Position numbers and translations under genes: made by a program
Source: Aureispira sp. CCB-QB1
GTDB taxonomy: Bacteria > Bacteroidota > Bacteroidia > Chitinophagales > Saprospiraceae
Direction: 5' to 3'
NCBI RefSeq assembly: GCF_000724545.1
Contig: NZ_JHBV01000008.1
Span: 124,001-188,000, forward strand
DNA: 64,000 bases
The notes under the pieces: generated by a model
Databases searched by the model: none
Told to the model about the DNA's origin: nothing
What the model saw: the letters and a program-made list of their open reading frames with translations, nothing else
In this document: positions 1 through 64,000 of the stretch, piece after piece
How positions within the stretch are numbered: position 1 is the stretch's first letter
Layout of the letters: every line of letters begins with the position of its first letter

Positions 1-1
1 C

Positions 2-1063
2 GCCAAATTAAAGGCGGACAACAAAAATGCTGGTGTTCTAGCATTAGAATCTTTTTCAAAAGCTTGGGATCTTGAAGCAGAAAAGCTAAAAACTAAAGGT
101 AAAGATATTTCTAAAATTCCTGGAAAATCAGATTTTCAATCAGGTTTTGAAGGGGCGTGCCGTGCTTTGTACAACGGTGGAGCAGATGCTTATAACGCAG
201 AAGATTATCAATTGGCTTACGAATCTTTTACAGGAATTCTAACAATTCGCCCTAAAACTGCTAAGGGATTAGCTAAAAAGCCTGTAAGCTTAGTTACTGC
301 TAGCAAAATTGATATGGAAAAAGAAGCTGCTAGGTTAGGAGGAATGTCTGCTATTCAACTAGGCAAACCTAAAGAAGCAGAATTTTTGTTATTGCCACTT
401 CTTGAAGGTAAAAAAATTGACGAAAAATTAATTCCTACTACTTACAGCATGTTGGCAGGAGCTTGGCAAAAAGCAGGAGATAACAAGAAAGCTAAAGAAG
501 TTTTGTCTAAAGCTAGAAAAGAGTATCCTACCAATCAAAGCTTACTGATTGCTGAAATCAATATCGCTTTGTCTGAAGGAAAACTACAAGAATTGGAAGG
601 GAAGTTGAAGCAAGCAGTTGAAGGTGACAAAGAGAATGTTGAGCTGCATTTCGTGCTTGGGAACGTTTATGATGGCATTTTTAGAGAAAAATTGGAGGCT
701 GGAGACGCTGAAATGGCGAAAGATTTCTTTGACAAAGCTGTCTCTTGGTATAAAAAAGCAGCAGAAATAGACCCTAAGCATTTTAACTCTTCTTATAGCT
801 TAGGAGCACTTCATGTAAATTACTCAAATTCATTCGCAAAAGCAATGAACGAAATTACAAATATGAAGGACCCTAAATTTAAAGAATATCAAGCTCGTTA
901 TAATGAGTTGTTGGATTTAGGCTTAGCACATTTGCAAACTGCTGAAGAGATTAACCCAGATGATTTGGGTGTTGCTATAGCTCTAAAGGAAGTTTATAGC
1001 CGCAAAGATGATGAAGCTAATTACCTTAAATACAAAGCAAAAGTTGAAAAATTGAAAAAATAA
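2..1063 (+). CDS. TPR-repeat protein, 5' end outside window
   Basis: The reading frame is open from base 2, so the true start lies left of the window; the first internal start-like codon (TTG at 167) is not the real one. The visible 353 residues are helical, rich in Lys, Ala and Glu, with several TPR-like units (A..L..A....P....); examples lie near the middle and at the end around 'AAEIDPKHF' and 'TAEEINPDDLG'. TPRs are protein-interaction scaffolds. No signal peptide can be judged because the N-terminus is missing. The gene is the last before the integrated element and is followed by a strong terminator. The exact role is unknown. Confidence 0.8.
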   Translation, partial: AKLKADNKNAGVLALESFSKAWDLEAEKLKTKGKDISKIPGKSDFQSGFEGACRALYNGGADAYNAEDYQLAYESFTGILTIRPKTAKGLAKKPVSLVTASKIDMEKEAARLGGMSAIQLGKPKEAEFLLLPLLEGKKIDEKLIPTTYSMLAGAWQKAGDNKKAKEVLSKARKEYPTNQSLLIAEINIALSEGKLQELEGKLKQAVEGDKENVELHFVLGNVYDGIFREKLEAGDAEMAKDFFDKAVSWYKKAAEIDPKHFNSSYSLGALHVNYSNSFAKAMNEITNMKDPKFKEYQARYNELLDLGLAHLQTAEEINPDDLGVAIALKEVYSRKDDEANYLKYKAKVEKLKK

Positions 1064-1089
1064 AATTGAAAATCTTTTCAATTTCTGAA

Positions 1090-1122
1090 AGCAAACTTGG
1101 ACTCTCCAAGTTTGCTTTTTTT
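1090..1122 (+). terminator. Rho-independent terminator of the TPR gene
   Basis: A 12-bp perfect stem (1090-1101 with 1105-1116) and a 3-base loop are followed by a T run. It lies 26 bp after the TPR gene stop and insulates the element's left end from chromosomal transcription. Confidence 0.9.
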
Positions 1123-1206
1123 ATTGTACTCTTCTCGTCTTGCGGGCAGTCTTTTTATTAGAAAACAAGGAAAAAGGGGATATTGGGTGCAAAAAACGAA
1201 ACTTCT

Positions 1207-1236
1207 ATTTAACATAATATAAATTATAGGCAAAAA
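1207..1236 (-). other. Left attachment site (attL) containing a dif-like XerC/XerD site
   Basis: On the minus strand the 28 bp 1234-1207 reads as XerC-like arm TTTGCCTATAA, 6-bp centre TTTATA and XerD-like arm TTATGTTAAAT. The XerD arm is identical to that of E. coli dif as I know it, the centre differs at one base and the XerC arm matches at 7 of 11. Bases 1211-1236 are repeated exactly at 16746-16771. The intact XerD arm is on the chromosomal side of this junction, as expected if the chromosomal dif was split by integration. Confidence 0.85.
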
Positions 1237-1341
1237 ATGAACGACAGAAAAAGAACACGTATACCAACAGTTTTTGGCACAGCCACAGGAGCCGAAGCTC
1301 TAAAACTTGTCAAACATTTAATCTATGAATTAAAGGGATGA
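1237..1341 (+). CDS. Small basic protein, 34 aa, first gene of the element
   Basis: The ATG lies directly after the 26-bp repeat and its stop overlaps the next gene by ATGA. The product starts MNDRKRTRIPTVFG and ends with a short amphipathic helix. I do not recognise it. The tight coupling to the next gene supports translation. Its promoter must lie across the att site: chromosomal sequence when integrated, the right end of the element when circular. Expression could therefore change on integration (inference). Confidence 0.55.
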   Translation: MNDRKRTRIPTVFGTATGAEALKLVKHLIYELKG

Positions 1342-1652
1342 TAAAGTATTATGATTTTTTAGTTGGGATTCCTGGAGAGAATCCTAAAGAATGGAAACTC
1401 CAAAAGTTAAAACTTGCGGCTATGAGTCCCGAAATGGCTGTTTATACAAGACAATTTTTAAGGGTTGGCAGAAGCCCTAAACGAGACAGAAAATACCATT
1501 TAGGTAAAGACGATGATAATAAATTGAGCCTCGCTTATATGTCTGTCAGAAAGATCATTGAATACGATTTGACAGCGACCAACGGCAATACTAGATACAC
1601 CTTTAAGAAAGTAAATGAATACCGAATTGACAAGAATCTAAAGATAGTTTGA
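1338..1652 (+). CDS. Hypothetical phage protein, 104 aa
   Basis: It starts in an ATGA overlap with the 34-aa ORF and ends just before the next start. The protein is basic and contains 'MSPEMAVYTRQFLRVGRSPKRDRKYH', then a C-terminal half that looks beta-rich. There is no signal peptide or membrane segment. Its place in the first operon of the element suggests an early role in replication or host takeover, but I do not recognise the family. Confidence 0.7.
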   Translation: MIKYYDFLVGIPGENPKEWKLQKLKLAAMSPEMAVYTRQFLRVGRSPKRDRKYHLGKDDDNKLSLAYMSVRKIIEYDLTATNGNTRYTFKKVNEYRIDKNLKIV

Positions 1653-1654
1653 TA

Positions 1655-2218
1655 ATGGAAAAAGCAAGAATACCAAAAGGACTAGCACCATTGGAATTTA
1701 TATTATTCTATTTACATCCATTTCCAAGGAACCAAAAACTAATTAAAAAATCAAATAACAACAAAATGAAAGCAATAGAAGTTAAACCAGACTTTCTTCC
1801 TGCAAACTTGAAAGTAAAATCCGCAAAGTTGGTAAACCAAGACGGTATAGAGAAAATCATTGTAGCAGTAAAAGAAGGCGCAAATGATCTAATACTATCA
1901 TTCACAAATGAAGGCGGTCTATTTGAGCAAATTATTGAGAGCATACACGAAGCAGGCACTCCCCTATACATTCAAGTTGAGGCATTTTTTAATGATTTAT
2001 TTAACCGCTTACCTCGCTTTATCGAGCAAGATAGTATCCGCTATGAATTAGGGCGTTTTCCTGCTCCTGGTAAAGAGCATGATAGAGTTGTTTACCAAGC
2101 TGTAAATCTCAAGGAAATAGCAAAAGACAAATTAATCTTAGTAGAAGTTAAAGCTCCTGCTATGATCCGAGCCAATTCATTAATGCACCAAAAACTAGAG
2201 AATCTAGGATTCTTATAA
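1655..2218 (+). CDS. Hypothetical phage protein, 187 aa
   Basis: The first ATG is 2 bases after the previous stop. A second in-frame ATG at 1766 (MKAIEVKPDF) would give a 150-aa protein and may be the main start, since the intervening residues look unlike a conserved domain. The body alternates beta strands and helices, without membrane segments. It is the third gene of the left operon and is followed by a long structured noncoding region. The family is not recognised. Confidence 0.7.
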   Translation: MEKARIPKGLAPLEFILFYLHPFPRNQKLIKKSNNNKMKAIEVKPDFLPANLKVKSAKLVNQDGIEKIIVAVKEGANDLILSFTNEGGLFEQIIESIHEAGTPLYIQVEAFFNDLFNRLPRFIEQDSIRYELGRFPAPGKEHDRVVYQAVNLKEIAKDKLILVEVKAPAMIRANSLMHQKLENLGFL

Positions 2219-2504
2219 AAACAGGGGTTTACTGTGGGGCGGTTGTCTAGCGTTTTTTTTGGTAATAATTTCCCTAGACACAGCGATACCGCCCCACTTT
2301 TGAATAGTACAGGAAATTTGACTGAGGGCGCTCAGCTCCTGGACAGATCCCGAAGCTCGAGCTGAACCAGGTAAAAAATATAAGTCATTGTAAAATAACT
2401 AATTATATGATTTCAATTGGAAAGAATAAAAAAGAAAGGAAAAGTGCAGAAATAAAAAAAGTGTACTTGAATCGTACACTAAATAGTAAAGAAAGGCTTT
2501 TAAA

Positions 2505-2521
2505 GTAGGTTCGATTCCTAC
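2505..2521 (+). other. tRNA T-arm-like hairpin
   Basis: The sequence is GTAGG-TTCGATT-CCTAC, a 5-bp stem with the 7-base loop typical of tRNA T arms. Bases 2523-2527 (ctatt) can pair with 2482-2486 (aatag) as a short acceptor-like stem. A hairpin at 2460-2480 has a 7-base loop containing GAA, but the spacing and missing D arm rule out a normal tRNA. It may be a tRNA remnant or a tRNA-like structural mimic. Confidence 0.4.
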
Positions 2522-2604
2522 CCTATTACAAGGACAGCAGATTGCTGTAAGCTGACCGAGCAGCTTTAAATATATTCGGATTTTAAACAGATAGATTAAA
2601 ATGA

Positions 2605-2633
2605 TTGACGGCTAAAGCAATCATTATTATAAG
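2605..2633 (+). promoter_or_regulatory. Sigma70-like promoter upstream of the replication gene
   Basis: TTGACG at 2605-2610 and TATAAG at 2628-2633 are spaced by exactly 17 bp, ending 18 bp before the ATG at 2652. The 13-bp word containing the -35 (attgacggctaaa) recurs at 6340-6352 ahead of the structural genes. This is closer to the E. coli consensus than to the usual Bacteroidota TTTG/TAnnTTTG promoter. Confidence 0.5.
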
Positions 2634-2651
2634 ATTAAACGAACTATAAAA

Positions 2652-4175
2652 ATGAAAGACAATTTTATAGAAAGGCTTTCTCATGCCTCAAATATAGGCT
2701 TTTTTCAGATGCTAAACAAGAAAGAGAGTGTTAAAGTTGCTTCTGGTATGCTTGATTTATTCCAACAAAAATGGAATAATCAGAAAGGACACGAAAGAGG
2801 CGGGATTGTATCAAGTACATACGATGTGCTGCACGCTATTTTAGATTGTGTAGGGCCCACAATGGAGGATGTCAGAAAAAAACAACCAGAACTATTTGTA
2901 CAATCAATCTTGGACGAGAAGATATTTGTTTTCATTTATAGGAAAACTCTTATATCCAAAATCAATAAAGGAGGAAAACACATATCAGCAGAATTAAAAC
3001 CCGAAACAATAGGCAATCAGCTCAAAAGATTAATGGAAGCAGGGGTTTTGATAGAAAAAAGAAATTACAACCTTAGAAGGGCAAAAAATGGCGAATTAGA
3101 GAACCCTTTACCCTCCGACTTGAACCCAAAAGGAAGAGGAAAAGTACAATATTTTTTCAATCCCAAAGTACTTGTTTTCAACTCTGCTTTTGACCGCCTA
3201 AAAACGTATTTAAACAATTCTTTTCAGCAATATAGGGTAAACCCTTTCTATTTAAAAAGAAAGCTTAATAAAACAATAATAGATAAACCTACTAATGTGA
3301 ATAATCAAAAGGCTTCGGCTATCGCCGAGAGTGAGTCTAAGACAAGAATAAATAAGGAACTAGGACGCAGATTATCTCAAAAAAACAAAATTTCGCCCCG
3401 CCAATTTGACAGCAAAAAGGAATTTAATACCCATCAATTACTAGAGCTTTGCCGTGCTAGATTGTTTGACGGTCGAGTGTTCACAGATGTAATTGAAAAA
3501 GGATCTCTCCAGGCCATCGAGGACAGAATCAAACAAACTATTGAAGCGGTTGAAGCTTACAATTCTGAAAAGGTCAAAACTTACACGGCTAGAGAGAAGT
3601 ATAAAAATTCTACTCGTAAAGAGTGGATGCTGCGAAAGTATCGGGAAAAACTACCAACCCCATACAGAGCAGCCATTGAAATAATGAGCTTTGCCATTCA
3701 GAAGCAAGAAAAGAACGCCATAAGCAAAGGATACCTTTGCAAGATCAAACGGCACAATAACGACCCAGTACAATTGTTCACCTCAAGTAATTTTGAGTAT
3801 GCTTTGAATTATTCTATCAGCGATTGGCGCAAGATTAATGATAACTTTTTTATCAAACACAAATCTTATTCAGCCTATTGTACAATAGTTGGAATGGTTG
3901 GCAAAATATACACTTACATCCTTGATTTAGCTTATCAAAGCCAAAGCATAGCCCTAGCTTATACTGAAAGTTTACAAGCCTGTGGAAAGCTCCAAACGAA
4001 AATAAATCAAAATACGATTCTCACCGAATCGAACAAGAAGGCCCTCAATGTTTTGATAAAAACAAAATTTGCTCCCCTATTCAGTTCTTTATCTCAAGAA
4101 GAAAAGGAACGCTTGAGAGCAGCCGCCAAAAATAAGGCGCATGGATCCACATACCAAAATACAAAAACTGCTTAA
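2652..4175 (+). CDS. Probable winged-helix replication initiation protein, 507 aa
   Basis: Residues about 60-150 look like a winged helix-turn-helix: predicted helices, then 'KPETIGNQLKRLMEAGVLI' followed by a basic wing. This resembles plasmid and phage initiators of the Rep type. The rest is Lys/Arg-rich and helical. I see no HUH nuclease motif, polymerase motif or Walker A. It has its own promoter and a structured origin-like region upstream, and the next gene begins 2 bases after its stop. The replication role rests on architecture and position only. Confidence 0.55.
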   Translation: MKDNFIERLSHASNIGFFQMLNKKESVKVASGMLDLFQQKWNNQKGHERGGIVSSTYDVLHAILDCVGPTMEDVRKKQPELFVQSILDEKIFVFIYRKTLISKINKGGKHISAELKPETIGNQLKRLMEAGVLIEKRNYNLRRAKNGELENPLPSDLNPKGRGKVQYFFNPKVLVFNSAFDRLKTYLNNSFQQYRVNPFYLKRKLNKTIIDKPTNVNNQKASAIAESESKTRINKELGRRLSQKNKISPRQFDSKKEFNTHQLLELCRARLFDGRVFTDVIEKGSLQAIEDRIKQTIEAVEAYNSEKVKTYTAREKYKNSTRKEWMLRKYREKLPTPYRAAIEIMSFAIQKQEKNAISKGYLCKIKRHNNDPVQLFTSSNFEYALNYSISDWRKINDNFFIKHKSYSAYCTIVGMVGKIYTYILDLAYQSQSIALAYTESLQACGKLQTKINQNTILTESNKKALNVLIKTKFAPLFSSLSQEEKERLRAAAKNKAHGSTYQNTKTA

Positions 4176-4177
4176 TC

Positions 4178-4597
4178 ATGGGAACATTACTAAGGACGAA
4201 ATACTACAACGCAGAAGGAGAAGCTTCTCTTCGTGGAATATCTACCCTAGAGGGAAGTATCACAAAATTTGAGAGAAACCTTAAAAAAAATCTTGGTGCT
4301 TGGGAATATGCTATTATCTACCACAATGGCGAAAAGCTGCACTATTACCACAACAGCACAGGAGTTTTAAAGCTCGACCTCGAGCAATACAAACAACAGC
4401 TCAATAAAAGTAGAATTAACCTTTATTTAGTACCTACACAGGAATACAAAAACAGAACAGGGCAACACCGTTTTAAGCCTGTTTACGGTGCTTCTATTCA
4501 AGATATGCCCAACTATTGTAATGATGATGTATTGAAGGTTATAGCCTATTTGGATAACAAAGTAATTAGAACGTACCAGGATGGAAAATTTCTATAA
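4178..4597 (+). CDS. Hypothetical phage protein, 139 aa
   Basis: It starts 2 bases after the stop of the putative Rep gene and overlaps the next gene by 17 bases, so it is translationally coupled. The product is rich in Tyr, Asn and Lys, with alternating beta and helix and no membrane segment. A run of aromatic and His residues (YHNGEKLHYYHN) is notable, but it does not form a convincing HUH motif with a downstream Tyr. Function unknown, probably replication-linked. Confidence 0.7.
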   Translation: MGTLLRTKYYNAEGEASLRGISTLEGSITKFERNLKKNLGAWEYAIIYHNGEKLHYYHNSTGVLKLDLEQYKQQLNKSRINLYLVPTQEYKNRTGQHRFKPVYGASIQDMPNYCNDDVLKVIAYLDNKVIRTYQDGKFL

Positions 4598-4937
4598 GCT
4601 AGAACAAAAAATAGTAGAGTTTAAATTCTCTATGAAAATAAGTGCAAGCGATTCTTTAGAGCTTGCCAAACTGATATTAAGGTTTACGCACAACTACTGG
4701 GAGCTATCTAATTCAAATATCCCTCATAATGAAAAGTGTGTCTATTATGCCCTAATGTCTGTACTCAAAAAAATACTAGATAAAAAAGACAAAAAGAACT
4801 ATACACTAAAATTAAACGGTTCGGAATACTACGCTTTGAGCAGCGTATTAGAATATTATCATACAAAACTATTAGGGGATCACAAAGAGGCTTACACATG
4901 GATTTTCTCACAAAGATTACTTGAGAAAATGGCATAA
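4581..4937 (+). CDS. Hypothetical phage protein, 118 aa, helical
   Basis: The ATG overlaps the end of the preceding gene. The protein is predicted almost entirely alpha-helical, without a signal or membrane segment. It closes the replication operon; a short imperfect hairpin region lies between it and the next gene. The family is not recognised. Confidence 0.65.
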   Translation: MENFYKLEQKIVEFKFSMKISASDSLELAKLILRFTHNYWELSNSNIPHNEKCVYYALMSVLKKILDKKDKKNYTLKLNGSEYYALSSVLEYYHTKLLGDHKEAYTWIFSQRLLEKMA

Positions 4938-5027
4938 GACAAAAAAAAAGCCTAGCCCCCCGTGAAAGAAAGCTAGACCGAAATTAACCCTTTCGGAAAA
5001 AGATTAATTAATACTAAAAGCAAAACT

Positions 5028-6002
5028 ATGCAAAAGGCAGCAGAAAATAAAATAAAGAGGACTAAAAAAGGAACATTCCTAGTTGGTGAAACTAAAATTA
5101 TAAAAGCGATACCGTCTAAAGAGGAAGAAAATACGTGGTATATAGTAGATGCTTCTACAATAGTCGAACTAGACGAACAAGAGCTTATCAAGGTAAAAGC
5201 AACAGGCTCTGATGAAGAAAAGGTGCTAATAGTTAAGAGGTTTCTTTTACAAGGATTAACCCCCACCCAAATAAGTAAGAAAACTGGTTACAGTAGAACA
5301 ACAGTGTACAGATACAAAGGATTGCTTTCAGAAATGAACGCAAAAAAACGGGAAATGAACACTAAAAGTACGAAAACTTTAAAAAGTGTACTACCTATAT
5401 TCTTGTTTATCAATAACTTTGAGCTAAAATGTACACTAGCCATTATTTTCCTTTTATATGCTCTTTATGTTATTCTAAATAACGCAAAAATAAAGAAACA
5501 GTATGTAAAGCATTGTGAAGAGATTTCAAAGCTAAGATTTCAGTTTACTCTAGCTTGTAATTATTCTTTCAAAAAAGATGCGATTGCCTGTACTTCTGAC
5601 AAAGAAGCTGCGTACTTTAAAAAAGTACTAAGCCACTATCGAAATAAAAGCAGAGAAGTAATTGTATTGCCTCGGAATATAGGAGAACGAAACGATACTT
5701 ATTTTGACCGTAAAGAAGCAGCAAAAAGGCAATATAACTTAAACAACCAACCTAAAATAAGAGAAGGAAAAGAAGCCTTAAATAAATATTGGGAAAAATT
5801 AGAGGAACTCAAACTCTTAGATTACTTCTCTTTTCCAAAAGGTAAAAACTGGCTTGAGTCGAAGTGCTACATTCTTAGTGTAGTCGAGTTTATCCAGGAG
5901 AACCCAGAGCCTAAATCAATAGATAGAGCCAAAGGCAAATATTTGATAGATGCACTCCCTACTTCAACTATAACCCAAGCAGAGCTAGAAGCACTAAATT
6001 AG
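5028..6002 (+). CDS. HTH protein with a central membrane segment, 324 aa
   Basis: Residues 65-100 form a resolvase/transposase-type helix-turn-helix ('LTPTQISKKTGYSRTTVYRYK'). Residues about 120-150 are a strongly hydrophobic membrane segment, followed by a Lys-rich cytosolic domain of about 170 residues. A DNA-binding domain tethered to a membrane is unusual. It may be a membrane-bound regulator or may attach the genome to the membrane during virion assembly. There is no catalytic Ser or Tyr recombinase domain, so it is not an integrase. Confidence 0.6.
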   Translation: MQKAAENKIKRTKKGTFLVGETKIIKAIPSKEEENTWYIVDASTIVELDEQELIKVKATGSDEEKVLIVKRFLLQGLTPTQISKKTGYSRTTVYRYKGLLSEMNAKKREMNTKSTKTLKSVLPIFLFINNFELKCTLAIIFLLYALYVILNNAKIKKQYVKHCEEISKLRFQFTLACNYSFKKDAIACTSDKEAAYFKKVLSHYRNKSREVIVLPRNIGERNDTYFDRKEAAKRQYNLNNQPKIREGKEALNKYWEKLEELKLLDYFSFPKGKNWLESKCYILSVVEFIQENPEPKSIDRAKGKYLIDALPTSTITQAELEALN

Positions 6003-6024
6003 AAAATCCTAAAACTGTAAAGTT

Positions 6025-6264
6025 ATGAAGAAAGAATCCGAACCATTCTTGATTAAGAAAAAAGATATAGTTCATCGGCTTGGCTATTCATCTATGAAAA
6101 TGGTTTACAAAAAGGTGCTAACCAAGGAAATTATAAAAGAGCTTGGTTTTAAGTCTTTGGATGAATTTAAAAAAATAAGAGTATTCAATCTCCACCAATC
6201 AAGAATTATAACAGAGTTTTTAAATGATTTACTGAACGTAGAAAAGATAAAAGAGGGGCAATAG
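6025..6264 (+). CDS. Small hypothetical protein, 79 aa, possible DNA-binding
   Basis: It begins 22 bases after the preceding gene. The product is short, basic and helical ('KKKDIVHRLGYSSMKMVYKK' resembles an HTH of small regulators). Its stop codon lies inside the terminator hairpin that ends this operon. The role is unknown; a transcription regulator is plausible. Confidence 0.6.
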   Translation: MKKESEPFLIKKKDIVHRLGYSSMKMVYKKVLTKEIIKELGFKSLDEFKKIRVFNLHQSRIITEFLNDLLNVEKIKEGQ

Positions 6265-6276
6265 TCCCTCTTTTTA
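6252..6276 (+). terminator. Terminator ending the left operon of the element
   Basis: The stem agaggg/ccctct (6252-6257 with 6266-6271) is followed by a T run, overlapping the stop codon of the 79-aa gene. It separates the replication genes from the structural genes. Confidence 0.75.
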
Positions 6277-6503
6277 TTAATATACTCTACTCATAATAGA
6301 GTCTTATTTGCTTCAAAAATGCCTCAAAAATGCTCCATAATTGACGGCTAAATGTTAAAGTTTTGCTTGCTTTCCTTTATCGTGCCTTTATCTTTCCCTT
6401 ATCTTTCCCTTATCTCGCAATCTCAAAAATTCGGCTTGTTTTTCTCAGATGTATAGTTTTTATTTATAGTCTTTATTCGATTTTAAAACCAAAAATAAAA
6501 GCT

Positions 6504-6680
6504 ATGCTATGTTTTAGTATCAAAGTTAAAAATGCAGATATAGGAGATTCTGAGAACCCCCTAGAAATTGATTTAAACGAAGTGTTTGGCGGTGTTGTTA
6601 ATGATATTGCTTCCGTGACAACGGTAAAACTAGACGACGTTTATAGTATTATGACGTTTACGGGTACTGTCGCCCCATAA
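6504..6680 (+). CDS. Small acidic phage protein, 58 aa
   Basis: I choose the ATG at 6504 (MLCFSIKVKNADIG). A longer frame from 6363 adds an N-terminal stretch that looks like translated intergenic sequence. The product is acidic and beta-prone, with no membrane segment. It lies alone between a repeated 13-bp promoter-like word (6340-6352) and a 15-bp hairpin (6690-6723), as expected of a separately and strongly expressed gene. Function unknown; a small structural or scaffold protein is possible. Confidence 0.55.
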   Translation: MLCFSIKVKNADIGDSENPLEIDLNEVFGGVVNDIASVTTVKLDDVYSIMTFTGTVAP

Positions 6681-6689
6681 TTTCACCAA

Positions 6690-6727
6690 ACAGCAACTAT
6701 TGAGAACTCTCAATAGTTGCTGTCTTA
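6690..6727 (+). terminator. Strong hairpin after the 58-aa gene
   Basis: A perfect 15-bp stem (6690-6704 with 6709-6723) with a 4-base loop is followed by a weak T-rich tail. It ends just before the ATG at 6738, so it may be a terminator or an attenuator that lowers expression of the downstream structural genes. Confidence 0.75.
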
Positions 6728-6737
6728 TTTTACAACT

Positions 6738-7235
6738 ATGGCAAAAGCAAAGGATATATTAATTGGAGGTTTGGCTCTCGCTGGTGGCGTAACACTAGCA
6801 AAGGGAGCTATTGAATACGGTCTAAATAGAACGATTGAAAACATTACCTATACGCTAGGGCGGGCGACTGTAAGTTTGGCTAGAATTGGTAGTGGTATTG
6901 TTGAAATAAAACTACCCGTGTTCATATTGAATGAAAACGAATTTAGTATCAAAATAGATAAGTTTCTTGGAGCTGTGGCGTATGGCTCTGTTCCCTTGGG
7001 GGATATACTGATCCCTGATGAATTTACATTGATTTCAGGTGAAAGCATTGCGATAAATTTATTTTTTGATGTCAATATTTCAAGCACGGTGCAAGGGGTG
7101 TTTTTATCTGCTCAAAATGGCGGTTTCGGTGCTGTACTAGACAAAATTTATCTCAAGGGAGATTTGTTTGTTTTGGGTGGCTCTTTCTTCGGTCAAGTCA
7201 AAATTCCCATTGAAACGACAATAAAAATTATATGA
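6738..7235 (+). CDS. Membrane-anchored beta-rich structural protein candidate, 165 aa
   Basis: I choose the ATG at 6738 (MAKAKDILIGG) because an earlier in-frame start falls inside the hairpin. Residues about 6-25 form a Gly/Ala/Leu-rich membrane segment. The rest is almost all beta strand ('VEIKLPVFILNENEFSIKI'), like LEA2-type or virion beta-sandwich proteins. It overlaps the next gene by 4 bases (ATGA). It is probably a virion membrane-associated protein; this is inferred from context. Confidence 0.6.
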   Translation: MAKAKDILIGGLALAGGVTLAKGAIEYGLNRTIENITYTLGRATVSLARIGSGIVEIKLPVFILNENEFSIKIDKFLGAVAYGSVPLGDILIPDEFTLISGESIAINLFFDVNISSTVQGVFLSAQNGGFGAVLDKIYLKGDLFVLGGSFFGQVKIPIETTIKII

Positions 7236-9166
7236 TAGATACTAGTACTATTCCTCCGTCTAATTATGTTAGAGAGCTTCACCATCACAACGGAGCTACT
7301 CAAGATATTATAGATGTAATCTTGTTAGCAGATAAAAAAAACGATACTCGTTTTTGTGAATTTGCTAAACAATTTGAACCAACTAAAGCAGGTTTAAAAA
7401 AGCTTTGGAAATTCACAAAGCACCAAATCAAATACAAAACGGATGCCTTTGGCACTCAAGATATAAAATTTCCTGCCGCTCTTTGGAAAGTAAGGAAAGG
7501 AGATTGTAAAAGCAAAACCCTCTTTATAAATCAAGTGCTTAAATGCTTAGGTATAGATTATATCACACGGTTTGTAAAGTTTGATAAAGGCGATTATACC
7601 CATGTTTATAGTATTGCTATTCTAAACGGTCAAAAAATCCCAATAGATAGCGTTTACGATTATTTCAACAAAGAAGCTCCTTTTTTTAAAGAACTAGATT
7701 TTATGACTAAAATATCCACCATTGAAGGCCACAATATCAGTAGAGCCATAGGAGAAGATTTATATTATCAAGCGCAAGAAGCTGCTCAAAAGCGTTACCA
7801 GGAAATCCAACAACGCAAACAGTATGTGCAACCAGAGCCGCCAATTAATTTTGGAAATCTTACTGAAGGCGCAGCTCTCGCAGAATTGTTAATTCGTAAG
7901 CTCAAGATAATTGGGGTGATGAAAGACGAGCAAAAGGCGACCACAGAGAAAGGAATTGGACTAGTTAGAAATAGCATTAAAAACGGCAAGGTAGGCGGTA
8001 TTATTCCCGATGAACTGCAAGGAGTAGCAGCAAGAATTAACCATTACTTATCCCTCAATGGCTCTGCGGTTGGTCATGGTGCTAGAGGTCGATTACTTGA
8101 CTTTTTGAAACTCAAAGCAGGGAGTGAAAGTAGTTTTGTTGGTCGTCAAGGTTTGGTTTGTTTGGCTAGTCTATGGTGGAGACAACAAGGGGGGACGGGA
8201 ACAACTGTTGATCCTTTTGTTTACGATCAATTTTCGGGCGATGCTGCTTTTGATTGTAATTCTAACACTAGATTCTATTTGTCACAAGGTTCTTCAAATC
8301 ACTATTTTTTCTATGGCAGAAATACAGCGAAATTTAGAACGAGTTATATGCAGTCTTGGTCTCAATTTGAAAATATTTTAAACAATTTTGTCACCAAGTT
8401 TCCCAACGCAACATCAAAAATAAATAACAATTTTGTATATAATTTTGCTAACAGTAGCGTCTATGATGCTTTAATTGAAGAGTTAAAACAAAAAATGCCT
8501 GTTTTGTCCAATTGGGCTAATGACCTATTCAGAGCTGACAATACCCGCCCTAATGGTACAGTTGGTACTGGTATGCTTTACAATTTTGTGCCTTATGTAA
8601 CACAAATTGCAGGAATTACCCCAGGGAATTTCCCTAGTATTGTACAAACAAAAATGGTTTTACAACAACAATATATAGATAGTTGTGTCAATTTTTCTAC
8701 TATCTCAAGAACCGTTTTTGAAGATATGTCGGAAAATGGGATTCTTTTCGACAATGGTGGAAGGTCACCAGAAATAATCTTATCTGCCTTACTAAAAAGA
8801 CATAACCCCAATGTTGGAGAACCTATATCAACTATAATTGCTGCGGTTGCCTCTCTTTTGTCGGCTGTGTTGCCAGCCGTAATAGCATTCGCTAATGGTG
8901 GTATTAGTGATGCTTCAAAGATAGATGATGCTTCAAAAAATACGGCAGGATTCAAACCGCAATCAGGAAGCACATTACCAAATATGAGCGACTTTACACC
9001 TCTAGCTCCAAGCGGCGGCGGCTCTGGTGGTGGAAGTAATAGCGGCGGCGGTGGTAGTGGTGGCTCTAGTGGAGGGAACAACAATTCCAAGAAAAAAGGC
9101 TCTATACTACCTTGGGTACTCGCAGGTCTTGGATTATATACATACAACAACAGAAAGAAAAAATAA
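7232..9166 (+). CDS. Transglutaminase-like cysteine protein with C-terminal membrane anchor, 644 aa
   Basis: Residues 50-150 carry the transglutaminase/papain-like triad layout: Cys92 in KGDCKSKT, His124 in DYTHVYSI and Asp139 in PIDSVYD. A long unrecognised middle follows, then a Gly/Ser-rich linker (about 590-620) and a C-terminal membrane segment with a basic tail (623-644, ends NNRKKK). It is the largest gene of the element and starts in an ATGA overlap. It may be a vertex or spike enzyme acting on host or virion proteins, or a maturation protease. Catalytic identity is supported by motifs; role is inference. Confidence 0.65.
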   Translation: MIDTSTIPPSNYVRELHHHNGATQDIIDVILLADKKNDTRFCEFAKQFEPTKAGLKKLWKFTKHQIKYKTDAFGTQDIKFPAALWKVRKGDCKSKTLFINQVLKCLGIDYITRFVKFDKGDYTHVYSIAILNGQKIPIDSVYDYFNKEAPFFKELDFMTKISTIEGHNISRAIGEDLYYQAQEAAQKRYQEIQQRKQYVQPEPPINFGNLTEGAALAELLIRKLKIIGVMKDEQKATTEKGIGLVRNSIKNGKVGGIIPDELQGVAARINHYLSLNGSAVGHGARGRLLDFLKLKAGSESSFVGRQGLVCLASLWWRQQGGTGTTVDPFVYDQFSGDAAFDCNSNTRFYLSQGSSNHYFFYGRNTAKFRTSYMQSWSQFENILNNFVTKFPNATSKINNNFVYNFANSSVYDALIEELKQKMPVLSNWANDLFRADNTRPNGTVGTGMLYNFVPYVTQIAGITPGNFPSIVQTKMVLQQQYIDSCVNFSTISRTVFEDMSENGILFDNGGRSPEIILSALLKRHNPNVGEPISTIIAAVASLLSAVLPAVIAFANGGISDASKIDDASKNTAGFKPQSGSTLPNMSDFTPLAPSGGGSGGGSNSGGGGSGGSSGGNNNSKKKGSILPWVLAGLGLYTYNNRKKK

Positions 9167-9190
9167 TTCACAAATTAACGCTCTATAAAT

Positions 9191-9439
9191 ATGGCAAAAG
9201 CAAGAAAAACCCGAAAAAAAATATCGGGTACAAGACGAAAAGTAACGAAATACCAAAAGTTACAAAAGGCAGTATCCAAAAACTGTAAAAACCCAACAGC
9301 AGCCAACAAAAAAGCGGTTGCAAAGGCAAAACAAGATTATGTGGATGATGCAGTAAAAAAAGGCAAAACTATCCGAGAAGCTGAAAAGGTTGCGAGAAAA
9401 GCGGACACTTGCACGCCAATCAGAAAACGAAAAAAATAA
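9191..9439 (+). CDS. Small very basic protein, 82 aa, candidate genome-condensing protein
   Basis: The product is extremely rich in Lys and Arg across its length (starts MAKARKTRKKISG, ends RKRKK), with Ala-rich helical stretches. There is no signal or membrane segment. Such small basic proteins in virion gene clusters often bind the packaged genome. It sits between two membrane-anchored virion candidates. It is not a ribosomal or histone-like protein that I recognise. Confidence 0.6.
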   Translation: MAKARKTRKKISGTRRKVTKYQKLQKAVSKNCKNPTAANKKAVAKAKQDYVDDAVKKGKTIREAEKVARKADTCTPIRKRKK

Positions 9440-9489
9440 ACCCTTCTAGGGGCATTTATAAATTTAATTATTAACCAAAAATATAAATT

Positions 9490-9984
9490 ATGAGTTGTGG
9501 ATGTAACACAGGGTACCAAGATGTAGGCATCGAGGGCATGGATGAAGCAGACATGATGTTAATGGGTGGTGCAGTAGGTGGTTATGTAGCTACTGCATAC
9601 ATTGACAATATGCTAGTGTACGAGAAAGACGGCACTAAAAAAACAGGAGCAATTGCAGAAAATGACACCATGCGAAACGGTGGTTATGCTTTGGCAGGGG
9701 TCGCTCTAAACTGGTTTATGCCTGATGAGCCGTTGGCAAAAGGTGCGGGTATAGGTATGGCTATCTATGGAGTAAAAGAATTGATTAGAGGGCAATATCC
9801 AACCGCAGGAATCAAAGGCATTAGAAGAAATGGGAATCCCCAATATCTTGCAGGAAACCAACAGCGAAACGGAAGCCCCAAATATATTGGGAGAGCCGAT
9901 AGCTCAAGAATGAATTTAGGGCTAAGCAACAATAGCCAAAACGCCCAAAAGCAAAAGACAAGTAAAGTAAGAGTTGAGTATTAG
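9490..9984 (+). CDS. Gly-rich membrane protein, virion candidate, 164 aa
   Basis: The N-terminus is Cys/Gly-rich (MSCGCNTGYQ). Two Gly/Ala-rich hydrophobic stretches follow, around residues 26-40 and 68-95, then a polar tail rich in Asn, Gln and Arg with short NGNPQYL/NGSPKYI repeats. It probably spans a membrane once or twice. Position between the basic protein and the capsid candidates suggests a virion membrane protein. Family not recognised. Confidence 0.6.
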   Translation: MSCGCNTGYQDVGIEGMDEADMMLMGGAVGGYVATAYIDNMLVYEKDGTKKTGAIAENDTMRNGGYALAGVALNWFMPDEPLAKGAGIGMAIYGVKELIRGQYPTAGIKGIRRNGNPQYLAGNQQRNGSPKYIGRADSSRMNLGLSNNSQNAQKQKTSKVRVEY

Positions 9985-10044
9985 TCCTCTTTGACCAAGC
10001 TCACATTTAACAACATTAATTCAATTCCTTTTTAATAGAAAATC

Positions 10045-10776
10045 ATGGAACAAACAATAGTTCAAGTTAATTGCAGCCCCAATTTATACGATGCAGCAAG
10101 AAAGAAGATGAAATCTGTATTAATGAATAAGTATAACATTGATGTAGATAATTATGAAACACAGATCCGCTTAATTCAAAAGAACGAGGAAATCAAAAAT
10201 GGAATACTGAATCTAAAATTTGATTTGAGTAATCAAGCGAGAGATTCCAACAGCGAAACGCCAATAGTAAATAATGATGTTTTTATTCCTTTTGGTATTG
10301 CTTTGGGTTTTGTCAAAACACCTTTAATCTCTGGAACGCAATATGAATCAATCGAAAATCAACAGATTATTTATTTTAATTCTGAAACCGTTTTCACTTA
10401 TACGGCTACTGGAGCAGTAAGCCAAGCCAAAGCTTTAGAATCTTTATATTATTCAAAAGCTAGCTTTCTATCTGGAAACGGTAATATTATTAACGAATTT
10501 CCCGCAAGAGAGCTGAAACGAGTGCCACAAGGAAAAATAGAAGGATTTTACTACTACCAAAATGGTAAATACTTCATGATGACTGAGTTCCCTTTCTTAG
10601 ATGGGAGTAATAAAAACGAGGTAAAATTTGATGTACCATCGGCTGACACGGCTTCGGCAAGTGGAAATCCTGCAACAGAAAAAACATACGCAATTTTGCA
10701 ACTAATGGGATTTAACATTAGCGGTTTGTCAAAGGACTACAAGTCTTTAGATTGCGAAATTAAATGTGTTGATTAA
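10045..10776 (+). CDS. Candidate capsid protein, 243 aa
   Basis: The protein is beta-rich and has no membrane segment. Residues 140-157 contain the motif N-[IL]-[IL]-x-x-F-P-x-x-E-L (N147 to L157), which recurs at residues 240-250 of the next gene's product, also preceded by Ser-Phe-Leu. It has its own upstream gap and a terminator-like hairpin after it, as expected of a highly expressed structural gene. I infer a jelly-roll capsid or vertex protein related to its neighbour; a single jelly-roll would fit its length. Confidence 0.55.
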   Translation: MEQTIVQVNCSPNLYDAARKKMKSVLMNKYNIDVDNYETQIRLIQKNEEIKNGILNLKFDLSNQARDSNSETPIVNNDVFIPFGIALGFVKTPLISGTQYESIENQQIIYFNSETVFTYTATGAVSQAKALESLYYSKASFLSGNGNIINEFPARELKRVPQGKIEGFYYYQNGKYFMMTEFPFLDGSNKNEVKFDVPSADTASASGNPATEKTYAILQLMGFNISGLSKDYKSLDCEIKCVD

Positions 10777-10802
10777 ACTCTAATCTTTTTTTTATTATAA
10801 AA

Positions 10803-10834
10803 AAGGCTTGAGTAAGCTTATTCAAGTCTTTCTT
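10803..10834 (+). terminator. Hairpin between the two capsid candidates
   Basis: A 13-bp stem with two G-U pairs (10803-10815 with 10818-10830) is followed by a T-rich tail. It probably terminates part of the transcripts from the upstream gene, giving unequal expression of the two capsid candidates. Confidence 0.65.
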
Positions 10835-10856
10835 TTAACTCTTTCAAGCAATCACT

Positions 10857-11756
10857 ATGCAACCAACAAAAATACACGGACTAAGCAGCAAACTATTAAC
10901 ACTACCAACAGCAAATGGTGTTAATTCTTATAATTTGGGAATCTTTAACGGTACTTTTCAGCAAAGTGATAAAATCGTTGCCATTGCCTTTAGATACAAT
11001 AAAGCTTCTATTGCTTCATTAGCTTACAAATCGGTTGATGATAGACCTCTTTTAAATGTTTCAGAAACAAGAAGCGGTTATCTAAACTTGGTAGAAGATA
11101 ACGGCAATAATACCAATATTTTGTACAACCATAATTTATGGTTGATGGTCACCGAATCAAACGAGCAAGATTTTTATGGAATCTTTATTCCCCCTTGCAA
11201 TATCAAATGGACACAATCAAGTATAGAATTTTCTCCTTCTATTGCTTTTGATGGCACAAAGGACATGGAGTTTAATGTCTATTATATCACAAACTGCCAA
11301 GAACCCATTGAGCCGAATATCATTTTTGACAATGATTTTAAATACAATGCTGTAAAGAAGAAAACTATACAAATCAATGCAAAAGCAAATGAGCAATCTT
11401 TTGCCATAGGTACGAATCCATTGTCTAACTGTGATAAAATTGTAGGCTTGCGATATGATGAGTTTGAATTTGAAACAACAGACGGAAGAACCAACGTATC
11501 CAAAGGCTCTACTTTTCCCGCTATCCCCGCAGCTTTAGGAGCTTCTTTTTTAACAATGCGCATTGGCTCAAGGAACCTATTAGAAAATTTCCCTCTAACA
11601 GAATTGAGAGCTTTCTACCATGTTGGCTTTCCTTATTTTCCTATCGAGCCAACACAAGCACAATATTTCAACTGGAATCAGTGTAAAATAACCTTACCTA
11701 GCAAAGCACTCACTCAAGATAATACAGCCTATTTATTGACCATTTATTACATGTAG
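10857..11756 (+). CDS. Candidate double jelly-roll major capsid protein, 299 aa
   Basis: The protein is beta-rich with an internal duplication at a constant offset of 155 residues. DKIV occurs at 38-41 and 193-196. The ends 117-144 and 272-299 align without gaps and share Trp118/273, Gln120/275, Ile123/278 and Tyr-Tyr 142-143/297-298. Two tandem similar barrels are the hallmark of double jelly-roll capsid proteins, and the length is close to PM2 P2 and FLiP capsid proteins as I recall them. It shares the N-L-L-x-x-F-P-x-x-E-L motif with the preceding gene. Sequence identity to known capsids cannot be checked here. Confidence 0.6.
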   Translation: MQPTKIHGLSSKLLTLPTANGVNSYNLGIFNGTFQQSDKIVAIAFRYNKASIASLAYKSVDDRPLLNVSETRSGYLNLVEDNGNNTNILYNHNLWLMVTESNEQDFYGIFIPPCNIKWTQSSIEFSPSIAFDGTKDMEFNVYYITNCQEPIEPNIIFDNDFKYNAVKKKTIQINAKANEQSFAIGTNPLSNCDKIVGLRYDEFEFETTDGRTNVSKGSTFPAIPAALGASFLTMRIGSRNLLENFPLTELRAFYHVGFPYFPIEPTQAQYFNWNQCKITLPSKALTQDNTAYLLTIYYM

Positions 11757-11759
11757 ACT

Positions 11760-12650
11760 ATGGAAGAAAGAATTGAAATAATTGCTCAAAAAATAGAGGG
11801 TTGGATGAAATCTAACAGGATGGGCGATTTAGAAAGCAAACCTTGCTACTGGTCTATTTATGAACTGTCCTCTATCAGTTCAAAACCTATGAAAAATGCG
11901 GCCACTAATTGCGATAATTTATCCATAGAAGGACTAGAGCCGAGCTTAAAACACCTAATGGACTGCATGAGTTATAGTACCCATGTCAAATATTTTGCGG
12001 TTCGATTAAGAACGCAAAAGGGAGATAGTGGCGTATTGAATAACTTTGAAAATCCATATTACCAAGCTCCATACAATTACAACAAAACCCACCAAATAGG
12101 AAATATACCTCAAGCTCAAGGAAACAACAATATGATGCAATTTATGATTGGTATGGTTAATAGCATGAACGAAGAGAGCCGAGCAAGAAGAGAAGAAAAC
12201 AATGCTTTATTAACAGAGCTTAAACTTCAAAGTCAAGAAAGAGAACACAAGTTTAGAGAGTATAAGCATAAGCAAGAAATTGCACGATTAAAAGAACAAA
12301 ACGAAGCTAGTCAAAACAGCAACAAAAGTCTTTTTAGGGAAATAATCGGTGCTTTTGAACCAGGGGAAATAAAAGACATAATAGGCTTTTTTCTAACGAG
12401 GAAAAACACACCATACGAGGAAGAGGAAGAAGCCGAGGAAGAAGAAGGTTATCCAGTAGAGGATAACCGCAACCAACAACTACTAGATAGCTCTTTAAGT
12501 ATGCTATCTACTAAAGTAAACAATCCCGAAATGTTAGTTTATAAAATGGCTGTGGTGTTGGCGGGTGCATCTGAGGAAGAATCAAATCAGCTTTTATCTG
12601 CCGTCCAAACACGGTACAACCAAATCAAGCAAAATAAAGCTCATGAGTAA
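11760..12650 (+). CDS. Coiled-coil phage protein, 296 aa
   Basis: The N-terminal 100 residues are a compact, mostly helical domain. A Gln/Asn-rich linker follows, then a charged coiled coil at about 145-190 (REENNALLTELKLQSQERE and onward), a very acidic stretch around 222-232 and a helical C-terminus. It starts 3 bases after the capsid candidate and overlaps the next gene by ATGA. It may be a scaffold, assembly or vertex-associated protein. No ATPase motif is present. Confidence 0.6.
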   Translation: MEERIEIIAQKIEGWMKSNRMGDLESKPCYWSIYELSSISSKPMKNAATNCDNLSIEGLEPSLKHLMDCMSYSTHVKYFAVRLRTQKGDSGVLNNFENPYYQAPYNYNKTHQIGNIPQAQGNNNMMQFMIGMVNSMNEESRARREENNALLTELKLQSQEREHKFREYKHKQEIARLKEQNEASQNSNKSLFREIIGAFEPGEIKDIIGFFLTRKNTPYEEEEEAEEEEGYPVEDNRNQQLLDSSLSMLSTKVNNPEMLVYKMAVVLAGASEEESNQLLSAVQTRYNQIKQNKAHE

Positions 12651-12915
12651 TAAAAAAGCAATGCCTAGCGGTCTACAAATAAAAAACAATCCCACACCTT
12701 TTGAGTATTGTAATACAACATTCCTTGCAATTAAAAATAAAAGTAATGGCGTTATCCAATACAATTTTGGTGGCTCTAAGCTCGAACTTGATATTAACGA
12801 AGAAGATGTTTATCCAAGTCCAAACGCTCCCATGAGTGGAAAGATTGAATTTTCTATACCGACAACAACTACTTCTATCAACATAAAAATTAAAACAGTC
12901 CAACAACATGACTAA
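12643..12915 (+). CDS. Small beta-rich phage protein, 90 aa
   Basis: I choose the ATG at 12643, which overlaps the preceding stop (ATGA); a longer frame from 12565 lies inside the upstream gene. The product is beta-rich and polar, ending in a Thr/Ser-rich stretch and IKIKTVQQHD. It is likely a small single-barrel structural protein such as a minor capsid or spike subunit (inference). It overlaps the next small gene by 8 bases. Confidence 0.6.
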   Translation: MSNKKAMPSGLQIKNNPTPFEYCNTTFLAIKNKSNGVIQYNFGGSKLELDINEEDVYPSPNAPMSGKIEFSIPTTTTSINIKIKTVQQHD

Positions 12916-13084
12916 GAGAACAAAAATATTATATGGTGGTGCCTTGTTTTTCGCTGCTTTAGCAGTTACGAAAAAGGGGCAGAAAAAACCACCTAGCAAG
13001 ATAATTTATGCAGATGTTACAGAACCTGCATCAGAAGGGCCCACCATGTCAGATGGAACCAAACCAACACCACTAAATCTATAA
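12908..13084 (+). CDS. Small single-pass membrane protein, 58 aa
   Basis: It starts with MTKRTKILYGG, has one membrane segment (about residues 8-20), then a basic stretch (KKGQKKPP) and a polar tail. It overlaps the previous gene and ends 5 bases before the next. The layout (a short hydrophobic helix followed by lysines) matches several other proteins in this cluster, pointing to a shared virion membrane. Confidence 0.65.
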   Translation: MTKRTKILYGGALFFAALAVTKKGQKKPPSKIIYADVTEPASEGPTMSDGTKPTPLNL

Positions 13085-13089
13085 ATAAA

Positions 13090-13791
13090 ATGAGTGATCC
13101 AATACTAACTATCATAGATTCAAAGGACGCTCCAGCTCGCAAAGTTTGGGTGCAAAATTTCAATCAGTACAGATCAAACAATTCTTTTAAAGATGCTGCT
13201 CAATTAATTTGGGATGATTGGAATACGCAAGGGAATGTTTTTTTTGAATTATTCCCAACTCCTGAAGCTTTAATTTTTAGCCTGGTAACTTATGTACCTC
13301 AAAGAGTAGATTTACCTCTAGTGAGTGCAGCTCCTACGCCTATAAAATGGAACGATACCCCAAGCTATGATACATTTTACAATCTATATCATAGTATTTA
13401 TGTTTGGAATTGTGCCGACTGGCAAGCGTGGCACGAAGCATTAGAAGCTTATTACCAAAGCACAACAACCGCCAATGGTATTTGGAAAAGTGCCTGGTTG
13501 CACGAAGATAATTACTGTTTTGCTTTAGGGCAGTTTATTTGTCCTGTTACTTCTAATTGTCGTTACGATTGTGATTTTGTAGAATACTTTGCAAGTAAAG
13601 GAATGGAAATAGGCAATCTTTTTTCTAACACGGTTTGCGATTTATCAAACGTAATTTTGAATTTAACAGAATCAGCACAAAATGTTTCTCAAGGTGTCAA
13701 AGACACTACAAAAACGGTTTCTAAACTATTACCTTTTGCTGCGGTCGCAGTTATTGGTTATGGAGGAACAAAACTTTATAAAGCACTTTAA
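13090..13791 (+). CDS. C-terminally anchored Cys/Trp-rich phage protein, 233 aa
   Basis: The body is rich in Trp and Tyr (for example WNCADWQAWHEALEAYY at about 112-128) and has several Cys residues around 145-190 (CPVTSNCRYDC). The C-terminus is a membrane segment (AAVAVIGYGG) with a short LYKAL tail. I do not recognise the family. It is probably an exposed virion protein anchored through its C-terminus. Confidence 0.6.
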   Translation: MSDPILTIIDSKDAPARKVWVQNFNQYRSNNSFKDAAQLIWDDWNTQGNVFFELFPTPEALIFSLVTYVPQRVDLPLVSAAPTPIKWNDTPSYDTFYNLYHSIYVWNCADWQAWHEALEAYYQSTTTANGIWKSAWLHEDNYCFALGQFICPVTSNCRYDCDFVEYFASKGMEIGNLFSNTVCDLSNVILNLTESAQNVSQGVKDTTKTVSKLLPFAAVAVIGYGGTKLYKAL

Positions 13792-13802
13792 AATTACTTA
13801 CA

Positions 13803-14417
13803 ATGAATAATGAAACATTAGCTATCCTAATATTTGGAGCTGCTGCCATTTATTATATGACTCCAAAAGCAGAGCCAGAGAATATGTTTTTTGTTCCTGG
13901 TGTTGGAGATGTTCCAGAATCTGAATTGCCTGAATACGGCTATATTAAATACAATGGCAAATGGTTTAAAAAGTCGGATATTATACAAGCTGCTCAGAGC
14001 AACGGAATGACAAGCCCAGGCAATATTGATATTACTACTCAACAAGGTTTTGATATTTTTATGACTTTGCTCAATGCAGGATTGGGACTTACTTCAACTA
14101 TTATTGCCAATACTGCCCAAAGAAAAGCGGATTTAATAGAGCAGATAGAAACAAAGTATACATTAACCGTTTCATCTTCTTACGACCCCAATTTTCCATT
14201 TACTACGGCACAATTAAACGCTTTGACTATTGAAAAATTAAAAAAGGTGTTAAGTGGTGATTTCGCAGTTAGTGGTATTAAGAGCCGCCCAGACATTAAT
14301 CATAATGTACAATGTTATGATGGTCAGTACACCGATTCTAAAGGGCGTGGTTCATGTAGTTATCATGGAGGCATTCGACAAACTGGCGGTCGTGCGCCTT
14401 GGATTGAAAATTTATAA
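13803..14417 (+). CDS. Membrane-anchored protein with C-terminal DUF3761-like motif, 204 aa
   Basis: The N-terminal membrane segment spans residues 5-20. A middle helical region includes a second hydrophobic stretch (85-105). The C-terminus has the motif Cys171-Tyr-Asp-Gly-Gln-Tyr-Thr followed by GSCSYHGGI (Cys185), like the short DUF3761 signature (C.DGx.S...CSxHGG). The same motif recurs in the element's last gene. It lies 2 bases before the virion-lysozyme candidate. The role is unknown. Confidence 0.55.
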   Translation: MNNETLAILIFGAAAIYYMTPKAEPENMFFVPGVGDVPESELPEYGYIKYNGKWFKKSDIIQAAQSNGMTSPGNIDITTQQGFDIFMTLLNAGLGLTSTIIANTAQRKADLIEQIETKYTLTVSSSYDPNFPFTTAQLNALTIEKLKKVLSGDFAVSGIKSRPDINHNVQCYDGQYTDSKGRGSCSYHGGIRQTGGRAPWIENL

Positions 14418-14419
14418 TT

Positions 14420-14980
14420 ATGGATTCTAAGAATAAAAAAGCGGCTTTAGTTGGATTGGGTGTTTTGGCTCTGTTAGTACTTCCTAATCAATCAAAAGCC
14501 AATACAAATACACCAGGCCCGCAACCACCAACAGGGGGGATTGTCCCAGGAGCCCCCGAAGGGAGTATTAACGAATCATTTTTAGGAACAAACAATCCTA
14601 GAGGGATGCGTAATAACAACCCTGGTAATTTAAAAATAGGCAATTCTCCTTGGCAAGGGAAAATACCTGTTTCTCAAAATACAGACGGCACATTTGAACA
14701 ATTTACTTCTTTCCCCTTAGGAGCTAGAGCGATGATAAAGCTCTTAATAAATTACATTAATCAAGGGCGCAACACGCCTAAAAAAATTATTCAGTATTGG
14801 GATTTAGGCGCACCCCATTACACAGCGTTTTTAGTTGGTGCAACTGGTTATGGTGAGAATCAAGTTCTCCAAGCAGATAAACCCACGCTTAAAAAGCTGT
14901 CACAAGCGATTGCTAAGTTTGAAAATGGTAGAGACATCTTGACAGATCCTCGATTTGAAACAGCTTACCAATTGTTATAA
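14420..14980 (+). CDS. Membrane-anchored virion-lysozyme-like muramidase, 186 aa
   Basis: The N-terminal membrane segment (residues 8-22) is followed by a Pro/Gly-rich linker. A domain starts at about 57 with GMRNNNPGNLK and continues with WQGKIP, FEQFTSFPLGARAM and a C-terminal helical part. The NNPGNL opening is typical of phage structural lysozymes of the P5 type that cut peptidoglycan during entry. Being membrane-anchored and inside the structural cluster fits a virion-borne enzyme rather than a free endolysin. No catalytic residue was assigned with certainty. Confidence 0.75.
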   Translation: MDSKNKKAALVGLGVLALLVLPNQSKANTNTPGPQPPTGGIVPGAPEGSINESFLGTNNPRGMRNNNPGNLKIGNSPWQGKIPVSQNTDGTFEQFTSFPLGARAMIKLLINYINQGRNTPKKIIQYWDLGAPHYTAFLVGATGYGENQVLQADKPTLKKLSQAIAKFENGRDILTDPRFETAYQLL

Positions 14981-14993
14981 AAATAAGGAAAGA

Positions 14994-15275
14994 ATGAACC
15001 CTTTAGAGGAAATTGTCCTAGATTTTGTTATAGGATTTTGTGCAACAACTTTGCTTTATTGTCTTTATGTTTTGGTTGTTGTAAAACTAAGTACAAAGAG
15101 TATAAGAAGCGAATACTTAACAGAAACAGTCATTAATGAAATTAAGGGAGAAACTACAAAACACCTAATCCAAATAGAGCGTCGATTAAATGCAAAATCC
15201 ATGATTTATATTGACAAAAATTTTAATCGACTTAACGATAGGATTGAACGTTTGATAAATAATCGTAAGACATGA
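14994..15275 (+). CDS. Small membrane protein with helical tail, 93 aa
   Basis: I choose the ATG at 14994 (MNPLEEIVLDF); an upstream frame overlaps the lysozyme gene. One long membrane segment (about residues 8-32) is followed by a charged, coiled-coil-prone tail. It overlaps the next gene by ATGA. Such an anchor plus helix could be a lysis accessory (spanin- or holin-like) or a virion protein. The sequence does not decide. Confidence 0.55.
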   Translation: MNPLEEIVLDFVIGFCATTLLYCLYVLVVVKLSTKSIRSEYLTETVINEIKGETTKHLIQIERRLNAKSMIYIDKNFNRLNDRIERLINNRKT

Positions 15276-15424
15276 AAAGATTAAAAAAATACATCATCAT
15301 TAACCTATTAATTTTAGTTGTCCTGTTGGGTATCAGATGGCATAAAAACAGCAAGAAAGTAGCACATACTCCTAATAATGACCGTATACCGATTGCAGCA
15401 GATTTAATAAAAAAAGATACTTGA
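15272..15424 (+). CDS. Small membrane protein, 50 aa
   Basis: It starts with MKRLKKYIII, has one membrane segment (about 7-21) and a basic, polar tail. It is coupled to the previous gene by an ATGA overlap. With its partner it forms a two-gene membrane unit right after the lysozyme gene, a place where lysis genes are often found. Function unproven. Confidence 0.55.
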   Translation: MKRLKKYIIINLLILVVLLGIRWHKNSKKVAHTPNNDRIPIAADLIKKDT

Positions 15425-15459
15425 ATTTTTTTTATTAAAAAAATAGATGTATACTTGTA

Positions 15460-15591
15460 GTTGTCAAGCAAAAAATAATTATATGAGAACAAGAAATCCT
15501 TAATTGTAATAGCGCAAAAGGATTATAAGTGGAATACATAACTTCTTGTTCGGTATTTTTGTTTGACAACCCACTTATAATCCTTTTGCGC
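15460..15591 (+). promoter_or_regulatory. Nested and crossing inverted repeats; bistable noncoding element
   Basis: Three pairs of arms lie in order A, C, B, C', A', B'. A/A' is 15460-15474 with 15556-15570 (15 bp, one G-U). C/C' is 15487-15495 with 15543-15551 (9 bp). B/B' is 15512-15532 with 15571-15591 (a perfect 21 bp). A/A' and C/C' nest, while B/B' crosses both. The sequence can therefore fold in two mutually exclusive ways or as a pseudoknot. It is a strong candidate for an origin, packaging signal or RNA switch. Confidence 0.7.
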
Positions 15592-15627
15592 TTCTTTTGT
15601 TTATCCGTCCCACTTAAATAAGTTATT

Positions 15628-16047
15628 ATGATAAGATTATTGATAATTGGATTATTAGCTTTTATTGGGTATGCTCCTTGTTCATTAGCTTATAGTGTTG
15701 TATATGCTCCACCAGTCGAAAAACATACTAAAAAGAAAGCGAGTTCGAGGAGAATAAAAAAGAAGAGGATTCAAAGAGAAAGGATGCAAAATAAGAAAAT
15801 GAAAACTAGCACTTTGCTTTTTTTCTTGAGTACTCTTTGTTCTTTGGTATCTCTGATGGCGACAATATTTTCTTTGACATTAGGTGCATCATTAATAGGA
15901 AGTGTTTTTACAATAGGTTTTCTTGCATTAGCTGTTCTGTTCTTGATTTTCGGATTTGTTGAAAAAGGGAAGGAAAAAAGTGGCGGTGACGGCTCTGGCG
16001 GATTGGGAGGAAAGGATAAAAACACAAGTGGTAATTTAGGCGATTAG
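15628..16047 (+). CDS. Membrane protein with signal-like N-terminus, 139 aa
   Basis: The N-terminus is a signal peptide or membrane anchor (MIRLLIIGLLAFIGYAPCSLA). A very basic stretch (about 32-58) follows, then two hydrophobic segments (about 60-85 and 88-112) and a Gly/Ser/Lys tail (GGDGSGGLGGKDKN). It is preceded by the crossing inverted repeats, which may control it. The family is not recognised; a membrane-remodelling, lysis or superinfection role is possible. Confidence 0.55.
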   Translation: MIRLLIIGLLAFIGYAPCSLAYSVVYAPPVEKHTKKKASSRRIKKKRIQRERMQNKKMKTSTLLFFLSTLCSLVSLMATIFSLTLGASLIGSVFTIGFLALAVLFLIFGFVEKGKEKSGGDGSGGLGGKDKNTSGNLGD

Positions 16048-16239
16048 GGTGGGTTACAAACTAGTAACGAACCTAATTAATTTGTAACATTAAAAATAGT
16101 GTACGTTTCTAAAGCTTTTCAATTTCCTTGGATCTCACTTCTGCAGAAAAAAATAAAATGCCTTTAAGATACCATTAAGGCAGATACTTAAAATAATACT
16201 CCAAAAATTAGCGTACAATTCAAAACTAATAAATTAATT

Positions 16240-16710
16240 ATGTCTGATCTTTTAAAAATAGGTTTGTTGTTTGGAGGACTTGCTTTGTTGAATAGAAAAA
16301 AAAAGCCTGGTATTGGTAAGATGCACGATAGAGGTACTAAAGAAATGATACCTTGTAATAATGGCCGCTATTCAGATTCTTTTCCCTCTCCTGGTTCTTG
16401 TTCTAGTAATGGCGGTGTTAATTATGAGAAAGTGTACAAAGATTACTTTATGAATAGGGGCGTTTCTTTAGAATCTGTAAAGATTAATAAGAACAAAGTC
16501 AAAATTGATTTTGGAACAAAAACTTTTCACTCTCTGAAAAAAGTTGATAGAGCTTTTGATAATAATAGAAATATTGAAAATGTCAAAATGAAACGTTTTC
16601 ATTCCCCAGGAGCAAGATACATAAGATCATTAGAAGTAGAAATATCTTATAAAAATAATACGGCTTTTCTTGAAGATGTTATGAAGAAGTGGAGAAGAAG
16701 CGAAGGTTAA
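16240..16710 (+). CDS. Last gene of the element: membrane-anchored DUF3761-like protein, 156 aa
   Basis: The N-terminus has a short membrane segment (LLKIGLLFGGLALL) followed directly by NRKKKPG, matching the anchor layout of the virion proteins. Residues about 39-62 carry CNNGRYSDS ... GSCSSNGGV, the same motif as in the 13803-14417 product. A basic beta/alpha C-terminal domain follows. A 190-bp gap with inverted repeats (gttacaaa 16053-16060 with 16081-16088) separates it from the cluster. It may be a separately controlled gene. Confidence 0.6.
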   Translation: MSDLLKIGLLFGGLALLNRKKKPGIGKMHDRGTKEMIPCNNGRYSDSFPSPGSCSSNGGVNYEKVYKDYFMNRGVSLESVKINKNKVKIDFGTKTFHSLKKVDRAFDNNRNIENVKMKRFHSPGARYIRSLEVEISYKNNTAFLEDVMKKWRRSEG

Positions 16711-16741
16711 CCTCCCCTTTTTAAAAGGCTTAAAACACATC

Positions 16742-16771
16742 AAAAAACATAATATAAATTATAGGCAAAAA
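16742..16771 (-). other. Right attachment site (attR) with degenerate XerD arm
   Basis: Bases 16746-16771 exactly repeat 1211-1236. On the minus strand the XerC-like arm (TTTGCCTATAA) and the centre are intact, but the XerD arm reads TTATGTTTTTT instead of TTATGTTAAAT. The degenerate arm faces the element, as expected if the circular element carried an imperfect attP. The 16711-17020 gap holds only this site and a hairpin at 16958-16994. Confidence 0.85.
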
Positions 16772-16957
16772 TTACCAAAGTTAGATAAAATCAACATTTC
16801 AGATGGAAAAAGCACCTTTTTTATTACTATAACGCCTTCGTATTCTTCACAGGGGTGGTCACTTGCAATTATTTGACATTAAGGTTGTTATAAAAAAAGC
16901 GTATTCTAATAATTAGGAAGTTAAAGCAGTCAATAATGAATTATTGATAAATAAATA

Positions 16958-16994
16958 ATGACCTAATTGTGACGTATTACCACAATCAGGTCAT
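16958..16994 (-). terminator. Hairpin downstream of the minus-strand 162-aa gene
   Basis: A 14-bp stem with one mismatch or G-U pair (16958-16971 with 16981-16994) lies 27 bases beyond that gene's stop and, read on the minus strand, is followed by T-rich sequence. It probably terminates that gene and shields the element's right end. Confidence 0.6.
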
Positions 16995-17020
16995 AGGTAT
17001 TCTAAAAAAAACAATTTGTA

Positions 17021-17509
17021 CTAATTGGGCTGATACCCTACTTCAAGAAAATAATCGTTTCCTGAGGTTGTCATTTTTAAATAAATATCTTTTGCTCCTT
17101 CCAAAGAAAAAACGTTTACATTTGCCTTACCATTTCTCATGTCATCTGTTCCTATTGTTCCTCCAAGAGTTTCATCTTCGCCAATAACAAGCATATAAAA
17201 AACAGGTTTTACAGCCAGAGCATGGTCATCTTCAACTGAGCTCGTTCTCAATGTTTGTATCCCAAAATCTATAACTGAATTGATTTTCCCAAACTTCAAT
17301 TCCCCTAAATTACCTGCTTTTCCAAAAGGAATTTTTGAATTATGTTTGTATTTGCTAACATCTGGATTTGAGTTAACAATCACATCCCAGTCACCTGTAG
17401 TAGTGACTTCTATGCTCAGACCATTGGATAGATTGTGTGTTACGTTTTCGCCAATTGTAGGAATTATGGTTAATGTTGTGTTCGTGCATTTGATTTCGTT
17501 AAATTTCAT
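17021..17509 (-). CDS. Hypothetical beta-rich protein, 162 aa
   Basis: No signal peptide or membrane segment is seen. The sequence is beta-rich with many Thr, Gly and Asp residues (MKFNEIKCTNTTLTI ... TTTGDWDVIVNS). It is the first chromosomal gene right of the element. The family is not recognised. It may be a small lectin-like or aegerolysin-like beta-sandwich, but nothing in the sequence proves this. Confidence 0.55.
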   Translation of the reverse strand: MKFNEIKCTNTTLTIIPTIGENVTHNLSNGLSIEVTTTGDWDVIVNSNPDVSKYKHNSKIPFGKAGNLGELKFGKINSVIDFGIQTLRTSSVEDDHALAVKPVFYMLVIGEDETLGGTIGTDDMRNGKANVNVFSLEGAKDIYLKMTTSGNDYFLEVGYQPN

Positions 17510-17584
17510 AGATTTAAAATATTTTAATGGTTAATACCTACTCTATTGGGGCTTTTCGGTGTCCGCCACGTTATTTTTTGGTTT

Positions 17585-18553
17585 CTAAATCCTTTTTATA
17601 CAATTAGAGAAACATTTTAAAGAACCAGAGTACTGGATATACCAATTAAAGTTGCCTTGTATAAATTCGACGTAAAAACCTAAATATTTCCATGTTTTTT
17701 CAACTTGCTCTTGGTGAGGTTGCAACTCTGACCATTCTGCGTATTTAAGGCTGTTTCTTGATATCATTTCGTCCTTGTAATAATCTTTCCATGCTTTTTG
17801 CCATTCGGAAGGAAAGACAATACTTGGATTACTACGAGGATAGATGTTTTTAGAAAAAGATGGAATCCAAACATTCTTATTCCCTTCACGATCAATTTCA
17901 ACCAAACAATTATTATAGGCAGCCCAAAACCATGCAAACTTTAGGTTTCCTTTCCCATCCAAGTAGTTGTAATATGTTAGTGGCATGGGAATGCGGTGAA
18001 TCTCGAAGTTTGATGAACTTAAATCTTCAATGGCTCGATTGATATAATGTCGCATTCTATGAACTTGGTGGTGGATAAGCCCAAGCGTTTCCAAATCAAT
18101 GTACCCCAATACCTCGTCAGGTAACCCAATAACAGGTTCTCCAACAACTAAACGGCGTTCTCCTGCCAAAGAAATAAATAAATCAAGGTGGTAAAATGGC
18201 TGTTTTAAATCAGTGCCTTGCTTTTTTTTATGAATAGCGGAACAATGTGTCTCATTTTCGTTTAGAAAAAATTCATTGTTGTCTAGAATGTGCTGACCTA
18301 CAAAATAAATCTTTTGCTGTTTTCCTTCTTTGCTATTTCCTCCTAAAAAATATTGAAATAATTTTTCAACGGCAAAATCTTGTTCTATAAGTAATTTAAT
18401 TACTTCTTTGAGAGAAGCACTGTTTTTTAGTACCTCTGCCCATTCTTTAGAAAAAGGAGCATGGTTTTTATTTAGGCTGGCTAATTTCTGTTCAATTAAA
18501 TTCTGAGAAATCTGGCTTTTGTTTAACGGTTTTGAGAAAATGAAAGAGGATGC
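17585..18553 (-). pseudogene. 5'-truncated guanidino-modifying enzyme (arginine/agmatine deiminase superfamily)
   Basis: The minus-strand frame is open for about 322 codons from just after a TAA at 18554-18556, yet it contains no ATG and its first start-like codon is a TTG deep inside (18169). The visible protein has an H-x-D motif in FYHLDLFISLAGE and, near the C-terminus, GSLKCFSNCI with the expected catalytic Cys, both typical of the pentein superfamily (arginine, agmatine and peptidylarginine deiminases). The N-terminal part and start are missing, so I call it a pseudogene. A frameshift near 18550 is an alternative. Confidence 0.6.
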
Positions 18554-18639
18554 TTATGACCGAATGCATCTGCTTAAACAATTTATAGTTTGCTTTTAAA
18601 TGCTTCTATTTTAGAAAAAAAGGATTTTACTAGTTAAGC

Positions 18640-18861
18640 TCGAAAATGTTGAACAAGGCTAAATCGATGGCTGTTGTTCCGAATAGTAATGCCCTAATAT
18701 TTGTACATTGGATATCTAGGACGTATTTGCATTAAATGCAGTATCCAATGATACTAGGTTATATACTTGAAACAAAAAGGGGCTGATTTTATACAAAAAA
18801 TCATGATAGTATAACAGTAGGGAATTTAATTGGTCCTAACATTTTTATGTTAGGACTTTTT
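18640..18861 (+). ncRNA. Candidate structured small RNA ending in a terminator
   Basis: This 343-bp gap between genes (18552-18894) has no ORF but two strong structures. A 9-bp stem 18706-18714/18742-18750 encloses the palindrome tgcat-taa-atgca. A terminator (10-bp stem 18833-18842/18847-18856 with T run) lies on the plus strand although no plus-strand gene precedes it. A terminator without a gene suggests an RNA gene; the 5' end shown is a guess. Confidence 0.35.
18833..18861 (+). terminator. Orphan plus-strand terminator
   Basis: A 10-bp perfect stem with a TTTT loop is followed by five T. No protein gene lies upstream on this strand. Confidence 0.7.
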
Positions 18862-18894
18862 CAATTTTTTAATATTTATAACGTCACAGATGTA

Positions 18895-20343
18895 TTAATT
18901 TTGCCAGTTTTTGAGTTCTTGCTCTCGGTGGTGGAGAACTACTTTTATAGGGTATTTCTCTTTCAGATGTTTGGCTATACTATCTGCAGAAAAAACGGAA
19001 CGATGTTGCCCGCCTGTACACCCAAAATTAATGCAAAGATTAGCAAATCCTCGTTTTATATAATTTTCTACTGCTTCATCTATAATCCCTTTGACTTGCT
19101 CAATAAAGTCATGAATAGTACTCTCTTTTTCAAAAAAATCGATAACGGCTTGATCTCTGCCTGTTAATTTTTTGTATGGCTGATAGCGACCAGGGTTATG
19201 GATAAATCGACAATCAAAAACAAATCCGCCACCATTGCCCGAATCGTCTTTTGGGATACCTCTTTTGTATGAAAAACTTTTTACTTGAACAGTTAACTGT
19301 TCTGCTTTTTGTTTTGCAATTATTAGTCTTAACGAATGTTGGGTAACCAACTGTTTAGAGACCTCTTTGATGTAAGATAAATCAATAGGGAAACGAATGT
19401 TTTCTATTAGCCAATCCAAGTTGGCTAAAGCAAATGGGATGCTTGCTATGAAATGTTCTTTTTGTTGATATAACCCTTTAAAACCATAAGCCCCCAAGAC
19501 TTGCAATGTTCTTAATAAGGCAAAAAGGTAAAAATTGCCTTTGAATTTTTGAGTATCAATGCTTGTTAACTTTGATGCTTCTTGGATGTAATAATCCAAT
19601 AGCTCTTGGCGTAGTTTATTTGGTAAATTAGCTTTTGCTTGGAACAAAAGAGAGACAACATCATATTGCAATGGTCCCTTTTTTCCTCCTTGGTAATCTA
19701 TAAAATAGACCGTTTGATCGTGTAGCATTATATTCCTAGCTTGGAAATCTCTAAACATAAAAAAAGCTTGGGATTCTTGCGCTAGATGATTTGTCAAACG
19801 TTGAAAGTCTTGTTCTAGTGCATATTCATCAAATTCTATTTTTGTTGTTTTTAAAAAACAGTATTTAAAATAGTTCAAATCCCACAACATAGCCTGTTCG
19901 TTAAAAGAAACAGGAGTATGATATACTTCAACAGGTAAATTTTGAATTCCCTTGATTTGCATTTTTGCTAAAGCTGACAATGCTTTCTTATAATAGCTTA
20001 TAGTGCTATCGGAAGGAATTCCATCTTTTCGCTCTATCTCTAGATGTTGCAACAACGTTTGATCTCCCAAGTCTTGCAATAGATAGATATTATTTTCTAA
20101 ATTTGGGGCATACAGTTGAGGTACCCGAATTCCCATTTCTAAGAAGTGTTTTGTATAATCAACAAAGGTTTTGTTCTCCCCAAAATTAGCATTAAAAGCG
20201 GCTAAAGCTGTTTTTTGAGCCCCTTTTAATCTAAAATATTGCCTGTCTGATCCTGATTGTGGAAGTATTTGCATACTTTGAATAGGTTCTTTTGCCCAAG
20301 ATTCAAATAAGGCACTAATTTGCTGTTGTAACTTAGTATCCAA
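18895..20343 (-). CDS. APH-type kinase fused to RapZ C-terminal domain, 482 aa
   Basis: Residues 1-330 form an aminoglycoside-phosphotransferase/sugar-kinase fold with catalytic Asp199 and Asn204 (FRDFQARN) and the metal Asp216 in FIDYQGG, similar to AmgK-type MurNAc/GlcNAc kinases. Residues about 350-482 match the RapZ C-terminal domain, with the signature GCTGGQHRS and a C-terminal HHREQEL. In Proteobacteria RapZ links amino-sugar sensing to RNase E and GlmZ. Here the GlcN6P-sensing-type domain is joined to a probable amino-sugar kinase instead of the RapZ P-loop domain. This suggests a role in cell-wall sugar recycling (inference). The fusion is of a kind I recall from Bacteroidota. Confidence 0.8.
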   Translation of the reverse strand: MDTKLQQQISALFESWAKEPIQSMQILPQSGSDRQYFRLKGAQKTALAAFNANFGENKTFVDYTKHFLEMGIRVPQLYAPNLENNIYLLQDLGDQTLLQHLEIERKDGIPSDSTISYYKKALSALAKMQIKGIQNLPVEVYHTPVSFNEQAMLWDLNYFKYCFLKTTKIEFDEYALEQDFQRLTNHLAQESQAFFMFRDFQARNIMLHDQTVYFIDYQGGKKGPLQYDVVSLLFQAKANLPNKLRQELLDYYIQEASKLTSIDTQKFKGNFYLFALLRTLQVLGAYGFKGLYQQKEHFIASIPFALANLDWLIENIRFPIDLSYIKEVSKQLVTQHSLRLIIAKQKAEQLTVQVKSFSYKRGIPKDDSGNGGGFVFDCRFIHNPGRYQPYKKLTGRDQAVIDFFEKESTIHDFIEQVKGIIDEAVENYIKRGFANLCINFGCTGGQHRSVFSADSIAKHLKEKYPIKVVLHHREQELKNWQN

Positions 20344-20481
20344 TCTAATGTTTTTTTATGGTTAAAATAGTTAAGTCAGTTTACAAACTTAGCAATTGTT
20401 CTTAAAAAACGAAGCATTACAACACACTTATAAGATGCTGTACAAATTATTAATCTTATAATCTAATAAAAATGCACCGAC

Positions 20482-21087
20482 ATGCACACCAAAGTACACA
20501 TTAACCGCTATATAGCAGATCAAATAGGAATGCCCAAAACTTCTAGGGAGATAGATCAAATGCACCGATTTTTTGAAACATATATGAAGTATATTGCATT
20601 AACCGTTTTGCGGTTGAACGGAGCAAAATACAAAGAAGCAAAAAGTTACATTACCAAGGCATGGATTCCATGTAATGAAGATCAACTTCGAAAGATGGTG
20701 CTTACTTTGTTGAATCAAAGGGCAAACAACAAGCAATACTGGATACAATTATTAAAAAAAAATAAGGCATTGCGTGTCTCTATTGAATTATTATTCAACT
20801 ATGCAGGGAGAATCAGAAACCTTACTTTTCATGGGAATTTTTATGCATTTGAAGAGGGGGAAACAGAGCTTATTTACGCTATTTATATCGAAGCAATAGA
20901 ATCTTTGGAACGTTTGATCGCAAAGCAAAAACGAGGGAATAAAATTCTAAAAAATACTCCAACAGAATTTGGGGCAGGTCGCGGGCATCTAGTTACTAAA
21001 AATCAATTCAAACAGATCTTACCTTTTCAAACAGCAGGTCTACCATACTCTTACGCTAAGGCACAGCAACTCTACTATACATTATGA
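20482..21087 (+). CDS. Helical protein with HEPN-like RxxxxH motif, 201 aa
   Basis: The product is almost entirely alpha-helical. R112-N113-L-T-F-H117 in the segment GRIRNLTFHG fits the R-N-x-x-x-H signature of HEPN domains, many of which are RNases or RNA-binding modules. No nucleotidyltransferase (MNT) or other antitoxin partner is adjacent, so a toxin role is not supported by context. No signal peptide. Alternative: an unrelated helical protein with a chance motif. Confidence 0.45.
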   Translation: MHTKVHINRYIADQIGMPKTSREIDQMHRFFETYMKYIALTVLRLNGAKYKEAKSYITKAWIPCNEDQLRKMVLTLLNQRANNKQYWIQLLKKNKALRVSIELLFNYAGRIRNLTFHGNFYAFEEGETELIYAIYIEAIESLERLIAKQKRGNKILKNTPTEFGAGRGHLVTKNQFKQILPFQTAGLPYSYAKAQQLYYTL

Positions 21088-21116
21088 AATACTAATTTTA
21101 TAAATATTTCTATCAT

Positions 21117-21383
21117 GGAACAAAGTATACGGTTGTTTCTGGTTCAAGCAATGAGGAGGTACACGAGAAGTCTGCTGATATAACATTTACAGATTATTAT
21201 ACTTTTGCTTGCAAATCAAAAACACGAAAAATGGTATCAAAGTGGGTATTGCGAAAGACATCTCTTTTGCCAATAAAAATTATGGTAGAATGTACCTCAA
21301 TATGATGAGAGTGTGCAACTATGTGGACCTGTTGAAATCGGCTAAAAGCATAAAGAAATATCATAATAACAACTTTGTCTTTT
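21117..21383 (+). pseudogene. Degraded coding remnant in a 405-bp gap
   Basis: Between 21088 and 21493 no intact gene is seen. Two overlapping frames look protein-like: one beginning near 21130 and one ending 'MYLNMMRVCNYVDLLKSAK' before a stop at 21383. They are shifted relative to each other and neither has a good start. This suggests a frameshifted gene fragment, but the family is unknown. Confidence 0.25.
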
Positions 21384-21444
21384 GAGTGAAATAGTAAAAA
21401 GCAACGAACCACTACTATTAATGCGAAAAATGAATATATTTACC

Positions 21445-21590
21445 CCATTATTCAATCATAGTGGGGCATCTCCCATTAAAATCATCCAATTATATGAAAC
21501 AGTACTTTTCCTTCCTTGCGGGGTTTATTTTATGTGTTCAAGCTTCTGTTTTAAAAGCACAGAACGTTCATATTCCTGATCAGACTTTTA
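21445..21590 (+). repeat. Direct repeat unit 1 covering promoter and 5' end of the LRR gene
   Basis: The stretch from 21445 through the signal-peptide codons recurs from 22498 with only a few changes. The 49 bp before the ATG are identical in the two copies and contain cccca ... tgggg arms (21443-21466) that could form a small hairpin. Confidence 0.8.
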
Positions 21591-22378
21591 AGAATTATCT
21601 GATTACTGGAGGAGTAGACACTAATCAAGATTTTGAAATACAAATATCAGAAGCTCAAAATTTTACAGGGTTAATTAACATTAACGGTCTTGCAATTTCC
21701 GATTTAACAGGCTTAGAAGAATTTACAAAATTAACTAGGTTATACTGTGAAGTAACAAACATAACATCCTTAGATGTAAGCGCTAATGTCATGTTGACAG
21801 AGTTGCATTGCGGCAATAACGACTTAACTTCTTTAGACCTCTCTAACAATGTGAATTTAACAAATTTAAAATGCTACGTCTTAAAAATAACAGAACTAGA
21901 CCTGTCTAATAATGTCAATTTAGTAGAAGTAGATTGCAGGCAAGATAGTTTATTAACGAGAATTAATATTAAAAATGGTAACAATACAGCAATCACCAGC
22001 TTCCTTGCTAATGATAATCCTGCTCTGACTTGTATTGAAGTGGATAGTGTTGCTTATTCAACAGCCAACTGGACGAATATAGACGCTGGAGTTGTTTTTA
22101 GTACAAGCTGTTTTACGGGCATTAATACTGTAGGTCAACTACCTTCATTTCGAGCATATCCCAACCCAACTACTAAGACATTAACTGTAGACATGGGAGA
22201 GACTATTTTATCTGCCAAGATTACGGTTCTTAATACTATTGGACAAATTGTAAGCTCTGAGAATTACAAAAATATTGCTTCCTTAGACTTAAACATACAA
22301 GGGCTACCAGGCTGGTATTTTATTCAAATTGAAACCGAAAAAGGCAACCAAACTATCAAGGTACTCAAGCAAGGGTAA
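21494..22378 (+). CDS. Leucine-rich-repeat protein with T9SS sorting domain, 294 aa (copy 1)
   Basis: I choose the ATG at 21494 (MKQYFSFLAGF) because it starts a signal peptide ending near KAQ. The body has LRR units with the Bacteroidota type LDLSNN..L..L.C, about 20 residues apart. The C-terminus is a T9SS type A sorting domain (YPNPTTKTLTVD ... GWYFIQIETEKGNQTIKVLKQ). It is predicted to be secreted and bound to the cell surface, with a binding role. A second copy follows, and the two share 49 bp upstream of the ATG exactly. Confidence 0.85.
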   Translation: MKQYFSFLAGFILCVQASVLKAQNVHIPDQTFKNYLITGGVDTNQDFEIQISEAQNFTGLININGLAISDLTGLEEFTKLTRLYCEVTNITSLDVSANVMLTELHCGNNDLTSLDLSNNVNLTNLKCYVLKITELDLSNNVNLVEVDCRQDSLLTRINIKNGNNTAITSFLANDNPALTCIEVDSVAYSTANWTNIDAGVVFSTSCFTGINTVGQLPSFRAYPNPTTKTLTVDMGETILSAKITVLNTIGQIVSSENYKNIASLDLNIQGLPGWYFIQIETEKGNQTIKVLKQG

Positions 22379-22497
22379 TCCTTTTAGCACAACTAAAAAA
22401 CACAAACTAACATCTATGTAATGTAAAAATTAAAAATGCTTAACAACTGTATGCCCCGCAGATATTGGAGATTAAAAAAAATAACATATCTTTATAT

Positions 22498-22643
22498 CCA
22501 TTATTCAATCATAGTGGGGCATCTCCCATTAAAATCATCCAATTATATGAAACAGTACTTTTCCTTCCTTGCGGCGTTTATTTTATGTATTCAAGCTTCT
22601 GTTTTAAAAGCACAGAACGTTCATATTCCTGATCAAACTTTTA
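22498..22643 (+). repeat. Direct repeat unit 2 covering promoter and 5' end of the LRR gene
   Basis: This is the second copy of the 21445-21590 unit, 1053 bp downstream. It shows that the duplication included the control region, so both LRR genes may be controlled in the same way. Confidence 0.8.
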
Positions 22644-23437
22644 AGAATTATTTATTGAGTTCTCCTGTAAATTCAAATCAAGATTTTGAAATACAAGTAT
22701 CGGAGGCTCAAAACTATACAGGAACTATTAATATAGCAGGATTAGCAATTACAGATTTAACAGGCTTAGAAGAATTTACATCTCTTCCATTTTTATATTG
22801 TGAAGATGTTCCTATTACTTCTTTAAATGTTAGTGCGAATGTCATGCTTACGCATTTGCGTTGTTCTAATAATCCTATATCTTCTTTAGATTTATCCAAT
22901 AATATCAATTTAGTAAGTTTAACTTGCCAAAGAACGAACATCACTCATCTAGATTTATCCAATAATGTCAATTTGACAGAATTGGATTGTAGATCAGATA
23001 GTTCTTTAGTTGCTTTGGATATAAGAAATGGAAACAACACTTCTATGACTAATTTCCTTGTAAATGGAAACCCTTTATTACAATGTATAGAAGTAGATGA
23101 TTCTACTTATTCTACTTCTAATTGGACTAATATTGACCCCAACGCATATTTTAGCACCAACTGCTTTTATTTAGGTACTACTGAAGCTTTAGGAAAAAAC
23201 AAGATACAAGCTCATTTTTATCCTAATCCAATGAAAAATGCCTTGACGATAGATTTAGGAACAACTTTTTCTTCCATTAAAGTTACTATTTCTAATCCGA
23301 TTGGGCAGCTTTTACAAACTAATACTTATACTAACCAAAACCGCCTTGACTTAAACATACAAGGACTACCAGGCTGGTATTTTATTCAAATTGAAACCGA
23401 AAAAGGCAACAAAACTATTAAGGTGCTTAAACAATAG
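22547..23437 (+). CDS. Leucine-rich-repeat T9SS protein, 296 aa (copy 2)
   Basis: This is a tandem paralogue of the gene at 21494, offset by 1053 bp. I choose the ATG at 22547, equivalent to that of copy 1; a longer in-frame ORF from 22436 is upstream noise. Signal peptide, LRR units (LDLSNN) and T9SS domain (FYPNPMKNALTID ... GWYFIQIETEKGNKTIKVLK) are in the same order. The first about 30 codons and the last about 25 are nearly identical to copy 1, while the central repeats have diverged. This fits selection on the ligand-binding part. Confidence 0.85.
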   Translation: MKQYFSFLAAFILCIQASVLKAQNVHIPDQTFKNYLLSSPVNSNQDFEIQVSEAQNYTGTINIAGLAITDLTGLEEFTSLPFLYCEDVPITSLNVSANVMLTHLRCSNNPISSLDLSNNINLVSLTCQRTNITHLDLSNNVNLTELDCRSDSSLVALDIRNGNNTSMTNFLVNGNPLLQCIEVDDSTYSTSNWTNIDPNAYFSTNCFYLGTTEALGKNKIQAHFYPNPMKNALTIDLGTTFSSIKVTISNPIGQLLQTNTYTNQNRLDLNIQGLPGWYFIQIETEKGNKTIKVLKQ

Positions 23438-23764
23438 AAAAAAGTGGCTTAGTGCTATGAATTACCAAAGCTCTAAGTCCCTTCTATTTCTGAAATTAAA
23501 CTCTCCCAATACACACTTCCTTTCTTTGGATTTTTTTATATTAAGAAAAAATATTGAGTCAATAAAAATGGGCTATTGAATTGACTTAATATTTTAGGAT
23601 ACGATTAGGTTTACTCGTGTGCAAATTTCCTTTCTCTAAGTGCTATAGAAATTTTAGAAATAATTACTTGGCTAAGCTACGGCTTGCTTCTACAAATCAT
23701 TAAAGCTTGTTAGCTAATTCAACGTAATTTAGGAACAACCATTATTCACCCAACAATCAGAATT
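23438..23764. other. 327-bp intergenic region, no feature seen
   Basis: The region is AT-rich. I see no intact ORF, strong hairpin or repeat in it. It must contain the promoter of the giant adhesin gene. Confidence 0.4.
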
Positions 23765-26700
23765 ATGTCTCTATTTTTAGGTCGCCAAAGAGTCTATTTT
23801 TTACTCTTTAGCATTGTAACTAGTGCTTCCTTGCTTCAAGCACAAGCACCTGGTGGTTTTTCTACCAATTTAGGTTTATGGTTAAAAGGAGATGGTCTCC
23901 CTCTAGGTGCTAACCAAACAGCCAATTGGCAAGATGCCCACTCGACTAATGACGCCCAATTTCACCCTAATACCGTGCATTACGAAGTAGTTGAAGATAT
24001 CAACTTCAACAAATCTCTACATATCAATGACGAATGGTTTGATAGTCCTTTAGATATCAACGTTAACGACCTTAATGTTTTTATGGTTTATAGACTTAGA
24101 ACCAATGGAAATACTCCTTTGTGGGGCAATGGGGTTATCTCTTCTCAAAGTAGTAACAACAAAGGTCGGCAAGCAACTAGCAGTAGCATGACGACAGGAG
24201 GAACTACTGACAGCCCCTATACAGGAGCGGATAATACGAATAGGGTTTATTTAAACCACATTAATAGTATACATAATTCCAATTCCTTGATCTTTGTTAA
24301 TGGAGCTAGTGTCGCCACATTGCCAACAACTGGAGCAATTGTTAGCACCCCGACAAGCGGAACAGATTCTACACATCAAGGAATATTTATTGGTAAGACA
24401 GATAATACAGCAACAACTTCTGGTCCTGGTTCGGATGTATTGGATGTTGCAGAATTTATTGTTTATAGAGGAGCTGTTAATCCCACCCAAAGAAACCAAA
24501 TCAATTCTTATCTAGCCATTAAATATGGAATAACTATAACTGCCCATAACTATTTGAGTAGTACTGGGGCTGTTCTTTGGGATCAAGGAACGAATACAGG
24601 ATTTGATAATGATATTGTTGGCATAGCTAGGGATAACGGTTCGGGATTAAATCAAACACAATCTAAAAGTGTGAATGTAGGTTCTCTAATCACCATATCT
24701 AATAGTGCATCCAACGGAGAAGCTTTATTGGTTGGTAATAATGGAGGAGCAACAGGAAGTGCTGTGACTTTCCAAGAGGGAAATAGTTTCTTGAGAAAAG
24801 GGATGAGAATAAATAAGATTTGGAAGTGTCAAAAAACGGGAGCTTTTAACAATTTCAGCATTAATATTGACAATGGGATTAGTTTGCCAAGTGGCTTTAA
24901 TACGAACAATATTTTCTTACTGGTATCGGATAATGCTTCTTTTAATTCAAATTTAAGAGCTTACCCCTTGTTAAATTTTGATGCTAGTAATGTTCTGCTG
25001 AATGATGGTGACTTTTTTACAATTGCTCGGTCGGATGCTGCTTTATGGGTCAAGGGTGACCCAACCCACAACTCTATTTCAGGAAACGCAATTAATAGTT
25101 ATTATGATTATGTATTAGGAGTGAATACAATGAATAGTTATGCACTCTCTGGGAACCTTCCCTTATACATACCCAATAGTGCGAACTCTGCCATCAATTT
25201 CCATCCTTATGCCACCTTCAATCAAGGGAATCATCGCAATTTTTTAGAAAGAGATAATTTTACTGGTTTTGGAGAAAGTGGCACTTCTATTTTTATGGTA
25301 TTGAGGCGAGATGGACAGAACACAAGTACAGAAGCAATGATGTCCTATGCCGTAGGAAATAGTACAGCACAAGCCAATGAATGGTTGATAGACAATCCTT
25401 CAGATGTAGAAGTTTTTGTGGAGGCAGGAGCTCTTAGTGGTGGTCATGAAGATAATTATGATATAGAGGATAATATTCCTCATATTATTTCGAATATAAG
25501 AGGAAATGGTAATCAGGATCATCTTCGGGTAGATGCCGATCAGGATAGTGAGAATTACCACAACAACACTGTAATTAATAGTAGAGGTCGACTAATTTTT
25601 GGACAAGAACAAGACGATTTAAGTTATACAATAGGCAGTTTCGAGGCAAACCAAGAATACGAAGGAGATTTTGCAGAAGCCATTGTCTTTAATAAAAGAG
25701 TTAGTAATAACGATCGAGATGCGATTGAATCCTATTTGGCTATAAAATATGGGATAACTTTATCAGGAGATTATAAGATTTACGATGGGAATACGCTCGC
25801 TACGACTTGGGATCAAAGCTCAAACAATACATATCACAGAAATATAGGAGGAATAGGTCGCGATGACGCTTTTAACTTAGATCAGAGGAAATCTAAAAGC
25901 CAAAATGGTTCAACTTCGGAAGTCGTCATTGAACACACGGGTATATTTGCGAGCGATATCTGTCATTTGATCTGGGGGGCTAATAACGGGACTTATGATA
26001 ATATTACCTCATCTGGTGCACCATCTGGATATAAATTATCTCAAAAACGGTGGAAAGTTCAGAACTACAACAACAAAATTAACGCCGTAACAGTAACGCT
26101 GCCCGTACCACCATCGCTAATTGGTCAAAGTCTATCCGATGTTCGATTGATTGTAAGTGATAATCAAAATTTTACTGCTGGAAGCATAAACCAATACACA
26201 GGATCTGTCAACAATAATGAAATCACATTTTCTGGTGTTGTGTTATCTGATGATAGATACTTTGCTTTAGGTTTTTCTGAAAATGTAGGATACATTAATT
26301 TGGACCCTGGTGCCCCTACTACTTTCGAAGCTTGCCCAGGTTCTGACGTTCAATTTAATTATGCTAACTTGAGTGACCATCCAGACAGAATTGAATTTAG
26401 AGATACAACTGGTGCTGCTTTGATCTTAAATGTTAGCCCAACGAATACAAGTGGTTCTGGGAATACCCGAAACGGTACTATTAACCTAACAATTCCTACG
26501 AATGCAGGAACTGGTAATGTGCGACTCTTATTTAACAATACGGTTGTTTATAATTTTAACGGAAACTTAGTGGTTCATAATCCTAAACTGGATTTTTTAC
26601 CACAAACTAGCCCCATCTGTGCTACCGACACAGTGCCTTTAATTGGTTTTCCCAGTGGAGGTATTTTTTCTGTTGATACACTGCTTAACACCCAACCTTA

Positions 26701-29700
26701 TCCTAATCTAATTGTGAATAATAGGATTTATGGTAGAGCAGCGAACTGGAGTAACGTTAATGATTCACTAAAAAGAATAGTTGTAAATTACAGTTATACA
26801 CCTTCTTATATTAATGGGACTCCCTGTTTGCAATCTGTAAATAAAAAAAAATGGGTAAATATTAGAGATAACAGATTAGACGAAGTTGTCTTCAATTATA
26901 TTATTGCAGACCCTCCTAGTCCCAATAAAGTATTAGAGTTAAATTCAAGTACAATTAATAGTATTAGCCCTAATTTACTTGACGCTAATTTTAGATATCC
27001 GGTCTCCTTTTCAGGAACCTATGTAACTTTTGACAGTGCAGCAAATAGATATGAATTTCTTACAGACCAAGCCAACAGTAATAACCCTGTAACGATACGC
27101 TACAACAACAATGGCTGTATAGGAGAAGCAACAGGGACAATAGATGTTTATCCTCCTTTGCAAATAATAGGTTTACTCGATACAGTCTGCTCAGAAGCTG
27201 CTCCTTTTGAGTTTACAAGAGATACCTTATCAGATTATGCTTATAGGAGAGATACAGTTTTGTACAGTTTTTCTAATATTACAGTACTACAGTTTTATGA
27301 GTATAATAAAATTACTAGAGTTACCACAGATATAAGTGCTTATCAAAATGCCATTGATACTATTACGACAGCTCCTAATAATGAGCGATATCGTTTTACG
27401 CCTATCAATATCCCTTTGAGTGCAGATACTGTTGCCATGCAAATGGAGTACACAACAACAATAACAACTATCGTTACAAGATCAGGAAACCCACCTGGTA
27501 GCCCTACGACAAGAAGCTACAGTTTTATAGCTTTTGATACAATACACATGCAAGATAGACCCGTACCTCAAATTCTAAACCTAGACAGTACTTATTGCCC
27601 TAATGCGAGTACCGTAGCCATACAAACTACGCCTGACTTTGAATATAATGCACGAACCTATTTTGAATTTAGAGGAGATGATGCCTTTGGATATAACTTA
27701 CTAGACACCTTGCAACAAGATACCTTATTCGATCCTAGTTACCATTATGATAAACATGTTCCGTTAAAAGATAGGCATCTAAATGTTCAATTAATTTATG
27801 TTGTAGATCGATATGGTTGTGTTGATAAAGACACTGCTTATACAAGAATCGTGGCGCCTGTTCAACCTATTTTTTATCCGCAACCTGCTTATTGTACAAG
27901 TGATTTCCCAACCCCATTATTGCCCACATTTGCTCCTGGTAGCTTTACGCCATTTTCAGTCGTAGCTACATTCTTGTCTAGACCAGGATTAGATACTGTA
28001 ACACAACTTTTTGACCCAAGTGTTCCTGGTCCTGGAAATCATTTAGCAACATTGCAAATGATTGATAATTTTGGTTGCCGGAGCGAATTTACGGACACTC
28101 TATTTGTTAGGGTACCTCCGCAAATCAAGTTGCAAGCAGACAATCCCCATAGAACAGGTTTTTGTTCTAATGAAATAAATGTACCTCTGAGTACTATTTT
28201 GTTATCAGGAAATCCAGCAGACACCGTTGTTTATTTAGGTGCAGGGGTAACAGGCAATACTTTAGACCCTAGTGCTATTTTTCCAGGAAGTAATGGAGGA
28301 ACCTCACCTATTTCTGTTATTTATACAGATAGTTTTGGTTGTCAAGGAAGAGATGATGTAACGCTTACCATTCGACCAATTCCAGTTCTTAGATTAGATA
28401 GTTCTATAATTGGTCAGAGATACTGTGGTAATGACCCTGCTTTTACTATTGAAGGTTTTGTACGAGATACTTCTGGTAACTTCCAAGCAGAAAATGGTTC
28501 GATTAGAGGTGATGGAGTTGTTTTGATCAATGGTGTTTACTATTATGATCCTAGTACTATTTTAGTCGATAGTCTTCATTTTGATACAGTTCAATATACA
28601 TTTTCAGATGTGTATGGTTGCACCAATACTATTTCTGAAGTAGTAAGAATAGATTCCGTTCCCGAAGTTTCTCTAACGGGGCTAAATCTAAAATACTGTA
28701 TTGATGATCCTATAGATCAATTTGTAGGGTTACCTGATAGTAACTTTCAAACCAGTGGTACTTTCTACGGTGGTCCAGGAGTTAACCCTAATACAGGCGT
28801 TTTCACACCTTCTCAAGCGGGTACTGGCAAAAAAGTAGTGTTTTATACCTTTGAAGATAGAAATTCTTGTCAAAGCACAGCATATGACACTACAATAGTG
28901 TATGGTTTGCCAACTCCCCTTTTTGGAGGTTACCAAACTCAATACTGTACGGCAGCCGCCGAGGATACTTTAGAAAGTTTTAACCTGCCACTTGTCGGAA
29001 GTTCTTATTATTATTTTGGAGGAAGTATTATTTCAGATACTGCTTTGGGGATTATTTCTCCTAACAGGGATAGTTCTGGTCTAAAAACAATCTATTATAC
29101 GTTCATAGATTCGGTAGGCTGTTCGAATACAGATAGTGTTAATATATATATCCACCCATCCCCTGAAATTGTAGTTGATGGCTTAGATTCTGCTTATTGC
29201 TTTAATGCGCCTGAAGACAACATATCCGTCTTCCCTTCAGGTGTTTTGGTAGGATCGAGTTCACCTGGATTTACGAGTAGTGGAAATAGCATCTTCTTTG
29301 ACCCTGACCAAGATACGGCGGGGATAAAAGTATTCACTTATATTTATACCGATCCTAACACCACTTGTGCCGATACCCTTACATCTAGGACTTTAGTTTA
29401 TAAACCACAGACACCTAATTATACGGGGTTAAATCCAGTATATTGTGAAGAAAATGATACTATTAATATTGTAGGTAATCCTTCTGGAGGTGTTTTCTTT
29501 GGTCGAGGTATCATTAGCTTAGGCAATAATTATGGTTTTAATCCTAAACAAGCGGGACAAGGAAGCTATCCCATAACCTATATGTTAAATGATACTTTCG
29601 TACATAATGCGGGTAGCTTGGTCTGCCCTGTTGATACTACTAAGATTATAACTGTTCGTGCATTACCAGTAGCTGATGTGCTAAGTCCTAGTAATAATAC

Positions 29701-32359
29701 AACATTTTGCAGTACAGATACAAGCCAACTATTAGTACCTAACACGACGGGAGTTTGGGACTTTTTTAGTAGCGTAAGCCCAGGGGCTGTTATGGATACC
29801 ATTGAAGTTATCAGAAGAGATACTGTAACTACTCCTACAGGTATTAGCATCAATATCGTTCATGATACAAATTATTACTTTATACCTTTCCTAGCAGGGC
29901 GAGGTTCTCATACAATTATTTATACAGCTACAGATACTCTTTATGGTTGTACTAGTACTGATGAAGTAACCTATTTTGTAGATGAATACCAAGATATTTC
30001 TATTAATATAAGTGATTCTATATTCTGCGAATCCCAAGACTCCTTCTTGGTTACAGGAACTCCTCAACCAGGTATATTCATTCAGAACGGCGATACTATA
30101 TTAAATTCTACTTATCATTATATACCTTATCATGGTATAATTAGTAATGTAACTACAGATACTATTGTGTATATTCGAGCAGGAGTAAATATAGCTTGCC
30201 CTGACATTGACACTCAATTCATAACTATTAACCCTGTTCCACAAGTATCTTTTACAGCGGATACAGCAGATAGTCGATACAATGCAGATAATATCTATTG
30301 TCTAGTTCCTTCGGATACGATTCATCTAATCCCTGACACTTTTAATGGTAATTTTAAAGGGTTTGGGGTTCCGTATAACACCTCCTATTTTATACCTGAG
30401 TATGCAGATATTGGATCTCATCCTATTATTTACGAATATACAGACCCTATAACAGGATGTAAAGATGCAGATACCATCGTTTTTTCTGTATTTGGAATGC
30501 CAGAAGTGAGTTTTAACACCTATGGAGGATGCCAACTAGATAGTATTGTTTTTCATCCTCATAACATCATTTTGGGCTTAGATAATAGAGTCAATGGTAT
30601 TCTAGTTGACTCGATTACAAACATTACTTGGGAATTTGAACCTAATGTAGCTATACTTGGAGACCATCAAAATAATGCTATTGATACAATTAGCTACGTT
30701 TACAGTAACCCTGGTGTCTATAATACAAAGCTCTTAGTGACCAACCAAACCTACTGTACAGACACACAAGTTGTCCGCTTAGTTATCTCTCCTAGAGTTT
30801 CTCATTTTCCTTATGACGAGTCATTTGAAGCATCTAATGGAAATTGGTATGCAGAAAGTAGAGATTCTAGCCATCCATTACTTTGGGAATGGGGAATTGA
30901 TAGTACCAATCAAGGAATTGCGAGCAATCGAAATAATCGATTCTGGTCTACGCAACTAAATGGTACGTATTCAGAAAGTGAAGATGCATGGGTTTATAGT
31001 CCTTGTTTTGACATTGATAGTCTTACCCGTCCGATGGTTAAGTTAGACTATTGGTCTGATACAAGATCCGCAGATGGTGCGGTATTGGAATATCAGAAAG
31101 AAGACGGTAGTTGGGTTCCGCTAGGGGAAACGAATAGAGGTATTAATTGGTTTAACTCTTCAATTATTATAGGACAACCAGGAGACCAAAATTTAGCGCC
31201 TATAGGTTGGTCAGGGAGAAGCAATGGTTGGAAAGATGCTCGTTACAAATTAGACCATTTAGGAAATCGCGACAATTTGCGTTTGCGTGTTGCTTTTGGT
31301 TCGCCATCTGTAAACTTGGGAGGCAACTTCTACGATGGTTTTGGCTTTGATAATTTCTGGGTAGGCAGTAGAACTAGAAACGTGTTGTTAGAGACAACAT
31401 CTAACGTCAATGAACCAAACATGGATATTATTAATGATCACGTTTATCAATTAATTTATAACAGTCCTATTAATAAGGATTTAATCATGCTACAATATCA
31501 TTGTGCAGAACCTGTTGCCAATGATCGATTCTATTTGGATAACGAAATCGTAGCAGATGCTAGAACTTATTTTTATGGAATTCCTGAAGCAGGGCGAGCG
31601 TATATTGATGGAAAAACTACTGGCGTTCCAAGATCTAGGTATTTACAGGATATAGATTTTGAGAAAGAAATGTTAGCTAGTCCGAAGTTTGATATTGAAA
31701 TTGATACTTTCCACCATAACAATGCAGGCATCTTTACGATAGAAGCTACTGTAAAAGCTCTGGTAGATTTACCGAATCCTGTTCGTTATAGAATTAATAC
31801 AGTCATTACTGAAGATTCACTAACGTATGGTGGTGCAAGTAATAGCATGGTACATGCTGTTGTTAGAAAAGATGATGAAGCAGCCAATATACGAACTCGT
31901 TCTTGGGCAGTTGGAGATACTCAGAAAGTAACCTTAACTTGGAATCATGGCGCAACTTCAATTGTTTATCGTCCTGAGCATTTTCAAGCTGTTGTATTCA
32001 TCCAAGCAGAACTTAGCAGAGAAGTATTCCAAGCTGCAACCTCGAGAGATGTTAGTGGATATTGGGTTGGTGTTGATCAAATTGCTGCTGAACCAGAACT
32101 AAATGAAATCAACTCTATGAATCTATATCCAAATCCTGCGAAAGATTACTTTAATGTTTCTTTTGATAAGGCTTTAAAACAAGATTACAACTGGAAACTA
32201 GTTGGAATTAATGGTGTAGAACATCAGACAGGGATGGTTTATGCTGGAGATAAGGACATTCAGATTAGTAATTACGATTTTCCTTCTGGAGTTTATGTAT
32301 TTATAGTTTATAATGAACATGTCTTTTCGCAACGTAAAGTCATTATTAATCAAGAATAA
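23765..32359 (+). CDS. Giant T9SS-secreted multidomain adhesin, 2864 aa
   Basis: Residues 1-27 are a signal peptide (SLLQAQA). Two similar LamG/concanavalin-like units of about 400 residues follow (about 30-430 and 440-860), each with the signature SYLAIKYGIT (near 250 and 655). From about 1370 to 2290 come about eleven Ig/PKD-like units of about 85-100 residues, each opened by a [YF]C motif and closed by a DxxGC-type strand. A MAM-like domain (about 2344-2540, FPYDESFEASNGNW) and a further beta domain follow. The T9SS sorting domain starts near 2782 (NLYPNPAKDYF). It is predicted to be exported and attached to the surface; adhesion, gliding or prey-binding roles are inference. Confidence 0.85.
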   Translation: MSLFLGRQRVYFLLFSIVTSASLLQAQAPGGFSTNLGLWLKGDGLPLGANQTANWQDAHSTNDAQFHPNTVHYEVVEDINFNKSLHINDEWFDSPLDINVNDLNVFMVYRLRTNGNTPLWGNGVISSQSSNNKGRQATSSSMTTGGTTDSPYTGADNTNRVYLNHINSIHNSNSLIFVNGASVATLPTTGAIVSTPTSGTDSTHQGIFIGKTDNTATTSGPGSDVLDVAEFIVYRGAVNPTQRNQINSYLAIKYGITITAHNYLSSTGAVLWDQGTNTGFDNDIVGIARDNGSGLNQTQSKSVNVGSLITISNSASNGEALLVGNNGGATGSAVTFQEGNSFLRKGMRINKIWKCQKTGAFNNFSINIDNGISLPSGFNTNNIFLLVSDNASFNSNLRAYPLLNFDASNVLLNDGDFFTIARSDAALWVKGDPTHNSISGNAINSYYDYVLGVNTMNSYALSGNLPLYIPNSANSAINFHPYATFNQGNHRNFLERDNFTGFGESGTSIFMVLRRDGQNTSTEAMMSYAVGNSTAQANEWLIDNPSDVEVFVEAGALSGGHEDNYDIEDNIPHIISNIRGNGNQDHLRVDADQDSENYHNNTVINSRGRLIFGQEQDDLSYTIGSFEANQEYEGDFAEAIVFNKRVSNNDRDAIESYLAIKYGITLSGDYKIYDGNTLATTWDQSSNNTYHRNIGGIGRDDAFNLDQRKSKSQNGSTSEVVIEHTGIFASDICHLIWGANNGTYDNITSSGAPSGYKLSQKRWKVQNYNNKINAVTVTLPVPPSLIGQSLSDVRLIVSDNQNFTAGSINQYTGSVNNNEITFSGVVLSDDRYFALGFSENVGYINLDPGAPTTFEACPGSDVQFNYANLSDHPDRIEFRDTTGAALILNVSPTNTSGSGNTRNGTINLTIPTNAGTGNVRLLFNNTVVYNFNGNLVVHNPKLDFLPQTSPICATDTVPLIGFPSGGIFSVDTLLNTQPYPNLIVNNRIYGRAANWSNVNDSLKRIVVNYSYTPSYINGTPCLQSVNKKKWVNIRDNRLDEVVFNYIIADPPSPNKVLELNSSTINSISPNLLDANFRYPVSFSGTYVTFDSAANRYEFLTDQANSNNPVTIRYNNNGCIGEATGTIDVYPPLQIIGLLDTVCSEAAPFEFTRDTLSDYAYRRDTVLYSFSNITVLQFYEYNKITRVTTDISAYQNAIDTITTAPNNERYRFTPINIPLSADTVAMQMEYTTTITTIVTRSGNPPGSPTTRSYSFIAFDTIHMQDRPVPQILNLDSTYCPNASTVAIQTTPDFEYNARTYFEFRGDDAFGYNLLDTLQQDTLFDPSYHYDKHVPLKDRHLNVQLIYVVDRYGCVDKDTAYTRIVAPVQPIFYPQPAYCTSDFPTPLLPTFAPGSFTPFSVVATFLSRPGLDTVTQLFDPSVPGPGNHLATLQMIDNFGCRSEFTDTLFVRVPPQIKLQADNPHRTGFCSNEINVPLSTILLSGNPADTVVYLGAGVTGNTLDPSAIFPGSNGGTSPISVIYTDSFGCQGRDDVTLTIRPIPVLRLDSSIIGQRYCGNDPAFTIEGFVRDTSGNFQAENGSIRGDGVVLINGVYYYDPSTILVDSLHFDTVQYTFSDVYGCTNTISEVVRIDSVPEVSLTGLNLKYCIDDPIDQFVGLPDSNFQTSGTFYGGPGVNPNTGVFTPSQAGTGKKVVFYTFEDRNSCQSTAYDTTIVYGLPTPLFGGYQTQYCTAAAEDTLESFNLPLVGSSYYYFGGSIISDTALGIISPNRDSSGLKTIYYTFIDSVGCSNTDSVNIYIHPSPEIVVDGLDSAYCFNAPEDNISVFPSGVLVGSSSPGFTSSGNSIFFDPDQDTAGIKVFTYIYTDPNTTCADTLTSRTLVYKPQTPNYTGLNPVYCEENDTINIVGNPSGGVFFGRGIISLGNNYGFNPKQAGQGSYPITYMLNDTFVHNAGSLVCPVDTTKIITVRALPVADVLSPSNNTTFCSTDTSQLLVPNTTGVWDFFSSVSPGAVMDTIEVIRRDTVTTPTGISINIVHDTNYYFIPFLAGRGSHTIIYTATDTLYGCTSTDEVTYFVDEYQDISINISDSIFCESQDSFLVTGTPQPGIFIQNGDTILNSTYHYIPYHGIISNVTTDTIVYIRAGVNIACPDIDTQFITINPVPQVSFTADTADSRYNADNIYCLVPSDTIHLIPDTFNGNFKGFGVPYNTSYFIPEYADIGSHPIIYEYTDPITGCKDADTIVFSVFGMPEVSFNTYGGCQLDSIVFHPHNIILGLDNRVNGILVDSITNITWEFEPNVAILGDHQNNAIDTISYVYSNPGVYNTKLLVTNQTYCTDTQVVRLVISPRVSHFPYDESFEASNGNWYAESRDSSHPLLWEWGIDSTNQGIASNRNNRFWSTQLNGTYSESEDAWVYSPCFDIDSLTRPMVKLDYWSDTRSADGAVLEYQKEDGSWVPLGETNRGINWFNSSIIIGQPGDQNLAPIGWSGRSNGWKDARYKLDHLGNRDNLRLRVAFGSPSVNLGGNFYDGFGFDNFWVGSRTRNVLLETTSNVNEPNMDIINDHVYQLIYNSPINKDLIMLQYHCAEPVANDRFYLDNEIVADARTYFYGIPEAGRAYIDGKTTGVPRSRYLQDIDFEKEMLASPKFDIEIDTFHHNNAGIFTIEATVKALVDLPNPVRYRINTVITEDSLTYGGASNSMVHAVVRKDDEAANIRTRSWAVGDTQKVTLTWNHGATSIVYRPEHFQAVVFIQAELSREVFQAATSRDVSGYWVGVDQIAAEPELNEINSMNLYPNPAKDYFNVSFDKALKQDYNWKLVGINGVEHQTGMVYAGDKDIQISNYDFPSGVYVFIVYNEHVFSQRKVIINQE

Positions 32360-32390
32360 GAAAAAAGCAATTGTAATTTAAATATTATTT

Positions 32391-32432
32391 AGGTGTCAGC
32401 AAGGTTTCATCAACTTGTTGGCACCTTTTTTT
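32391..32432 (+). terminator. Terminator of the adhesin gene
   Basis: A 13-bp stem with G-U pairs (32391-32403 with 32414-32426) is followed by seven T. Confidence 0.85.
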
Positions 32433-32626
32433 GTTTTATTAAAAGATAACTTTAGATCAAAGTATTTCGATCCATCAAAAATTATTATTTTGCAGTCCAA
32501 GTAATTAAGCAAGCGATCCCAAAAATCAAGCTGCAACACTAGTCTTTTTTTAGTACGAAAAATTTCGATATTGCTTAATTTTTACAAAAAATTGCTCTAC
32601 AAATAACAAAACACAATTATACAAGA

Positions 32627-33709
32627 ATGTCAGAAACGCTGTTAAAATATCACGCAGAACAGGAATACGCAAAAGAATTAGAAGCATTAGCTAAACACGA
32701 TAAGTTTCCTAAACCAGCGAATTGGAAACTATCTCCATGGGCAGTTGTTACGTATATTATAGGTGGAGAATTAGAAGATGGGACTATCATCAATCCTAAA
32801 TATTTTGGAAAAAGGCGTGTTATAGAAATTGCTGTCGCTACCTTGGTAACAGATCGTGCGTTATTGCTTATGGGAGTTCCTGGAACTGCTAAAACTTGGG
32901 TTGCAGAACATCTTTCAGCAGCTATTTCAGGAACTTCCACATTGTTAGTTCAAGGAACTGCGGGGATTAATGAAGACACCCTTCGCTATAGTTGGAATTA
33001 TGCTAGCCTTTTGGCTAAAGGACCTTCTGAAGAAGCTTTAGTTCCTTCACCTATTATGTTAGCAATGCAACAAGGAAAGTTAGCAAGAGTTGAGGAGTTA
33101 ACTAGAATTCCTTCTGATGTTCAAGATACTTTGATTACCATACTCTCTGAAAAAACACTTCCTATCCCTGAGTTAAACATAGAAGTTCAAGCCCAAAAAG
33201 GGTTTAATGTTATTGCAACCGCAAACGATAGAGACAAAGGAGTCAATGAACTTTCTAGCGCTTTAAAACGTCGTTTCAATACAGTAGTTCTCCCCTTACC
33301 TTCTTCTTTGGAGGAAGAGGTTAACATTGTTAAAACACGTGTAGATCAATTGGGTAAAAACCTAGATATACCTGCTGAATTAGCTCCAATCAAAGAAATT
33401 GAACGCTTGGTTACCATGTTTAAGGAATTAAGAGATGGGAAGACAATTGATGGCAAAACAAAACTAAAGATGCCTACCTCTACCCTTAGTACTGCTGAAG
33501 CTATTTCTGTTATTAATAGTGGTCAAGCTCTAGCCGCACATTTTGGTGACGGAACGATAAAAGCTAGGGATTTAGCGGCAAGTATTATTGGAGCAGTAGT
33601 AAAAGATCCTGCACAAGACAGCGAAATTTGGAAAGAATACCTTGAAACAGTTGTCAAAGAAAGAAAAGAATGGTCTGATTTATATAGAGCATTCAAGGAA
33701 TTGGATTAA
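32627..33709 (+). CDS. MoxR-type AAA+ ATPase, 360 aa
   Basis: Walker A is GVPGTAKTW (about residues 85-93). The Walker B region has the MoxR-like form RVEELTRIPSDVQDTLI, and sensor 1 is in VIATANDRD followed by LSSALKRRFN. MoxR ATPases act as chaperones that activate metal- or VWA-domain partner proteins, usually encoded beside them. Here no VWA gene follows; the next gene is an exported protein, so the partner is elsewhere or different. The start ATG is clear and a 200-bp leader precedes it. Confidence 0.85.
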   Translation: MSETLLKYHAEQEYAKELEALAKHDKFPKPANWKLSPWAVVTYIIGGELEDGTIINPKYFGKRRVIEIAVATLVTDRALLLMGVPGTAKTWVAEHLSAAISGTSTLLVQGTAGINEDTLRYSWNYASLLAKGPSEEALVPSPIMLAMQQGKLARVEELTRIPSDVQDTLITILSEKTLPIPELNIEVQAQKGFNVIATANDRDKGVNELSSALKRRFNTVVLPLPSSLEEEVNIVKTRVDQLGKNLDIPAELAPIKEIERLVTMFKELRDGKTIDGKTKLKMPTSTLSTAEAISVINSGQALAAHFGDGTIKARDLAASIIGAVVKDPAQDSEIWKEYLETVVKERKEWSDLYRAFKELD

Positions 33710-33812
33710 ATTATAAGGCTCAAATTAACATTGCTTTTTGAGCGATTCAGAGTTCGTTATCAATAGAGTATATTTTTATTGCTTAATTCCTTAAACTAAA
33801 AGTATCCTAATT

Positions 33813-34796
33813 ATGCGCTTATTTTTTTCTATCATCTTAGTATACTTCTTTTTAGCAAGATTGCAAGCTCAGTCAGGTTATGCTAAACCCGATTTTGCTG
33901 TTCAATACATTTCTTATTTTGGAATCGGTTCAGCATCTGTTCAAAAATCTGCTATTATAGGACACAACGCGGCTAATTATGCGCTCATGCAGCAGGCTTT
34001 GCCTAAGTGGACAGATCAAGGACTTGGCATTCCTGTTTATTTTTATCAAAAGACCATAGAAGATTGTGGTGCGGATTTACTAATTCAAAAATTAGAAAAA
34101 GAATACAATGTATTGGAAGAAAAGGAATTGGCAAAACGGCTTCAAAAAATAAGAGAAACGATACTAGTTGCCGACATTCCTAAAGGGCTGAGCAATCAAC
34201 TAAAAAATGCTATTCAAGAATTTTATAAAGGAAAAAAAATTAGGATTAGTAGTTCTCCAAACTATTATAGTTCTATCAAAACATTTTCTATTTCGACCTC
34301 TCTTGAAGATCTCTCACCTAGTATTACACAAGTCTATGCTTCTTTTTGGAAATTAGAAGCTGTAAAAGAGCGATTTAAAAATAAAGAGAACAAACAATTT
34401 GCTTTGGGGTTGCTAATCACTCAAGGTTTTGAATATGGTTATGCAATTGGACGAGTCCAAACAGATTATAGTGGGCAATTTCCATCTATCCACATTATGA
34501 GTAAACGAGAATCTTCTACTGAGCGTATTGGTTTTCCTAGATTTGATAGTAAATGGTATCGCACCTATGAGAAAGCAAAAAAAGCAGCTGTCTTTGTTGA
34601 TAATGCCTCTCTAACGCCTACTGTTCGTGATTTGCAACAGGCGACAATTGTTTTAGATCCAATTTTGAGAGCAGGAAAAGATAAGAAGTTATCTGATAAA
34701 AACTATAATACGGTATTTACATTTATAATAAAAAAACTAAATGGGAAGTTTCAATTGAAATTACAACAACCTGAATTACAACTAACTCATCAATAG
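33813..34796 (+). CDS. Exported protein with divergent PEP/pyruvate-binding (PPDK N-terminal-like) domain, 327 aa
   Basis: Residues 1-20 are a signal peptide (LARLQAQ). The rest follows the order of the PPDK/PEP-synthase nucleotide-binding domain: a GHNAANYALM helix, GIPVYFYQ, a long helix pair, then STSLEDLSP in place of the usual RSSxxxED and ALGLLITQGFEYGYAIG in place of VLVQxMV. The usual Arg of RSS is not conserved at that place, and the swivelling His domain is absent. A normal PEP synthase is cytosolic and much longer, so this is probably a repurposed, non-catalytic or ATP-independent exported relative. Confidence 0.5.
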   Translation: MRLFFSIILVYFFLARLQAQSGYAKPDFAVQYISYFGIGSASVQKSAIIGHNAANYALMQQALPKWTDQGLGIPVYFYQKTIEDCGADLLIQKLEKEYNVLEEKELAKRLQKIRETILVADIPKGLSNQLKNAIQEFYKGKKIRISSSPNYYSSIKTFSISTSLEDLSPSITQVYASFWKLEAVKERFKNKENKQFALGLLITQGFEYGYAIGRVQTDYSGQFPSIHIMSKRESSTERIGFPRFDSKWYRTYEKAKKAAVFVDNASLTPTVRDLQQATIVLDPILRAGKDKKLSDKNYNTVFTFIIKKLNGKFQLKLQQPELQLTHQ

Positions 34797-35112
34797 TTTT
34801 CTCTCACCTTTTTAGCTCTTACTTTTTTGCTATTTCTAAAAAAAAATAGCTTCCAGTGAACTTTTTTCTATTTCTTCCTGTTTATATAAAAGACTGCCTT
34901 ATCTAAAGTAGTCCTTAAAACACATCAATAATTGTCTCAACATTCACGATTTGCTAGAAAAAAAGAAAGATAACACACACACACCACCTCTTTTTAAGAA
35001 AGATGAAAATCAAATATGTGCAGCATATTTGAATACGTGAGTTACTTCTACTTTTAGCAAAATACAGACCAAGGACGGTTCTCCCCCTACTAATTTTAAT
35101 GCAGGACCACCT
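34797..35112. other. 316-bp intergenic region
   Basis: No gene is seen. A weak hairpin (gctattt 34829-34835 with aaatagc 34844-34850) could terminate transcription. The frame of the next gene is open for about 70 bases before its TTG but contains no ATG. Confidence 0.35.
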
Positions 35113-35535
35113 TTGAATACCTCTAATCAAAAAGCATGTTCTGCTGCTCGTGTATCAGAAAAACCTTTTTTCCCAACTAAAACTTTACTTTATGTTTTAG
35201 TTGACATTGATCATTTGCCTCAACACTTGAAATTAGTGGGCAAGATTGCCCGATTATTAGAATCAAGTATTTTAGTGGTTTATTTTTCTGATAAAAATGA
35301 AGTAGATCAAGAGGCATTTCAAGCAATTCAGCAGGAAATCAAATCAATGAGTAATTATTCAAAGATTAAGTTTTTATTTTTTGAAAATACAGCTCATCCC
35401 TGTACTGAAATACAAAAAATAAAAGAGGAAAAAGATATCTGTGCATTGGCTTTCCCTTCTGAAAAGGAATTTTTGACAAGTTCTATTTTTAGTAATCCAA
35501 AACTGCATACAAGCATTCCAGTTTTTGCACTTTAG
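35113..35535 (+). CDS. Small alpha/beta protein, UspA-like fold possible, 140 aa
   Basis: No ATG is available in frame, and TTG at 35113 is the first start-like codon. The body alternates strands and helices (TLLYVLVDIDHLPQHLKLV, SSILVVYFSD, KIKFLFFEN), as in universal-stress-type Rossmann proteins. The GxxGxxxxG ATP loop is not visible. It lies 55 bp before a Dps-like gene and may be stress-linked. Family assignment is tentative. Confidence 0.5.
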   Translation: MNTSNQKACSAARVSEKPFFPTKTLLYVLVDIDHLPQHLKLVGKIARLLESSILVVYFSDKNEVDQEAFQAIQQEIKSMSNYSKIKFLFFENTAHPCTEIQKIKEEKDICALAFPSEKEFLTSSIFSNPKLHTSIPVFAL

Positions 35536-35590
35536 TCCCTAAACCTTACCCTCTTCTCATCACTTTTTTGATAACTAAAAAAATATTAAA

Positions 35591-36055
35591 ATGATCAGTA
35601 GTGCAACAATATCAACAAGCCCTATGACAAAGAAACTAAACGTTCTATTAGCAACTTATAAAATATATGCGCACAAGCTTTTAAATTATCAATGGCTCAT
35701 TCAATCCTCTAAACATCCTGAACTAAATGAAGAGTTAGATATTTATTGTGAAGAAGCCGAGCGGCAAATTGAATCTATTATCGACCAAATTATTAGTCTT
35801 GGAGGGATGCCTCTAGGATCTTGGGCTAAATGGCAACGAGCTTCTGATATTAAGTTTAAAATTCCTAATAGGGATTTCCGAACTATCTTGCAAGGGGTTA
35901 TTGATGATAGTAAAACGATTCGATCTAGTGCAAGAAATTTAGAAAATCAAGCCGAAAAGAACAAACAATTGGCAACGGCTCAATTAGCACAACAAATACA
36001 GGCACAATTAGCTAGTAGAATTAGTGATGTGCAAAACAAACTTCACTTGATCTAA
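35591..36055 (+). CDS. Dps/ferritin-like four-helix protein without the usual ferroxidase ligands, 154 aa
   Basis: The sequence follows the Dps order: LNVLLATYKIYAHKLLNYQW in helix A, YCEEAERQIESIIDQIISLGGMPLGS, then two more helices. In Dps the helix A motif is HxxxxxxxxxxxHW and the helix B motif is DxxxE. Here Tyr-Gln replaces the His before Trp and the acidic residues are shifted, so iron oxidation may be lost. It may bind DNA or act in storage or shell formation without redox chemistry (inference). Confidence 0.6.
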   Translation: MISSATISTSPMTKKLNVLLATYKIYAHKLLNYQWLIQSSKHPELNEELDIYCEEAERQIESIIDQIISLGGMPLGSWAKWQRASDIKFKIPNRDFRTILQGVIDDSKTIRSSARNLENQAEKNKQLATAQLAQQIQAQLASRISDVQNKLHLI

Positions 36056-36154
36056 ATTTGGACCTTCTTGCACACCATTCAATATGGTAATTGGTAACTA
36101 TCAATTACTTCCTTATAAACAGGTTATCTCCCAACCTAGACAAAAAGAAAAAAA

Positions 36155-36556
36155 ATGAAAAAGAAAAAAGTAGATTTTTATAAAAAAATAACCAACTGGG
36201 CAAATAATAAAGGTTTTAGAAATATTAAGGCTAATACAGAAGGATTTGAAACTCCTCGTAGCTTTACAAAAAAAGATTCTGAAGAAGAAGAAATAATTCC
36301 TGATATTACAGCAACTAGTTTTGGTTCAAAGTATTATTTTGAAATCGTAACGAAACCCACTCAAAATAAAATAAAACAAAACCTAATTTCAAAATGGAAA
36401 TTATTAAGCCTTTTAGCAGAACGAAAAGGCGGTAAATTATATCTATTTGCCCCCCATGGTAATAAGAGCTTTACTCAAAATATTATGAGTAAATATAAAA
36501 TTAAAGCAAAGTTCATTTCTTTGCCAAAACTAAAAATGCCTAAAGCTGCTGTATAA
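36155..36556 (+). CDS. Basic protein, possible degenerate PD-(D/E)xK fold, 133 aa
   Basis: The protein is Lys-rich with no signal peptide. The order PDITATSFGSKYYFEIVTK resembles the PD ... (D/E)xK core of restriction-like folds, although the residue spacing after Glu is not canonical. A C-terminal alpha/beta part follows (GKLYLFAPHGN). The gene is followed by a terminator. Nuclease activity cannot be claimed. Confidence 0.45.
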   Translation: MKKKKVDFYKKITNWANNKGFRNIKANTEGFETPRSFTKKDSEEEEIIPDITATSFGSKYYFEIVTKPTQNKIKQNLISKWKLLSLLAERKGGKLYLFAPHGNKSFTQNIMSKYKIKAKFISLPKLKMPKAAV

Positions 36557-36590
36557 AAAAGCACAGTATATTGTTCTATACAGTTATCAC

Positions 36591-36627
36591 AAGAGCCTTC
36601 TCGAAAGTCGAAAAGGCTCTTTTTTTT
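36591..36627 (+). terminator. Terminator of the 133-aa gene
   Basis: A 9-bp stem (36591-36599 with 36613-36621) is followed by a run of T. Confidence 0.8.
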
Positions 36628-36847
36628 GTAAAGCCTCTACTCTATCGGCAAAGTTATTTTTACAAGACACAACATATTAAAAAAAATACCACACATCCTT
36701 TAATAAACTTCCGATATTTTAACGTATGAGTAAAATTAAACTCTAGAAAAGCATCTATTTCAAAAAAAATGCGTGCAATCATTAGATCAACTCAACGCAT
36801 TTTTTTGAGCTATAATTTTTTAGCTCAATCACGAATTAATGAGAGCA

Positions 36848-37354
36848 CTATTTCCACCCATTTTCAGCAACATCATCTACAGATTTCAGTACTTTATTCG
36901 TCAATTGTTTTTTGTATTCTAACATAAATTGAGCTACTTTATCATCGAAAGTACTAACAATTGAAGCAGCTAAAATACCTGCATTTTTTCCTCCATCTAA
37001 TGCAACTGTAGCGACAGGGATTCCACCTGGCATTTGCAGAATAGATAAAATAGAATCCCATCCATCAATAGAGTTACTTGATTTTACAGGAACACCAATA
37101 ACAGGAAGTGTGGTTAAAGAGGCAACCATTCCTGGCAAATGAGCGGCACCTCCTGCCCCTGCAACAATTACTTTAAGGCCACGTTCTCTTGCCAAAGTAG
37201 CGTAATCGATCATCCGTTGTGGTGTGCGGTGCGCAGAAACAATGGTTAACTCAAAAGGTATTTGGGCTTCTTCTAAAAATTCAGCTGCTGCCCTCATAAC
37301 AGGCAAATCAGACTGACTTCCCATGATAATTCCAACTAAAGGTTTATTGCTCAT
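36848..37354 (-). CDS. purE: N5-carboxyaminoimidazole ribonucleotide mutase PurE
   Basis: This is the class I PurE of purine synthesis, converting N5-CAIR to CAIR. Visible signatures are GIIMGSQSDLPVM, SAHRTP, GAGGAAHLPGM and the GVPV/QMPGGIPVATV region. I choose the ATG at 37354 (MSNKPLVG), 3 codons inside the longest frame. It overlaps purK by 11 bases, so the two are co-transcribed and probably translationally coupled. Length (168 aa) is normal. Confidence 0.95.
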   Translation of the reverse strand: MSNKPLVGIIMGSQSDLPVMRAAAEFLEEAQIPFELTIVSAHRTPQRMIDYATLARERGLKVIVAGAGGAAHLPGMVASLTTLPVIGVPVKSSNSIDGWDSILSILQMPGGIPVATVALDGGKNAGILAASIVSTFDDKVAQFMLEYKKQLTNKVLKSVDDVAENGWK

Positions 37355-38474
37355 CGGATACAAATTTTATAGTTTTTTTGACAAAATCAATTTTTTTAAT
37401 TAATTGTTCCATGTCTTTATCTCTAACCGTGACATGCCCCATTTTTCGGAAAGGTCTCGTCATTTTTTTTCCGTATAAATGCAAGTGACAACCAGGAATA
37501 TCCAAGACTTCTTTAAAACCTTTACAAACAGCAACTCCAGTGTGTCCCTCCTCTCCTAGTAGATTAATCATTGCAGATGATATAAACAATGAAGTATCAC
37601 CTAATGGCCAATTGAGTATTGCTCTTAATTGTTGTTCAAACTGAGACGTCATGTTACTTTCTATAGATTGATGCCCACTGTTATGTGTTCTTGGTGCAAT
37701 TTCATTAACCAAAACCTCTCCATTTTTAGTCACAAACATTTCAACAGCCAACAAACCTACGATTTCCAACTTTTTAGCTAAGTTCGTAGCAATTTCAACA
37801 GCCTTATCAGTTATATCTTCTCTGATTTGAGCTGGTGCCAAGAGATACTCTACCAAATTTGCTTCTGGATGAAAAACCAACTCTACAGGCGGAAATGCTT
37901 TTATAGCACCATCTTCATTTCTAGCAACAATAACCGAGATTTCTTTTTCAAAATCAATCAGCTTTTCTAATAATCCTGGAGCATCAAATCCTTTAGATAT
38001 ATCTTCTTTGGTACGCATTACTTGCACTCCTCTTCCATCGTAACCACCTTTTCCTATTTTATTAACCGCAGGCAAAAAATCTGCGTTCGCCTCAATTTCT
38101 TCCAAGTTTTCTGTCAAAATGAACTCTGCTGTTGGAATACCATTGTCCTTGTAAAACTGCTTTTGAATGCGCTTGTCTTGAATCATTTCAATGATATGAG
38201 GCTGAGGAAATACTTTTTTGCCTTCATCACTCAATTTTTGCAATGCTTTTGTATTCACCTGCTCAATCTCAATGGTAATCAAATCATGTTTGGCACCAAA
38301 ATTATAAACTGTGTCAAAATCATTTAAGTCGCCAACTTCAAATTCCGCTGCATTTTCTTTGCAAGGAGCTTCTGGATTTGGATCCAATATTGCAACTTCT
38401 ATATTAAAATCAATGGCAGATCGAATAAGCATGCGCCCTAATTGCCCCCCTCCTAGAATAGCTATTTTTTTCAC
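37344..38474 (-). CDS. purK: N5-carboxyaminoimidazole ribonucleotide synthase PurK
   Basis: This is an ATP-grasp enzyme that carboxylates AIR with bicarbonate to N5-CAIR, the step before PurE. The N-terminus IAILGGGQLGRML is diagnostic. An ATP-grasp core (VNKIGKGGYDGRGV) and the metal-binding VNEIAPRTHNSGH follow. The length (376 aa) is typical. It is the first gene of the purKE operon, with a 350-bp noncoding region upstream. Confidence 0.95.
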   Translation of the reverse strand: MKKIAILGGGQLGRMLIRSAIDFNIEVAILDPNPEAPCKENAAEFEVGDLNDFDTVYNFGAKHDLITIEIEQVNTKALQKLSDEGKKVFPQPHIIEMIQDKRIQKQFYKDNGIPTAEFILTENLEEIEANADFLPAVNKIGKGGYDGRGVQVMRTKEDISKGFDAPGLLEKLIDFEKEISVIVARNEDGAIKAFPPVELVFHPEANLVEYLLAPAQIREDITDKAVEIATNLAKKLEIVGLLAVEMFVTKNGEVLVNEIAPRTHNSGHQSIESNMTSQFEQQLRAILNWPLGDTSLFISSAMINLLGEEGHTGVAVCKGFKEVLDIPGCHLHLYGKKMTRPFRKMGHVTVRDKDMEQLIKKIDFVKKTIKFVSDEQ

Positions 38475-38824
38475 TTTGATTTGCTTTAGTAGTTTGCTTG
38501 TTTAATTAATTTGTATACTGTATTTAATATTTTGTAACTTACTCAGAAATACATCTTGTATTTCTGGACTCCTTTTAAAGAACTTTAATTAACTCATAAA
38601 CAATCCCTTAAATTTTATCAAACAAGTAATTTGCTTTCTTTTAAGCTAGTTTTCTTGCACGGAATCGCAATTTCATGCAAATATAGCCATATGTTTGGAA
38701 ATTCATACGTTAATTTAAACGAATCCGTCTTCAATGAAAAAAAACAGGAATTAAGCCTATAAAAAGCACTTTTTTGACAGAAAAACAAAGTGTGAGTATT
38801 TTATTAAATGAGTAAAATTTTTCT
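38475..38824. other. 350-bp divergent intergenic region
   Basis: It lies between purK (minus) and a lipoprotein gene (plus). I see no ORF or strong hairpin and no purine-riboswitch-like fold. A short word, gagtaaaa, occurs at 38809-38817 and again after the next gene near 39272. Confidence 0.35.
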
Positions 38825-39253
38825 ATGAATAGATTGATATTTTTTTTGATTATTATATCCTTTATAAGTTGTGAAAAAACGACAGATTATAAAAGAATCA
38901 TCCAAAACGATTCTGATTATGATATTTGGATTATCAACCCTTATTACAGAGCATTAGATAGTACTAATACTTTTACTGAATGTCGAGAAATTGTTTTGGA
39001 CAGCATTGCTGTAGCAAGAAAAACTAGTTATGTCTTGGAGGTTGTCAATACCAATAGATCCGTTGACTTTCATGCAGACTGCCCTTTCATTTGTTTAGAT
39101 ACTTTAGAAACGAGAATTCATAACAGAGATTCTTTGAGATTAAATATAAACCTCTATCCTAGTGATTCTAACTGGGTTTATACTGTTTTTCAGGAAGGAG
39201 AAAAAGGAAGTTGTGAGTGTCGGTTAATTATTACTAATTCTAGCATAGAATAA
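38825..39253 (+). CDS. Small lipoprotein, 142 aa (paralogue 1)
   Basis: The signal peptide ends with a lipobox at Cys16 (SFISC). The mature part has ND-SDYDIWI, two conserved Cys pairs and a C-terminal EKGSCECRLIIT. It is a paralogue of the gene at 39529, with the same order of motifs (YDIW, CP.IC.DT, HNRDSL, GSCECR). It is predicted to sit in the outer or inner membrane facing the periplasm. Function unknown. Confidence 0.75.
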   Translation: MNRLIFFLIIISFISCEKTTDYKRIIQNDSDYDIWIINPYYRALDSTNTFTECREIVLDSIAVARKTSYVLEVVNTNRSVDFHADCPFICLDTLETRIHNRDSLRLNINLYPSDSNWVYTVFQEGEKGSCECRLIITNSSIE

Positions 39254-39528
39254 TGGGGATATTTTACTAACTGAGTAAAAATAAAAAACAAACAAGTAAG
39301 GTACTATCTACAGCAAAAATATAAATTCAATAAGTGCCAATCATAAAAATCTAATTAACGTAAAAAAAACAATCAAAAAGTAGGGAGAGTTATTTTTCAT
39401 TCGGTTTAATGTCTAAGTAAGTGTCAAGAAAATAATAAGTATTGACCAATTACTAAAAGTTCTATTATTAATAAAACACATTAGACTATTCTATTTAGAA
39501 AATTTTATAGTATAAAAAACTGCTTTTT

Positions 39529-39921
39529 ATGAAAATTATATGCTTCTTTGTCCTTTTCTTCTTGTTGTTCAATTGTACCCCACCAAGTGTTACTTATGAC
39601 CGAATCATTGAAAACAATTCGAGTTATGACATATGGGTAAATCCCCCCAACAACTGCTTTCAAGACAGTATTCTAATTCCAAGCAATACACATCGTATAC
39701 TAGAAGGTACTATTGAGCGAAATGGTTCTGTTAATAATTTTAGAGATTGCCCCTCTATTTGTATAGATACAGCTGGTACGAGTATTAGTAATCACGACTC
39801 TTTGAGTTTAAATTTTGTTTTGGAACCTACTCACCCCAATTGGCAATACAGAGTTGTTCAACCTGGCGAATCTGGAAGTTGCGAATGTAGAATCACAATT
39901 ACCGACGCTGACATTAACTGA
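39529..39921 (+). CDS. Small lipoprotein, 130 aa (paralogue 2)
   Basis: The lipobox is at Cys16 (LLFNC). It shares with paralogue 1 the motifs NxSSYDIW, CPSICIDT, SNHDSLSLN and GSCECRITIT. The four conserved Cys residues suggest disulfides outside the cytoplasm. The two genes are 275 bp apart with separate leaders, so they are not one tight operon. Family not recognised. Confidence 0.75.
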   Translation: MKIICFFVLFFLLFNCTPPSVTYDRIIENNSSYDIWVNPPNNCFQDSILIPSNTHRILEGTIERNGSVNNFRDCPSICIDTAGTSISNHDSLSLNFVLEPTHPNWQYRVVQPGESGSCECRITITDADIN

Positions 39922-40079
39922 TTGCCGCTCCAATTTGTGATTTCGCATTTGATATTTAGCCTAATGCTTTTGATGCTATTTATATGTTACTAATTACCCC
40001 AAAAGTAATGACCTTTTTCAGCAAAAGTGATTAAGGGGTTCTTTATCAGATAAAAAATAATTATATTAGCTTTAAGATT

Positions 40080-40192
40080 CTTACCTCAACGCTGAAGAAG
40101 AAATTGGGGGTAAGCAATCAATCTAATCTGTGCCTCAAGGCGCATACTTCAGCAGACCTCATTGGGGACTGCTGAAGTATGCGCTTTTTTTT
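40080..40192 (+). ncRNA. Candidate small RNA ending in a strong terminator
   Basis: The 312-bp gap 39922-40233 has no ORF. A perfect 16-bp stem (40140-40155 with 40169-40184) followed by eight T forms an excellent terminator, preceded by a smaller hairpin (cttacc 40090-40095 with ggtaag 40109-40114). It is too far from, and poorly placed for, the upstream lipoprotein alone, so a separate RNA is possible. The 5' end is a guess. Confidence 0.4.
40140..40192 (+). terminator. Strong Rho-independent terminator
   Basis: A 16-bp perfect stem and 13-base loop are followed by eight T. It lies 219 bp after the lipoprotein stop and 42 bp before the next gene. Confidence 0.9.
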
Positions 40193-40233
40193 GTGAAGAT
40201 CGATAATTTCAAATAGCTTGATAAAATAAAAAC

Positions 40234-41364
40234 ATGAACCGAAACAAATTATTCTTACTTTTCACCTTGTCTATTAGTCTCTTTTTAGGAGCTTGTACGG
40301 GCTCTTCGCCTTTCCTCTATTCAGGTATTACATCTTCAAAAACATGCACTAAACAAGGTGGTTATTGGTATAATGAAAAATGCTGGCGAAACTATGAAGA
40401 CGCTAGTATTGACAAAGCAGACATCGACAAATTGGTAGAAAAGCAAATAGAACTTGCCCAAAATACTATGATAACAATAGGTCAACAATCTTACCCCTTA
40501 AAAATGATGATGCCTATGCCTCAAGGAAAAAGTTATATCTTTCTTACGATGTTTGAAGATGAGAAAGGCACTATAACTATCTACCAAACTGTCAATAAAA
40601 AAGAATTAGATCGCAAAGGGAAAGCTGTATCTAATGCTCTTTTCATCAGAGGGAATTTGCTAGAGTTGTCAGATGAAGACTTAACAGAAGAAAGAATCAA
40701 AGCAATAAGCATTGGGCAAGGAGATTTAAATATTCAATTCCAAGGAGCTGACTTTGAGAAAATAAAAGTATTCGGCAACTATACTGAAATAGGGTCTAGC
40801 GCAATTAAATCACTAAATTATACTGCTACAGAGGACTTTGGTTCGATGGGAAACAGCAAGATGGAAGTTAAAGGCAACGAAGTATACATCAATGGCGATC
40901 TCGGCACACGTAGTTATTACCAACTTAAGAGTATACTGCAAGAACATCCTAACCTAAAAACAGTTGTATTAGGCAATATTTCTGGCTCAGTAAACGATGC
41001 CGTTAATATGCACACGGGAAGGATACTCCGAGAAGCAGGTTTAAACACTAAAGTGCTGAGCGATAGCAAAATTGCATCTGGAGCTGTCGATTTATTTTGC
41101 GCTGGCGTAGAACGTATTGTAGAAAAAGGTGCCCAGTTAGGCATTCATTCTTGGTGTTGTATAGGCGATTTGACGGCTATTGAAATTCCCAAAGAACATC
41201 CTGCACATCAACATCAAATTGAGTACTTCACGATGTGCATGGGCTCTAGAAATGGTCCCGCTTTTTATTTCCATACCCTTGAAGCAGCTCCTTTTGATGG
41301 TGTTCACTGGATGACAGAACAAGAGATGAAAAAATGGAAAGTGGCTACTTATTTTTTAGAATGA
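40234..41364 (+). CDS. Lipoprotein with ClpP/crotonase-fold domain, 376 aa
   Basis: The lipobox is LGAC with Cys21. The C-terminal half (about 200-376) resembles the COG3904-type periplasmic ClpP-like proteins: GSVNDAVNMHTGRILREAGL (an oxyanion-hole-type segment), SKIASGAVDLFCAG around residue 283 in place of the usual serine elbow, and LGIHSW with a conserved His. A serine protease-like role at the cell envelope is possible. The catalytic Ser is probably in IASGA, but the triad is not proven. Confidence 0.6.
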   Translation: MNRNKLFLLFTLSISLFLGACTGSSPFLYSGITSSKTCTKQGGYWYNEKCWRNYEDASIDKADIDKLVEKQIELAQNTMITIGQQSYPLKMMMPMPQGKSYIFLTMFEDEKGTITIYQTVNKKELDRKGKAVSNALFIRGNLLELSDEDLTEERIKAISIGQGDLNIQFQGADFEKIKVFGNYTEIGSSAIKSLNYTATEDFGSMGNSKMEVKGNEVYINGDLGTRSYYQLKSILQEHPNLKTVVLGNISGSVNDAVNMHTGRILREAGLNTKVLSDSKIASGAVDLFCAGVERIVEKGAQLGIHSWCCIGDLTAIEIPKEHPAHQHQIEYFTMCMGSRNGPAFYFHTLEAAPFDGVHWMTEQEMKKWKVATYFLE

Positions 41365-41452
41365 GTGTGCTTTTTAGCTTCTTTTAACTCCCCAGTTAAG
41401 TTTCTCAAAAAGAAAAATAGAAAGCATTGTTTTAATCCTCAATATTTAATTT

Positions 41453-44374
41453 ATGAACTCCTTCAACTATTTTTTCACCGCTATAGTGGCATTATTTCTG
41501 CACGTCAATGCTAGTCATGCGCAAACCATTCAGCAACCTTTGCAACTGAGCTATATAGAATTGGATAGCCTTTTGCCTACTTATTACAACAAAGGCACTT
41601 ACAAAAAAGCAATTCCTATTGTGCAAATAGCCATCAAGAAAGCGGAAAAAGATTTTGGTCGGCAAGATTCTGTGTTTGCCAATTACATTCAATGGGGAGG
41701 GCTTCTTTATACAAAAATCGGTCAACTAGATACTGCTCTCATGCTTAGCATTCAAGCTAAAAATATTCATGAAAAAATTTTTGGAAAAGAACATTTTAAG
41801 TTCGCTTTATCGCTCAACAATTTAGCTGCTTTATATTCAGAAATGGGAAACGTTGATTTAGCACTACCTCTTTTAATTCAAGCTAAGAATATTTGGGCAA
41901 AAGCACGAGGAACAGATCATCCAGATTTTGCCTATGCACTCAATAATTTGGCCCTCTTTCATTCTGATATGGGGAATTTTGACTTAGCGCTACCGCTCTT
42001 AATTCAAGCCAAAGATATTTTCAAAAAAGCCCTAGGAGAAGAACACTCTCAGTACGCTATGTCCCTCAATGGTCTTGCTTTTTTATATCAAAATATAGGA
42101 GATGTCGATTCAGCTCTGCCTCTTTTGCTTCAAGCTAAAAGTATTTTCAAAAAAACTTTAGGAGAAGAACACCCTGAATTTGCTGTATTTTTAAACAACT
42201 TGGCTAATCTATATTCAGAAATAGGTATTTTTGACTTGGCATTGCCTAGTTTAGTTCAAGCTACAAATATCTTTCAAAAAACGCTTGGAAAAGAACACTC
42301 AAAATTTGCACTTTCCCTTGATAATCTGGCTAATTTGCACTCTAGTATGGGAAATTTTGATTTGGCACTACCACTCCTTATTCAATCTAAAAATATTTTT
42401 CAAAAAACGCTTGGGAAAAAACATACTCGATTTAGTATGTCTCTTAATAATTTGGTGGATTTGTATCTCCAAATGGAAAATTTTGATTTGGCTTGGAAGG
42501 TGCTACAACAAGCTATGAATTCTAGTTTGGGCACTTCCCTAAAGCATACCTTCAGTCAAGAGTGGTCAGAAAATGTGATTGCAACATCTTTTCATTCCAA
42601 TGAACACATTGATAACATGATTACTTCTTTAGAGCATGCCTATTGGTTCTTGGAAAAAGATACTAGAATTGAGCATCGTACATCCAAACAAATTATAGTG
42701 GCAGATTTAGCTTTTACTCTATTATCAAAAGCCAGAAATCGAGTTTTCAACGAAAAAGACAAATTGCGAATGCTCGCAAAAAGTGACGATTGGTTACAAA
42801 GAAGCCTGCATTTGCTATCCCCTTCAAAAGATAATGAAAGGGCATTTCATCTTAGCGACCAAAACAAATCGGTGCTACTTTTGCAAGCCACTAGGTCAGA
42901 AAATGCTTATCACTTGGGTGAACTACCCAAATCTCTTATCAGGATATCCAAAGAAATACTCCGAAAACAAAGCGAACTTCAAGCTAAGTTAATGGAAAAA
43001 CGTTCTGCAAAAGAAAAAGATAGCCTTTTAAACGAATTAAATCAGATTAACCAAGAAATTAGTGATTTTGAAAAAATGCTTGAAGAAAAGTTTCCTAAAT
43101 ATCACAAATTAAAGTATCAGCCAAACGATGCCAAAGTCTCCGACATCCAATCGCTTTTAGATAAACATACGGCTTTATTACAGTATGTGATTAGCGACTC
43201 TTTGGTACACATTTTTTTAGTAGATAAACAAGAAGTACGTTGGGAAAAATCATTGATTAGTCGCTCCAAATTAAAAGAACAGATCAGCATTTTGCACAAC
43301 TCCTTGAGTACGTATACCCCAATGACTCAAGAAGAACATGCTTACCAAAACTACACCCAAACCGCACATTGGTTTTATCAACACCTTATCGCTCCTGTAT
43401 TACAAAATAAGCCTAACATTTGCAACTTAATCGTTGTTAGTGATGGAGAATTAGGGCATCTACCATTCGAAGTTTTTCTAAAAACTTCCGCTTCAAAAAC
43501 GTTTATAGATTATCATAACCTTGATTATTTGGTGAATCATTATAATATTTCGTACAACCATTCTGCTGCTCTTTGGAGAGAGAACAAGGAAGCCCCTACT
43601 CCTATGAATAATGGTCAAATTCTAGCTGTTGCTGCCAATTATAACATTCGGCTATCTTCTAAAACAGCAAACACAAGACTCCCTTCAAATCAATTACTTA
43701 GAAAAGGACTACCTCCACTTCCTTCCGCCCGTAAGGAAGTAGAAACACTACAAAAACAATATCGAGGCTTTTTTGCTTTTGATAGCATTGCTTCTGAAAA
43801 AATAGTCAAAGAAAAAGCAAGTGAGTATGCCATTCTACATTTTGCGGTTCATGGAATTTTAGATAACAAAAGACCTGTTCTTTCTTCATTAGCATTTACA
43901 GAAGATAATGACAGCATAGAGTCTAATTTTTGGCAAGCACACGAAATATCAAAAATGCAGCTCAATGCCAATCTTGTAGTACTTTCTGCTTGTCAAACAG
44001 GTTATGGAAAGTTTGAAAAAGGAAATGGTGTAGCTTCTCTAGCCAGAGCGTTTATGTACGCAGGTGCTTCTGCTTTGATTGTTTCTCTTTGGCAAGTCAA
44101 CGATTACATTACATCTGAAATTATGAAGAACTTATATAAAAATTTGGCAAACGGTATACCCAAAGACCAAGCACTTCGACAAGCTAAATTGCAATACATG
44201 AATTCGGTTGAAGGTTCTTTAGCCCATCCTTCCTTTTGGTCTCCTTTTATTATGATTGGAAATACCGCTCCTTTATCCATCAAAAAGAAAAACAACTTTA
44301 CTTTTTATTGGGGTACTGGACTTCTAGGTTTACTATTGGCTGCTGGGCTCTTTTTGGTAAAAAAATCGAAGTAA
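41453..44374 (+). CDS. TPR-CHAT protein, 973 aa
   Basis: A signal peptide (HVNASHAQ) is followed by about seven 42-residue TPRs of the kinesin-light-chain type (about 40-350; LNNLA.LY...G..DLALPLLIQAK). A coiled-coil linker follows, then a C-terminal CHAT peptidase domain with His near 798 (LHFAVHG) and Cys near 846 (LSACQTGYG). A C-terminal membrane segment ends in KKSK. CHAT domains are caspase-like proteases. Here the enzyme would face the periplasm, anchored in the membrane. Its substrate is unknown. Confidence 0.85.
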   Translation: MNSFNYFFTAIVALFLHVNASHAQTIQQPLQLSYIELDSLLPTYYNKGTYKKAIPIVQIAIKKAEKDFGRQDSVFANYIQWGGLLYTKIGQLDTALMLSIQAKNIHEKIFGKEHFKFALSLNNLAALYSEMGNVDLALPLLIQAKNIWAKARGTDHPDFAYALNNLALFHSDMGNFDLALPLLIQAKDIFKKALGEEHSQYAMSLNGLAFLYQNIGDVDSALPLLLQAKSIFKKTLGEEHPEFAVFLNNLANLYSEIGIFDLALPSLVQATNIFQKTLGKEHSKFALSLDNLANLHSSMGNFDLALPLLIQSKNIFQKTLGKKHTRFSMSLNNLVDLYLQMENFDLAWKVLQQAMNSSLGTSLKHTFSQEWSENVIATSFHSNEHIDNMITSLEHAYWFLEKDTRIEHRTSKQIIVADLAFTLLSKARNRVFNEKDKLRMLAKSDDWLQRSLHLLSPSKDNERAFHLSDQNKSVLLLQATRSENAYHLGELPKSLIRISKEILRKQSELQAKLMEKRSAKEKDSLLNELNQINQEISDFEKMLEEKFPKYHKLKYQPNDAKVSDIQSLLDKHTALLQYVISDSLVHIFLVDKQEVRWEKSLISRSKLKEQISILHNSLSTYTPMTQEEHAYQNYTQTAHWFYQHLIAPVLQNKPNICNLIVVSDGELGHLPFEVFLKTSASKTFIDYHNLDYLVNHYNISYNHSAALWRENKEAPTPMNNGQILAVAANYNIRLSSKTANTRLPSNQLLRKGLPPLPSARKEVETLQKQYRGFFAFDSIASEKIVKEKASEYAILHFAVHGILDNKRPVLSSLAFTEDNDSIESNFWQAHEISKMQLNANLVVLSACQTGYGKFEKGNGVASLARAFMYAGASALIVSLWQVNDYITSEIMKNLYKNLANGIPKDQALRQAKLQYMNSVEGSLAHPSFWSPFIMIGNTAPLSIKKKNNFTFYWGTGLLGLLLAAGLFLVKKSK

Positions 44375-44409
44375 CACAACAAGGTTCGTCCTTAATATTA
44401 TCACTCCAA

Positions 44410-44921
44410 TTATCCCTCTTGTAATTCTTTTTTAGGGTATAATTTTGAAAAGAACCAGCCTACAATCATTGCTATTAAAAATGAAGGTGCCAAAACATCG
44501 AGTTTCTCAAAATAAGGCCCAATACCAGCTATATTCGCAACTACAAACTTAAAAAATGGTACACAGAGGAAGCCCGTTATCATTGAAGCAATAGCCCCTG
44601 CCTCTGAGTACCCTTTCCAAAACAGAGACAAAATAATAACAGGACAAAAAGAAGCCGCTATCCCCGACCATCCAAATATAACCATCCAAAAAACAGTTCG
44701 ATTAGGAGAATTAACAGCAATAACTAAAGCTATTATCAAAGCAAGAATAGCCACCCTGACTCGCCTGTTGCTCTAGCTGAAAAAGCAACCGCCCAAAATC
44801 CCATATTTTTTCCACCTACATAAAAATCACTCATACTTTTCACTCTGCGAGAGGCAAAGTATCCAATAAGAAATAAAATAATGACATAAAGCCCTAAGGC
44901 TATCAATTTAGAAATTTCCAT
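44410..44921 (-). pseudogene. Na+/solute symporter (SSS/PutP family) with large internal deletion
   Basis: The N-terminal piece (44736-44921) begins MEISKLIALGLYV and reaches FSARATGESGWL, the conserved start of PutP-type transporters. The next frame (44410-44754) holds only the C-terminal helices (NSPNRTVFWMVIFGWSGI ...). About two thirds of the usual 480-500 residues are missing, and the two pieces are in different frames joined near 44750. The gene cannot make a working transporter. It lies beside the decarboxylase and may once have moved a related amino or sulfonic acid (inference). Confidence 0.85.
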
Positions 44922-45014
44922 AAATTGAGTTATTTTTTGGTGAAAGCAATTGTTGAAAATATTTTATTTTTTGTCTAAATACTCCAACAATTGCTTAATA
45001 GGATTTCACTAAAA

Positions 45015-46400
45015 TTAAGTTGTTGCCTCCAAACTGAATAAATTGTGATTGACGGCTACAAATTGCTCTAGTTTCTCAAAGAAATTTAAAATATCTTGAT
45101 GGTCATTTTGAGCATTAATTGTTACTAATCGTATAAACTCATCTCCTTGAAAAGTACCATAACCTACTAGTAACTCTGAATGTTCGTACAATAACGTACA
45201 AATATCACGCGCAGGAATTCCCTTATAGTTAAAACAAATAGCAATTGAATTGTCATAACTATACATTTCATAATCTTTATGATTACGAACATATTCACGA
45301 GCGGTATCTGCCAAGGCAAACTGATGATCTACGATTTTCTCTAAACCTGATGTTCCTACGCTTTTCCAAAGTGTCCAGAATTTTAGAGCATCGTTTCTTC
45401 TTCCGCATTGTAAAGACGTTTTTCCTAAATTAAATTCATCGTGATCTGTTTGATACAAATAACTAGCATCATTAGAGAAAGAATTGTATAGGTGTTTTTT
45501 ATCTTTTGCAACTATAATGGAGCAAGACAATGGAGTGCCTATCATTTTATGTGCATTAAAACTAAACGAATCAACCAATTCGATTCCATCGATCAAATGC
45601 CTATACTTTTTGCTAAACAAGGTAGAGCCGCAGTACGCTCCATCAACGTGAAGCCACATATTATATTTTTTGCAAATTTCGCTCACAGGACGAATTGGGT
45701 CAAAAGCTCCCAACACAGTAGTACCAGCAGTTAGGTTTACCATAATTGGGATGCCTCCATTTTGCACGTCTTGCTCTATTTGTTCTTTCAAGCTAGTAAC
45801 ATCTAGTTCTCCTTTTTCGTTGGTAGGAATATAGCGAACATTGTCTCGACCTATCCCACAGAAAGCTGCGTTTTTAGGAATGCTATAATGCGATTCTTTT
45901 GAGGTATAAACCATCATTTTTTGTTGAACACCTTGATATTTCACAGTAGCAATGGCTGCATCTCTAGCCATCAACATAGACATAAAATTAGTCATAGACC
46001 CTCCTGGCGCTAGAGTGCCGTCTGCATTTTTGTCCCAACCTATCATATCGCATACTTCTCTTAAGATAACCTTTTCTACCCCAATCTGTGGACCAGCCGC
46101 TTTATAAGTATACATGCTGTTATTCAAAATCACAGATAGCAATTCTCCTAAAATAGCTTTGTCATTTCTACCACCAAACAATTGATTAAAAAAGCCATTC
46201 GTTGCCGTTCTTGGCGAAGCAAAAACCAACTCCTTTACTATTTTTTCAAATTCATCTTCATCCAAAGGAGTATCCTTAAGCGATAAATCAAGTGTCTTAA
46301 ATAGTTCAGAAGATGGGATATATTGAGTGACAGGATTTTCCTTTTCGTCCTTCAAGAGGTCATTTGTTATTCTTTGAAATAAATCAAGTGTATTTTTCAT
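45015..46400 (-). CDS. PLP-dependent group II decarboxylase, probable cysteine sulfinate/acidic amino acid decarboxylase, 461 aa
   Basis: The catalytic lysine is Lys285 in FSFNAHKMIGTP. His171 (KESHYS) stacks on PLP and Asp253 (HVDGAYCG) binds the pyridine nitrogen. The segments NGFFNQLFGG and MYTYKAAGP resemble animal CSAD/GAD enzymes. Its divergent neighbour is a cysteine dioxygenase, whose product cysteine sulfinate is the CSAD substrate, giving hypotaurine. Substrate choice is therefore inferred from context; glutamate or aspartate are alternatives. It is cytosolic. Confidence 0.8.
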   Translation of the reverse strand: MKNTLDLFQRITNDLLKDEKENPVTQYIPSSELFKTLDLSLKDTPLDEDEFEKIVKELVFASPRTATNGFFNQLFGGRNDKAILGELLSVILNNSMYTYKAAGPQIGVEKVILREVCDMIGWDKNADGTLAPGGSMTNFMSMLMARDAAIATVKYQGVQQKMMVYTSKESHYSIPKNAAFCGIGRDNVRYIPTNEKGELDVTSLKEQIEQDVQNGGIPIMVNLTAGTTVLGAFDPIRPVSEICKKYNMWLHVDGAYCGSTLFSKKYRHLIDGIELVDSFSFNAHKMIGTPLSCSIIVAKDKKHLYNSFSNDASYLYQTDHDEFNLGKTSLQCGRRNDALKFWTLWKSVGTSGLEKIVDHQFALADTAREYVRNHKDYEMYSYDNSIAICFNYKGIPARDICTLLYEHSELLVGYGTFQGDEFIRLVTINAQNDHQDILNFFEKLEQFVAVNHNLFSLEATT

Positions 46401-46416
46401 CAGAAAAAAGTTTAAA

Positions 46417-46444
46417 TCACTAAAAAATTAAGTTTTTTTAGTGA
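46417..46444. promoter_or_regulatory. Palindrome between decarboxylase and dioxygenase genes; candidate operator
   Basis: TCACTAAAAAA (46417-46427) is inverted at 46434-46444 with a 6-base spacer. It lies 17 bp upstream of the decarboxylase start and 116 bp upstream of the dioxygenase start. It could bind the Lrp-type regulator encoded nearby. Confidence 0.45.
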
Positions 46445-46560
46445 AAATCAATTTAACTATTATTTTAGATTGGCAAATTTAGAAAAAACATCTGTTTTTT
46501 TTGCTATTTTTGGCGAAATACAACTTTTAGTCAGCTATAAAAAATTACAACTAATTTAAT

Positions 46561-47097
46561 ATGAATCATATCACTACTATTGCACAACTAACCCAAATTT
46601 TAGATCAAGCTTCTCCTGCTGAATGTTCAAAAATCATGAAAAGAATCAGGATAGATACCTCTGAATTGGAACATTGTGCAACATGGTCTGATCAATCTTA
46701 CACCCGAAATTGTTTGGCTAGAAATGAAAAATATGAGTTAATTCTATTGTGTTGGGATATTGGAGCCAAAACACCAATACACGACCACGGTGGGAAAGAT
46801 TGTTGGGTCTATCAAATACAAGGAACAATACAAGAAACTCGATACCAAGCATTCAATTTACGATTAAAAGAAACCCATCAGATGACATTGTCTGCTCAAA
46901 AACTAACCTATATGAATGACAGCATGGGGTATCATGCTCTAGAAAACATTGCCAACCAACGAGCAATGACACTTCACATCTATGTATCCCCGATTGATGT
47001 TTGCGAAGTATTTAATACACAAAAAGGTTGCTTTGAAACAAAAAAAATGTCTTACCATACCCATCAAGAAAAGAACACGAGTATGTTAGTTTCTTAA
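46561..47097 (+). CDS. Cysteine dioxygenase, 178 aa
   Basis: This is a cupin iron enzyme that oxidises L-cysteine to cysteine sulfinate. The iron ligands are His74, His76 and His125 (IHDH and GYHALEN). The substrate Arg is in YTRN (Arg49), and Tyr141 (LHIYVSP) is the crosslinking tyrosine. Cys81 sits 5 residues after the HxH, exactly where mammalian CDO has the crosslinked Cys93; most bacterial CDOs I know have Gly there. The length is normal. It is transcribed away from the decarboxylase gene. Confidence 0.9.
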   Translation: MNHITTIAQLTQILDQASPAECSKIMKRIRIDTSELEHCATWSDQSYTRNCLARNEKYELILLCWDIGAKTPIHDHGGKDCWVYQIQGTIQETRYQAFNLRLKETHQMTLSAQKLTYMNDSMGYHALENIANQRAMTLHIYVSPIDVCEVFNTQKGCFETKKMSYHTHQEKNTSMLVS

Positions 47098-47261
47098 ACA
47101 AATATTTTGTCTTTAGATTGCAAAACATTCTCTACTCACTTGCCTAATTTTTTTTCTTTTTGATTACCTTTAATAGTCGTTTGCAGTTTAAATAGTGATT
47201 TTCTACTGAAACTCAGACAAGTTTTACGGATTGTTCATCTAAAGAAAATATTTTACTATTA

Positions 47262-47738
47262 ATGAATCAGATTGATTTAAAAATTCTTGATATGCTTCAA
47301 AGCAATTCTGGTAGAACAGCCAAAGAAATGGCAACAGAATTGTCTTTAACCACTACTCCCGTTTACGAACGCATCAAGAAATTAGAAAAAGCAGGATATA
47401 TTAAACAATATGTTGCTTTGCTGAATACAGATTTGCTTCATAAAAACATTATTGTTTTTATGAACATCACTATCAAAGACCATTATAAAGAAGTACGAGA
47501 TAAGTTCGTAAAAAGTATGGAATCTCTAGATGAAGTATCTGAGTTTTATCACACATCGGGAAGTTTTGACTTTTTGGCTAAAGTGAGGTTTGCAAATATT
47601 AAAGAGTATAGAGATTTTTTAGTCAATGAAGTTGCGGCTATTCGAAACATCAGCGACATTGATAGCCAAATTGTTTTAGAAGAAATCAAGTACTCGACAA
47701 AAGTCAAACTTAGCGGTTTGAACAAAGAAAAAGAATAG
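47262..47738 (+). CDS. Lrp/AsnC-family regulator, 158 aa
   Basis: An N-terminal winged HTH (IDLKILDMLQSNSGRTAKEMATELSLT...VYERIKKLEKAGYI) is followed by an alpha/beta RAM ligand-binding domain. Lrp regulators respond to amino acids. Its position after cysteine dioxygenase suggests control of the cysteine-to-hypotaurine genes, perhaps through the palindrome at 46417 (inference). A strong terminator follows. Confidence 0.9.
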   Translation: MNQIDLKILDMLQSNSGRTAKEMATELSLTTTPVYERIKKLEKAGYIKQYVALLNTDLLHKNIIVFMNITIKDHYKEVRDKFVKSMESLDEVSEFYHTSGSFDFLAKVRFANIKEYRDFLVNEVAAIRNISDIDSQIVLEEIKYSTKVKLSGLNKEKE

Positions 47739-47763
47739 AGATTGGCAATTATCAATTGATTGA

Positions 47764-47800
47764 AAGTGGTTCAAGGTTGTTCTTGAACCACTTTTTTTTT
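47764..47800 (+). terminator. Terminator of the Lrp-family gene
   Basis: A 12-bp perfect stem (47764-47775 with 47782-47793) is followed by nine T, 26 bp after the stop codon. Confidence 0.9.
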
Positions 47801-47998
47801 AACAGTTGTTTCAGCAATGTTCTCTAGACTTTAGAAATACTTGCTTCATATTCAATCTAGAAAAAGAAAATAAAACCCGAAAACAAAAGAACAAGGTGCT
47901 AGGAGCCTAACTCCCAACACCGTTTTAATTCTAACCATAATACAGTCCTTTTTTACTACAAAGCTATTTGCGACTAAGTACTGTAATTATCGGTCTGT

Positions 47999-48310
47999 TC
48001 ATTCTATCGGTGCATGATTGATCTTACTCAAATCTTCCAAAATATCAAAGGTATATTCTGTAATATCAGTTATACCAATGGCATTTAATCTTTTGATATG
48101 CATCTCTTTGTACTTAGTTAAACAATCTAAATTTTTGAACAAATAAGTTGACCCATAATGACTTGTCCCTTCTTCATGCGTCCATATTTTCCAAATAATA
48201 CCTTCTTCTTTTGCTATACTCTCTGCCAACTGCTTGTTGCCTTCTATGAATTCTTCCGTTATTGGACCATTATATTTCAAATGCAAATCCCAAATTTTCT
48301 GTTTACTCAT
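47999..48310 (-). CDS. YdhR-family putative monooxygenase, 103 aa
   Basis: I choose the ATG at 48310 (MSKQKIWDLHLKYNG), which gives a length close to E. coli YdhR. The ferredoxin-like order is visible: FIEGNKQLAESIAKEEGIIWKIW, then GSTYLFKN and a final TFDILEDLS. YdhR proteins are small dimeric barrel proteins of unsure substrate. It lies 11 bases after the DUF4345-like gene, in the same operon. Confidence 0.75.
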   Translation of the reverse strand: MSKQKIWDLHLKYNGPITEEFIEGNKQLAESIAKEEGIIWKIWTHEEGTSHYGSTYLFKNLDCLTKYKEMHIKRLNAIGITDITEYTFDILEDLSKINHAPIE

Positions 48311-48321
48311 TGTATTAATTT

Positions 48322-48711
48322 TTAATTGTTTGGTTGTTGATTTCGTCTCAGATTGATAAAACACAGAATAGAGAAAAAACTAAAAAATGCAGGGTCCGAC
48401 CATCCAAGTCCATAAAAAACTCCTATGTACACGGCATAAAGCGTTATTACGACTCCTAAAATATTTGTCCATAACAATCCTGTTAAGATCTTCTTTGCAT
48501 AAACGCTTTTTTCTTCTACATCCCTAAATAAAAAAGAGATTGTTGCAATTCCCATTAAGAAAATGGTTGTATGCTGAGATAGGAAAACGCTATACTCATC
48601 ATTCAGTTGAAGACCATAGTAAGGCCATAATAAATTAGGAATACAAAATAAACCCAATCCAAAAATTGCGTAAACCATTCCATGAATGGTCAAAAATGTT
48701 TTGTTGCTCAT
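48322..48711 (-). CDS. Four-helix membrane protein, DUF4345-like, 129 aa
   Basis: It has four predicted membrane segments (about 6-24, 42-60, 73-95, 102-120) and short loops. The pattern fits the small DUF4345/DoxX-like integral membrane proteins. It is first in an operon with the YdhR-like gene and is divergent from an HxlR regulator, which probably controls both. Confidence 0.65.
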   Translation of the reverse strand: MSNKTFLTIHGMVYAIFGLGLFCIPNLLWPYYGLQLNDEYSVFLSQHTTIFLMGIATISFLFRDVEEKSVYAKKILTGLLWTNILGVVITLYAVYIGVFYGLGWSDPAFFSFFSILCFINLRRNQQPNN

Positions 48712-48787
48712 GATTCTTTTTTTTTTAATTTATAGTTCAAATGTAGATCAAATAGTTTACTTTTGATACTAACTTTAAAAAAACTAC

Positions 48788-48807
48788 TAGTTTCCTTTAG
48801 GAAACTA
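48788..48807. promoter_or_regulatory. Palindromic operator candidate for the HxlR regulator
   Basis: TAGTTTCC (48788-48795) is perfectly inverted at 48800-48807 around a TTTA spacer. It lies between the divergent membrane-protein operon and the HxlR gene, 16 bp before the regulator's ATG. Confidence 0.6.
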
Positions 48808-48822
48808 ATAATCAATATTATA

Positions 48823-49182
48823 ATGAGAATTAAGCAACACGATGATCTATCACAGGAGTGTGTCCGAGATTTAAAAGCTATTAAGGATACCATGGAATTA
48901 CTTTCAGGCAAATGGAAAATACAAATCATAGGAGCATTGATACGCAGTGGCACACTGAGATTTATGCAGTTGAAAAGAATTTTGGATGGGATTGCTCCTA
49001 AAAAATTATCCAATGACCTACAGGAGCTTGAAATGAACAAACTAATTTCTCGCACTGTAAAAGATACCAAACCTATTACGGTTGAATATGCCATTACAGA
49101 ACATGGAAAGACCTTAAATAATTTAATAGTAGAAATTATTGACTGGGGAATACATCATCGAAAAGAGATTTTCAAGAAATAA
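48823..49182 (+). CDS. HxlR-family winged-helix regulator, 119 aa
   Basis: I choose the ATG at 48823 (MRIKQHDDLSQECV); a longer frame starts inside the operator region. Motifs are MELLSGKWKIQIIGALIRSGTLRF, then LKRILDGIAPKKLSNDL and a wing. HxlR proteins sense electrophiles, redox state or small ligands. The Cys near the N-terminus (QECVRD) is in the place of the redox-sensing Cys of several members. It likely controls the divergent YdhR/DUF4345 pair. Confidence 0.85.
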   Translation: MRIKQHDDLSQECVRDLKAIKDTMELLSGKWKIQIIGALIRSGTLRFMQLKRILDGIAPKKLSNDLQELEMNKLISRTVKDTKPITVEYAITEHGKTLNNLIVEIIDWGIHHRKEIFKK

Positions 49183-49243
49183 AATGCCTCCTATTCTTCT
49201 ATTTAATCCAAAATCAACCATTAGTTTCATAACCTAATTACAT

Positions 49244-49975
49244 ATGAAATACTATTCTAGTATAGTTTTACTTCTTTTTATAAATGCACAAGTATTAGCC
49301 CAAGTAGCCTTTGAAAATATAGACAATGTAAAGGACACAACATTCTATCCTTATGATTCGACCAACAACTATCCTACTTTAAAAAATATTCGGTCATTTA
49401 AAGGACAAACACTTCTCGTGGCCAAAGTTCAACCCACATATTTTAGTATTCATTTAAGAACACGATTGCCTTCTAACAACATCCATCCGCCAACTAAAAA
49501 AACAGCAAAAAAGAACAAAACACAAACTACAGAAACCTACTTTCCTCATCCTTATGAGTTTAGCAATTCCTCTAATAAAGATAGCTTGTTAGGGCATTAT
49601 TTCTATGTTCAAGATGTTGTGAAAAGGCAGTCTTCTTATTTCTTTAAATTGTTGGACAAAAAACGAGGTGCAACTGTTTATTTTAAATTTAACCCAACAG
49701 CACCAAATCCTTTTCCTTTTTTAACCTTAGGTTTTTATGAGAAAGAAAAATCTAAAATTGGTCAATCATTTTTTGCTCATAAAATAGACTTGACAAATAT
49801 TATGACCAAAGAAACAGTTACTCTATTTAGTGAATACCTAGTCATTGATAGGATTGTGGTTGACAAAACTTCTTATACTTATTATTACATCATAAAAGAT
49901 AAAAAAGGAATTTATTATAAAATAATAGGTTCTGACTTTGACGAAGTCAATAAATACGCTTTCAAAGTAGATTAA
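49244..49975 (+). CDS. Exported protein of unknown function, 243 aa
   Basis: A signal peptide (MKYYSSIVLLLFINAQVLAQ) is followed by a beta-rich, Lys/Tyr-rich domain. No Cys pair, lipobox or sorting domain is seen. It lies 61 bp downstream of the HxlR gene and 40 bp before the ADP-ribosylglycohydrolase gene. Family not recognised. Confidence 0.65.
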   Translation: MKYYSSIVLLLFINAQVLAQVAFENIDNVKDTTFYPYDSTNNYPTLKNIRSFKGQTLLVAKVQPTYFSIHLRTRLPSNNIHPPTKKTAKKNKTQTTETYFPHPYEFSNSSNKDSLLGHYFYVQDVVKRQSSYFFKLLDKKRGATVYFKFNPTAPNPFPFLTLGFYEKEKSKIGQSFFAHKIDLTNIMTKETVTLFSEYLVIDRIVVDKTSYTYYYIIKDKKGIYYKIIGSDFDEVNKYAFKVD

Positions 49976-50015
49976 ATCATTCCTCCATCTATTTATTAAA
50001 AAAAACCAACATCCC

Positions 50016-51026
50016 ATGCAAAAATCTAGTTCAATCAGAGGTAGCTTATTCGGTATGGCTATCGGAGACGGTTATGGCTACCCTACAGAGTTTCTTACCA
50101 TAGAAGAAATTACAGCAAGATGGCCGCCCAATGGACCCAAAGAACCAGAAGGTAATCCTATTTTAGTCACAGACGACACTCAAATGGCTATTGCAGTGGC
50201 TAAAGCACTTATCGAAGCCGAAGAAGAAGCTTATTCTCCCGAATCTCTAGAAAAGAGCCTGACGAAGTTCTATGTTGAATGGCTGAATGACCCACTAAAT
50301 AACCGAGCACCAGGAATGACGTGCATCAGATCTTGCGAAAGGCTCGAGAAGGGAATTCATTGGCAAAAAGCAACCGACCTAAATTCCAAAGGTTGCGGCG
50401 CCAATATGAGAGTTATTCCTGTTGGCTTGCTAGCTGCAAAGGGGCTATCTGAAAAAGAGGTTGGTGCAATTGCTCAATTTCAATCCGCTCTTACGCACGC
50501 CCATCCTACCGCATTAGCTGCTTCTGAAATCACTGCTATTACAGTTTATAAATTATTCTATGGAGTTTCTCACAGTCAGTTGTTAGAAGAATTATTAGTC
50601 TATGCCGAGCGCCAAAAAACAGTTTATCATAAAAGTTACTTGAAGGAAATTTGGGATAGACCTCCTTTCAGAAATCCCAAAGAATTTATGACACTTGGTT
50701 GGGAACAAATTATTGCCGTTCTGTTAAACGTAAAATTAGGCGTTGAGAAAAATGACGTTACTGTCGATCCTTGTTTAATTAGTGGCGAAGGATGGGTTGC
50801 TGAAGAAGCTTTTGCTACAGCTTTGCTCTGTTTTTTATTGTATCCTACCGATCCTGCTAAGGCACTAAAAAGAGCTGTCGTTACTTCTGGTGATTCTGAC
50901 TCCATAGCTTGTTTAACTGGGGCATTTAGTGGTGCTTACTGTGGAATTAAAGCTATTCCCAAAGAATGGGTTCAAAGAGTTGAATACAAAGAAGAACTAG
51001 AGCAGATTGCTGATTTATATATATAA
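50016..51026 (+). CDS. ADP-ribosylglycohydrolase (DraG/ARH family), 336 aa
   Basis: The protein is helical with the family's metal motifs: GSLFGMAIGDGYG at the start, TDDTQMA at 52-58 and SGDSDSIACLTGAFSGAYCG near 295. These Asp residues bind the two Mg2+ ions that support hydrolysis of ADP-ribose from modified proteins or other acceptors. No ADP-ribosyltransferase gene is adjacent. It is cytosolic. Confidence 0.9.
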   Translation: MQKSSSIRGSLFGMAIGDGYGYPTEFLTIEEITARWPPNGPKEPEGNPILVTDDTQMAIAVAKALIEAEEEAYSPESLEKSLTKFYVEWLNDPLNNRAPGMTCIRSCERLEKGIHWQKATDLNSKGCGANMRVIPVGLLAAKGLSEKEVGAIAQFQSALTHAHPTALAASEITAITVYKLFYGVSHSQLLEELLVYAERQKTVYHKSYLKEIWDRPPFRNPKEFMTLGWEQIIAVLLNVKLGVEKNDVTVDPCLISGEGWVAEEAFATALLCFLLYPTDPAKALKRAVVTSGDSDSIACLTGAFSGAYCGIKAIPKEWVQRVEYKEELEQIADLYI

Positions 51027-51182
51027 GCAAGTATGACTGTATTTTACTTTTACAGTTGTTTAAAATTAACTAACATATGTTAGTGCAACCTTATATAATA
51101 TCTAATACTTTTGAAAAATGATTTTACTATCAATGAATACGACCATTCGTCAAACTTCGCCAATCCAAAATCTCTAAAAACA

Positions 51183-51470
51183 ATGTTTCAAAGATTTATT
51201 CCATCCCTTATTATCCTACATTTAACATCCTTTGGACTTGCGTTATACTCTCAAGCATCTGCTAATAGCCATTATTATGATGGGAGGTTTATAGGAATCA
51301 TTTATTATGTTATAGCTATCTTTTGGTTGTTGTTATTTATTTTCAACAATCGGGGGCTTAAGGTTGACTATGTGGCTATGATTAAGATGGGAACAATATT
51401 AGTTTCTTTGGTAGGCTGGGGTTATTATTTACGATCGTTGATGTGCATGAATTGTTTAAATAGCGGTTAA
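51183..51470 (+). CDS. Small membrane protein, 95 aa
   Basis: I prefer the ATG at 51183 (MFQRFIPSLII); a TTG start at 51111 would add 24 polar residues. It has three predicted membrane segments (about 5-22, 36-55, 66-82) and ends in a CMNCLNSG tail. Family not recognised. Confidence 0.5.
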   Translation: MFQRFIPSLIILHLTSFGLALYSQASANSHYYDGRFIGIIYYVIAIFWLLLFIFNNRGLKVDYVAMIKMGTILVSLVGWGYYLRSLMCMNCLNSG

Positions 51471-51796
51471 GGCATAATACATACCCGCATAACAACCAAA
51501 GTATATAATTATCAAAATGATACTTTTTTTTATAAAAAAATTCATTTATCAAACATCGTAGTTAGCTTAGTTACTCCCTGCGGTCATGAGCCAGCAAGCT
51601 GGGTTCTCTGCTACTTCGCGGTCGTTGATTATTTTATGAGATCGCTTCGCTTAGTTACCAAAAAGATAAAAAATCACATTCATATTAGTTTAATAATCAA
51701 AAATTTATCACAAAACACGCTAAAGGTTTAATTAATTAATTATCAAGTCAATAAGATTTCCAAACGAACTATTGAAACAAAAAAACGAATAACACA
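51471..51796. other. 326-bp intergenic region with an interspersed-repeat-like word
   Basis: No gene is seen. The word ctgctacttcgcggt (51608-51622) resembles words at 56512-56525 (ctgctactttgtag) and, on the minus strand, 53870-53856 (ctgctactgcgtggt), all in intergenic DNA. Confidence 0.35.
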
Positions 51797-52795
51797 TTGC
51801 TTCTAAAAACATTACAAATCGTAAGTCTCGTGCTACTATTCTTTTTGAAACTCAATTGTGCTTGTGCACAAAATAGCTTCAATAGCTTCTTCTCTGTTCC
51901 TGCGAAGAGCCATCAAATTGTGGAGCTTAAAGCAACACTTAAGCATTTTGGATTGCAAGGGAAAGTAAAAAAAATGCAACTCTATCAAGATACTGTTCTT
52001 TTAAATACCAATGTATTTGACGAAAGTGGCAATCTGCTCACACAGTATATTTACCCCACAACAGACAACAATTTTCTTCAAGTAAAAAAATGCATTTATA
52101 AAAAGAAGGGACAATTAGTAAAAATCAAACATTATGAAATAAATGGAAAAAGTAAAAACCTTAAAGGGATATCAACAGTCCTTTATGAGGGTGATAAAAT
52201 CATAGAACATGCGTTTGAAGATAAGAAAGGGAACGGAGATACTAGACAGTCCTATTACTACAATCAAGATGGTCTAATTGTAAAAAAAGAATTTCAAGAA
52301 AAGAGATTCTTGATTAAATACATAAGCCAATATTCTTATACTACTGATAAACAAATCCACCAAATTCTTGAACTAGAATGTAGTAACAATGGTTCCTGTG
52401 ACTCCATCCATCGTCATATTCTGGACTATAACAATGAAGGACAACTTGTCAAGCATCAACATTATAAAAAGCCCCTTTCCAAAAATAGATTTACGGCTAC
52501 ATTCTACCGATACAATGAAGAAGGATTATTATCCTATTTTCTAGGAGACGATGCACACTACTATTTTAAATATAACCAAGACCAAGACTTGATCAAATTC
52601 ACAAAAAAAGGCATGGAGAATAAAACTATCCTCTACTCGTATGACCAACACCATAATTTAATCCAAACGCAAACGATTAATGTATATTCCCCTATTGAAG
52701 ATGAAGATTTCGTAATCGATAGAAATCCTAATGTTTTTTATGTAGGTATAAAAAAATCGCTGCTCCAATATAAAATTGAGTACTATGAAAATTAA
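51797..52795 (+). CDS. Exported protein with YD/RHS-like repeats, 332 aa
   Basis: It starts at a TTG (no ATG in frame upstream of the signal peptide LLKTLQIVSLVLLFFLKLNCACAQ). The mature part has RHS/YD-like or toxin_YwqK-like strands spaced about 20-25 residues apart (VFDESGNLLTQYI, YYYNQDGLIVKKEF, FYRYNEEGLLSYF, YSYDQHHNLIQTQT). It overlaps the next gene by 11 bases. It is probably a periplasmic or surface beta-sheet protein; role unknown. Confidence 0.65.
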   Translation: MLLKTLQIVSLVLLFFLKLNCACAQNSFNSFFSVPAKSHQIVELKATLKHFGLQGKVKKMQLYQDTVLLNTNVFDESGNLLTQYIYPTTDNNFLQVKKCIYKKKGQLVKIKHYEINGKSKNLKGISTVLYEGDKIIEHAFEDKKGNGDTRQSYYYNQDGLIVKKEFQEKRFLIKYISQYSYTTDKQIHQILELECSNNGSCDSIHRHILDYNNEGQLVKHQHYKKPLSKNRFTATFYRYNEEGLLSYFLGDDAHYYFKYNQDQDLIKFTKKGMENKTILYSYDQHHNLIQTQTINVYSPIEDEDFVIDRNPNVFYVGIKKSLLQYKIEYYEN

Positions 52796-53768
52796 ATTAG
52801 TTCTATTATTTTTTATATGCTTTAATCATCTTAGTTTTTCTCAAAACTCGTATGATTCAGAATTCATTGCAAAACTAAAAAGCGATGTAATGAAAGGGCA
52901 AAAAGACAAGTACGAACAGTGGAAAGCTTTTGAAGGAAAGTTAGGAAAAGACAAACGAGTATTCTTTTTGCTAAATACCTATATTTATAACCCTAAGGAA
53001 ACTAAGATATGGGGAGAATACCTGTACACTAAATATAATACCCCTATACAATTAGAAGGCATTCTAAAAGGCTCAAAAGTTTATCTCAAGGAGTTTGTAA
53101 AAGGCAAGCATACAGGAACTCTAATTTTTGACATGGAAAACAGCACTGGAGAATGGATTAATAATCAAGGGAGCTCCTACACCATTGAAATAGAGCTTTG
53201 TGAGTTGCGCGCTTACGTCCAACAATACTACTCCAATCGACTGGAGGACATTCAAAATAAGAATTTCAAAGCTTTTGTAAAAGGATATAAAACTTCTATC
53301 ATCCCTAATTTTGCTGCAATTTCCGATTTAGATGAGAAGCGTACACAAAAAATAGATCGAAAAATTGCAGCCCAATACTTAAAAAAAAGTGGCTATGAAA
53401 ATTTCGATGATGATCAAGCGGGTTATTTATATGGAGATGCTTTTTTTACAGAGCATCATATTTACTTATTCACCATAGAATACTACTCCCCTGGTGCCTT
53501 TGGTATTGACGATCAATTGTTATTAGTGCATATTTTCGATTATAAAGGAAATTTAAAAAGTTCTAAAAATCTTGGCTGCAACTGCAATGATTCGGACATG
53601 GGCATTGAAGCAGAACACAGCCGTAGTGCTTCGATACTAGTTGACTGGGATAAAATAACTATTTTTAAAAAAGGGAACAGTATCTATTTTGAACAGGACA
53701 AAGAGATCAACCAATCGTGGATCGATTATTACAAAATAAGTCCTACAGGTGAATTAATAGAACAATAA
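52785..53768 (+). CDS. Exported protein of unknown function, 327 aa
   Basis: I choose the ATG at 52785 (MKIKLVLLFFICF), inside the end of the previous gene, which gives a signal peptide ending HLSFSQ. The mature part is mixed alpha/beta with a Cys pair in LGCNCND and no sorting domain. It is translationally coupled to the YD-repeat gene, so the two products may act together. Confidence 0.7.
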   Translation: MKIKLVLLFFICFNHLSFSQNSYDSEFIAKLKSDVMKGQKDKYEQWKAFEGKLGKDKRVFFLLNTYIYNPKETKIWGEYLYTKYNTPIQLEGILKGSKVYLKEFVKGKHTGTLIFDMENSTGEWINNQGSSYTIEIELCELRAYVQQYYSNRLEDIQNKNFKAFVKGYKTSIIPNFAAISDLDEKRTQKIDRKIAAQYLKKSGYENFDDDQAGYLYGDAFFTEHHIYLFTIEYYSPGAFGIDDQLLLVHIFDYKGNLKSSKNLGCNCNDSDMGIEAEHSRSASILVDWDKITIFKKGNSIYFEQDKEINQSWIDYYKISPTGELIEQ

Positions 53769-53920
53769 ATCTGCATACTGGTAGATTTTAAATAGCTTTG
53801 CGCAATTCTGAATAATATATACGCTAGCGTTTGCAATAATCATTACTTCGTCAAAACCACGCAGTAGCAGCACAACTAAATACTAAATAACTATAATATT
53901 AACAAAAATAGAAATCACCA

Positions 53921-54907
53921 ATGAAATTAGCATCTATCGACAACCAAACAAGAGATGGTCAATTGGTTGTTGTCAACAAAGAACTAACTAAAGCTGTAAA
54001 AGTTCCCCAAATTGCTGCAACTATGCAAGCTGCAATAGACAACTGGTCAGCAACAGAAAGTCAATTGCAAGAAGTTTATGCTCAGTTGAATGCCAATAAA
54101 CTAGAATCTGCTTTTGATTTTTCAACTGCAAAAGTAATGGCTCCAATACCGAGAGCATATCATTGGGCAGATGGAAGTGCTTATGTGACACATGTGGAAC
54201 TTGTTCGAAAAGCTAGAAATGCTCAACTACCTGAATCCTTCTGGACAGATCCTCTAATGTACATGGGAGCTTCTGATGCATTTATTGGGGCAAACGATGC
54301 TATCGAAATTGAAACCGAAGATTGGGGTATTGATTTTGAATCAGAAGTAGCTGTTATTACAGATGATGTTCCAGCTGGTGTTAGCCCCCAAGAAGCTTTG
54401 ACACACATTAAATTGGTGACTATTATAAACGATGTTTCGTTAAGAAATCTTATTCCGAATGAGTTATCTAAACAATTTGGATTTTACCAATCCAAACCTT
54501 GGACAACATTTGCTCCCGTAGTAGTTACTCTAGATGAATTGAAAGAAGAATGGGACAACGGAAAACTCCACTTACCATTATATTCTACATTAAATGGCCA
54601 ACTTATCGGCTCTCCCAATGCTGGGGTTGATATGACATTTGATTTTGGACAATTGGTTGCCCATGCTGCGAAAACTCGTTCGCTAATGGCAGGAACAGTC
54701 ATTGGATCAGGAACCGTTGCCAATCAAGGAAGCCCTAACGGTTCTAGTTGTTTGGCAGAAGTTCGATGTTTGGAAGTAATCAAAGATGGAAAAGCCTCTA
54801 CCCCTTTTATGAGTTTTGGAGATAGAATCGAAATAGAAATGAAAGATAAAAATGGCCATTCTATTTTCGGAAAAATCAATCAAGTCGTAACAAAATATCA
54901 AAAGTAG
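53921..54907 (+). CDS. Fumarylacetoacetate hydrolase (FAH) family protein, 328 aa
   Basis: The C-terminal FAH barrel has the acidic metal ligands in EDWGIDFESEVAVI and the following VTIINDVSLR, then KPWTTFAPVVV and AGTVIGSGTVANQGSP. An N-terminal domain of about 80 residues precedes it, as in two-domain bacterial FAH-like enzymes that cleave or tautomerise 3-oxo acids. It stands alone, without tyrosine-degradation neighbours, so the substrate is open. Confidence 0.85.
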   Translation: MKLASIDNQTRDGQLVVVNKELTKAVKVPQIAATMQAAIDNWSATESQLQEVYAQLNANKLESAFDFSTAKVMAPIPRAYHWADGSAYVTHVELVRKARNAQLPESFWTDPLMYMGASDAFIGANDAIEIETEDWGIDFESEVAVITDDVPAGVSPQEALTHIKLVTIINDVSLRNLIPNELSKQFGFYQSKPWTTFAPVVVTLDELKEEWDNGKLHLPLYSTLNGQLIGSPNAGVDMTFDFGQLVAHAAKTRSLMAGTVIGSGTVANQGSPNGSSCLAEVRCLEVIKDGKASTPFMSFGDRIEIEMKDKNGHSIFGKINQVVTKYQK

Positions 54908-54936
54908 TTTGCGCTTTCATAAAATTTATCTTTTTG

Positions 54937-54998
54937 ATTTTCGAATAGTCCGCTAGAGAATGGGGTGTGCTCTATTTATTGGCAGACTATTCGAAAAT
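54937..54998. terminator. Bidirectional terminator between convergent genes
   Basis: A perfect 14-bp stem (54937-54950 with 54985-54998) has A/T-rich flanks on both sides, between the FAH gene (plus) and the desaturase gene (minus). Confidence 0.75.
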
Positions 54999-55005
54999 AT
55001 CTATT

Positions 55006-56334
55006 TTAGACAGTGGCAACTTTTTTGCTCATACTCTTGATATAACTAAAATGGGCTCTGTAAACAGAAAATAATGTTGGATAGTAATGATAGGGCAAAT
55101 CAAACTCTTTGCAAGTCTCCTTTACTATTGGAGCTATTTCGTGCAATCTACTATAAGAAATTGTTGGAAATAGGTGGTGTTCGATCTGGTAGCCCAAACC
55201 TCCTGTCATCATTGTCAGAAACCAGTTACCATGTTCAAAGTTTACAGTAGATTCAACTTGTAGACTCCCCCAATCTCGTGGGTATTTTCTCGGTTTTTTC
55301 TCTCCATTCATAGCTAATTCACACTGATGACTAGCACCAAAAGTAGCTTGAACAATAATCCCTGCCCCTCCTAACATACACCCAATAACAAGTAGAGCTG
55401 TAAAAACATCCAAAAAAATAAACGGCAGTACGTACCACAATCCTGTTGAAATAACTTTAAACAGGATCAATAAAAAAAATTCTGAAGGGTAAATTTTTGA
55501 CATTTTTCCATAGGGTCCCATCCAGTTTCCACGAACGACAGAAGATACATCAGTATAGGACAGGATAGGGAGAGTGATCATGTATAAAAAGATAACATAA
55601 AAATGTTGGAATTTATGGTAAAAAAAATACTCGTGCTCTTGTCTTAGTCTTAACATTGGAAAATGCACTTCAATATCAGGATCTTTATCTGGAACATTTG
55701 TAACAATATGATGCAAAGGGACGTGCACCGCCGTAAATACATAAGACGAAATAGTTATAATATCCAATGTAAATAATGCTAATACTCGATTTGCCTTTGA
55801 AGAAGCAAAGACGCCTCCGTGCATCGCTTCATGCCCGTATCCCCCAATCGCAAATGCTAAGGGTCCCCAGATCAAGGCACAAAAAATATTGCCATATCCT
55901 ATTGCCCCAATCGAAACGATTATAAAAATTACATACAAAGCGACCAGTCGAAATAGAAAATTAGAGGTTCCATGATGTGCTAGTCGCTTCTCCTTCCCTT
56001 TTATGCCTCTTTTTTCGGCGGAATCAAGCAAATACGCCTGTACTCTCTTTTTTAAGGTGGGATAAAAACCATCTCCATCCCAATCAAAATCAGGTTGATA
56101 ATCCTCCTTCTTCCCTACTTCATACATCTTTAAATACCCTCTCGGAATTGATTCAAAAAGGTGTGTTGTTTCCAAAAGGGTTGTTGCATCCATCCCTCTA
56201 CACTGTAACAAAAAACGCTTTCCACCTGGATGTTCTTTGATAAAAGGAATAAAATCATAATACTTGCCGTGGATTTCCCATAACTTTCCAGCAGCCACCA
56301 ATTTGGCTAGCTCTTTTTTTGATAATTCATTCAC
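55006..56334 (-). CDS. Cytochrome-b5-fused front-end fatty acid desaturase, 442 aa
   Basis: The N-terminal cytochrome b5 domain has the heme motif HPGG (35-38) and a second His at 58. The membrane desaturase part has three histidine boxes: H168xxxH172, H204xxxHH209 and Q383xxHH387. Gln in the third box plus fused b5 is the mark of front-end (delta-5/6 type) desaturases that make polyunsaturated fatty acids. Four or more membrane helices are visible. No elongase or other desaturase is in the window. Regiospecificity cannot be told from sequence. Confidence 0.9.
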   Translation of the reverse strand: MNELSKKELAKLVAAGKLWEIHGKYYDFIPFIKEHPGGKRFLLQCRGMDATTLLETTHLFESIPRGYLKMYEVGKKEDYQPDFDWDGDGFYPTLKKRVQAYLLDSAEKRGIKGKEKRLAHHGTSNFLFRLVALYVIFIIVSIGAIGYGNIFCALIWGPLAFAIGGYGHEAMHGGVFASSKANRVLALFTLDIITISSYVFTAVHVPLHHIVTNVPDKDPDIEVHFPMLRLRQEHEYFFYHKFQHFYVIFLYMITLPILSYTDVSSVVRGNWMGPYGKMSKIYPSEFFLLILFKVISTGLWYVLPFIFLDVFTALLVIGCMLGGAGIIVQATFGASHQCELAMNGEKKPRKYPRDWGSLQVESTVNFEHGNWFLTMMTGGLGYQIEHHLFPTISYSRLHEIAPIVKETCKEFDLPYHYYPTLFSVYRAHFSYIKSMSKKVATV

Positions 56335-56652
56335 ATTAAAAATATTGTATTGGGTTAATAATTGTAATTGAGTAGAATAAATATAATATTCAAAAATTAA
56401 ACTTTATGCTAATATTGATTTTGAAAAGAGTTAAATTATCGAAAAGTTACTATTAAGAGATCCAAAATGCTTTATCAAATCTTAACTAATACGATTCGAT
56501 AGTTCGCTATTCTGCTACTTTGTAGCTATACCCTCGGTCAGATGGCTAGTGCTATTAGAAGAGAAGAAAAAAATATTAAAAATTTATTTTTTTGTTAATT
56601 TATTTGATATATCAAATAAATTTCACACCTTTGATTAACACAATAAATAACT
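56335..56652. other. 318-bp divergent intergenic region
   Basis: It lies between the desaturase (minus) and the MarR gene (plus). It holds the large palindrome at 56597-56622 and one copy of the ctgctactt repeat-like word (56512-56525); no ORF. Confidence 0.4.
56597..56622. promoter_or_regulatory. 26-bp perfect palindrome, probable MarR operator
   Basis: The two 13-base arms are perfectly complementary around the centre 56609/56610 (core TTTGATATATCAAA). It ends 30 bp before the MarR ATG, the usual place for autoregulation. Confidence 0.75.
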
Positions 56653-57093
56653 ATGAATTTTGACTCTCCTACTGGCACCGTCCTCTATTCTATAGAGAAA
56701 GCCATAAAAGCATATCGCCGCTTAAGTCAGCATAATATATCACAAGTTGTTCCTGATATTACGGTAGATCAAGCTTTGATTTTATTAATGTTAGATGGTA
56801 ATGATAAGACGCAAACTGAAATTGCAGATTTGATTTTTAAAGACTATGCCTCTATGACACGAATCGTAAAACTAATGACTCAAAAAGACTATTTGGTCAA
56901 AACGATAGATGCTCAAGACAAACGAAAATCGAAATTAGAAATTACCGCTAAAGGAAGAAATACAATAAAAAAGCTGCAACCAATGATACAAAACAACAGA
57001 GATACCGCACTAAATAATGTTTCAGATGAGGAGCTAAAACAACTGTATGGAATACTCCATAAAATAACCCAAAATTGCCAGTCCAAAAAATGA
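56653..57093 (+). CDS. MarR-family regulator, 146 aa
   Basis: The winged-helix core is seen in LDGNDKTQTEIADLIFKDYASMTRIVKLMTQKDYLVK, followed by DAQDKRKSKLEITAKG. A palindromic operator lies directly upstream. It overlaps the next gene by ATGA, so regulator and hydrolase are co-transcribed and the regulator probably controls both. Confidence 0.9.
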   Translation: MNFDSPTGTVLYSIEKAIKAYRRLSQHNISQVVPDITVDQALILLMLDGNDKTQTEIADLIFKDYASMTRIVKLMTQKDYLVKTIDAQDKRKSKLEITAKGRNTIKKLQPMIQNNRDTALNNVSDEELKQLYGILHKITQNCQSKK

Positions 57094-58514
57094 AGCATCT
57101 AATTTTTTTATTGGTCATAATATGCTGCGCGTGTAATCGCAAAAAAACACCAAAACCTACCGACTCTAAAGTCGAACAAATTGCTAATTATTTAGACTCT
57201 TTAGAAGGCTTTAGTGGGGTTGTTCTAATTGCTAAAGATGATCATATTTTGTTCAAAAGAGCTTATGGATTTGCCCATTTGGGACACAAAATCAAAAATA
57301 ATGTTGCGACTAAGTTTTCTTATGCTTCTATTGGTAAATCCTTCACTGCTGTCGCTATATTTCATTTAATTCAGCAAGGTAAATTGTCTTTGCAAGATAA
57401 TATTGGCAAGTACCTTCCTGACTATCAAAACCAAAAGGCGCGAGATTCTGTTACCATAGAGTTGCTGTTAAGGCATAAAAGCGGTCTCCCTAATTATTTT
57501 CATTATGAAAAATATACTCAAGCCTCCAAAGAACAATTCAGAACACTAGATGATCTTACCAACTTATACGAAAATAGACCCTTAGAATTTTCCCCTGGTC
57601 AAGAATTTGCGTATCGCAACACCAACTATATTGTACTTGGCAGAATCATAGAAGCCATTACCCAAATGCCTTATGATAACTATATACAAAAACATATTTT
57701 CTCCATAGCTGATATGCAAAATACAGGCAATTTTGACATTGATCACATCACTGACAATGTTGCTGAAAACTATACCTTATCAGATGTTCATTTGAATCAA
57801 TTCCAAAAAACAATTTTCATGAGCGGGATCAAAGGTACACCTGCTGGTGGTGGGTATTCTACTGCCGAGGACTTGTATAAATTTGCCACTGCTTTTAAAC
57901 ATAATAAGCTCCTAAATGAAAGTTATACAAATCTTATGAAAACAGAGCCCGATCACTGGTATGGCTACGGAATGCAATTTGCAGGAGCCAAAGGCTCTGG
58001 AATTTATGGGCATAGCGGCGGACATTTTGGCACAGGTGTAGAATGGCGCATTTTTGAACAACAAGGTTATATTGTTACGCTCTTAACCAATAAAGACTTA
58101 GATCAAGGTTTTTATAATGCTCGTTTTTTTATTGAGAAAACTATTTCGGGTGATACTCCTAGATTAAACAATTACTTTTTTACCCAAAAAGTGATCAATA
58201 TCTGTCTAAATAACGGCATTGAGCAAGCAAAAGCGACAATACAAACATCAAAAAAATTGGAACTCTCCGAAAGAAGCTTAAATACAAAAGGTTATGAGAT
58301 GATAAAAAGAGGTTTTTATAAAAAAGCGATTGATTTATTTAGGCTCGAAGTTTTATTTTTTTCAAACTCTTATGATGCTTACGATTCTCTAGGGGAAGCC
58401 TATATGAAAGACGGGCAAGTAAGTAAGGCAATAAAAAACTATACCAAAAGCCTAGAGATAAATCCTGAGAATATGAATGCCAAAGAGCAGTTGAGCAAAT
58501 TGCTAGAAAAATAA
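57090..58514 (+). CDS. Beta-lactamase-like serine hydrolase lipoprotein with C-terminal TPR, 474 aa
   Basis: I choose the ATG at 57090 (MKHLIFLLVIICCAC), overlapping the MarR stop. The N-terminus is a lipoprotein signal. The class C-type fold has Ser80-x-x-Lys83 (SIGK), a YRN motif and a GHSGG near 310 as the third motif. A C-terminal pair of TPR-like repeats follows (about 390-470). Family members are esterases, D-aminopeptidases or penicillin-binding enzymes; drug hydrolysis is not implied. The MarR link suggests induction by a small molecule. Confidence 0.85.
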   Translation: MKHLIFLLVIICCACNRKKTPKPTDSKVEQIANYLDSLEGFSGVVLIAKDDHILFKRAYGFAHLGHKIKNNVATKFSYASIGKSFTAVAIFHLIQQGKLSLQDNIGKYLPDYQNQKARDSVTIELLLRHKSGLPNYFHYEKYTQASKEQFRTLDDLTNLYENRPLEFSPGQEFAYRNTNYIVLGRIIEAITQMPYDNYIQKHIFSIADMQNTGNFDIDHITDNVAENYTLSDVHLNQFQKTIFMSGIKGTPAGGGYSTAEDLYKFATAFKHNKLLNESYTNLMKTEPDHWYGYGMQFAGAKGSGIYGHSGGHFGTGVEWRIFEQQGYIVTLLTNKDLDQGFYNARFFIEKTISGDTPRLNNYFFTQKVINICLNNGIEQAKATIQTSKKLELSERSLNTKGYEMIKRGFYKKAIDLFRLEVLFFSNSYDAYDSLGEAYMKDGQVSKAIKNYTKSLEINPENMNAKEQLSKLLEK

Positions 58515-58575
58515 AACCGTAGCATTTGAACCTAGATTCTTTAAAATATATACTCAAAAACTTGATAAATCGCTA

Positions 58576-59424
58576 ATGCAAAAAATCCCAATAAGAGGTA
58601 TCAAAGAACGTCCTTTAGAAAATAGATTTAATATTACAAAACTCGAAAGCTTGCTTTCTGAAAATGATATGATCCAAGAGCTTCACAGGCATGCTTTTTT
58701 CTTTGTCTTATTCCTAAAAGATGGCAATGGAGAACACATCATTGACTTCACACCATACCCTGTCAAAAAGAACTCTATTTTCTTTATGCGACCAGGACAA
58801 GTGCATCAGCTTCAACTCAAAAAAGGGAGTGCTGGATATCTTATGCAGTTTGATCAAAATTTTTACTCCCCACAACTAGCAAGTTCAAAATCTATATTCA
58901 AGAAAGTAAGTCACAAAAATTATTACTCACTCCACGCTGAAAAATTTCAAAAGCTACTCTTAATTTTATCCAATATAAATGAGGAGCATTCTCAAAAGCA
59001 AGCTCATTACGAAGAAGTTATCAAAGCAAATCTTAAAATTCTCTTTATTGAAATAGTCAGGCAAAGTCATCATACGTCAACTGTTTCAAAAAAGACTCTG
59101 TATTCCCAAGAAAGATTAGAAGAATTTTTGGAATTAGTGGAAAATCATCTTTCTTCTCACAAATCAATAGCAGAATATGCTGAGATGATGCATCTTTCTA
59201 CCTTTCAGCTCAATAAAATAACCAAGGAAACTCTTGGCAAAACAAGCTCTCAAATCCTCAATGAGCAGATTTTGCTTGAAGCAAAGAGGAATTTGTTAGG
59301 AACACTTAATCAAATAAATCAAATTGCCTATGAATTAGGCTACGAAGACAGTTCTTATTTTATTCGTTTTTTCAAAAAGCATACTGGAATCTCACCTGAA
59401 GTATTTAGAAAAAACTTTAAGTAA
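58576..59424 (+). CDS. AraC-family regulator, 282 aa
   Basis: An N-terminal cupin-like sensor (HAFFFVLFLKDGNGEHIIDF ... FMRPGQVHQLQ) is followed by the double HTH at the C-terminus (ISPEVFRKNFK end, IAYELGYEDSSYFIRFFKKHTG). It lies 61 bp after the hydrolase gene and may be part of the same region of control. The effector is unknown. Confidence 0.9.
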   Translation: MQKIPIRGIKERPLENRFNITKLESLLSENDMIQELHRHAFFFVLFLKDGNGEHIIDFTPYPVKKNSIFFMRPGQVHQLQLKKGSAGYLMQFDQNFYSPQLASSKSIFKKVSHKNYYSLHAEKFQKLLLILSNINEEHSQKQAHYEEVIKANLKILFIEIVRQSHHTSTVSKKTLYSQERLEEFLELVENHLSSHKSIAEYAEMMHLSTFQLNKITKETLGKTSSQILNEQILLEAKRNLLGTLNQINQIAYELGYEDSSYFIRFFKKHTGISPEVFRKNFK

Positions 59425-59527
59425 GTACTTCTCAACTGCATTTTTGTCCTATCTGTTTCTGTCCCTTATGTTTTATTTTTGATTGATTTTAAAAACAATT
59501 CATACAGAATCTTAATAAAACGAAAAA

Positions 59528-60151
59528 ATGACAGATACTTGGTTGAACAAATGGAACAAACGGTTTAAAAATGATGCCTTTGCTTATGGCATTGAACCCA
59601 ATAGCTATTTTAAAGAACAGATTTTAAAATTAAAGCCTGGGAAAATCCTTTTTGGAGCAGAAGGCGAAGGCAGAAATGCTGTTTATGCCGCAACACTTGG
59701 TTGGGAGGTTTTTGCATTTGACATAAGCATAGAAGGAAAAAATAAAGCCATCGAACTTGCAAATAAAAAGAATGTCTCAATTGATTATCAAATTGGGCAA
59801 CTCCCCAATTTAAATTTTCAAAAAAATGACTTTGACGTTGTCGCACTAATTTATGCTCATTTTCCTCCATCTATTAAATCAGAGTATCACAAACTACTCA
59901 GTCAAAAATTGAAGTCTGGTGGAATCTTGATATTGGAAGCCTTTGGTAAAAATCACCTCAGCTACCAACACAAAAATCCCAAGGTTGGAGGACCATCTAA
60001 TATAGACTCATTATTTTCAACCGACGAATTAAGGGCGGATTTTAATAATTATGAAATTCTGGAATTGGTAGAAAAAGAAGTTGAATTGTGCGAAGGGATT
60101 TATCATAATGGGAAAGGCTCTGTGACAAGATTTGTTGGGAGAAAAGGCTAG
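59528..60151 (+). CDS. Class I SAM-dependent methyltransferase, 207 aa
   Basis: Motif I is [16 protein letters not shown], with an acidic residue (FAFDIS) at the end of strand 2. The family resembles TehB or thiopurine methyltransferases (N-terminus [24 protein letters not shown]). It probably methylates a small molecule or metalloid; the substrate is unknown. Confidence 0.85.
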
Positions 60152-60294
60152 CTCTTAATCTATCTATAATGTATAGAAATAGAAGGGTTCTCTTGAGAAA
60201 AATCGTCTCAAAACTTCGCTTTGCTTGCAGGAAAATTTATCTTTAGTGCTTATTGCAGCAATTATTCAAACCTGCATACGGAATATTAGACACC

Positions 60295-61515
60295 ATGAAC
60301 AATATAGAGTTTAAATTAGATAAACAACCAACCAAAAACAAAAAGCGCATTGAGTTATTGGATGTTTACCGAGGTTTTGCGATTCTTGGTATTTTTGTTG
60401 TTAATATTGTCATAATGAATTCGACTTTTCTTAATCAAGACGAATTTGCGAAGCAATGGACTTCTAATATTGATCAAATATCGGAAAGGATTTTACAACT
60501 TTTTTTCTACACAAAATTCTTTCCTATTTTTTCATTGCTCTTTGGTTTGGGAATTTCAATGCAAGCCTTGAAGCTATCTCAAAAAAATAATCGCTTATTT
60601 TCTTTTTTTGCTAGAAGAATGTTCATTTTATTCCTTTTTGGGGTTGCACACATCCTATTACTATGGTCTGGAGACGTTCTAAACCTCTATGCTGTCCTTG
60701 GACTGTTGACAACATTAGTAATAAGAAAATCCAACAGGTTTATACTGACATTATCTGCCTTTTTTCTCTTCTTTCCTTTTTACGATTACCTTTTTCAATG
60801 GATCTTTACACTTTTAAACTTTCATCCTGAAATATATTTGAGTAATTATACAGGAGCAAGTGTTCATCAAATAATTACAAATGGAACGTATCTACAAGGG
60901 GTAGAATTAAGACTATTGGAATATCTTTCTAACATTCCAATGTTGTTTGGCTTTTTGGCACCAATCGCATTATCCATGTTCTTACTCGGGGTTTATCTGG
61001 GTAAAAACAAGATCTATGAATCGTTGGATGCTTTCATAGAACAAATAAAGAAACCCATACTCTTAATAACAGTTCTTACCAATATCTATAGAATCTTATT
61101 TTTATTTATCTTAACAAAACTTGAAGTCTATCGGATTGAACTATTAAGAACGTTTTTTGTCAAGTTAATGGTTATATCAGATGTAGTAATGGGGCTATTT
61201 TATTTGTGGCTACTTGGCTGGGTTTGGCATCATACAATATGGAGAAAAGTTTTATCTCCCTTACAGTATGTAGGCAGAATGGCATTGACCAATTACCTAC
61301 TCCAAAGTTTTATTGGGCTTGTGTTATTTTCATCCATTGGATGGCAACTTTACGAGACTTTGAGCCCATTTCAAACGTTGATGACAGCTATTCTGGTTTT
61401 TATAATTCAAGTAATATGTAGCAGGCTTTGGTTTATTTATTTTCAATTTGGTCCATTAGAATGGATATGGAGGTGTTTAACGTATAAAAAACTGCTTCCT
61501 ATTAAAGAAAGATAG
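60295..61515 (+). CDS. DUF418-type multi-pass membrane protein, 406 aa
   Basis: I choose the ATG at 60295; a TTG at 60253 would add 14 residues. The N-terminal LDVYRGFAILGIFVVNIVIM and the C-terminal GRMALTNYLLQSFIGL are the family marks. About nine membrane segments are visible. The family is distantly like acyltransferase-3 proteins, with unknown transport or modification roles. Confidence 0.85.
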   Translation: MNNIEFKLDKQPTKNKKRIELLDVYRGFAILGIFVVNIVIMNSTFLNQDEFAKQWTSNIDQISERILQLFFYTKFFPIFSLLFGLGISMQALKLSQKNNRLFSFFARRMFILFLFGVAHILLLWSGDVLNLYAVLGLLTTLVIRKSNRFILTLSAFFLFFPFYDYLFQWIFTLLNFHPEIYLSNYTGASVHQIITNGTYLQGVELRLLEYLSNIPMLFGFLAPIALSMFLLGVYLGKNKIYESLDAFIEQIKKPILLITVLTNIYRILFLFILTKLEVYRIELLRTFFVKLMVISDVVMGLFYLWLLGWVWHHTIWRKVLSPLQYVGRMALTNYLLQSFIGLVLFSSIGWQLYETLSPFQTLMTAILVFIIQVICSRLWFIYFQFGPLEWIWRCLTYKKLLPIKER

Positions 61516-61604
61516 AGTAATACACTTAGAAAATAATCCATAAAACGCTATCTTGAAAAAGGAAATAAATAACCGTTCAACTATTCCTGCTAACAATTAG
61601 CATT

Positions 61605-62090
61605 ATGAAAATAAAAATAAAACTGTTTGCTGCAATTATTGGTATTGGTTCAACGCTTTTTTTTGCCTGCACCTCAACCAAAGACAATCCTATCCAAAAA
61701 GCAAAATGGTTGCTCGGGACTTGGAAAAACGAAATGCCTCAAGGGAATATTTATGAAACTTGGAGTGCTATCAATGAGCATGAGTTCGCTGGCAAAAGCT
61801 ATCTTATTCAAGAAAAGGATACTTCATTTTTTGAACACATACAGTTGCTTCAAAAATCGAATGCATTTTATTACATTCCTACTGTCAAAAATCAAAATGA
61901 GGGCTTACCGATTCGTTTTAAAGCTAAAAAAGTTTCTAAAAATCAACTGGTTTTCGAAAATTTGAAACATGACTTTCCTCAACTTATTTCCTATACAAAA
62001 ATCCATTCAGATTCTCTAGTTGCAGAAATTTCAGGAATCCGAAAAGGGAAAAAGCATCGACAGTTGTTTTTTATGAAGCGTGTGTATTAA
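61605..62090 (+). CDS. Lipoprotein of the DUF6265/lipocalin-like type, 161 aa
   Basis: The lipobox is at Cys22 (TLFFAC). The mature part starts with KWLLGTWKNEMPQG, then beta strands with VFENLKHDFPQ, a pattern seen in small lipocalin-like Bacteroidota proteins. It probably sits in the envelope and binds a hydrophobic ligand (inference). Confidence 0.7.
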   Translation: MKIKIKLFAAIIGIGSTLFFACTSTKDNPIQKAKWLLGTWKNEMPQGNIYETWSAINEHEFAGKSYLIQEKDTSFFEHIQLLQKSNAFYYIPTVKNQNEGLPIRFKAKKVSKNQLVFENLKHDFPQLISYTKIHSDSLVAEISGIRKGKKHRQLFFMKRVY

Positions 62091-62180
62091 ATTCAAATGG
62101 CGAAAAACTGCGCAAATTATCCCCCAATCAAATAGAGTTAAAAAAAGCCAGATAAATCAATAGCAATTTAAAATGATGAG

Positions 62181-63284
62181 ATGAAAATTAGAGATGAAAT
62201 TTTAGAAGACCTTTTGTTGCTTGATAGCGATGACAGCATTTTGTCAAATAAAGTTTGCTCCCCTTTATCCTTTTTAATATTTTTAGATATTATTGCTTGT
62301 TATTGTAATTCCGATTTAGAAGAAAAAATTAATGCTATTCTCAAAGATTTTGACTATTCAAGAGAAGTATTTCTAGAAGTTATACAAAATTTGAAAAGTA
62401 CTGAAACTAAGCTAAATTACGCTGCCTCTTTTTGGCATAATGAGATTTTTAATCCTCAAAATATAAAATTCCCCTACTTTGAGATATTTGAAGTTGATTT
62501 TACATCAAAAAAAAGTCTTCTACTTGTTAATTCTTGGATAAAACAAAAAACAAACAAACTAATAAAAAATATTCCTCCCCCCGATTCTATTACTCAGATA
62601 AACTCTATTTTTCTCTCTACTCTTTATTTTAAAAGCCTTTGGATTAATAAATTTGATTCCCCTAGCTATCCAGAGGTATTCTACTTAACCAATGGTCAAA
62701 AAATTAACGTAGGTTATCTCTCCAAACAGAGCAAAGAACCTATTTCTTTTTTTCAAGAAAAAAGCTTTCAAGCTATCGCTTTACCATATAAAGAAAACAA
62801 TATTCAATTGGAAGTGTATTTACCTAATAAAGAAGTTAGCTTTGAGCACTTTATCTCAAAGTTAGGCAACCTAAATTTAATACGAGTAAATTCTAAATTT
62901 AAAAAAATATCGAACTACTTACTATCAATCCCTAAATTTGAAGTATCCTCAACAATAGATTTGAATCCAATTTTAGAAAAAAATGGTCTCAGTGATTTAT
63001 TTGAGTTTAAGGGGGAATCGTATTTCGATAGAAAAAGCATAATAAAGCAAGAAATTGTTGCAAAAGTTAATGAGAAAGGAACAGAAGCTGCCGCGATTAC
63101 TCACCTTATGGACATAGGAAATCTACCAATATTTGAAGTAGAATTTATTGCAAATAGACCTTTCCTTTTTTTAATAAGGGAAAACAATAGCAATGCTATA
63201 TTATTTTTAGGAGCTATTACCAACCCCAAGGAGTTTAAAGCAACGGATAATTTGTGGAAGAAAATAAAGCGTTTTTTTAGATAG
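62181..63284 (+). CDS. Serpin (serine/cysteine protease inhibitor), 367 aa
   Basis: It carries serpin marks in order: CSPLSFLIFLDI, the helix F motif VNSWIKQKTNKLIKN, the reactive-loop hinge EKGTEAAAIT (298-307) and the C-terminal ANRPFLFLIRE ... ILFLGAITNP. The hinge Ala run predicts an inhibitory serpin, with P1-P1' near Asn314-Leu315 by the usual P17 count, although loop length can shift this. No signal peptide is seen, so it may act in the cytoplasm or be released otherwise. A nearby protease target is not evident. Confidence 0.9.
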   Translation: MKIRDEILEDLLLLDSDDSILSNKVCSPLSFLIFLDIIACYCNSDLEEKINAILKDFDYSREVFLEVIQNLKSTETKLNYAASFWHNEIFNPQNIKFPYFEIFEVDFTSKKSLLLVNSWIKQKTNKLIKNIPPPDSITQINSIFLSTLYFKSLWINKFDSPSYPEVFYLTNGQKINVGYLSKQSKEPISFFQEKSFQAIALPYKENNIQLEVYLPNKEVSFEHFISKLGNLNLIRVNSKFKKISNYLLSIPKFEVSSTIDLNPILEKNGLSDLFEFKGESYFDRKSIIKQEIVAKVNEKGTEAAAITHLMDIGNLPIFEVEFIANRPFLFLIRENNSNAILFLGAITNPKEFKATDNLWKKIKRFFR

Positions 63285-63397
63285 TTTTTTGTATTATTAT
63301 AAATACAAAAAAGTTAATATATGAAGTTCCTCAAGCTTCATAAAAACGCAACTACACACAGACTTCTCTAAGTCAAACTATTAATAATCATTGAATA

Positions 63398-64000
63398 ATG
63401 AAGTTATCAAAATTAATTGTACTCATCTTCTTAATCGGTTGTTCGCACCCTATCGATAAGCAACCAAAAGTCAATTTGGATTATCAGGATCAATCAAATT
63501 TACCTCAAATCAGTATTTTGGGAACCTTTCATTTTTCGAATACAACGGATTATTCTGCAATTATAATTGATAGCCTTGATTCTAGAAAAAGGCAACAAGA
63601 AATAGAAGATATCGTGTCGCGTTTGATTAAATTTAAACCTACAAAAGTTTTGGTAGAAAGAGAGCCTACTTATGCGGATACGCTTAATCAAAGATTGGCA
63701 GCCTTTAAGGCTGAAAAATATACCTTACCCAGCAATGAATTGTATCAAATAGGTTTTAGAATTGCTCGACAACTTGATCACTCTCATATTTATGGAATCG
63801 ATTACAAATTAGATCTAGGAGACGAAGAACTTGTTGACTATTTATCAAGAGAACAGCTTATCGATCAATTTCAGTCTATAATAAACAGTGCTCAAAGTTG
63901 GGCAAATACTCATTCAGAATATCTAAAAAAACATACAATTGGTGAAACTCTTATACTCTTAAACAACAAAGATTCAGAGATATTCAATAAAGCTCTTTAT
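63398..64000 (+). CDS. DUF5694-like lipoprotein, 3' end outside window
   Basis: The frame is open from ATG 63398 to the window edge (201 codons). The lipobox is at Cys15 (FLIGC). The domain starts with ISILGTFHFSNTTD, followed by KFKPTKVLVEREP and HIYGIDYKLD, the pattern of DUF5694/TraB-like proteins. The role is unknown. The C-terminal part lies beyond the window. Confidence 0.7.
   Translation, partial: MKLSKLIVLIFLIGCSHPIDKQPKVNLDYQDQSNLPQISILGTFHFSNTTDYSAIIIDSLDSRKRQQEIEDIVSRLIKFKPTKVLVEREPTYADTLNQRLAAFKAEKYTLPSNELYQIGFRIARQLDHSHIYGIDYKLDLGDEELVDYLSREQLIDQFQSIINSAQSWANTHSEYLKKHTIGETLILLNNKDSEIFNKALY

Follow-up and report, generated by a model that had tools for sequence, protein, structure and literature searches.

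The window analysed here, 64,000 nucleotides of Aureispira sp. CCB-QB1, contains a virus-like element of 15.5 kb bounded by a perfect 26-bp direct repeat (Table 1), as the original prediction had proposed. A repeat pair of this kind is expected by chance about 4e-6 times in the window, given its composition, and no further copy of the repeat with up to 3 mismatches was found in the same genome. The left copy completes a dif-like 28-mer of which 23 positions agree with what we take to be the E. coli dif sequence, the XerD arm being identical. The attP that can be deduced keeps the XerC arm and the centre of dif and, of the XerD arm, has lost the outer part, and therefore differs from dif in one arm as had been claimed, although it is this outer part, and not the inner part first suggested, which is degenerate in the right copy.

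The dif 19-mer is present exactly in 234 of 398 genomes of the family (2 of 398 for a backwards control) and is single-copy in 231 of those 234. Judged by its sequence, the left copy completes this conserved, single-copy chromosomal dif site. In a genome of the same species (G156), GC skew is positive in all 11 samples taken between 0.365 and 4.015 Mb and negative in the 9 others, and the element of that genome lies at 4.079-4.094 Mb, where the skew flips, which agrees with the claim that the window is at or near the replication terminus.

Table 1. Features of the element and of its left flank (positions in the window)
Feature	Position	Strand	Remarks
Left-flank chromosomal gene, called as TPR-repeat, conserved dif neighbour	167..1063	+	Homologous flank beside dif in G002, G003, G005
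attL: chromosomal dif, putatively regenerated (XerC arm, centre, intact XerD arm)	1207..1234	-	
Left copy of 26-bp repeat	1211..1236	+	Exact match to right copy
g104, 104 aa, first gene from attL, candidate Xer-control factor	1338..1652	+	Position beside dif-type sites
189-aa protein, also in G156	1649..2218	+	
507-aa protein, common to the G002 putative circle	2652..4175	+	Positioned where G156 has Rep_1
Two small proteins (139 and 118 aa)	4178..4937	+	118-aa: sub-threshold Rol_Rep_N, E 0.0048
324-aa helix-turn-helix protein, one membrane segment	5028..6002	+	Without recombinase catalytic domain
Two small proteins (79 and 105 aa)	6025..6680	+	
LEA_2-like 172-aa protein, N-terminal membrane segment	6717..7235	+	E 2.5e-5, just under cut-off
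644-aa protein, transglutaminase/papain-like C92-H124-D139, membrane segment towards C-terminus	7232..9166	+	Hallmark of wider family
Basic 82-aa protein, small, and a 164-aa protein	9191..9984	+	
J243, capsid-like candidate	10045..10776	+	Weak model
J299, capsid-like candidate	10857..11756	+	Apparent tandem duplication of relatives' 133-175-aa protein
296-aa and 116-aa proteins of conserved cassette	11760..12915	+	
233-aa and 204-aa conserved proteins	13090..14417	+	
Endolysin-like protein	14420..14980	+	phrog_873, E 1.5e-23
Small proteins of 106, 139 and 156 aa, membrane segments in two	14955..16710	+	
attR: right copy of 26-bp repeat, with intact XerC arm and centre and a substituted outer XerD arm	16746..16771	+	

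The 507-aa protein may have a role in replication, a guess made from its position. Its relationship to a 476-aa protein of L121, which weakly matches replication-initiation PHROGs, was considered and rejected, since the profile misses that protein and hhalign gave E 0.67. The catalytic residues of the 644-aa protein are our own reading; of 395 genomes of the class, 45 were found to have relatives of this protein, its own genome included, and a relative is present in 21 genomes of the family. The endolysin-like protein also has tape-measure and head PHROG matches, located on the stretch that its endolysin match covers.

Occupied and empty sites in related genomes

In G156 the same dif site is occupied by a different but related element, which carries a Rep_1 protein and has 11 gene families in common with the window element, at 23-41% identity except for g104 (86.5%). 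Up to position 1200 the two genomes are 94-100% identical per 50-bp bin; past the repeat the identity is 56% in two bins and then 84-96% over most of g104. A 98.7% match between them running into the element was thus not accepted as evidence of shared ends.

A site free of this element, which was to be expected in relatives, was found in G002, G003 and G005, with the dif core at the junction to the TPR gene as in the window. In G003 a remnant of a single element gene, g104, is alone beside dif. The genome of the same genus, G002, has an empty dif and, on a separate contig, a syntenic 16.4-kb relative with homologues of 19 of the 22 window genes in the same order. This contig of 16,496 bp has a 77-bp terminal repeat and one att site, a dif-like attP, and is apparently a circle, to go by its sequence. 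A terminal repeat such as this would also arise from a head-to-tail tandem.

Recombination at dif

No integrase or resolvase catalytic domain was found with Pfam in the 22 predicted genes of the element and no integrase among PHROGs in the 11 of these genes that were run, while phmmer at E 1e-4 gave no match of element genes to integrases or host Xer-like proteins; the host XerD scores above the cut-off. The matches of the 324-aa protein to invertase/resolvase models are confined to its helix-turn-helix. The element was predicted to have no integrase, and neither a recognisable nor a cryptic one came to light in these searches. The position in dif and this result, along with the finding that relatives of g104 are placed beside dif sites, suggest that the recombinases of the host are probably borrowed. 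The element is inserted at the chromosomal dif, and a dif-like attP is seen both in the right copy and in the putative circle of G002; it is therefore very probably an integrative mobile element exploiting Xer (IMEX), with host XerC/XerD recombining attP with dif. As regards the predicted use of XerC/XerD, the site, the attP and the lack of a recognised integrase are in its favour, and that these enzymes catalyse the reaction, that the window copy excises and that virions are produced is what we infer.

In the mechanism that we propose, the circle would bear one dif-like attP, with the XerC arm and central region of the host dif and only the inner half of the XerD arm. Host XerC/XerD would pair it with the chromosomal dif and exchange strands, and the insertion would regenerate an intact dif on the side of the TPR gene, so that chromosome dimer resolution could continue, leaving a hybrid site on the opposite side. 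The same pair of sites would permit excision. A single-strand hairpin attP like that of CTXphi was rejected for the window after inspection of the 25 longest inverted repeats, where the sole dif-like match (I17, 84% over 19 nt) is about 460 bp from the left core and within a gene.

A recombinase of the element's own, belonging to a new integrase family and having dif merely as its target, could have escaped recognition, as Pfam gave no match above its cut-off for any of the 22 genes; integrases are regularly present in the tailless Vibrio prophages of dif, by the cited part of one account (PMC11630473), and an integrase-like gene was found in 2 of 22 family stretches (G133:C238 and G134:C65). 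Both stretches are, however, on contigs other than the dif contigs, no recombinase was recognised among the 22 genes, and the XerC arm, the centre and the inner XerD arm are kept in the core, which would not be necessary for a foreign enzyme. We consider this explanation very improbable.

Insertion by host XerC/XerD has precedents. In TLCphi, an IMEX of Vibrio cholerae, the attP likewise has a XerC arm and centre which are almost dif and a degenerate XerD arm, and its integration is described as reversible and dependent on host XerC/XerD, a use which we infer for the window element; unlike the latter, TLCphi is presented in the cited passages as a satellite of filamentous phages (PMC4246890), and no gene family in common was found. 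The Bacteroidetes microvirus proviruses (BMVs) also lack an integrase, have dif-like flanks and reside in Bacteroidota, but BMV1 is 6.3 kb and related to microviruses, as far as the cited text describes it (PMC3091885), whereas no microvirus gene was recognised in the window element. Use of XerCD and a dif-like site has similarly been proposed for the temperate NO16-like non-tailed vibriophages (Asemoviridae), which in the part of the source cited differ in having Vibrio hosts and belonging to the Tectiliviricetes (PMC9966536); no packaging ATPase motif was found in the window element.

Capsid-like proteins and the kind of element

Terminase, portal and HK97 capsid proteins of the Caudoviricetes gave no match above the cut-off (Pfam, 22 genes; PHROGs, 11 of 22), and a Terminase_5 match (E 0.06) covers a helix-turn-helix alone. 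No Walker A motif as in packaging ATPases of the FtsK/HerA type was found in the 22 genes, nor was there any match to the Zot-like morphogenesis ATPase of Inoviridae. The packaging ATPase is present in most, not all, genomes of tailless double-jelly-roll phages covered by the cited part of one survey (PMC5894146). Microvirus capsid proteins had no Pfam match in the 22 genes and no PHROG match in the 11 tried, and in the window element the search for an M13-like rolling-circle Rep revealed neither a Rep family above the cut-off nor an HUH motif.

By sequence comparison, the 299-aa J299 consists of two tandem copies of what is a shorter protein (133-175 aa) in relatives. The short proteins were picked by matches to the 299-aa profile, except for the row of L060, which was added by position; without this row the matches changed little (E 2.4e-11 and 1.1e-11). 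The AlphaFold2 models, made from two-sequence alignments, are poor (pLDDT 47.9 for J299 and 59.9 for J243). With both models capsid proteins top the Foldseek lists, none at E <=1e-3, and furin, peptidylglycine monooxygenase and other non-capsid folds are close behind; the best match of J299 is the major capsid protein (MCP) of FLiP (E 2.9e-3, probability 0.35), followed by a non-capsid enzyme, and there is no sequence match. With such models and scores, and with non-capsid folds so close, a double jelly roll is not claimed for either protein.

We also asked whether this may be an integrated, dif-using plasmid or satellite with lysis and surface genes but no virion of its own. That no terminase or portal was recognised, nor a packaging ATPase motif or known capsid protein, would fit, as would the relatives of the 644-aa protein on Persicobacter plasmids. 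Against this are the conserved cassette resembling late genes, the endolysin or amidase, the tail-fibre-like protein of a relative and the capsid proteins that top the weak fold searches, and we regard a non-viral origin as unlikely. The element is most likely a temperate virus of Saprospiraceae, and perhaps a tailless one. A relative shows tail-fibre and tape-measure PHROG matches, which speak against the word tailless, or do not support it.

In their Bacteroidota hosts and dif-flanked prophages the PhiCjT23-like ssDNA phages resemble the window element, as does the FLiP group in its Bacteroidota hosts and in contigs of up to 17 kb. By the cited parts of these accounts, the PhiCjT23-like prophages are nevertheless 6.0-8.4 kb, against 15.5 kb here, and both groups have a recognised replication initiator (PMC9719478, PMC5894146), whereas none was recognised in the window element.

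The gene beside attL

No named family matched g104, and PDB sequence searches gave nothing credible. In the sequences searched, its family comprises nine genes at eight sites, all beside dif-type sites. Among 26 genomes searched whole, 4 contain 6 matches, of which 5 start at most 81 bp from a dif-like core, while the remaining one is a second paralogue 441 bp from such a core; 4 of the 6, at 3 sites, were absent from the query alignment. The carriers are the group of the window element, the larger relatives that G138 and G337 have at dif, and, in G133, a small phage. The latter is an otherwise unrelated dif-flanked phage of ssDNA type with a Cellulophaga-type Rep, whose g104 was found in a second search round against the profile of four other rows. 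This g104 is next to the XerD arm of the att and oppositely oriented, and the geometry is thus variable. The window copy is the only g104 in its own genome. A match in L114 (E 0.0086; E 0.11 and 0.021) was regarded as noise. The dif-flanked element of G296 has no recognisable g104, so that the gene is not required by every dif element. Family elements on other contigs of the tested genomes are without g104, and two of them have an integrase-like gene nearby.

From this distribution we tentatively propose g104 as a candidate Xer-control factor, a reading a little short of evenly balanced, in which it would let the element fire XerCD, or determine which way the reaction runs, apart from the step that FtsK normally controls. 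At about the same odds, g104 could found a family of Xer-control proteins which phages carry in Bacteroidota and which different viruses acquired, each time next to a dif-type att site. The Vibrio IMEX that encodes the activation factor XafT is TLCphi. XafT is reportedly encoded by a Vibrio IMEX whose phage is unnamed in the cited part of the source (PMC9765430), and g104 is likened to it by proposed role.

Genes at prophage ends are often immunity, exclusion or regulatory cargo, and whether g104 is such a gene, merely placed at the end of dif elements, is a finely balanced question. That no gene is better conserved between the G000 (window) and G156 elements, and that a remnant stands alone beside dif in G003, would suit cargo; that it is common to a phage of a different kind, with its Cellulophaga-type Rep, and was not found in 4 wholly searched genomes whose element relatives lie only off the dif contig, would not.

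Neither tblastn against phage records (the 243-aa and 644-aa proteins, g104, a distant relative of the 644-aa protein and the G133 g104) nor peptide-pattern scans of IMG/VR gave a match, the latter being a weak absence as exact short peptides are needed. PDB sequence searches returned nothing credible, and in titles and abstract starts of the open-licence literature no description of the element group or of a g104-like gene was found. The element adds a probable IMEX on a virus-like gene set without match in phage records (three of its proteins, tblastn) or IMG/VR (patterns). For the study of Xer recombination in Bacteroidota it offers, ready-made in nature, several dif and attP sites, an empty site and an apparent circle. 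If J299 and its relatives are jelly-roll capsid proteins, the tandem duplication would be a visible step from single to double within one element family. In g104 there would be one small, removable gene for asking how a virus switches on the dimer-resolution enzymes of its host and, if its proposed role is true, a virus would come to give up its integrase by gaining g104 together with a dif-like attP.

Repeat boundaries and the dif site

The element is bounded, as the original prediction had stated, by a direct repeat that is exact at both ends. From composition, about 4e-6 such repeat pairs would be expected by chance in 64 kb, and no third copy was found at up to three mismatches in the host's own genome (7.37 Mb, 184 contigs). 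The left copy was also correctly predicted to complete a dif-like 28-mer on the minus strand, which agrees with E. coli dif at 23 of 28 positions and is identical to it in the XerD arm. The right copy had been described as degenerate in the inner XerD arm; the arm is indeed degenerate, but in its outer part, the inner half being kept together with the XerC arm and the centre. Two perfect inverted repeats within the element are a possible origin or terminator.

Coordinates of features in the window and in DNA stretches (L-numbers) fetched from relatives
Feature	Location	Size	Remarks
Direct repeat, left copy	window 1211-1236	26 bp	
g104, gene beside left att	window 1338-1652 (+)	104 aa	
Protein in the region after g104	window 2652-4175	507 aa	
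Perfect inverted repeat	window 6690-6723	16 nt	
Perfect inverted repeat	window 15511-15592	22 nt	
Direct repeat, right copy	window 16746-16771	26 bp	
Divergent chromosome right of attR	window 16772-18635	1.5-1.9 kb	
Two similar adjacent genes	window 21461-23437		
dif-flanked ssDNA-type phage element, G133	L147 3840-11094	7.25 kb	Cellulophaga-phage-like Rep, M15 peptidase, g104 homologue
Element between two dif-type cores, G296	L146 113-8787	8.66 kb	589-aa protein of unknown family
Two inverted dif-like cores, G337	L167 ~9785-9846		
Degenerate dif-like core, G337	L166 5754		

The insertion site is dif. An exact 19-mer that includes the inner XerD arm occurs in 234 of 398 family genomes, its backwards control in 2 of 398. 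Counted from the table of matches, it is single-copy in 231 of the 234; G147, G162 and G419 hold two copies, and in each of these two contigs begin at most 134 bases from the dif core (L151-L154, L157, L158), which would fit a repeat or an insertion polymorphism at that place. The 17-mer comprising the centre and the XerC arm was found in 183 of the 398 (control, 6) and more than once in six genomes, namely the host (G000), the same-species G156, the same-genus G002, G147, G162 and G296. The 21-mer core was present at up to three mismatches in 42 of 60 genomes, own counted; many of the three-mismatch matches are due to chance, because the backwards control matches too. The left arm TAYTTAAC is common to the close matches inspected in context.

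The locus was also expected to lie at or near the replication terminus, and GC skew in G156 (20 samples of 20 kb each) bears this out: all 11 samples between 0.365 and 4.015 Mb have a positive skew and the 9 others a negative one, and the switch between 4.035 and 4.380 Mb brackets the dif of this genome at 4.079 Mb. Besides a XerD that passes the family cut-off, the host encodes a further close homologue.

Occupied, empty and circular forms in relatives

In G156 the same site is occupied by another, different element, about 14.9 kb long. Compared in 50-bp bins, the chromosomal flanks of the two genomes match at 94-100% as far as position 1200; identity is 56% in the two bins beyond the repeat and climbs back to 84-96% in most bins over g104. 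Eleven gene families are common to both elements at 23-41% protein identity, but g104 stands at 86.5%. Right of attR the two chromosomes differ, and our reading of the ORFs suggests IS3-like transposase genes there in G156. Further along the window, each of two similar adjacent genes has about 72% DNA identity to the other's G156 counterpart.

The empty site anticipated at the TPR-gene junction was found in G002, where dif is unoccupied beside the homologous flank. This genome also has a separate contig of 16,496 bp (CAKZQC010000030.1, uncultured Saprospiraceae bacterium) with a 77-bp terminal repeat, and therefore a closed circle or a tandem. It carries a single dif-like attP and, in unchanged order, homologues of 19 of the 22 window genes, one pair reaching only E 0.003. 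In G003 dif is followed by a g104 remnant, and in G005 by an ORF read as a putative thrC. Insertions seem to gather on the XerC side of dif, as at a hotspot.

Gene content and the duplicated 299-aa protein

The 22 genes picked are all on the plus strand and cover about 89% of the element; none reaches a Pfam cut-off. Searches among them turned up no integrase, as predicted, and likewise no terminase, no portal and no packaging ATPase motif. They include an endolysin-like protein (phrog_873, E 1.5e-23, PHROGs), a helix-turn-helix protein without a recombinase domain, a LEA_2-like protein slightly under the Pfam cut-off and a 118-aa protein with a Rol_Rep_N match below threshold (E 0.0048). The segment after g104 varies between elements, with a 507/535-aa protein of unknown function common to G000 and G002, and a Rep_1 rolling-circle protein (E 4.8e-14) in G156.

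The 644-aa protein is read as transglutaminase/papain-like from a Cys-His-Asp set, invariant across three relatives; among 20 relatives the Cys and His never vary and the Asp hardly does. Its profile matches in 21 of 398 family and 45 of 395 class genomes (own counted in both), and Persicobacter plasmids carry relatives, while phage records gave no match to this protein or the relative searched. The 243-aa protein has a narrower reach: four of 199 family genomes in a single-sequence search and, with a 14-row profile, the own genome alone among 119 class genomes. Twenty-two fetched stretches (two overlapping) hold a 644-aa relative in 21, a 243-aa relative in 13 and a 299-aa profile match in 7; neither of the latter two was found in the six class stretches L114-L119.

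Counterparts of the 299-aa protein in relatives have only 133 to 175 aa. Over their length its two halves align to this short family (hhalign E 7.6e-13 and 2.1e-12, or 2.4e-11 and 1.1e-11 when a row included by position is dropped) and to each other (E 1.5e-4), against a background of E 0.013 or worse for halves and short family with 12 other element profiles; the protein is therefore a fused tandem duplication. The AlphaFold models of the 299-aa and 243-aa proteins are poor. The best Foldseek hit of the 299-aa model is the FLiP MCP (E 2.9e-3), those of the 243-aa model the PBCV-1 and PRD1 capsid proteins (E 6.4e-3 and 8.0e-3); all of these E-values lie above 1e-3 and non-capsid folds rank close behind, so that a capsid-like nature is suggestive only.

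The g104 gene and probable Xer-dependent integration

The g104 family gave no PHROG match (two members tried), no NCBIfam match and no credible PDB match; its Pfam matches (best E 0.005 or weaker) each occur in a single one of nine members. Among 159 sequences including the window (14,084 fragments), a search returned the known members and one new ORF (E 6.8e-4; 2.2e-5 once the G003 row was added) beside the right att of the 7.25-kb element of G133. This element is a phage of a different kind, with a virion-structural PHROG match and a Rep that has its matches in Cellulophaga phages phi12:2, phi18:4 and Omtje (replication initiation factors, 23-25% identity, E 2e-8 to 1e-7).

Whole-genome searches of 26 chosen genomes gave six matches in four genomes; G003 and G133 were part of the query, and the other four matches, in G138 and G337, are new. 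At three sites the new genes lie 79, 20 and 34 bp (ORF starts used) from cores with 0, 0 and 2 mismatches, and a second paralogue lies 441 bp from one of these. A randomly chosen position would have a core (up to three mismatches) no more than 150 bp away with a probability of about 0.014, from 18 cores counted in 400 kb of G156. The host genome has no g104 besides the window copy. In G138 the dif-side g104 forms one run with phage-like ORFs, among them relatives of window proteins, and a candidate second att lies 34 kb away. The inverted cores of G337 lie close together at a g104 start, which recalls the pairing of sites reported for CTXphi. On another G337 contig g104 follows the degenerate core, and the apparently phage-like genes on both sides perhaps represent tandem elements at dif.

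Where a family element lies at a dif-type site, g104 is beside att in five of five cases (G000, G156, G138, G337 and the circle of G002). Off the dif contig (G133, G134, G145, G162, G303), four of five are without it, and G133 has g104 only at its other, dif-flanked phage; an integrase-like gene occurs in the fetched stretch of two of these elements (G133, G134). The sample is small and mostly of draft genomes, the 26 being selected partly for dif or family matches; of the 21 family genomes with a 644-aa relative, 9 were covered by whole-genome searches for g104, and in G156 and G002 the gene was sought in part of the genome. Against a strict rule, no g104 was recognised in the dif-flanked element of G296, and that of G133 is on the XerD side.

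Published work describes dif-borne prophages in Bacteroidota, both microviruses (PMC3091885) and PhiCjT23-like ssDNA phages (PMC9719478), and in Vibrio, filamentous and some tailless phages (PMC11630473, PMC9966536); the integration mode is therefore already known. The literature searched held no description of this element group, of g104 or of the 299-aa duplication. As described in PMC4246890, the attP of TLCphi from Vibrio cholerae has the XerC arm and centre of dif with a degenerate XerD arm, and XerD starts a reversible reaction without FtsK. The window attP is alike in its dif-type XerC arm and centre and degenerate XerD arm. By analogy, integration of the window element would be started by XerD, free of FtsK and reversible. 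A Vibrio integrative mobile element exploiting Xer (IMEX) reportedly encodes a Xer activation factor, XafT (PMC9765430). This IMEX is presumably TLCphi, and in a scheme of that type g104 may be the element's own factor, a proposal based on analogy and position, not on homology.
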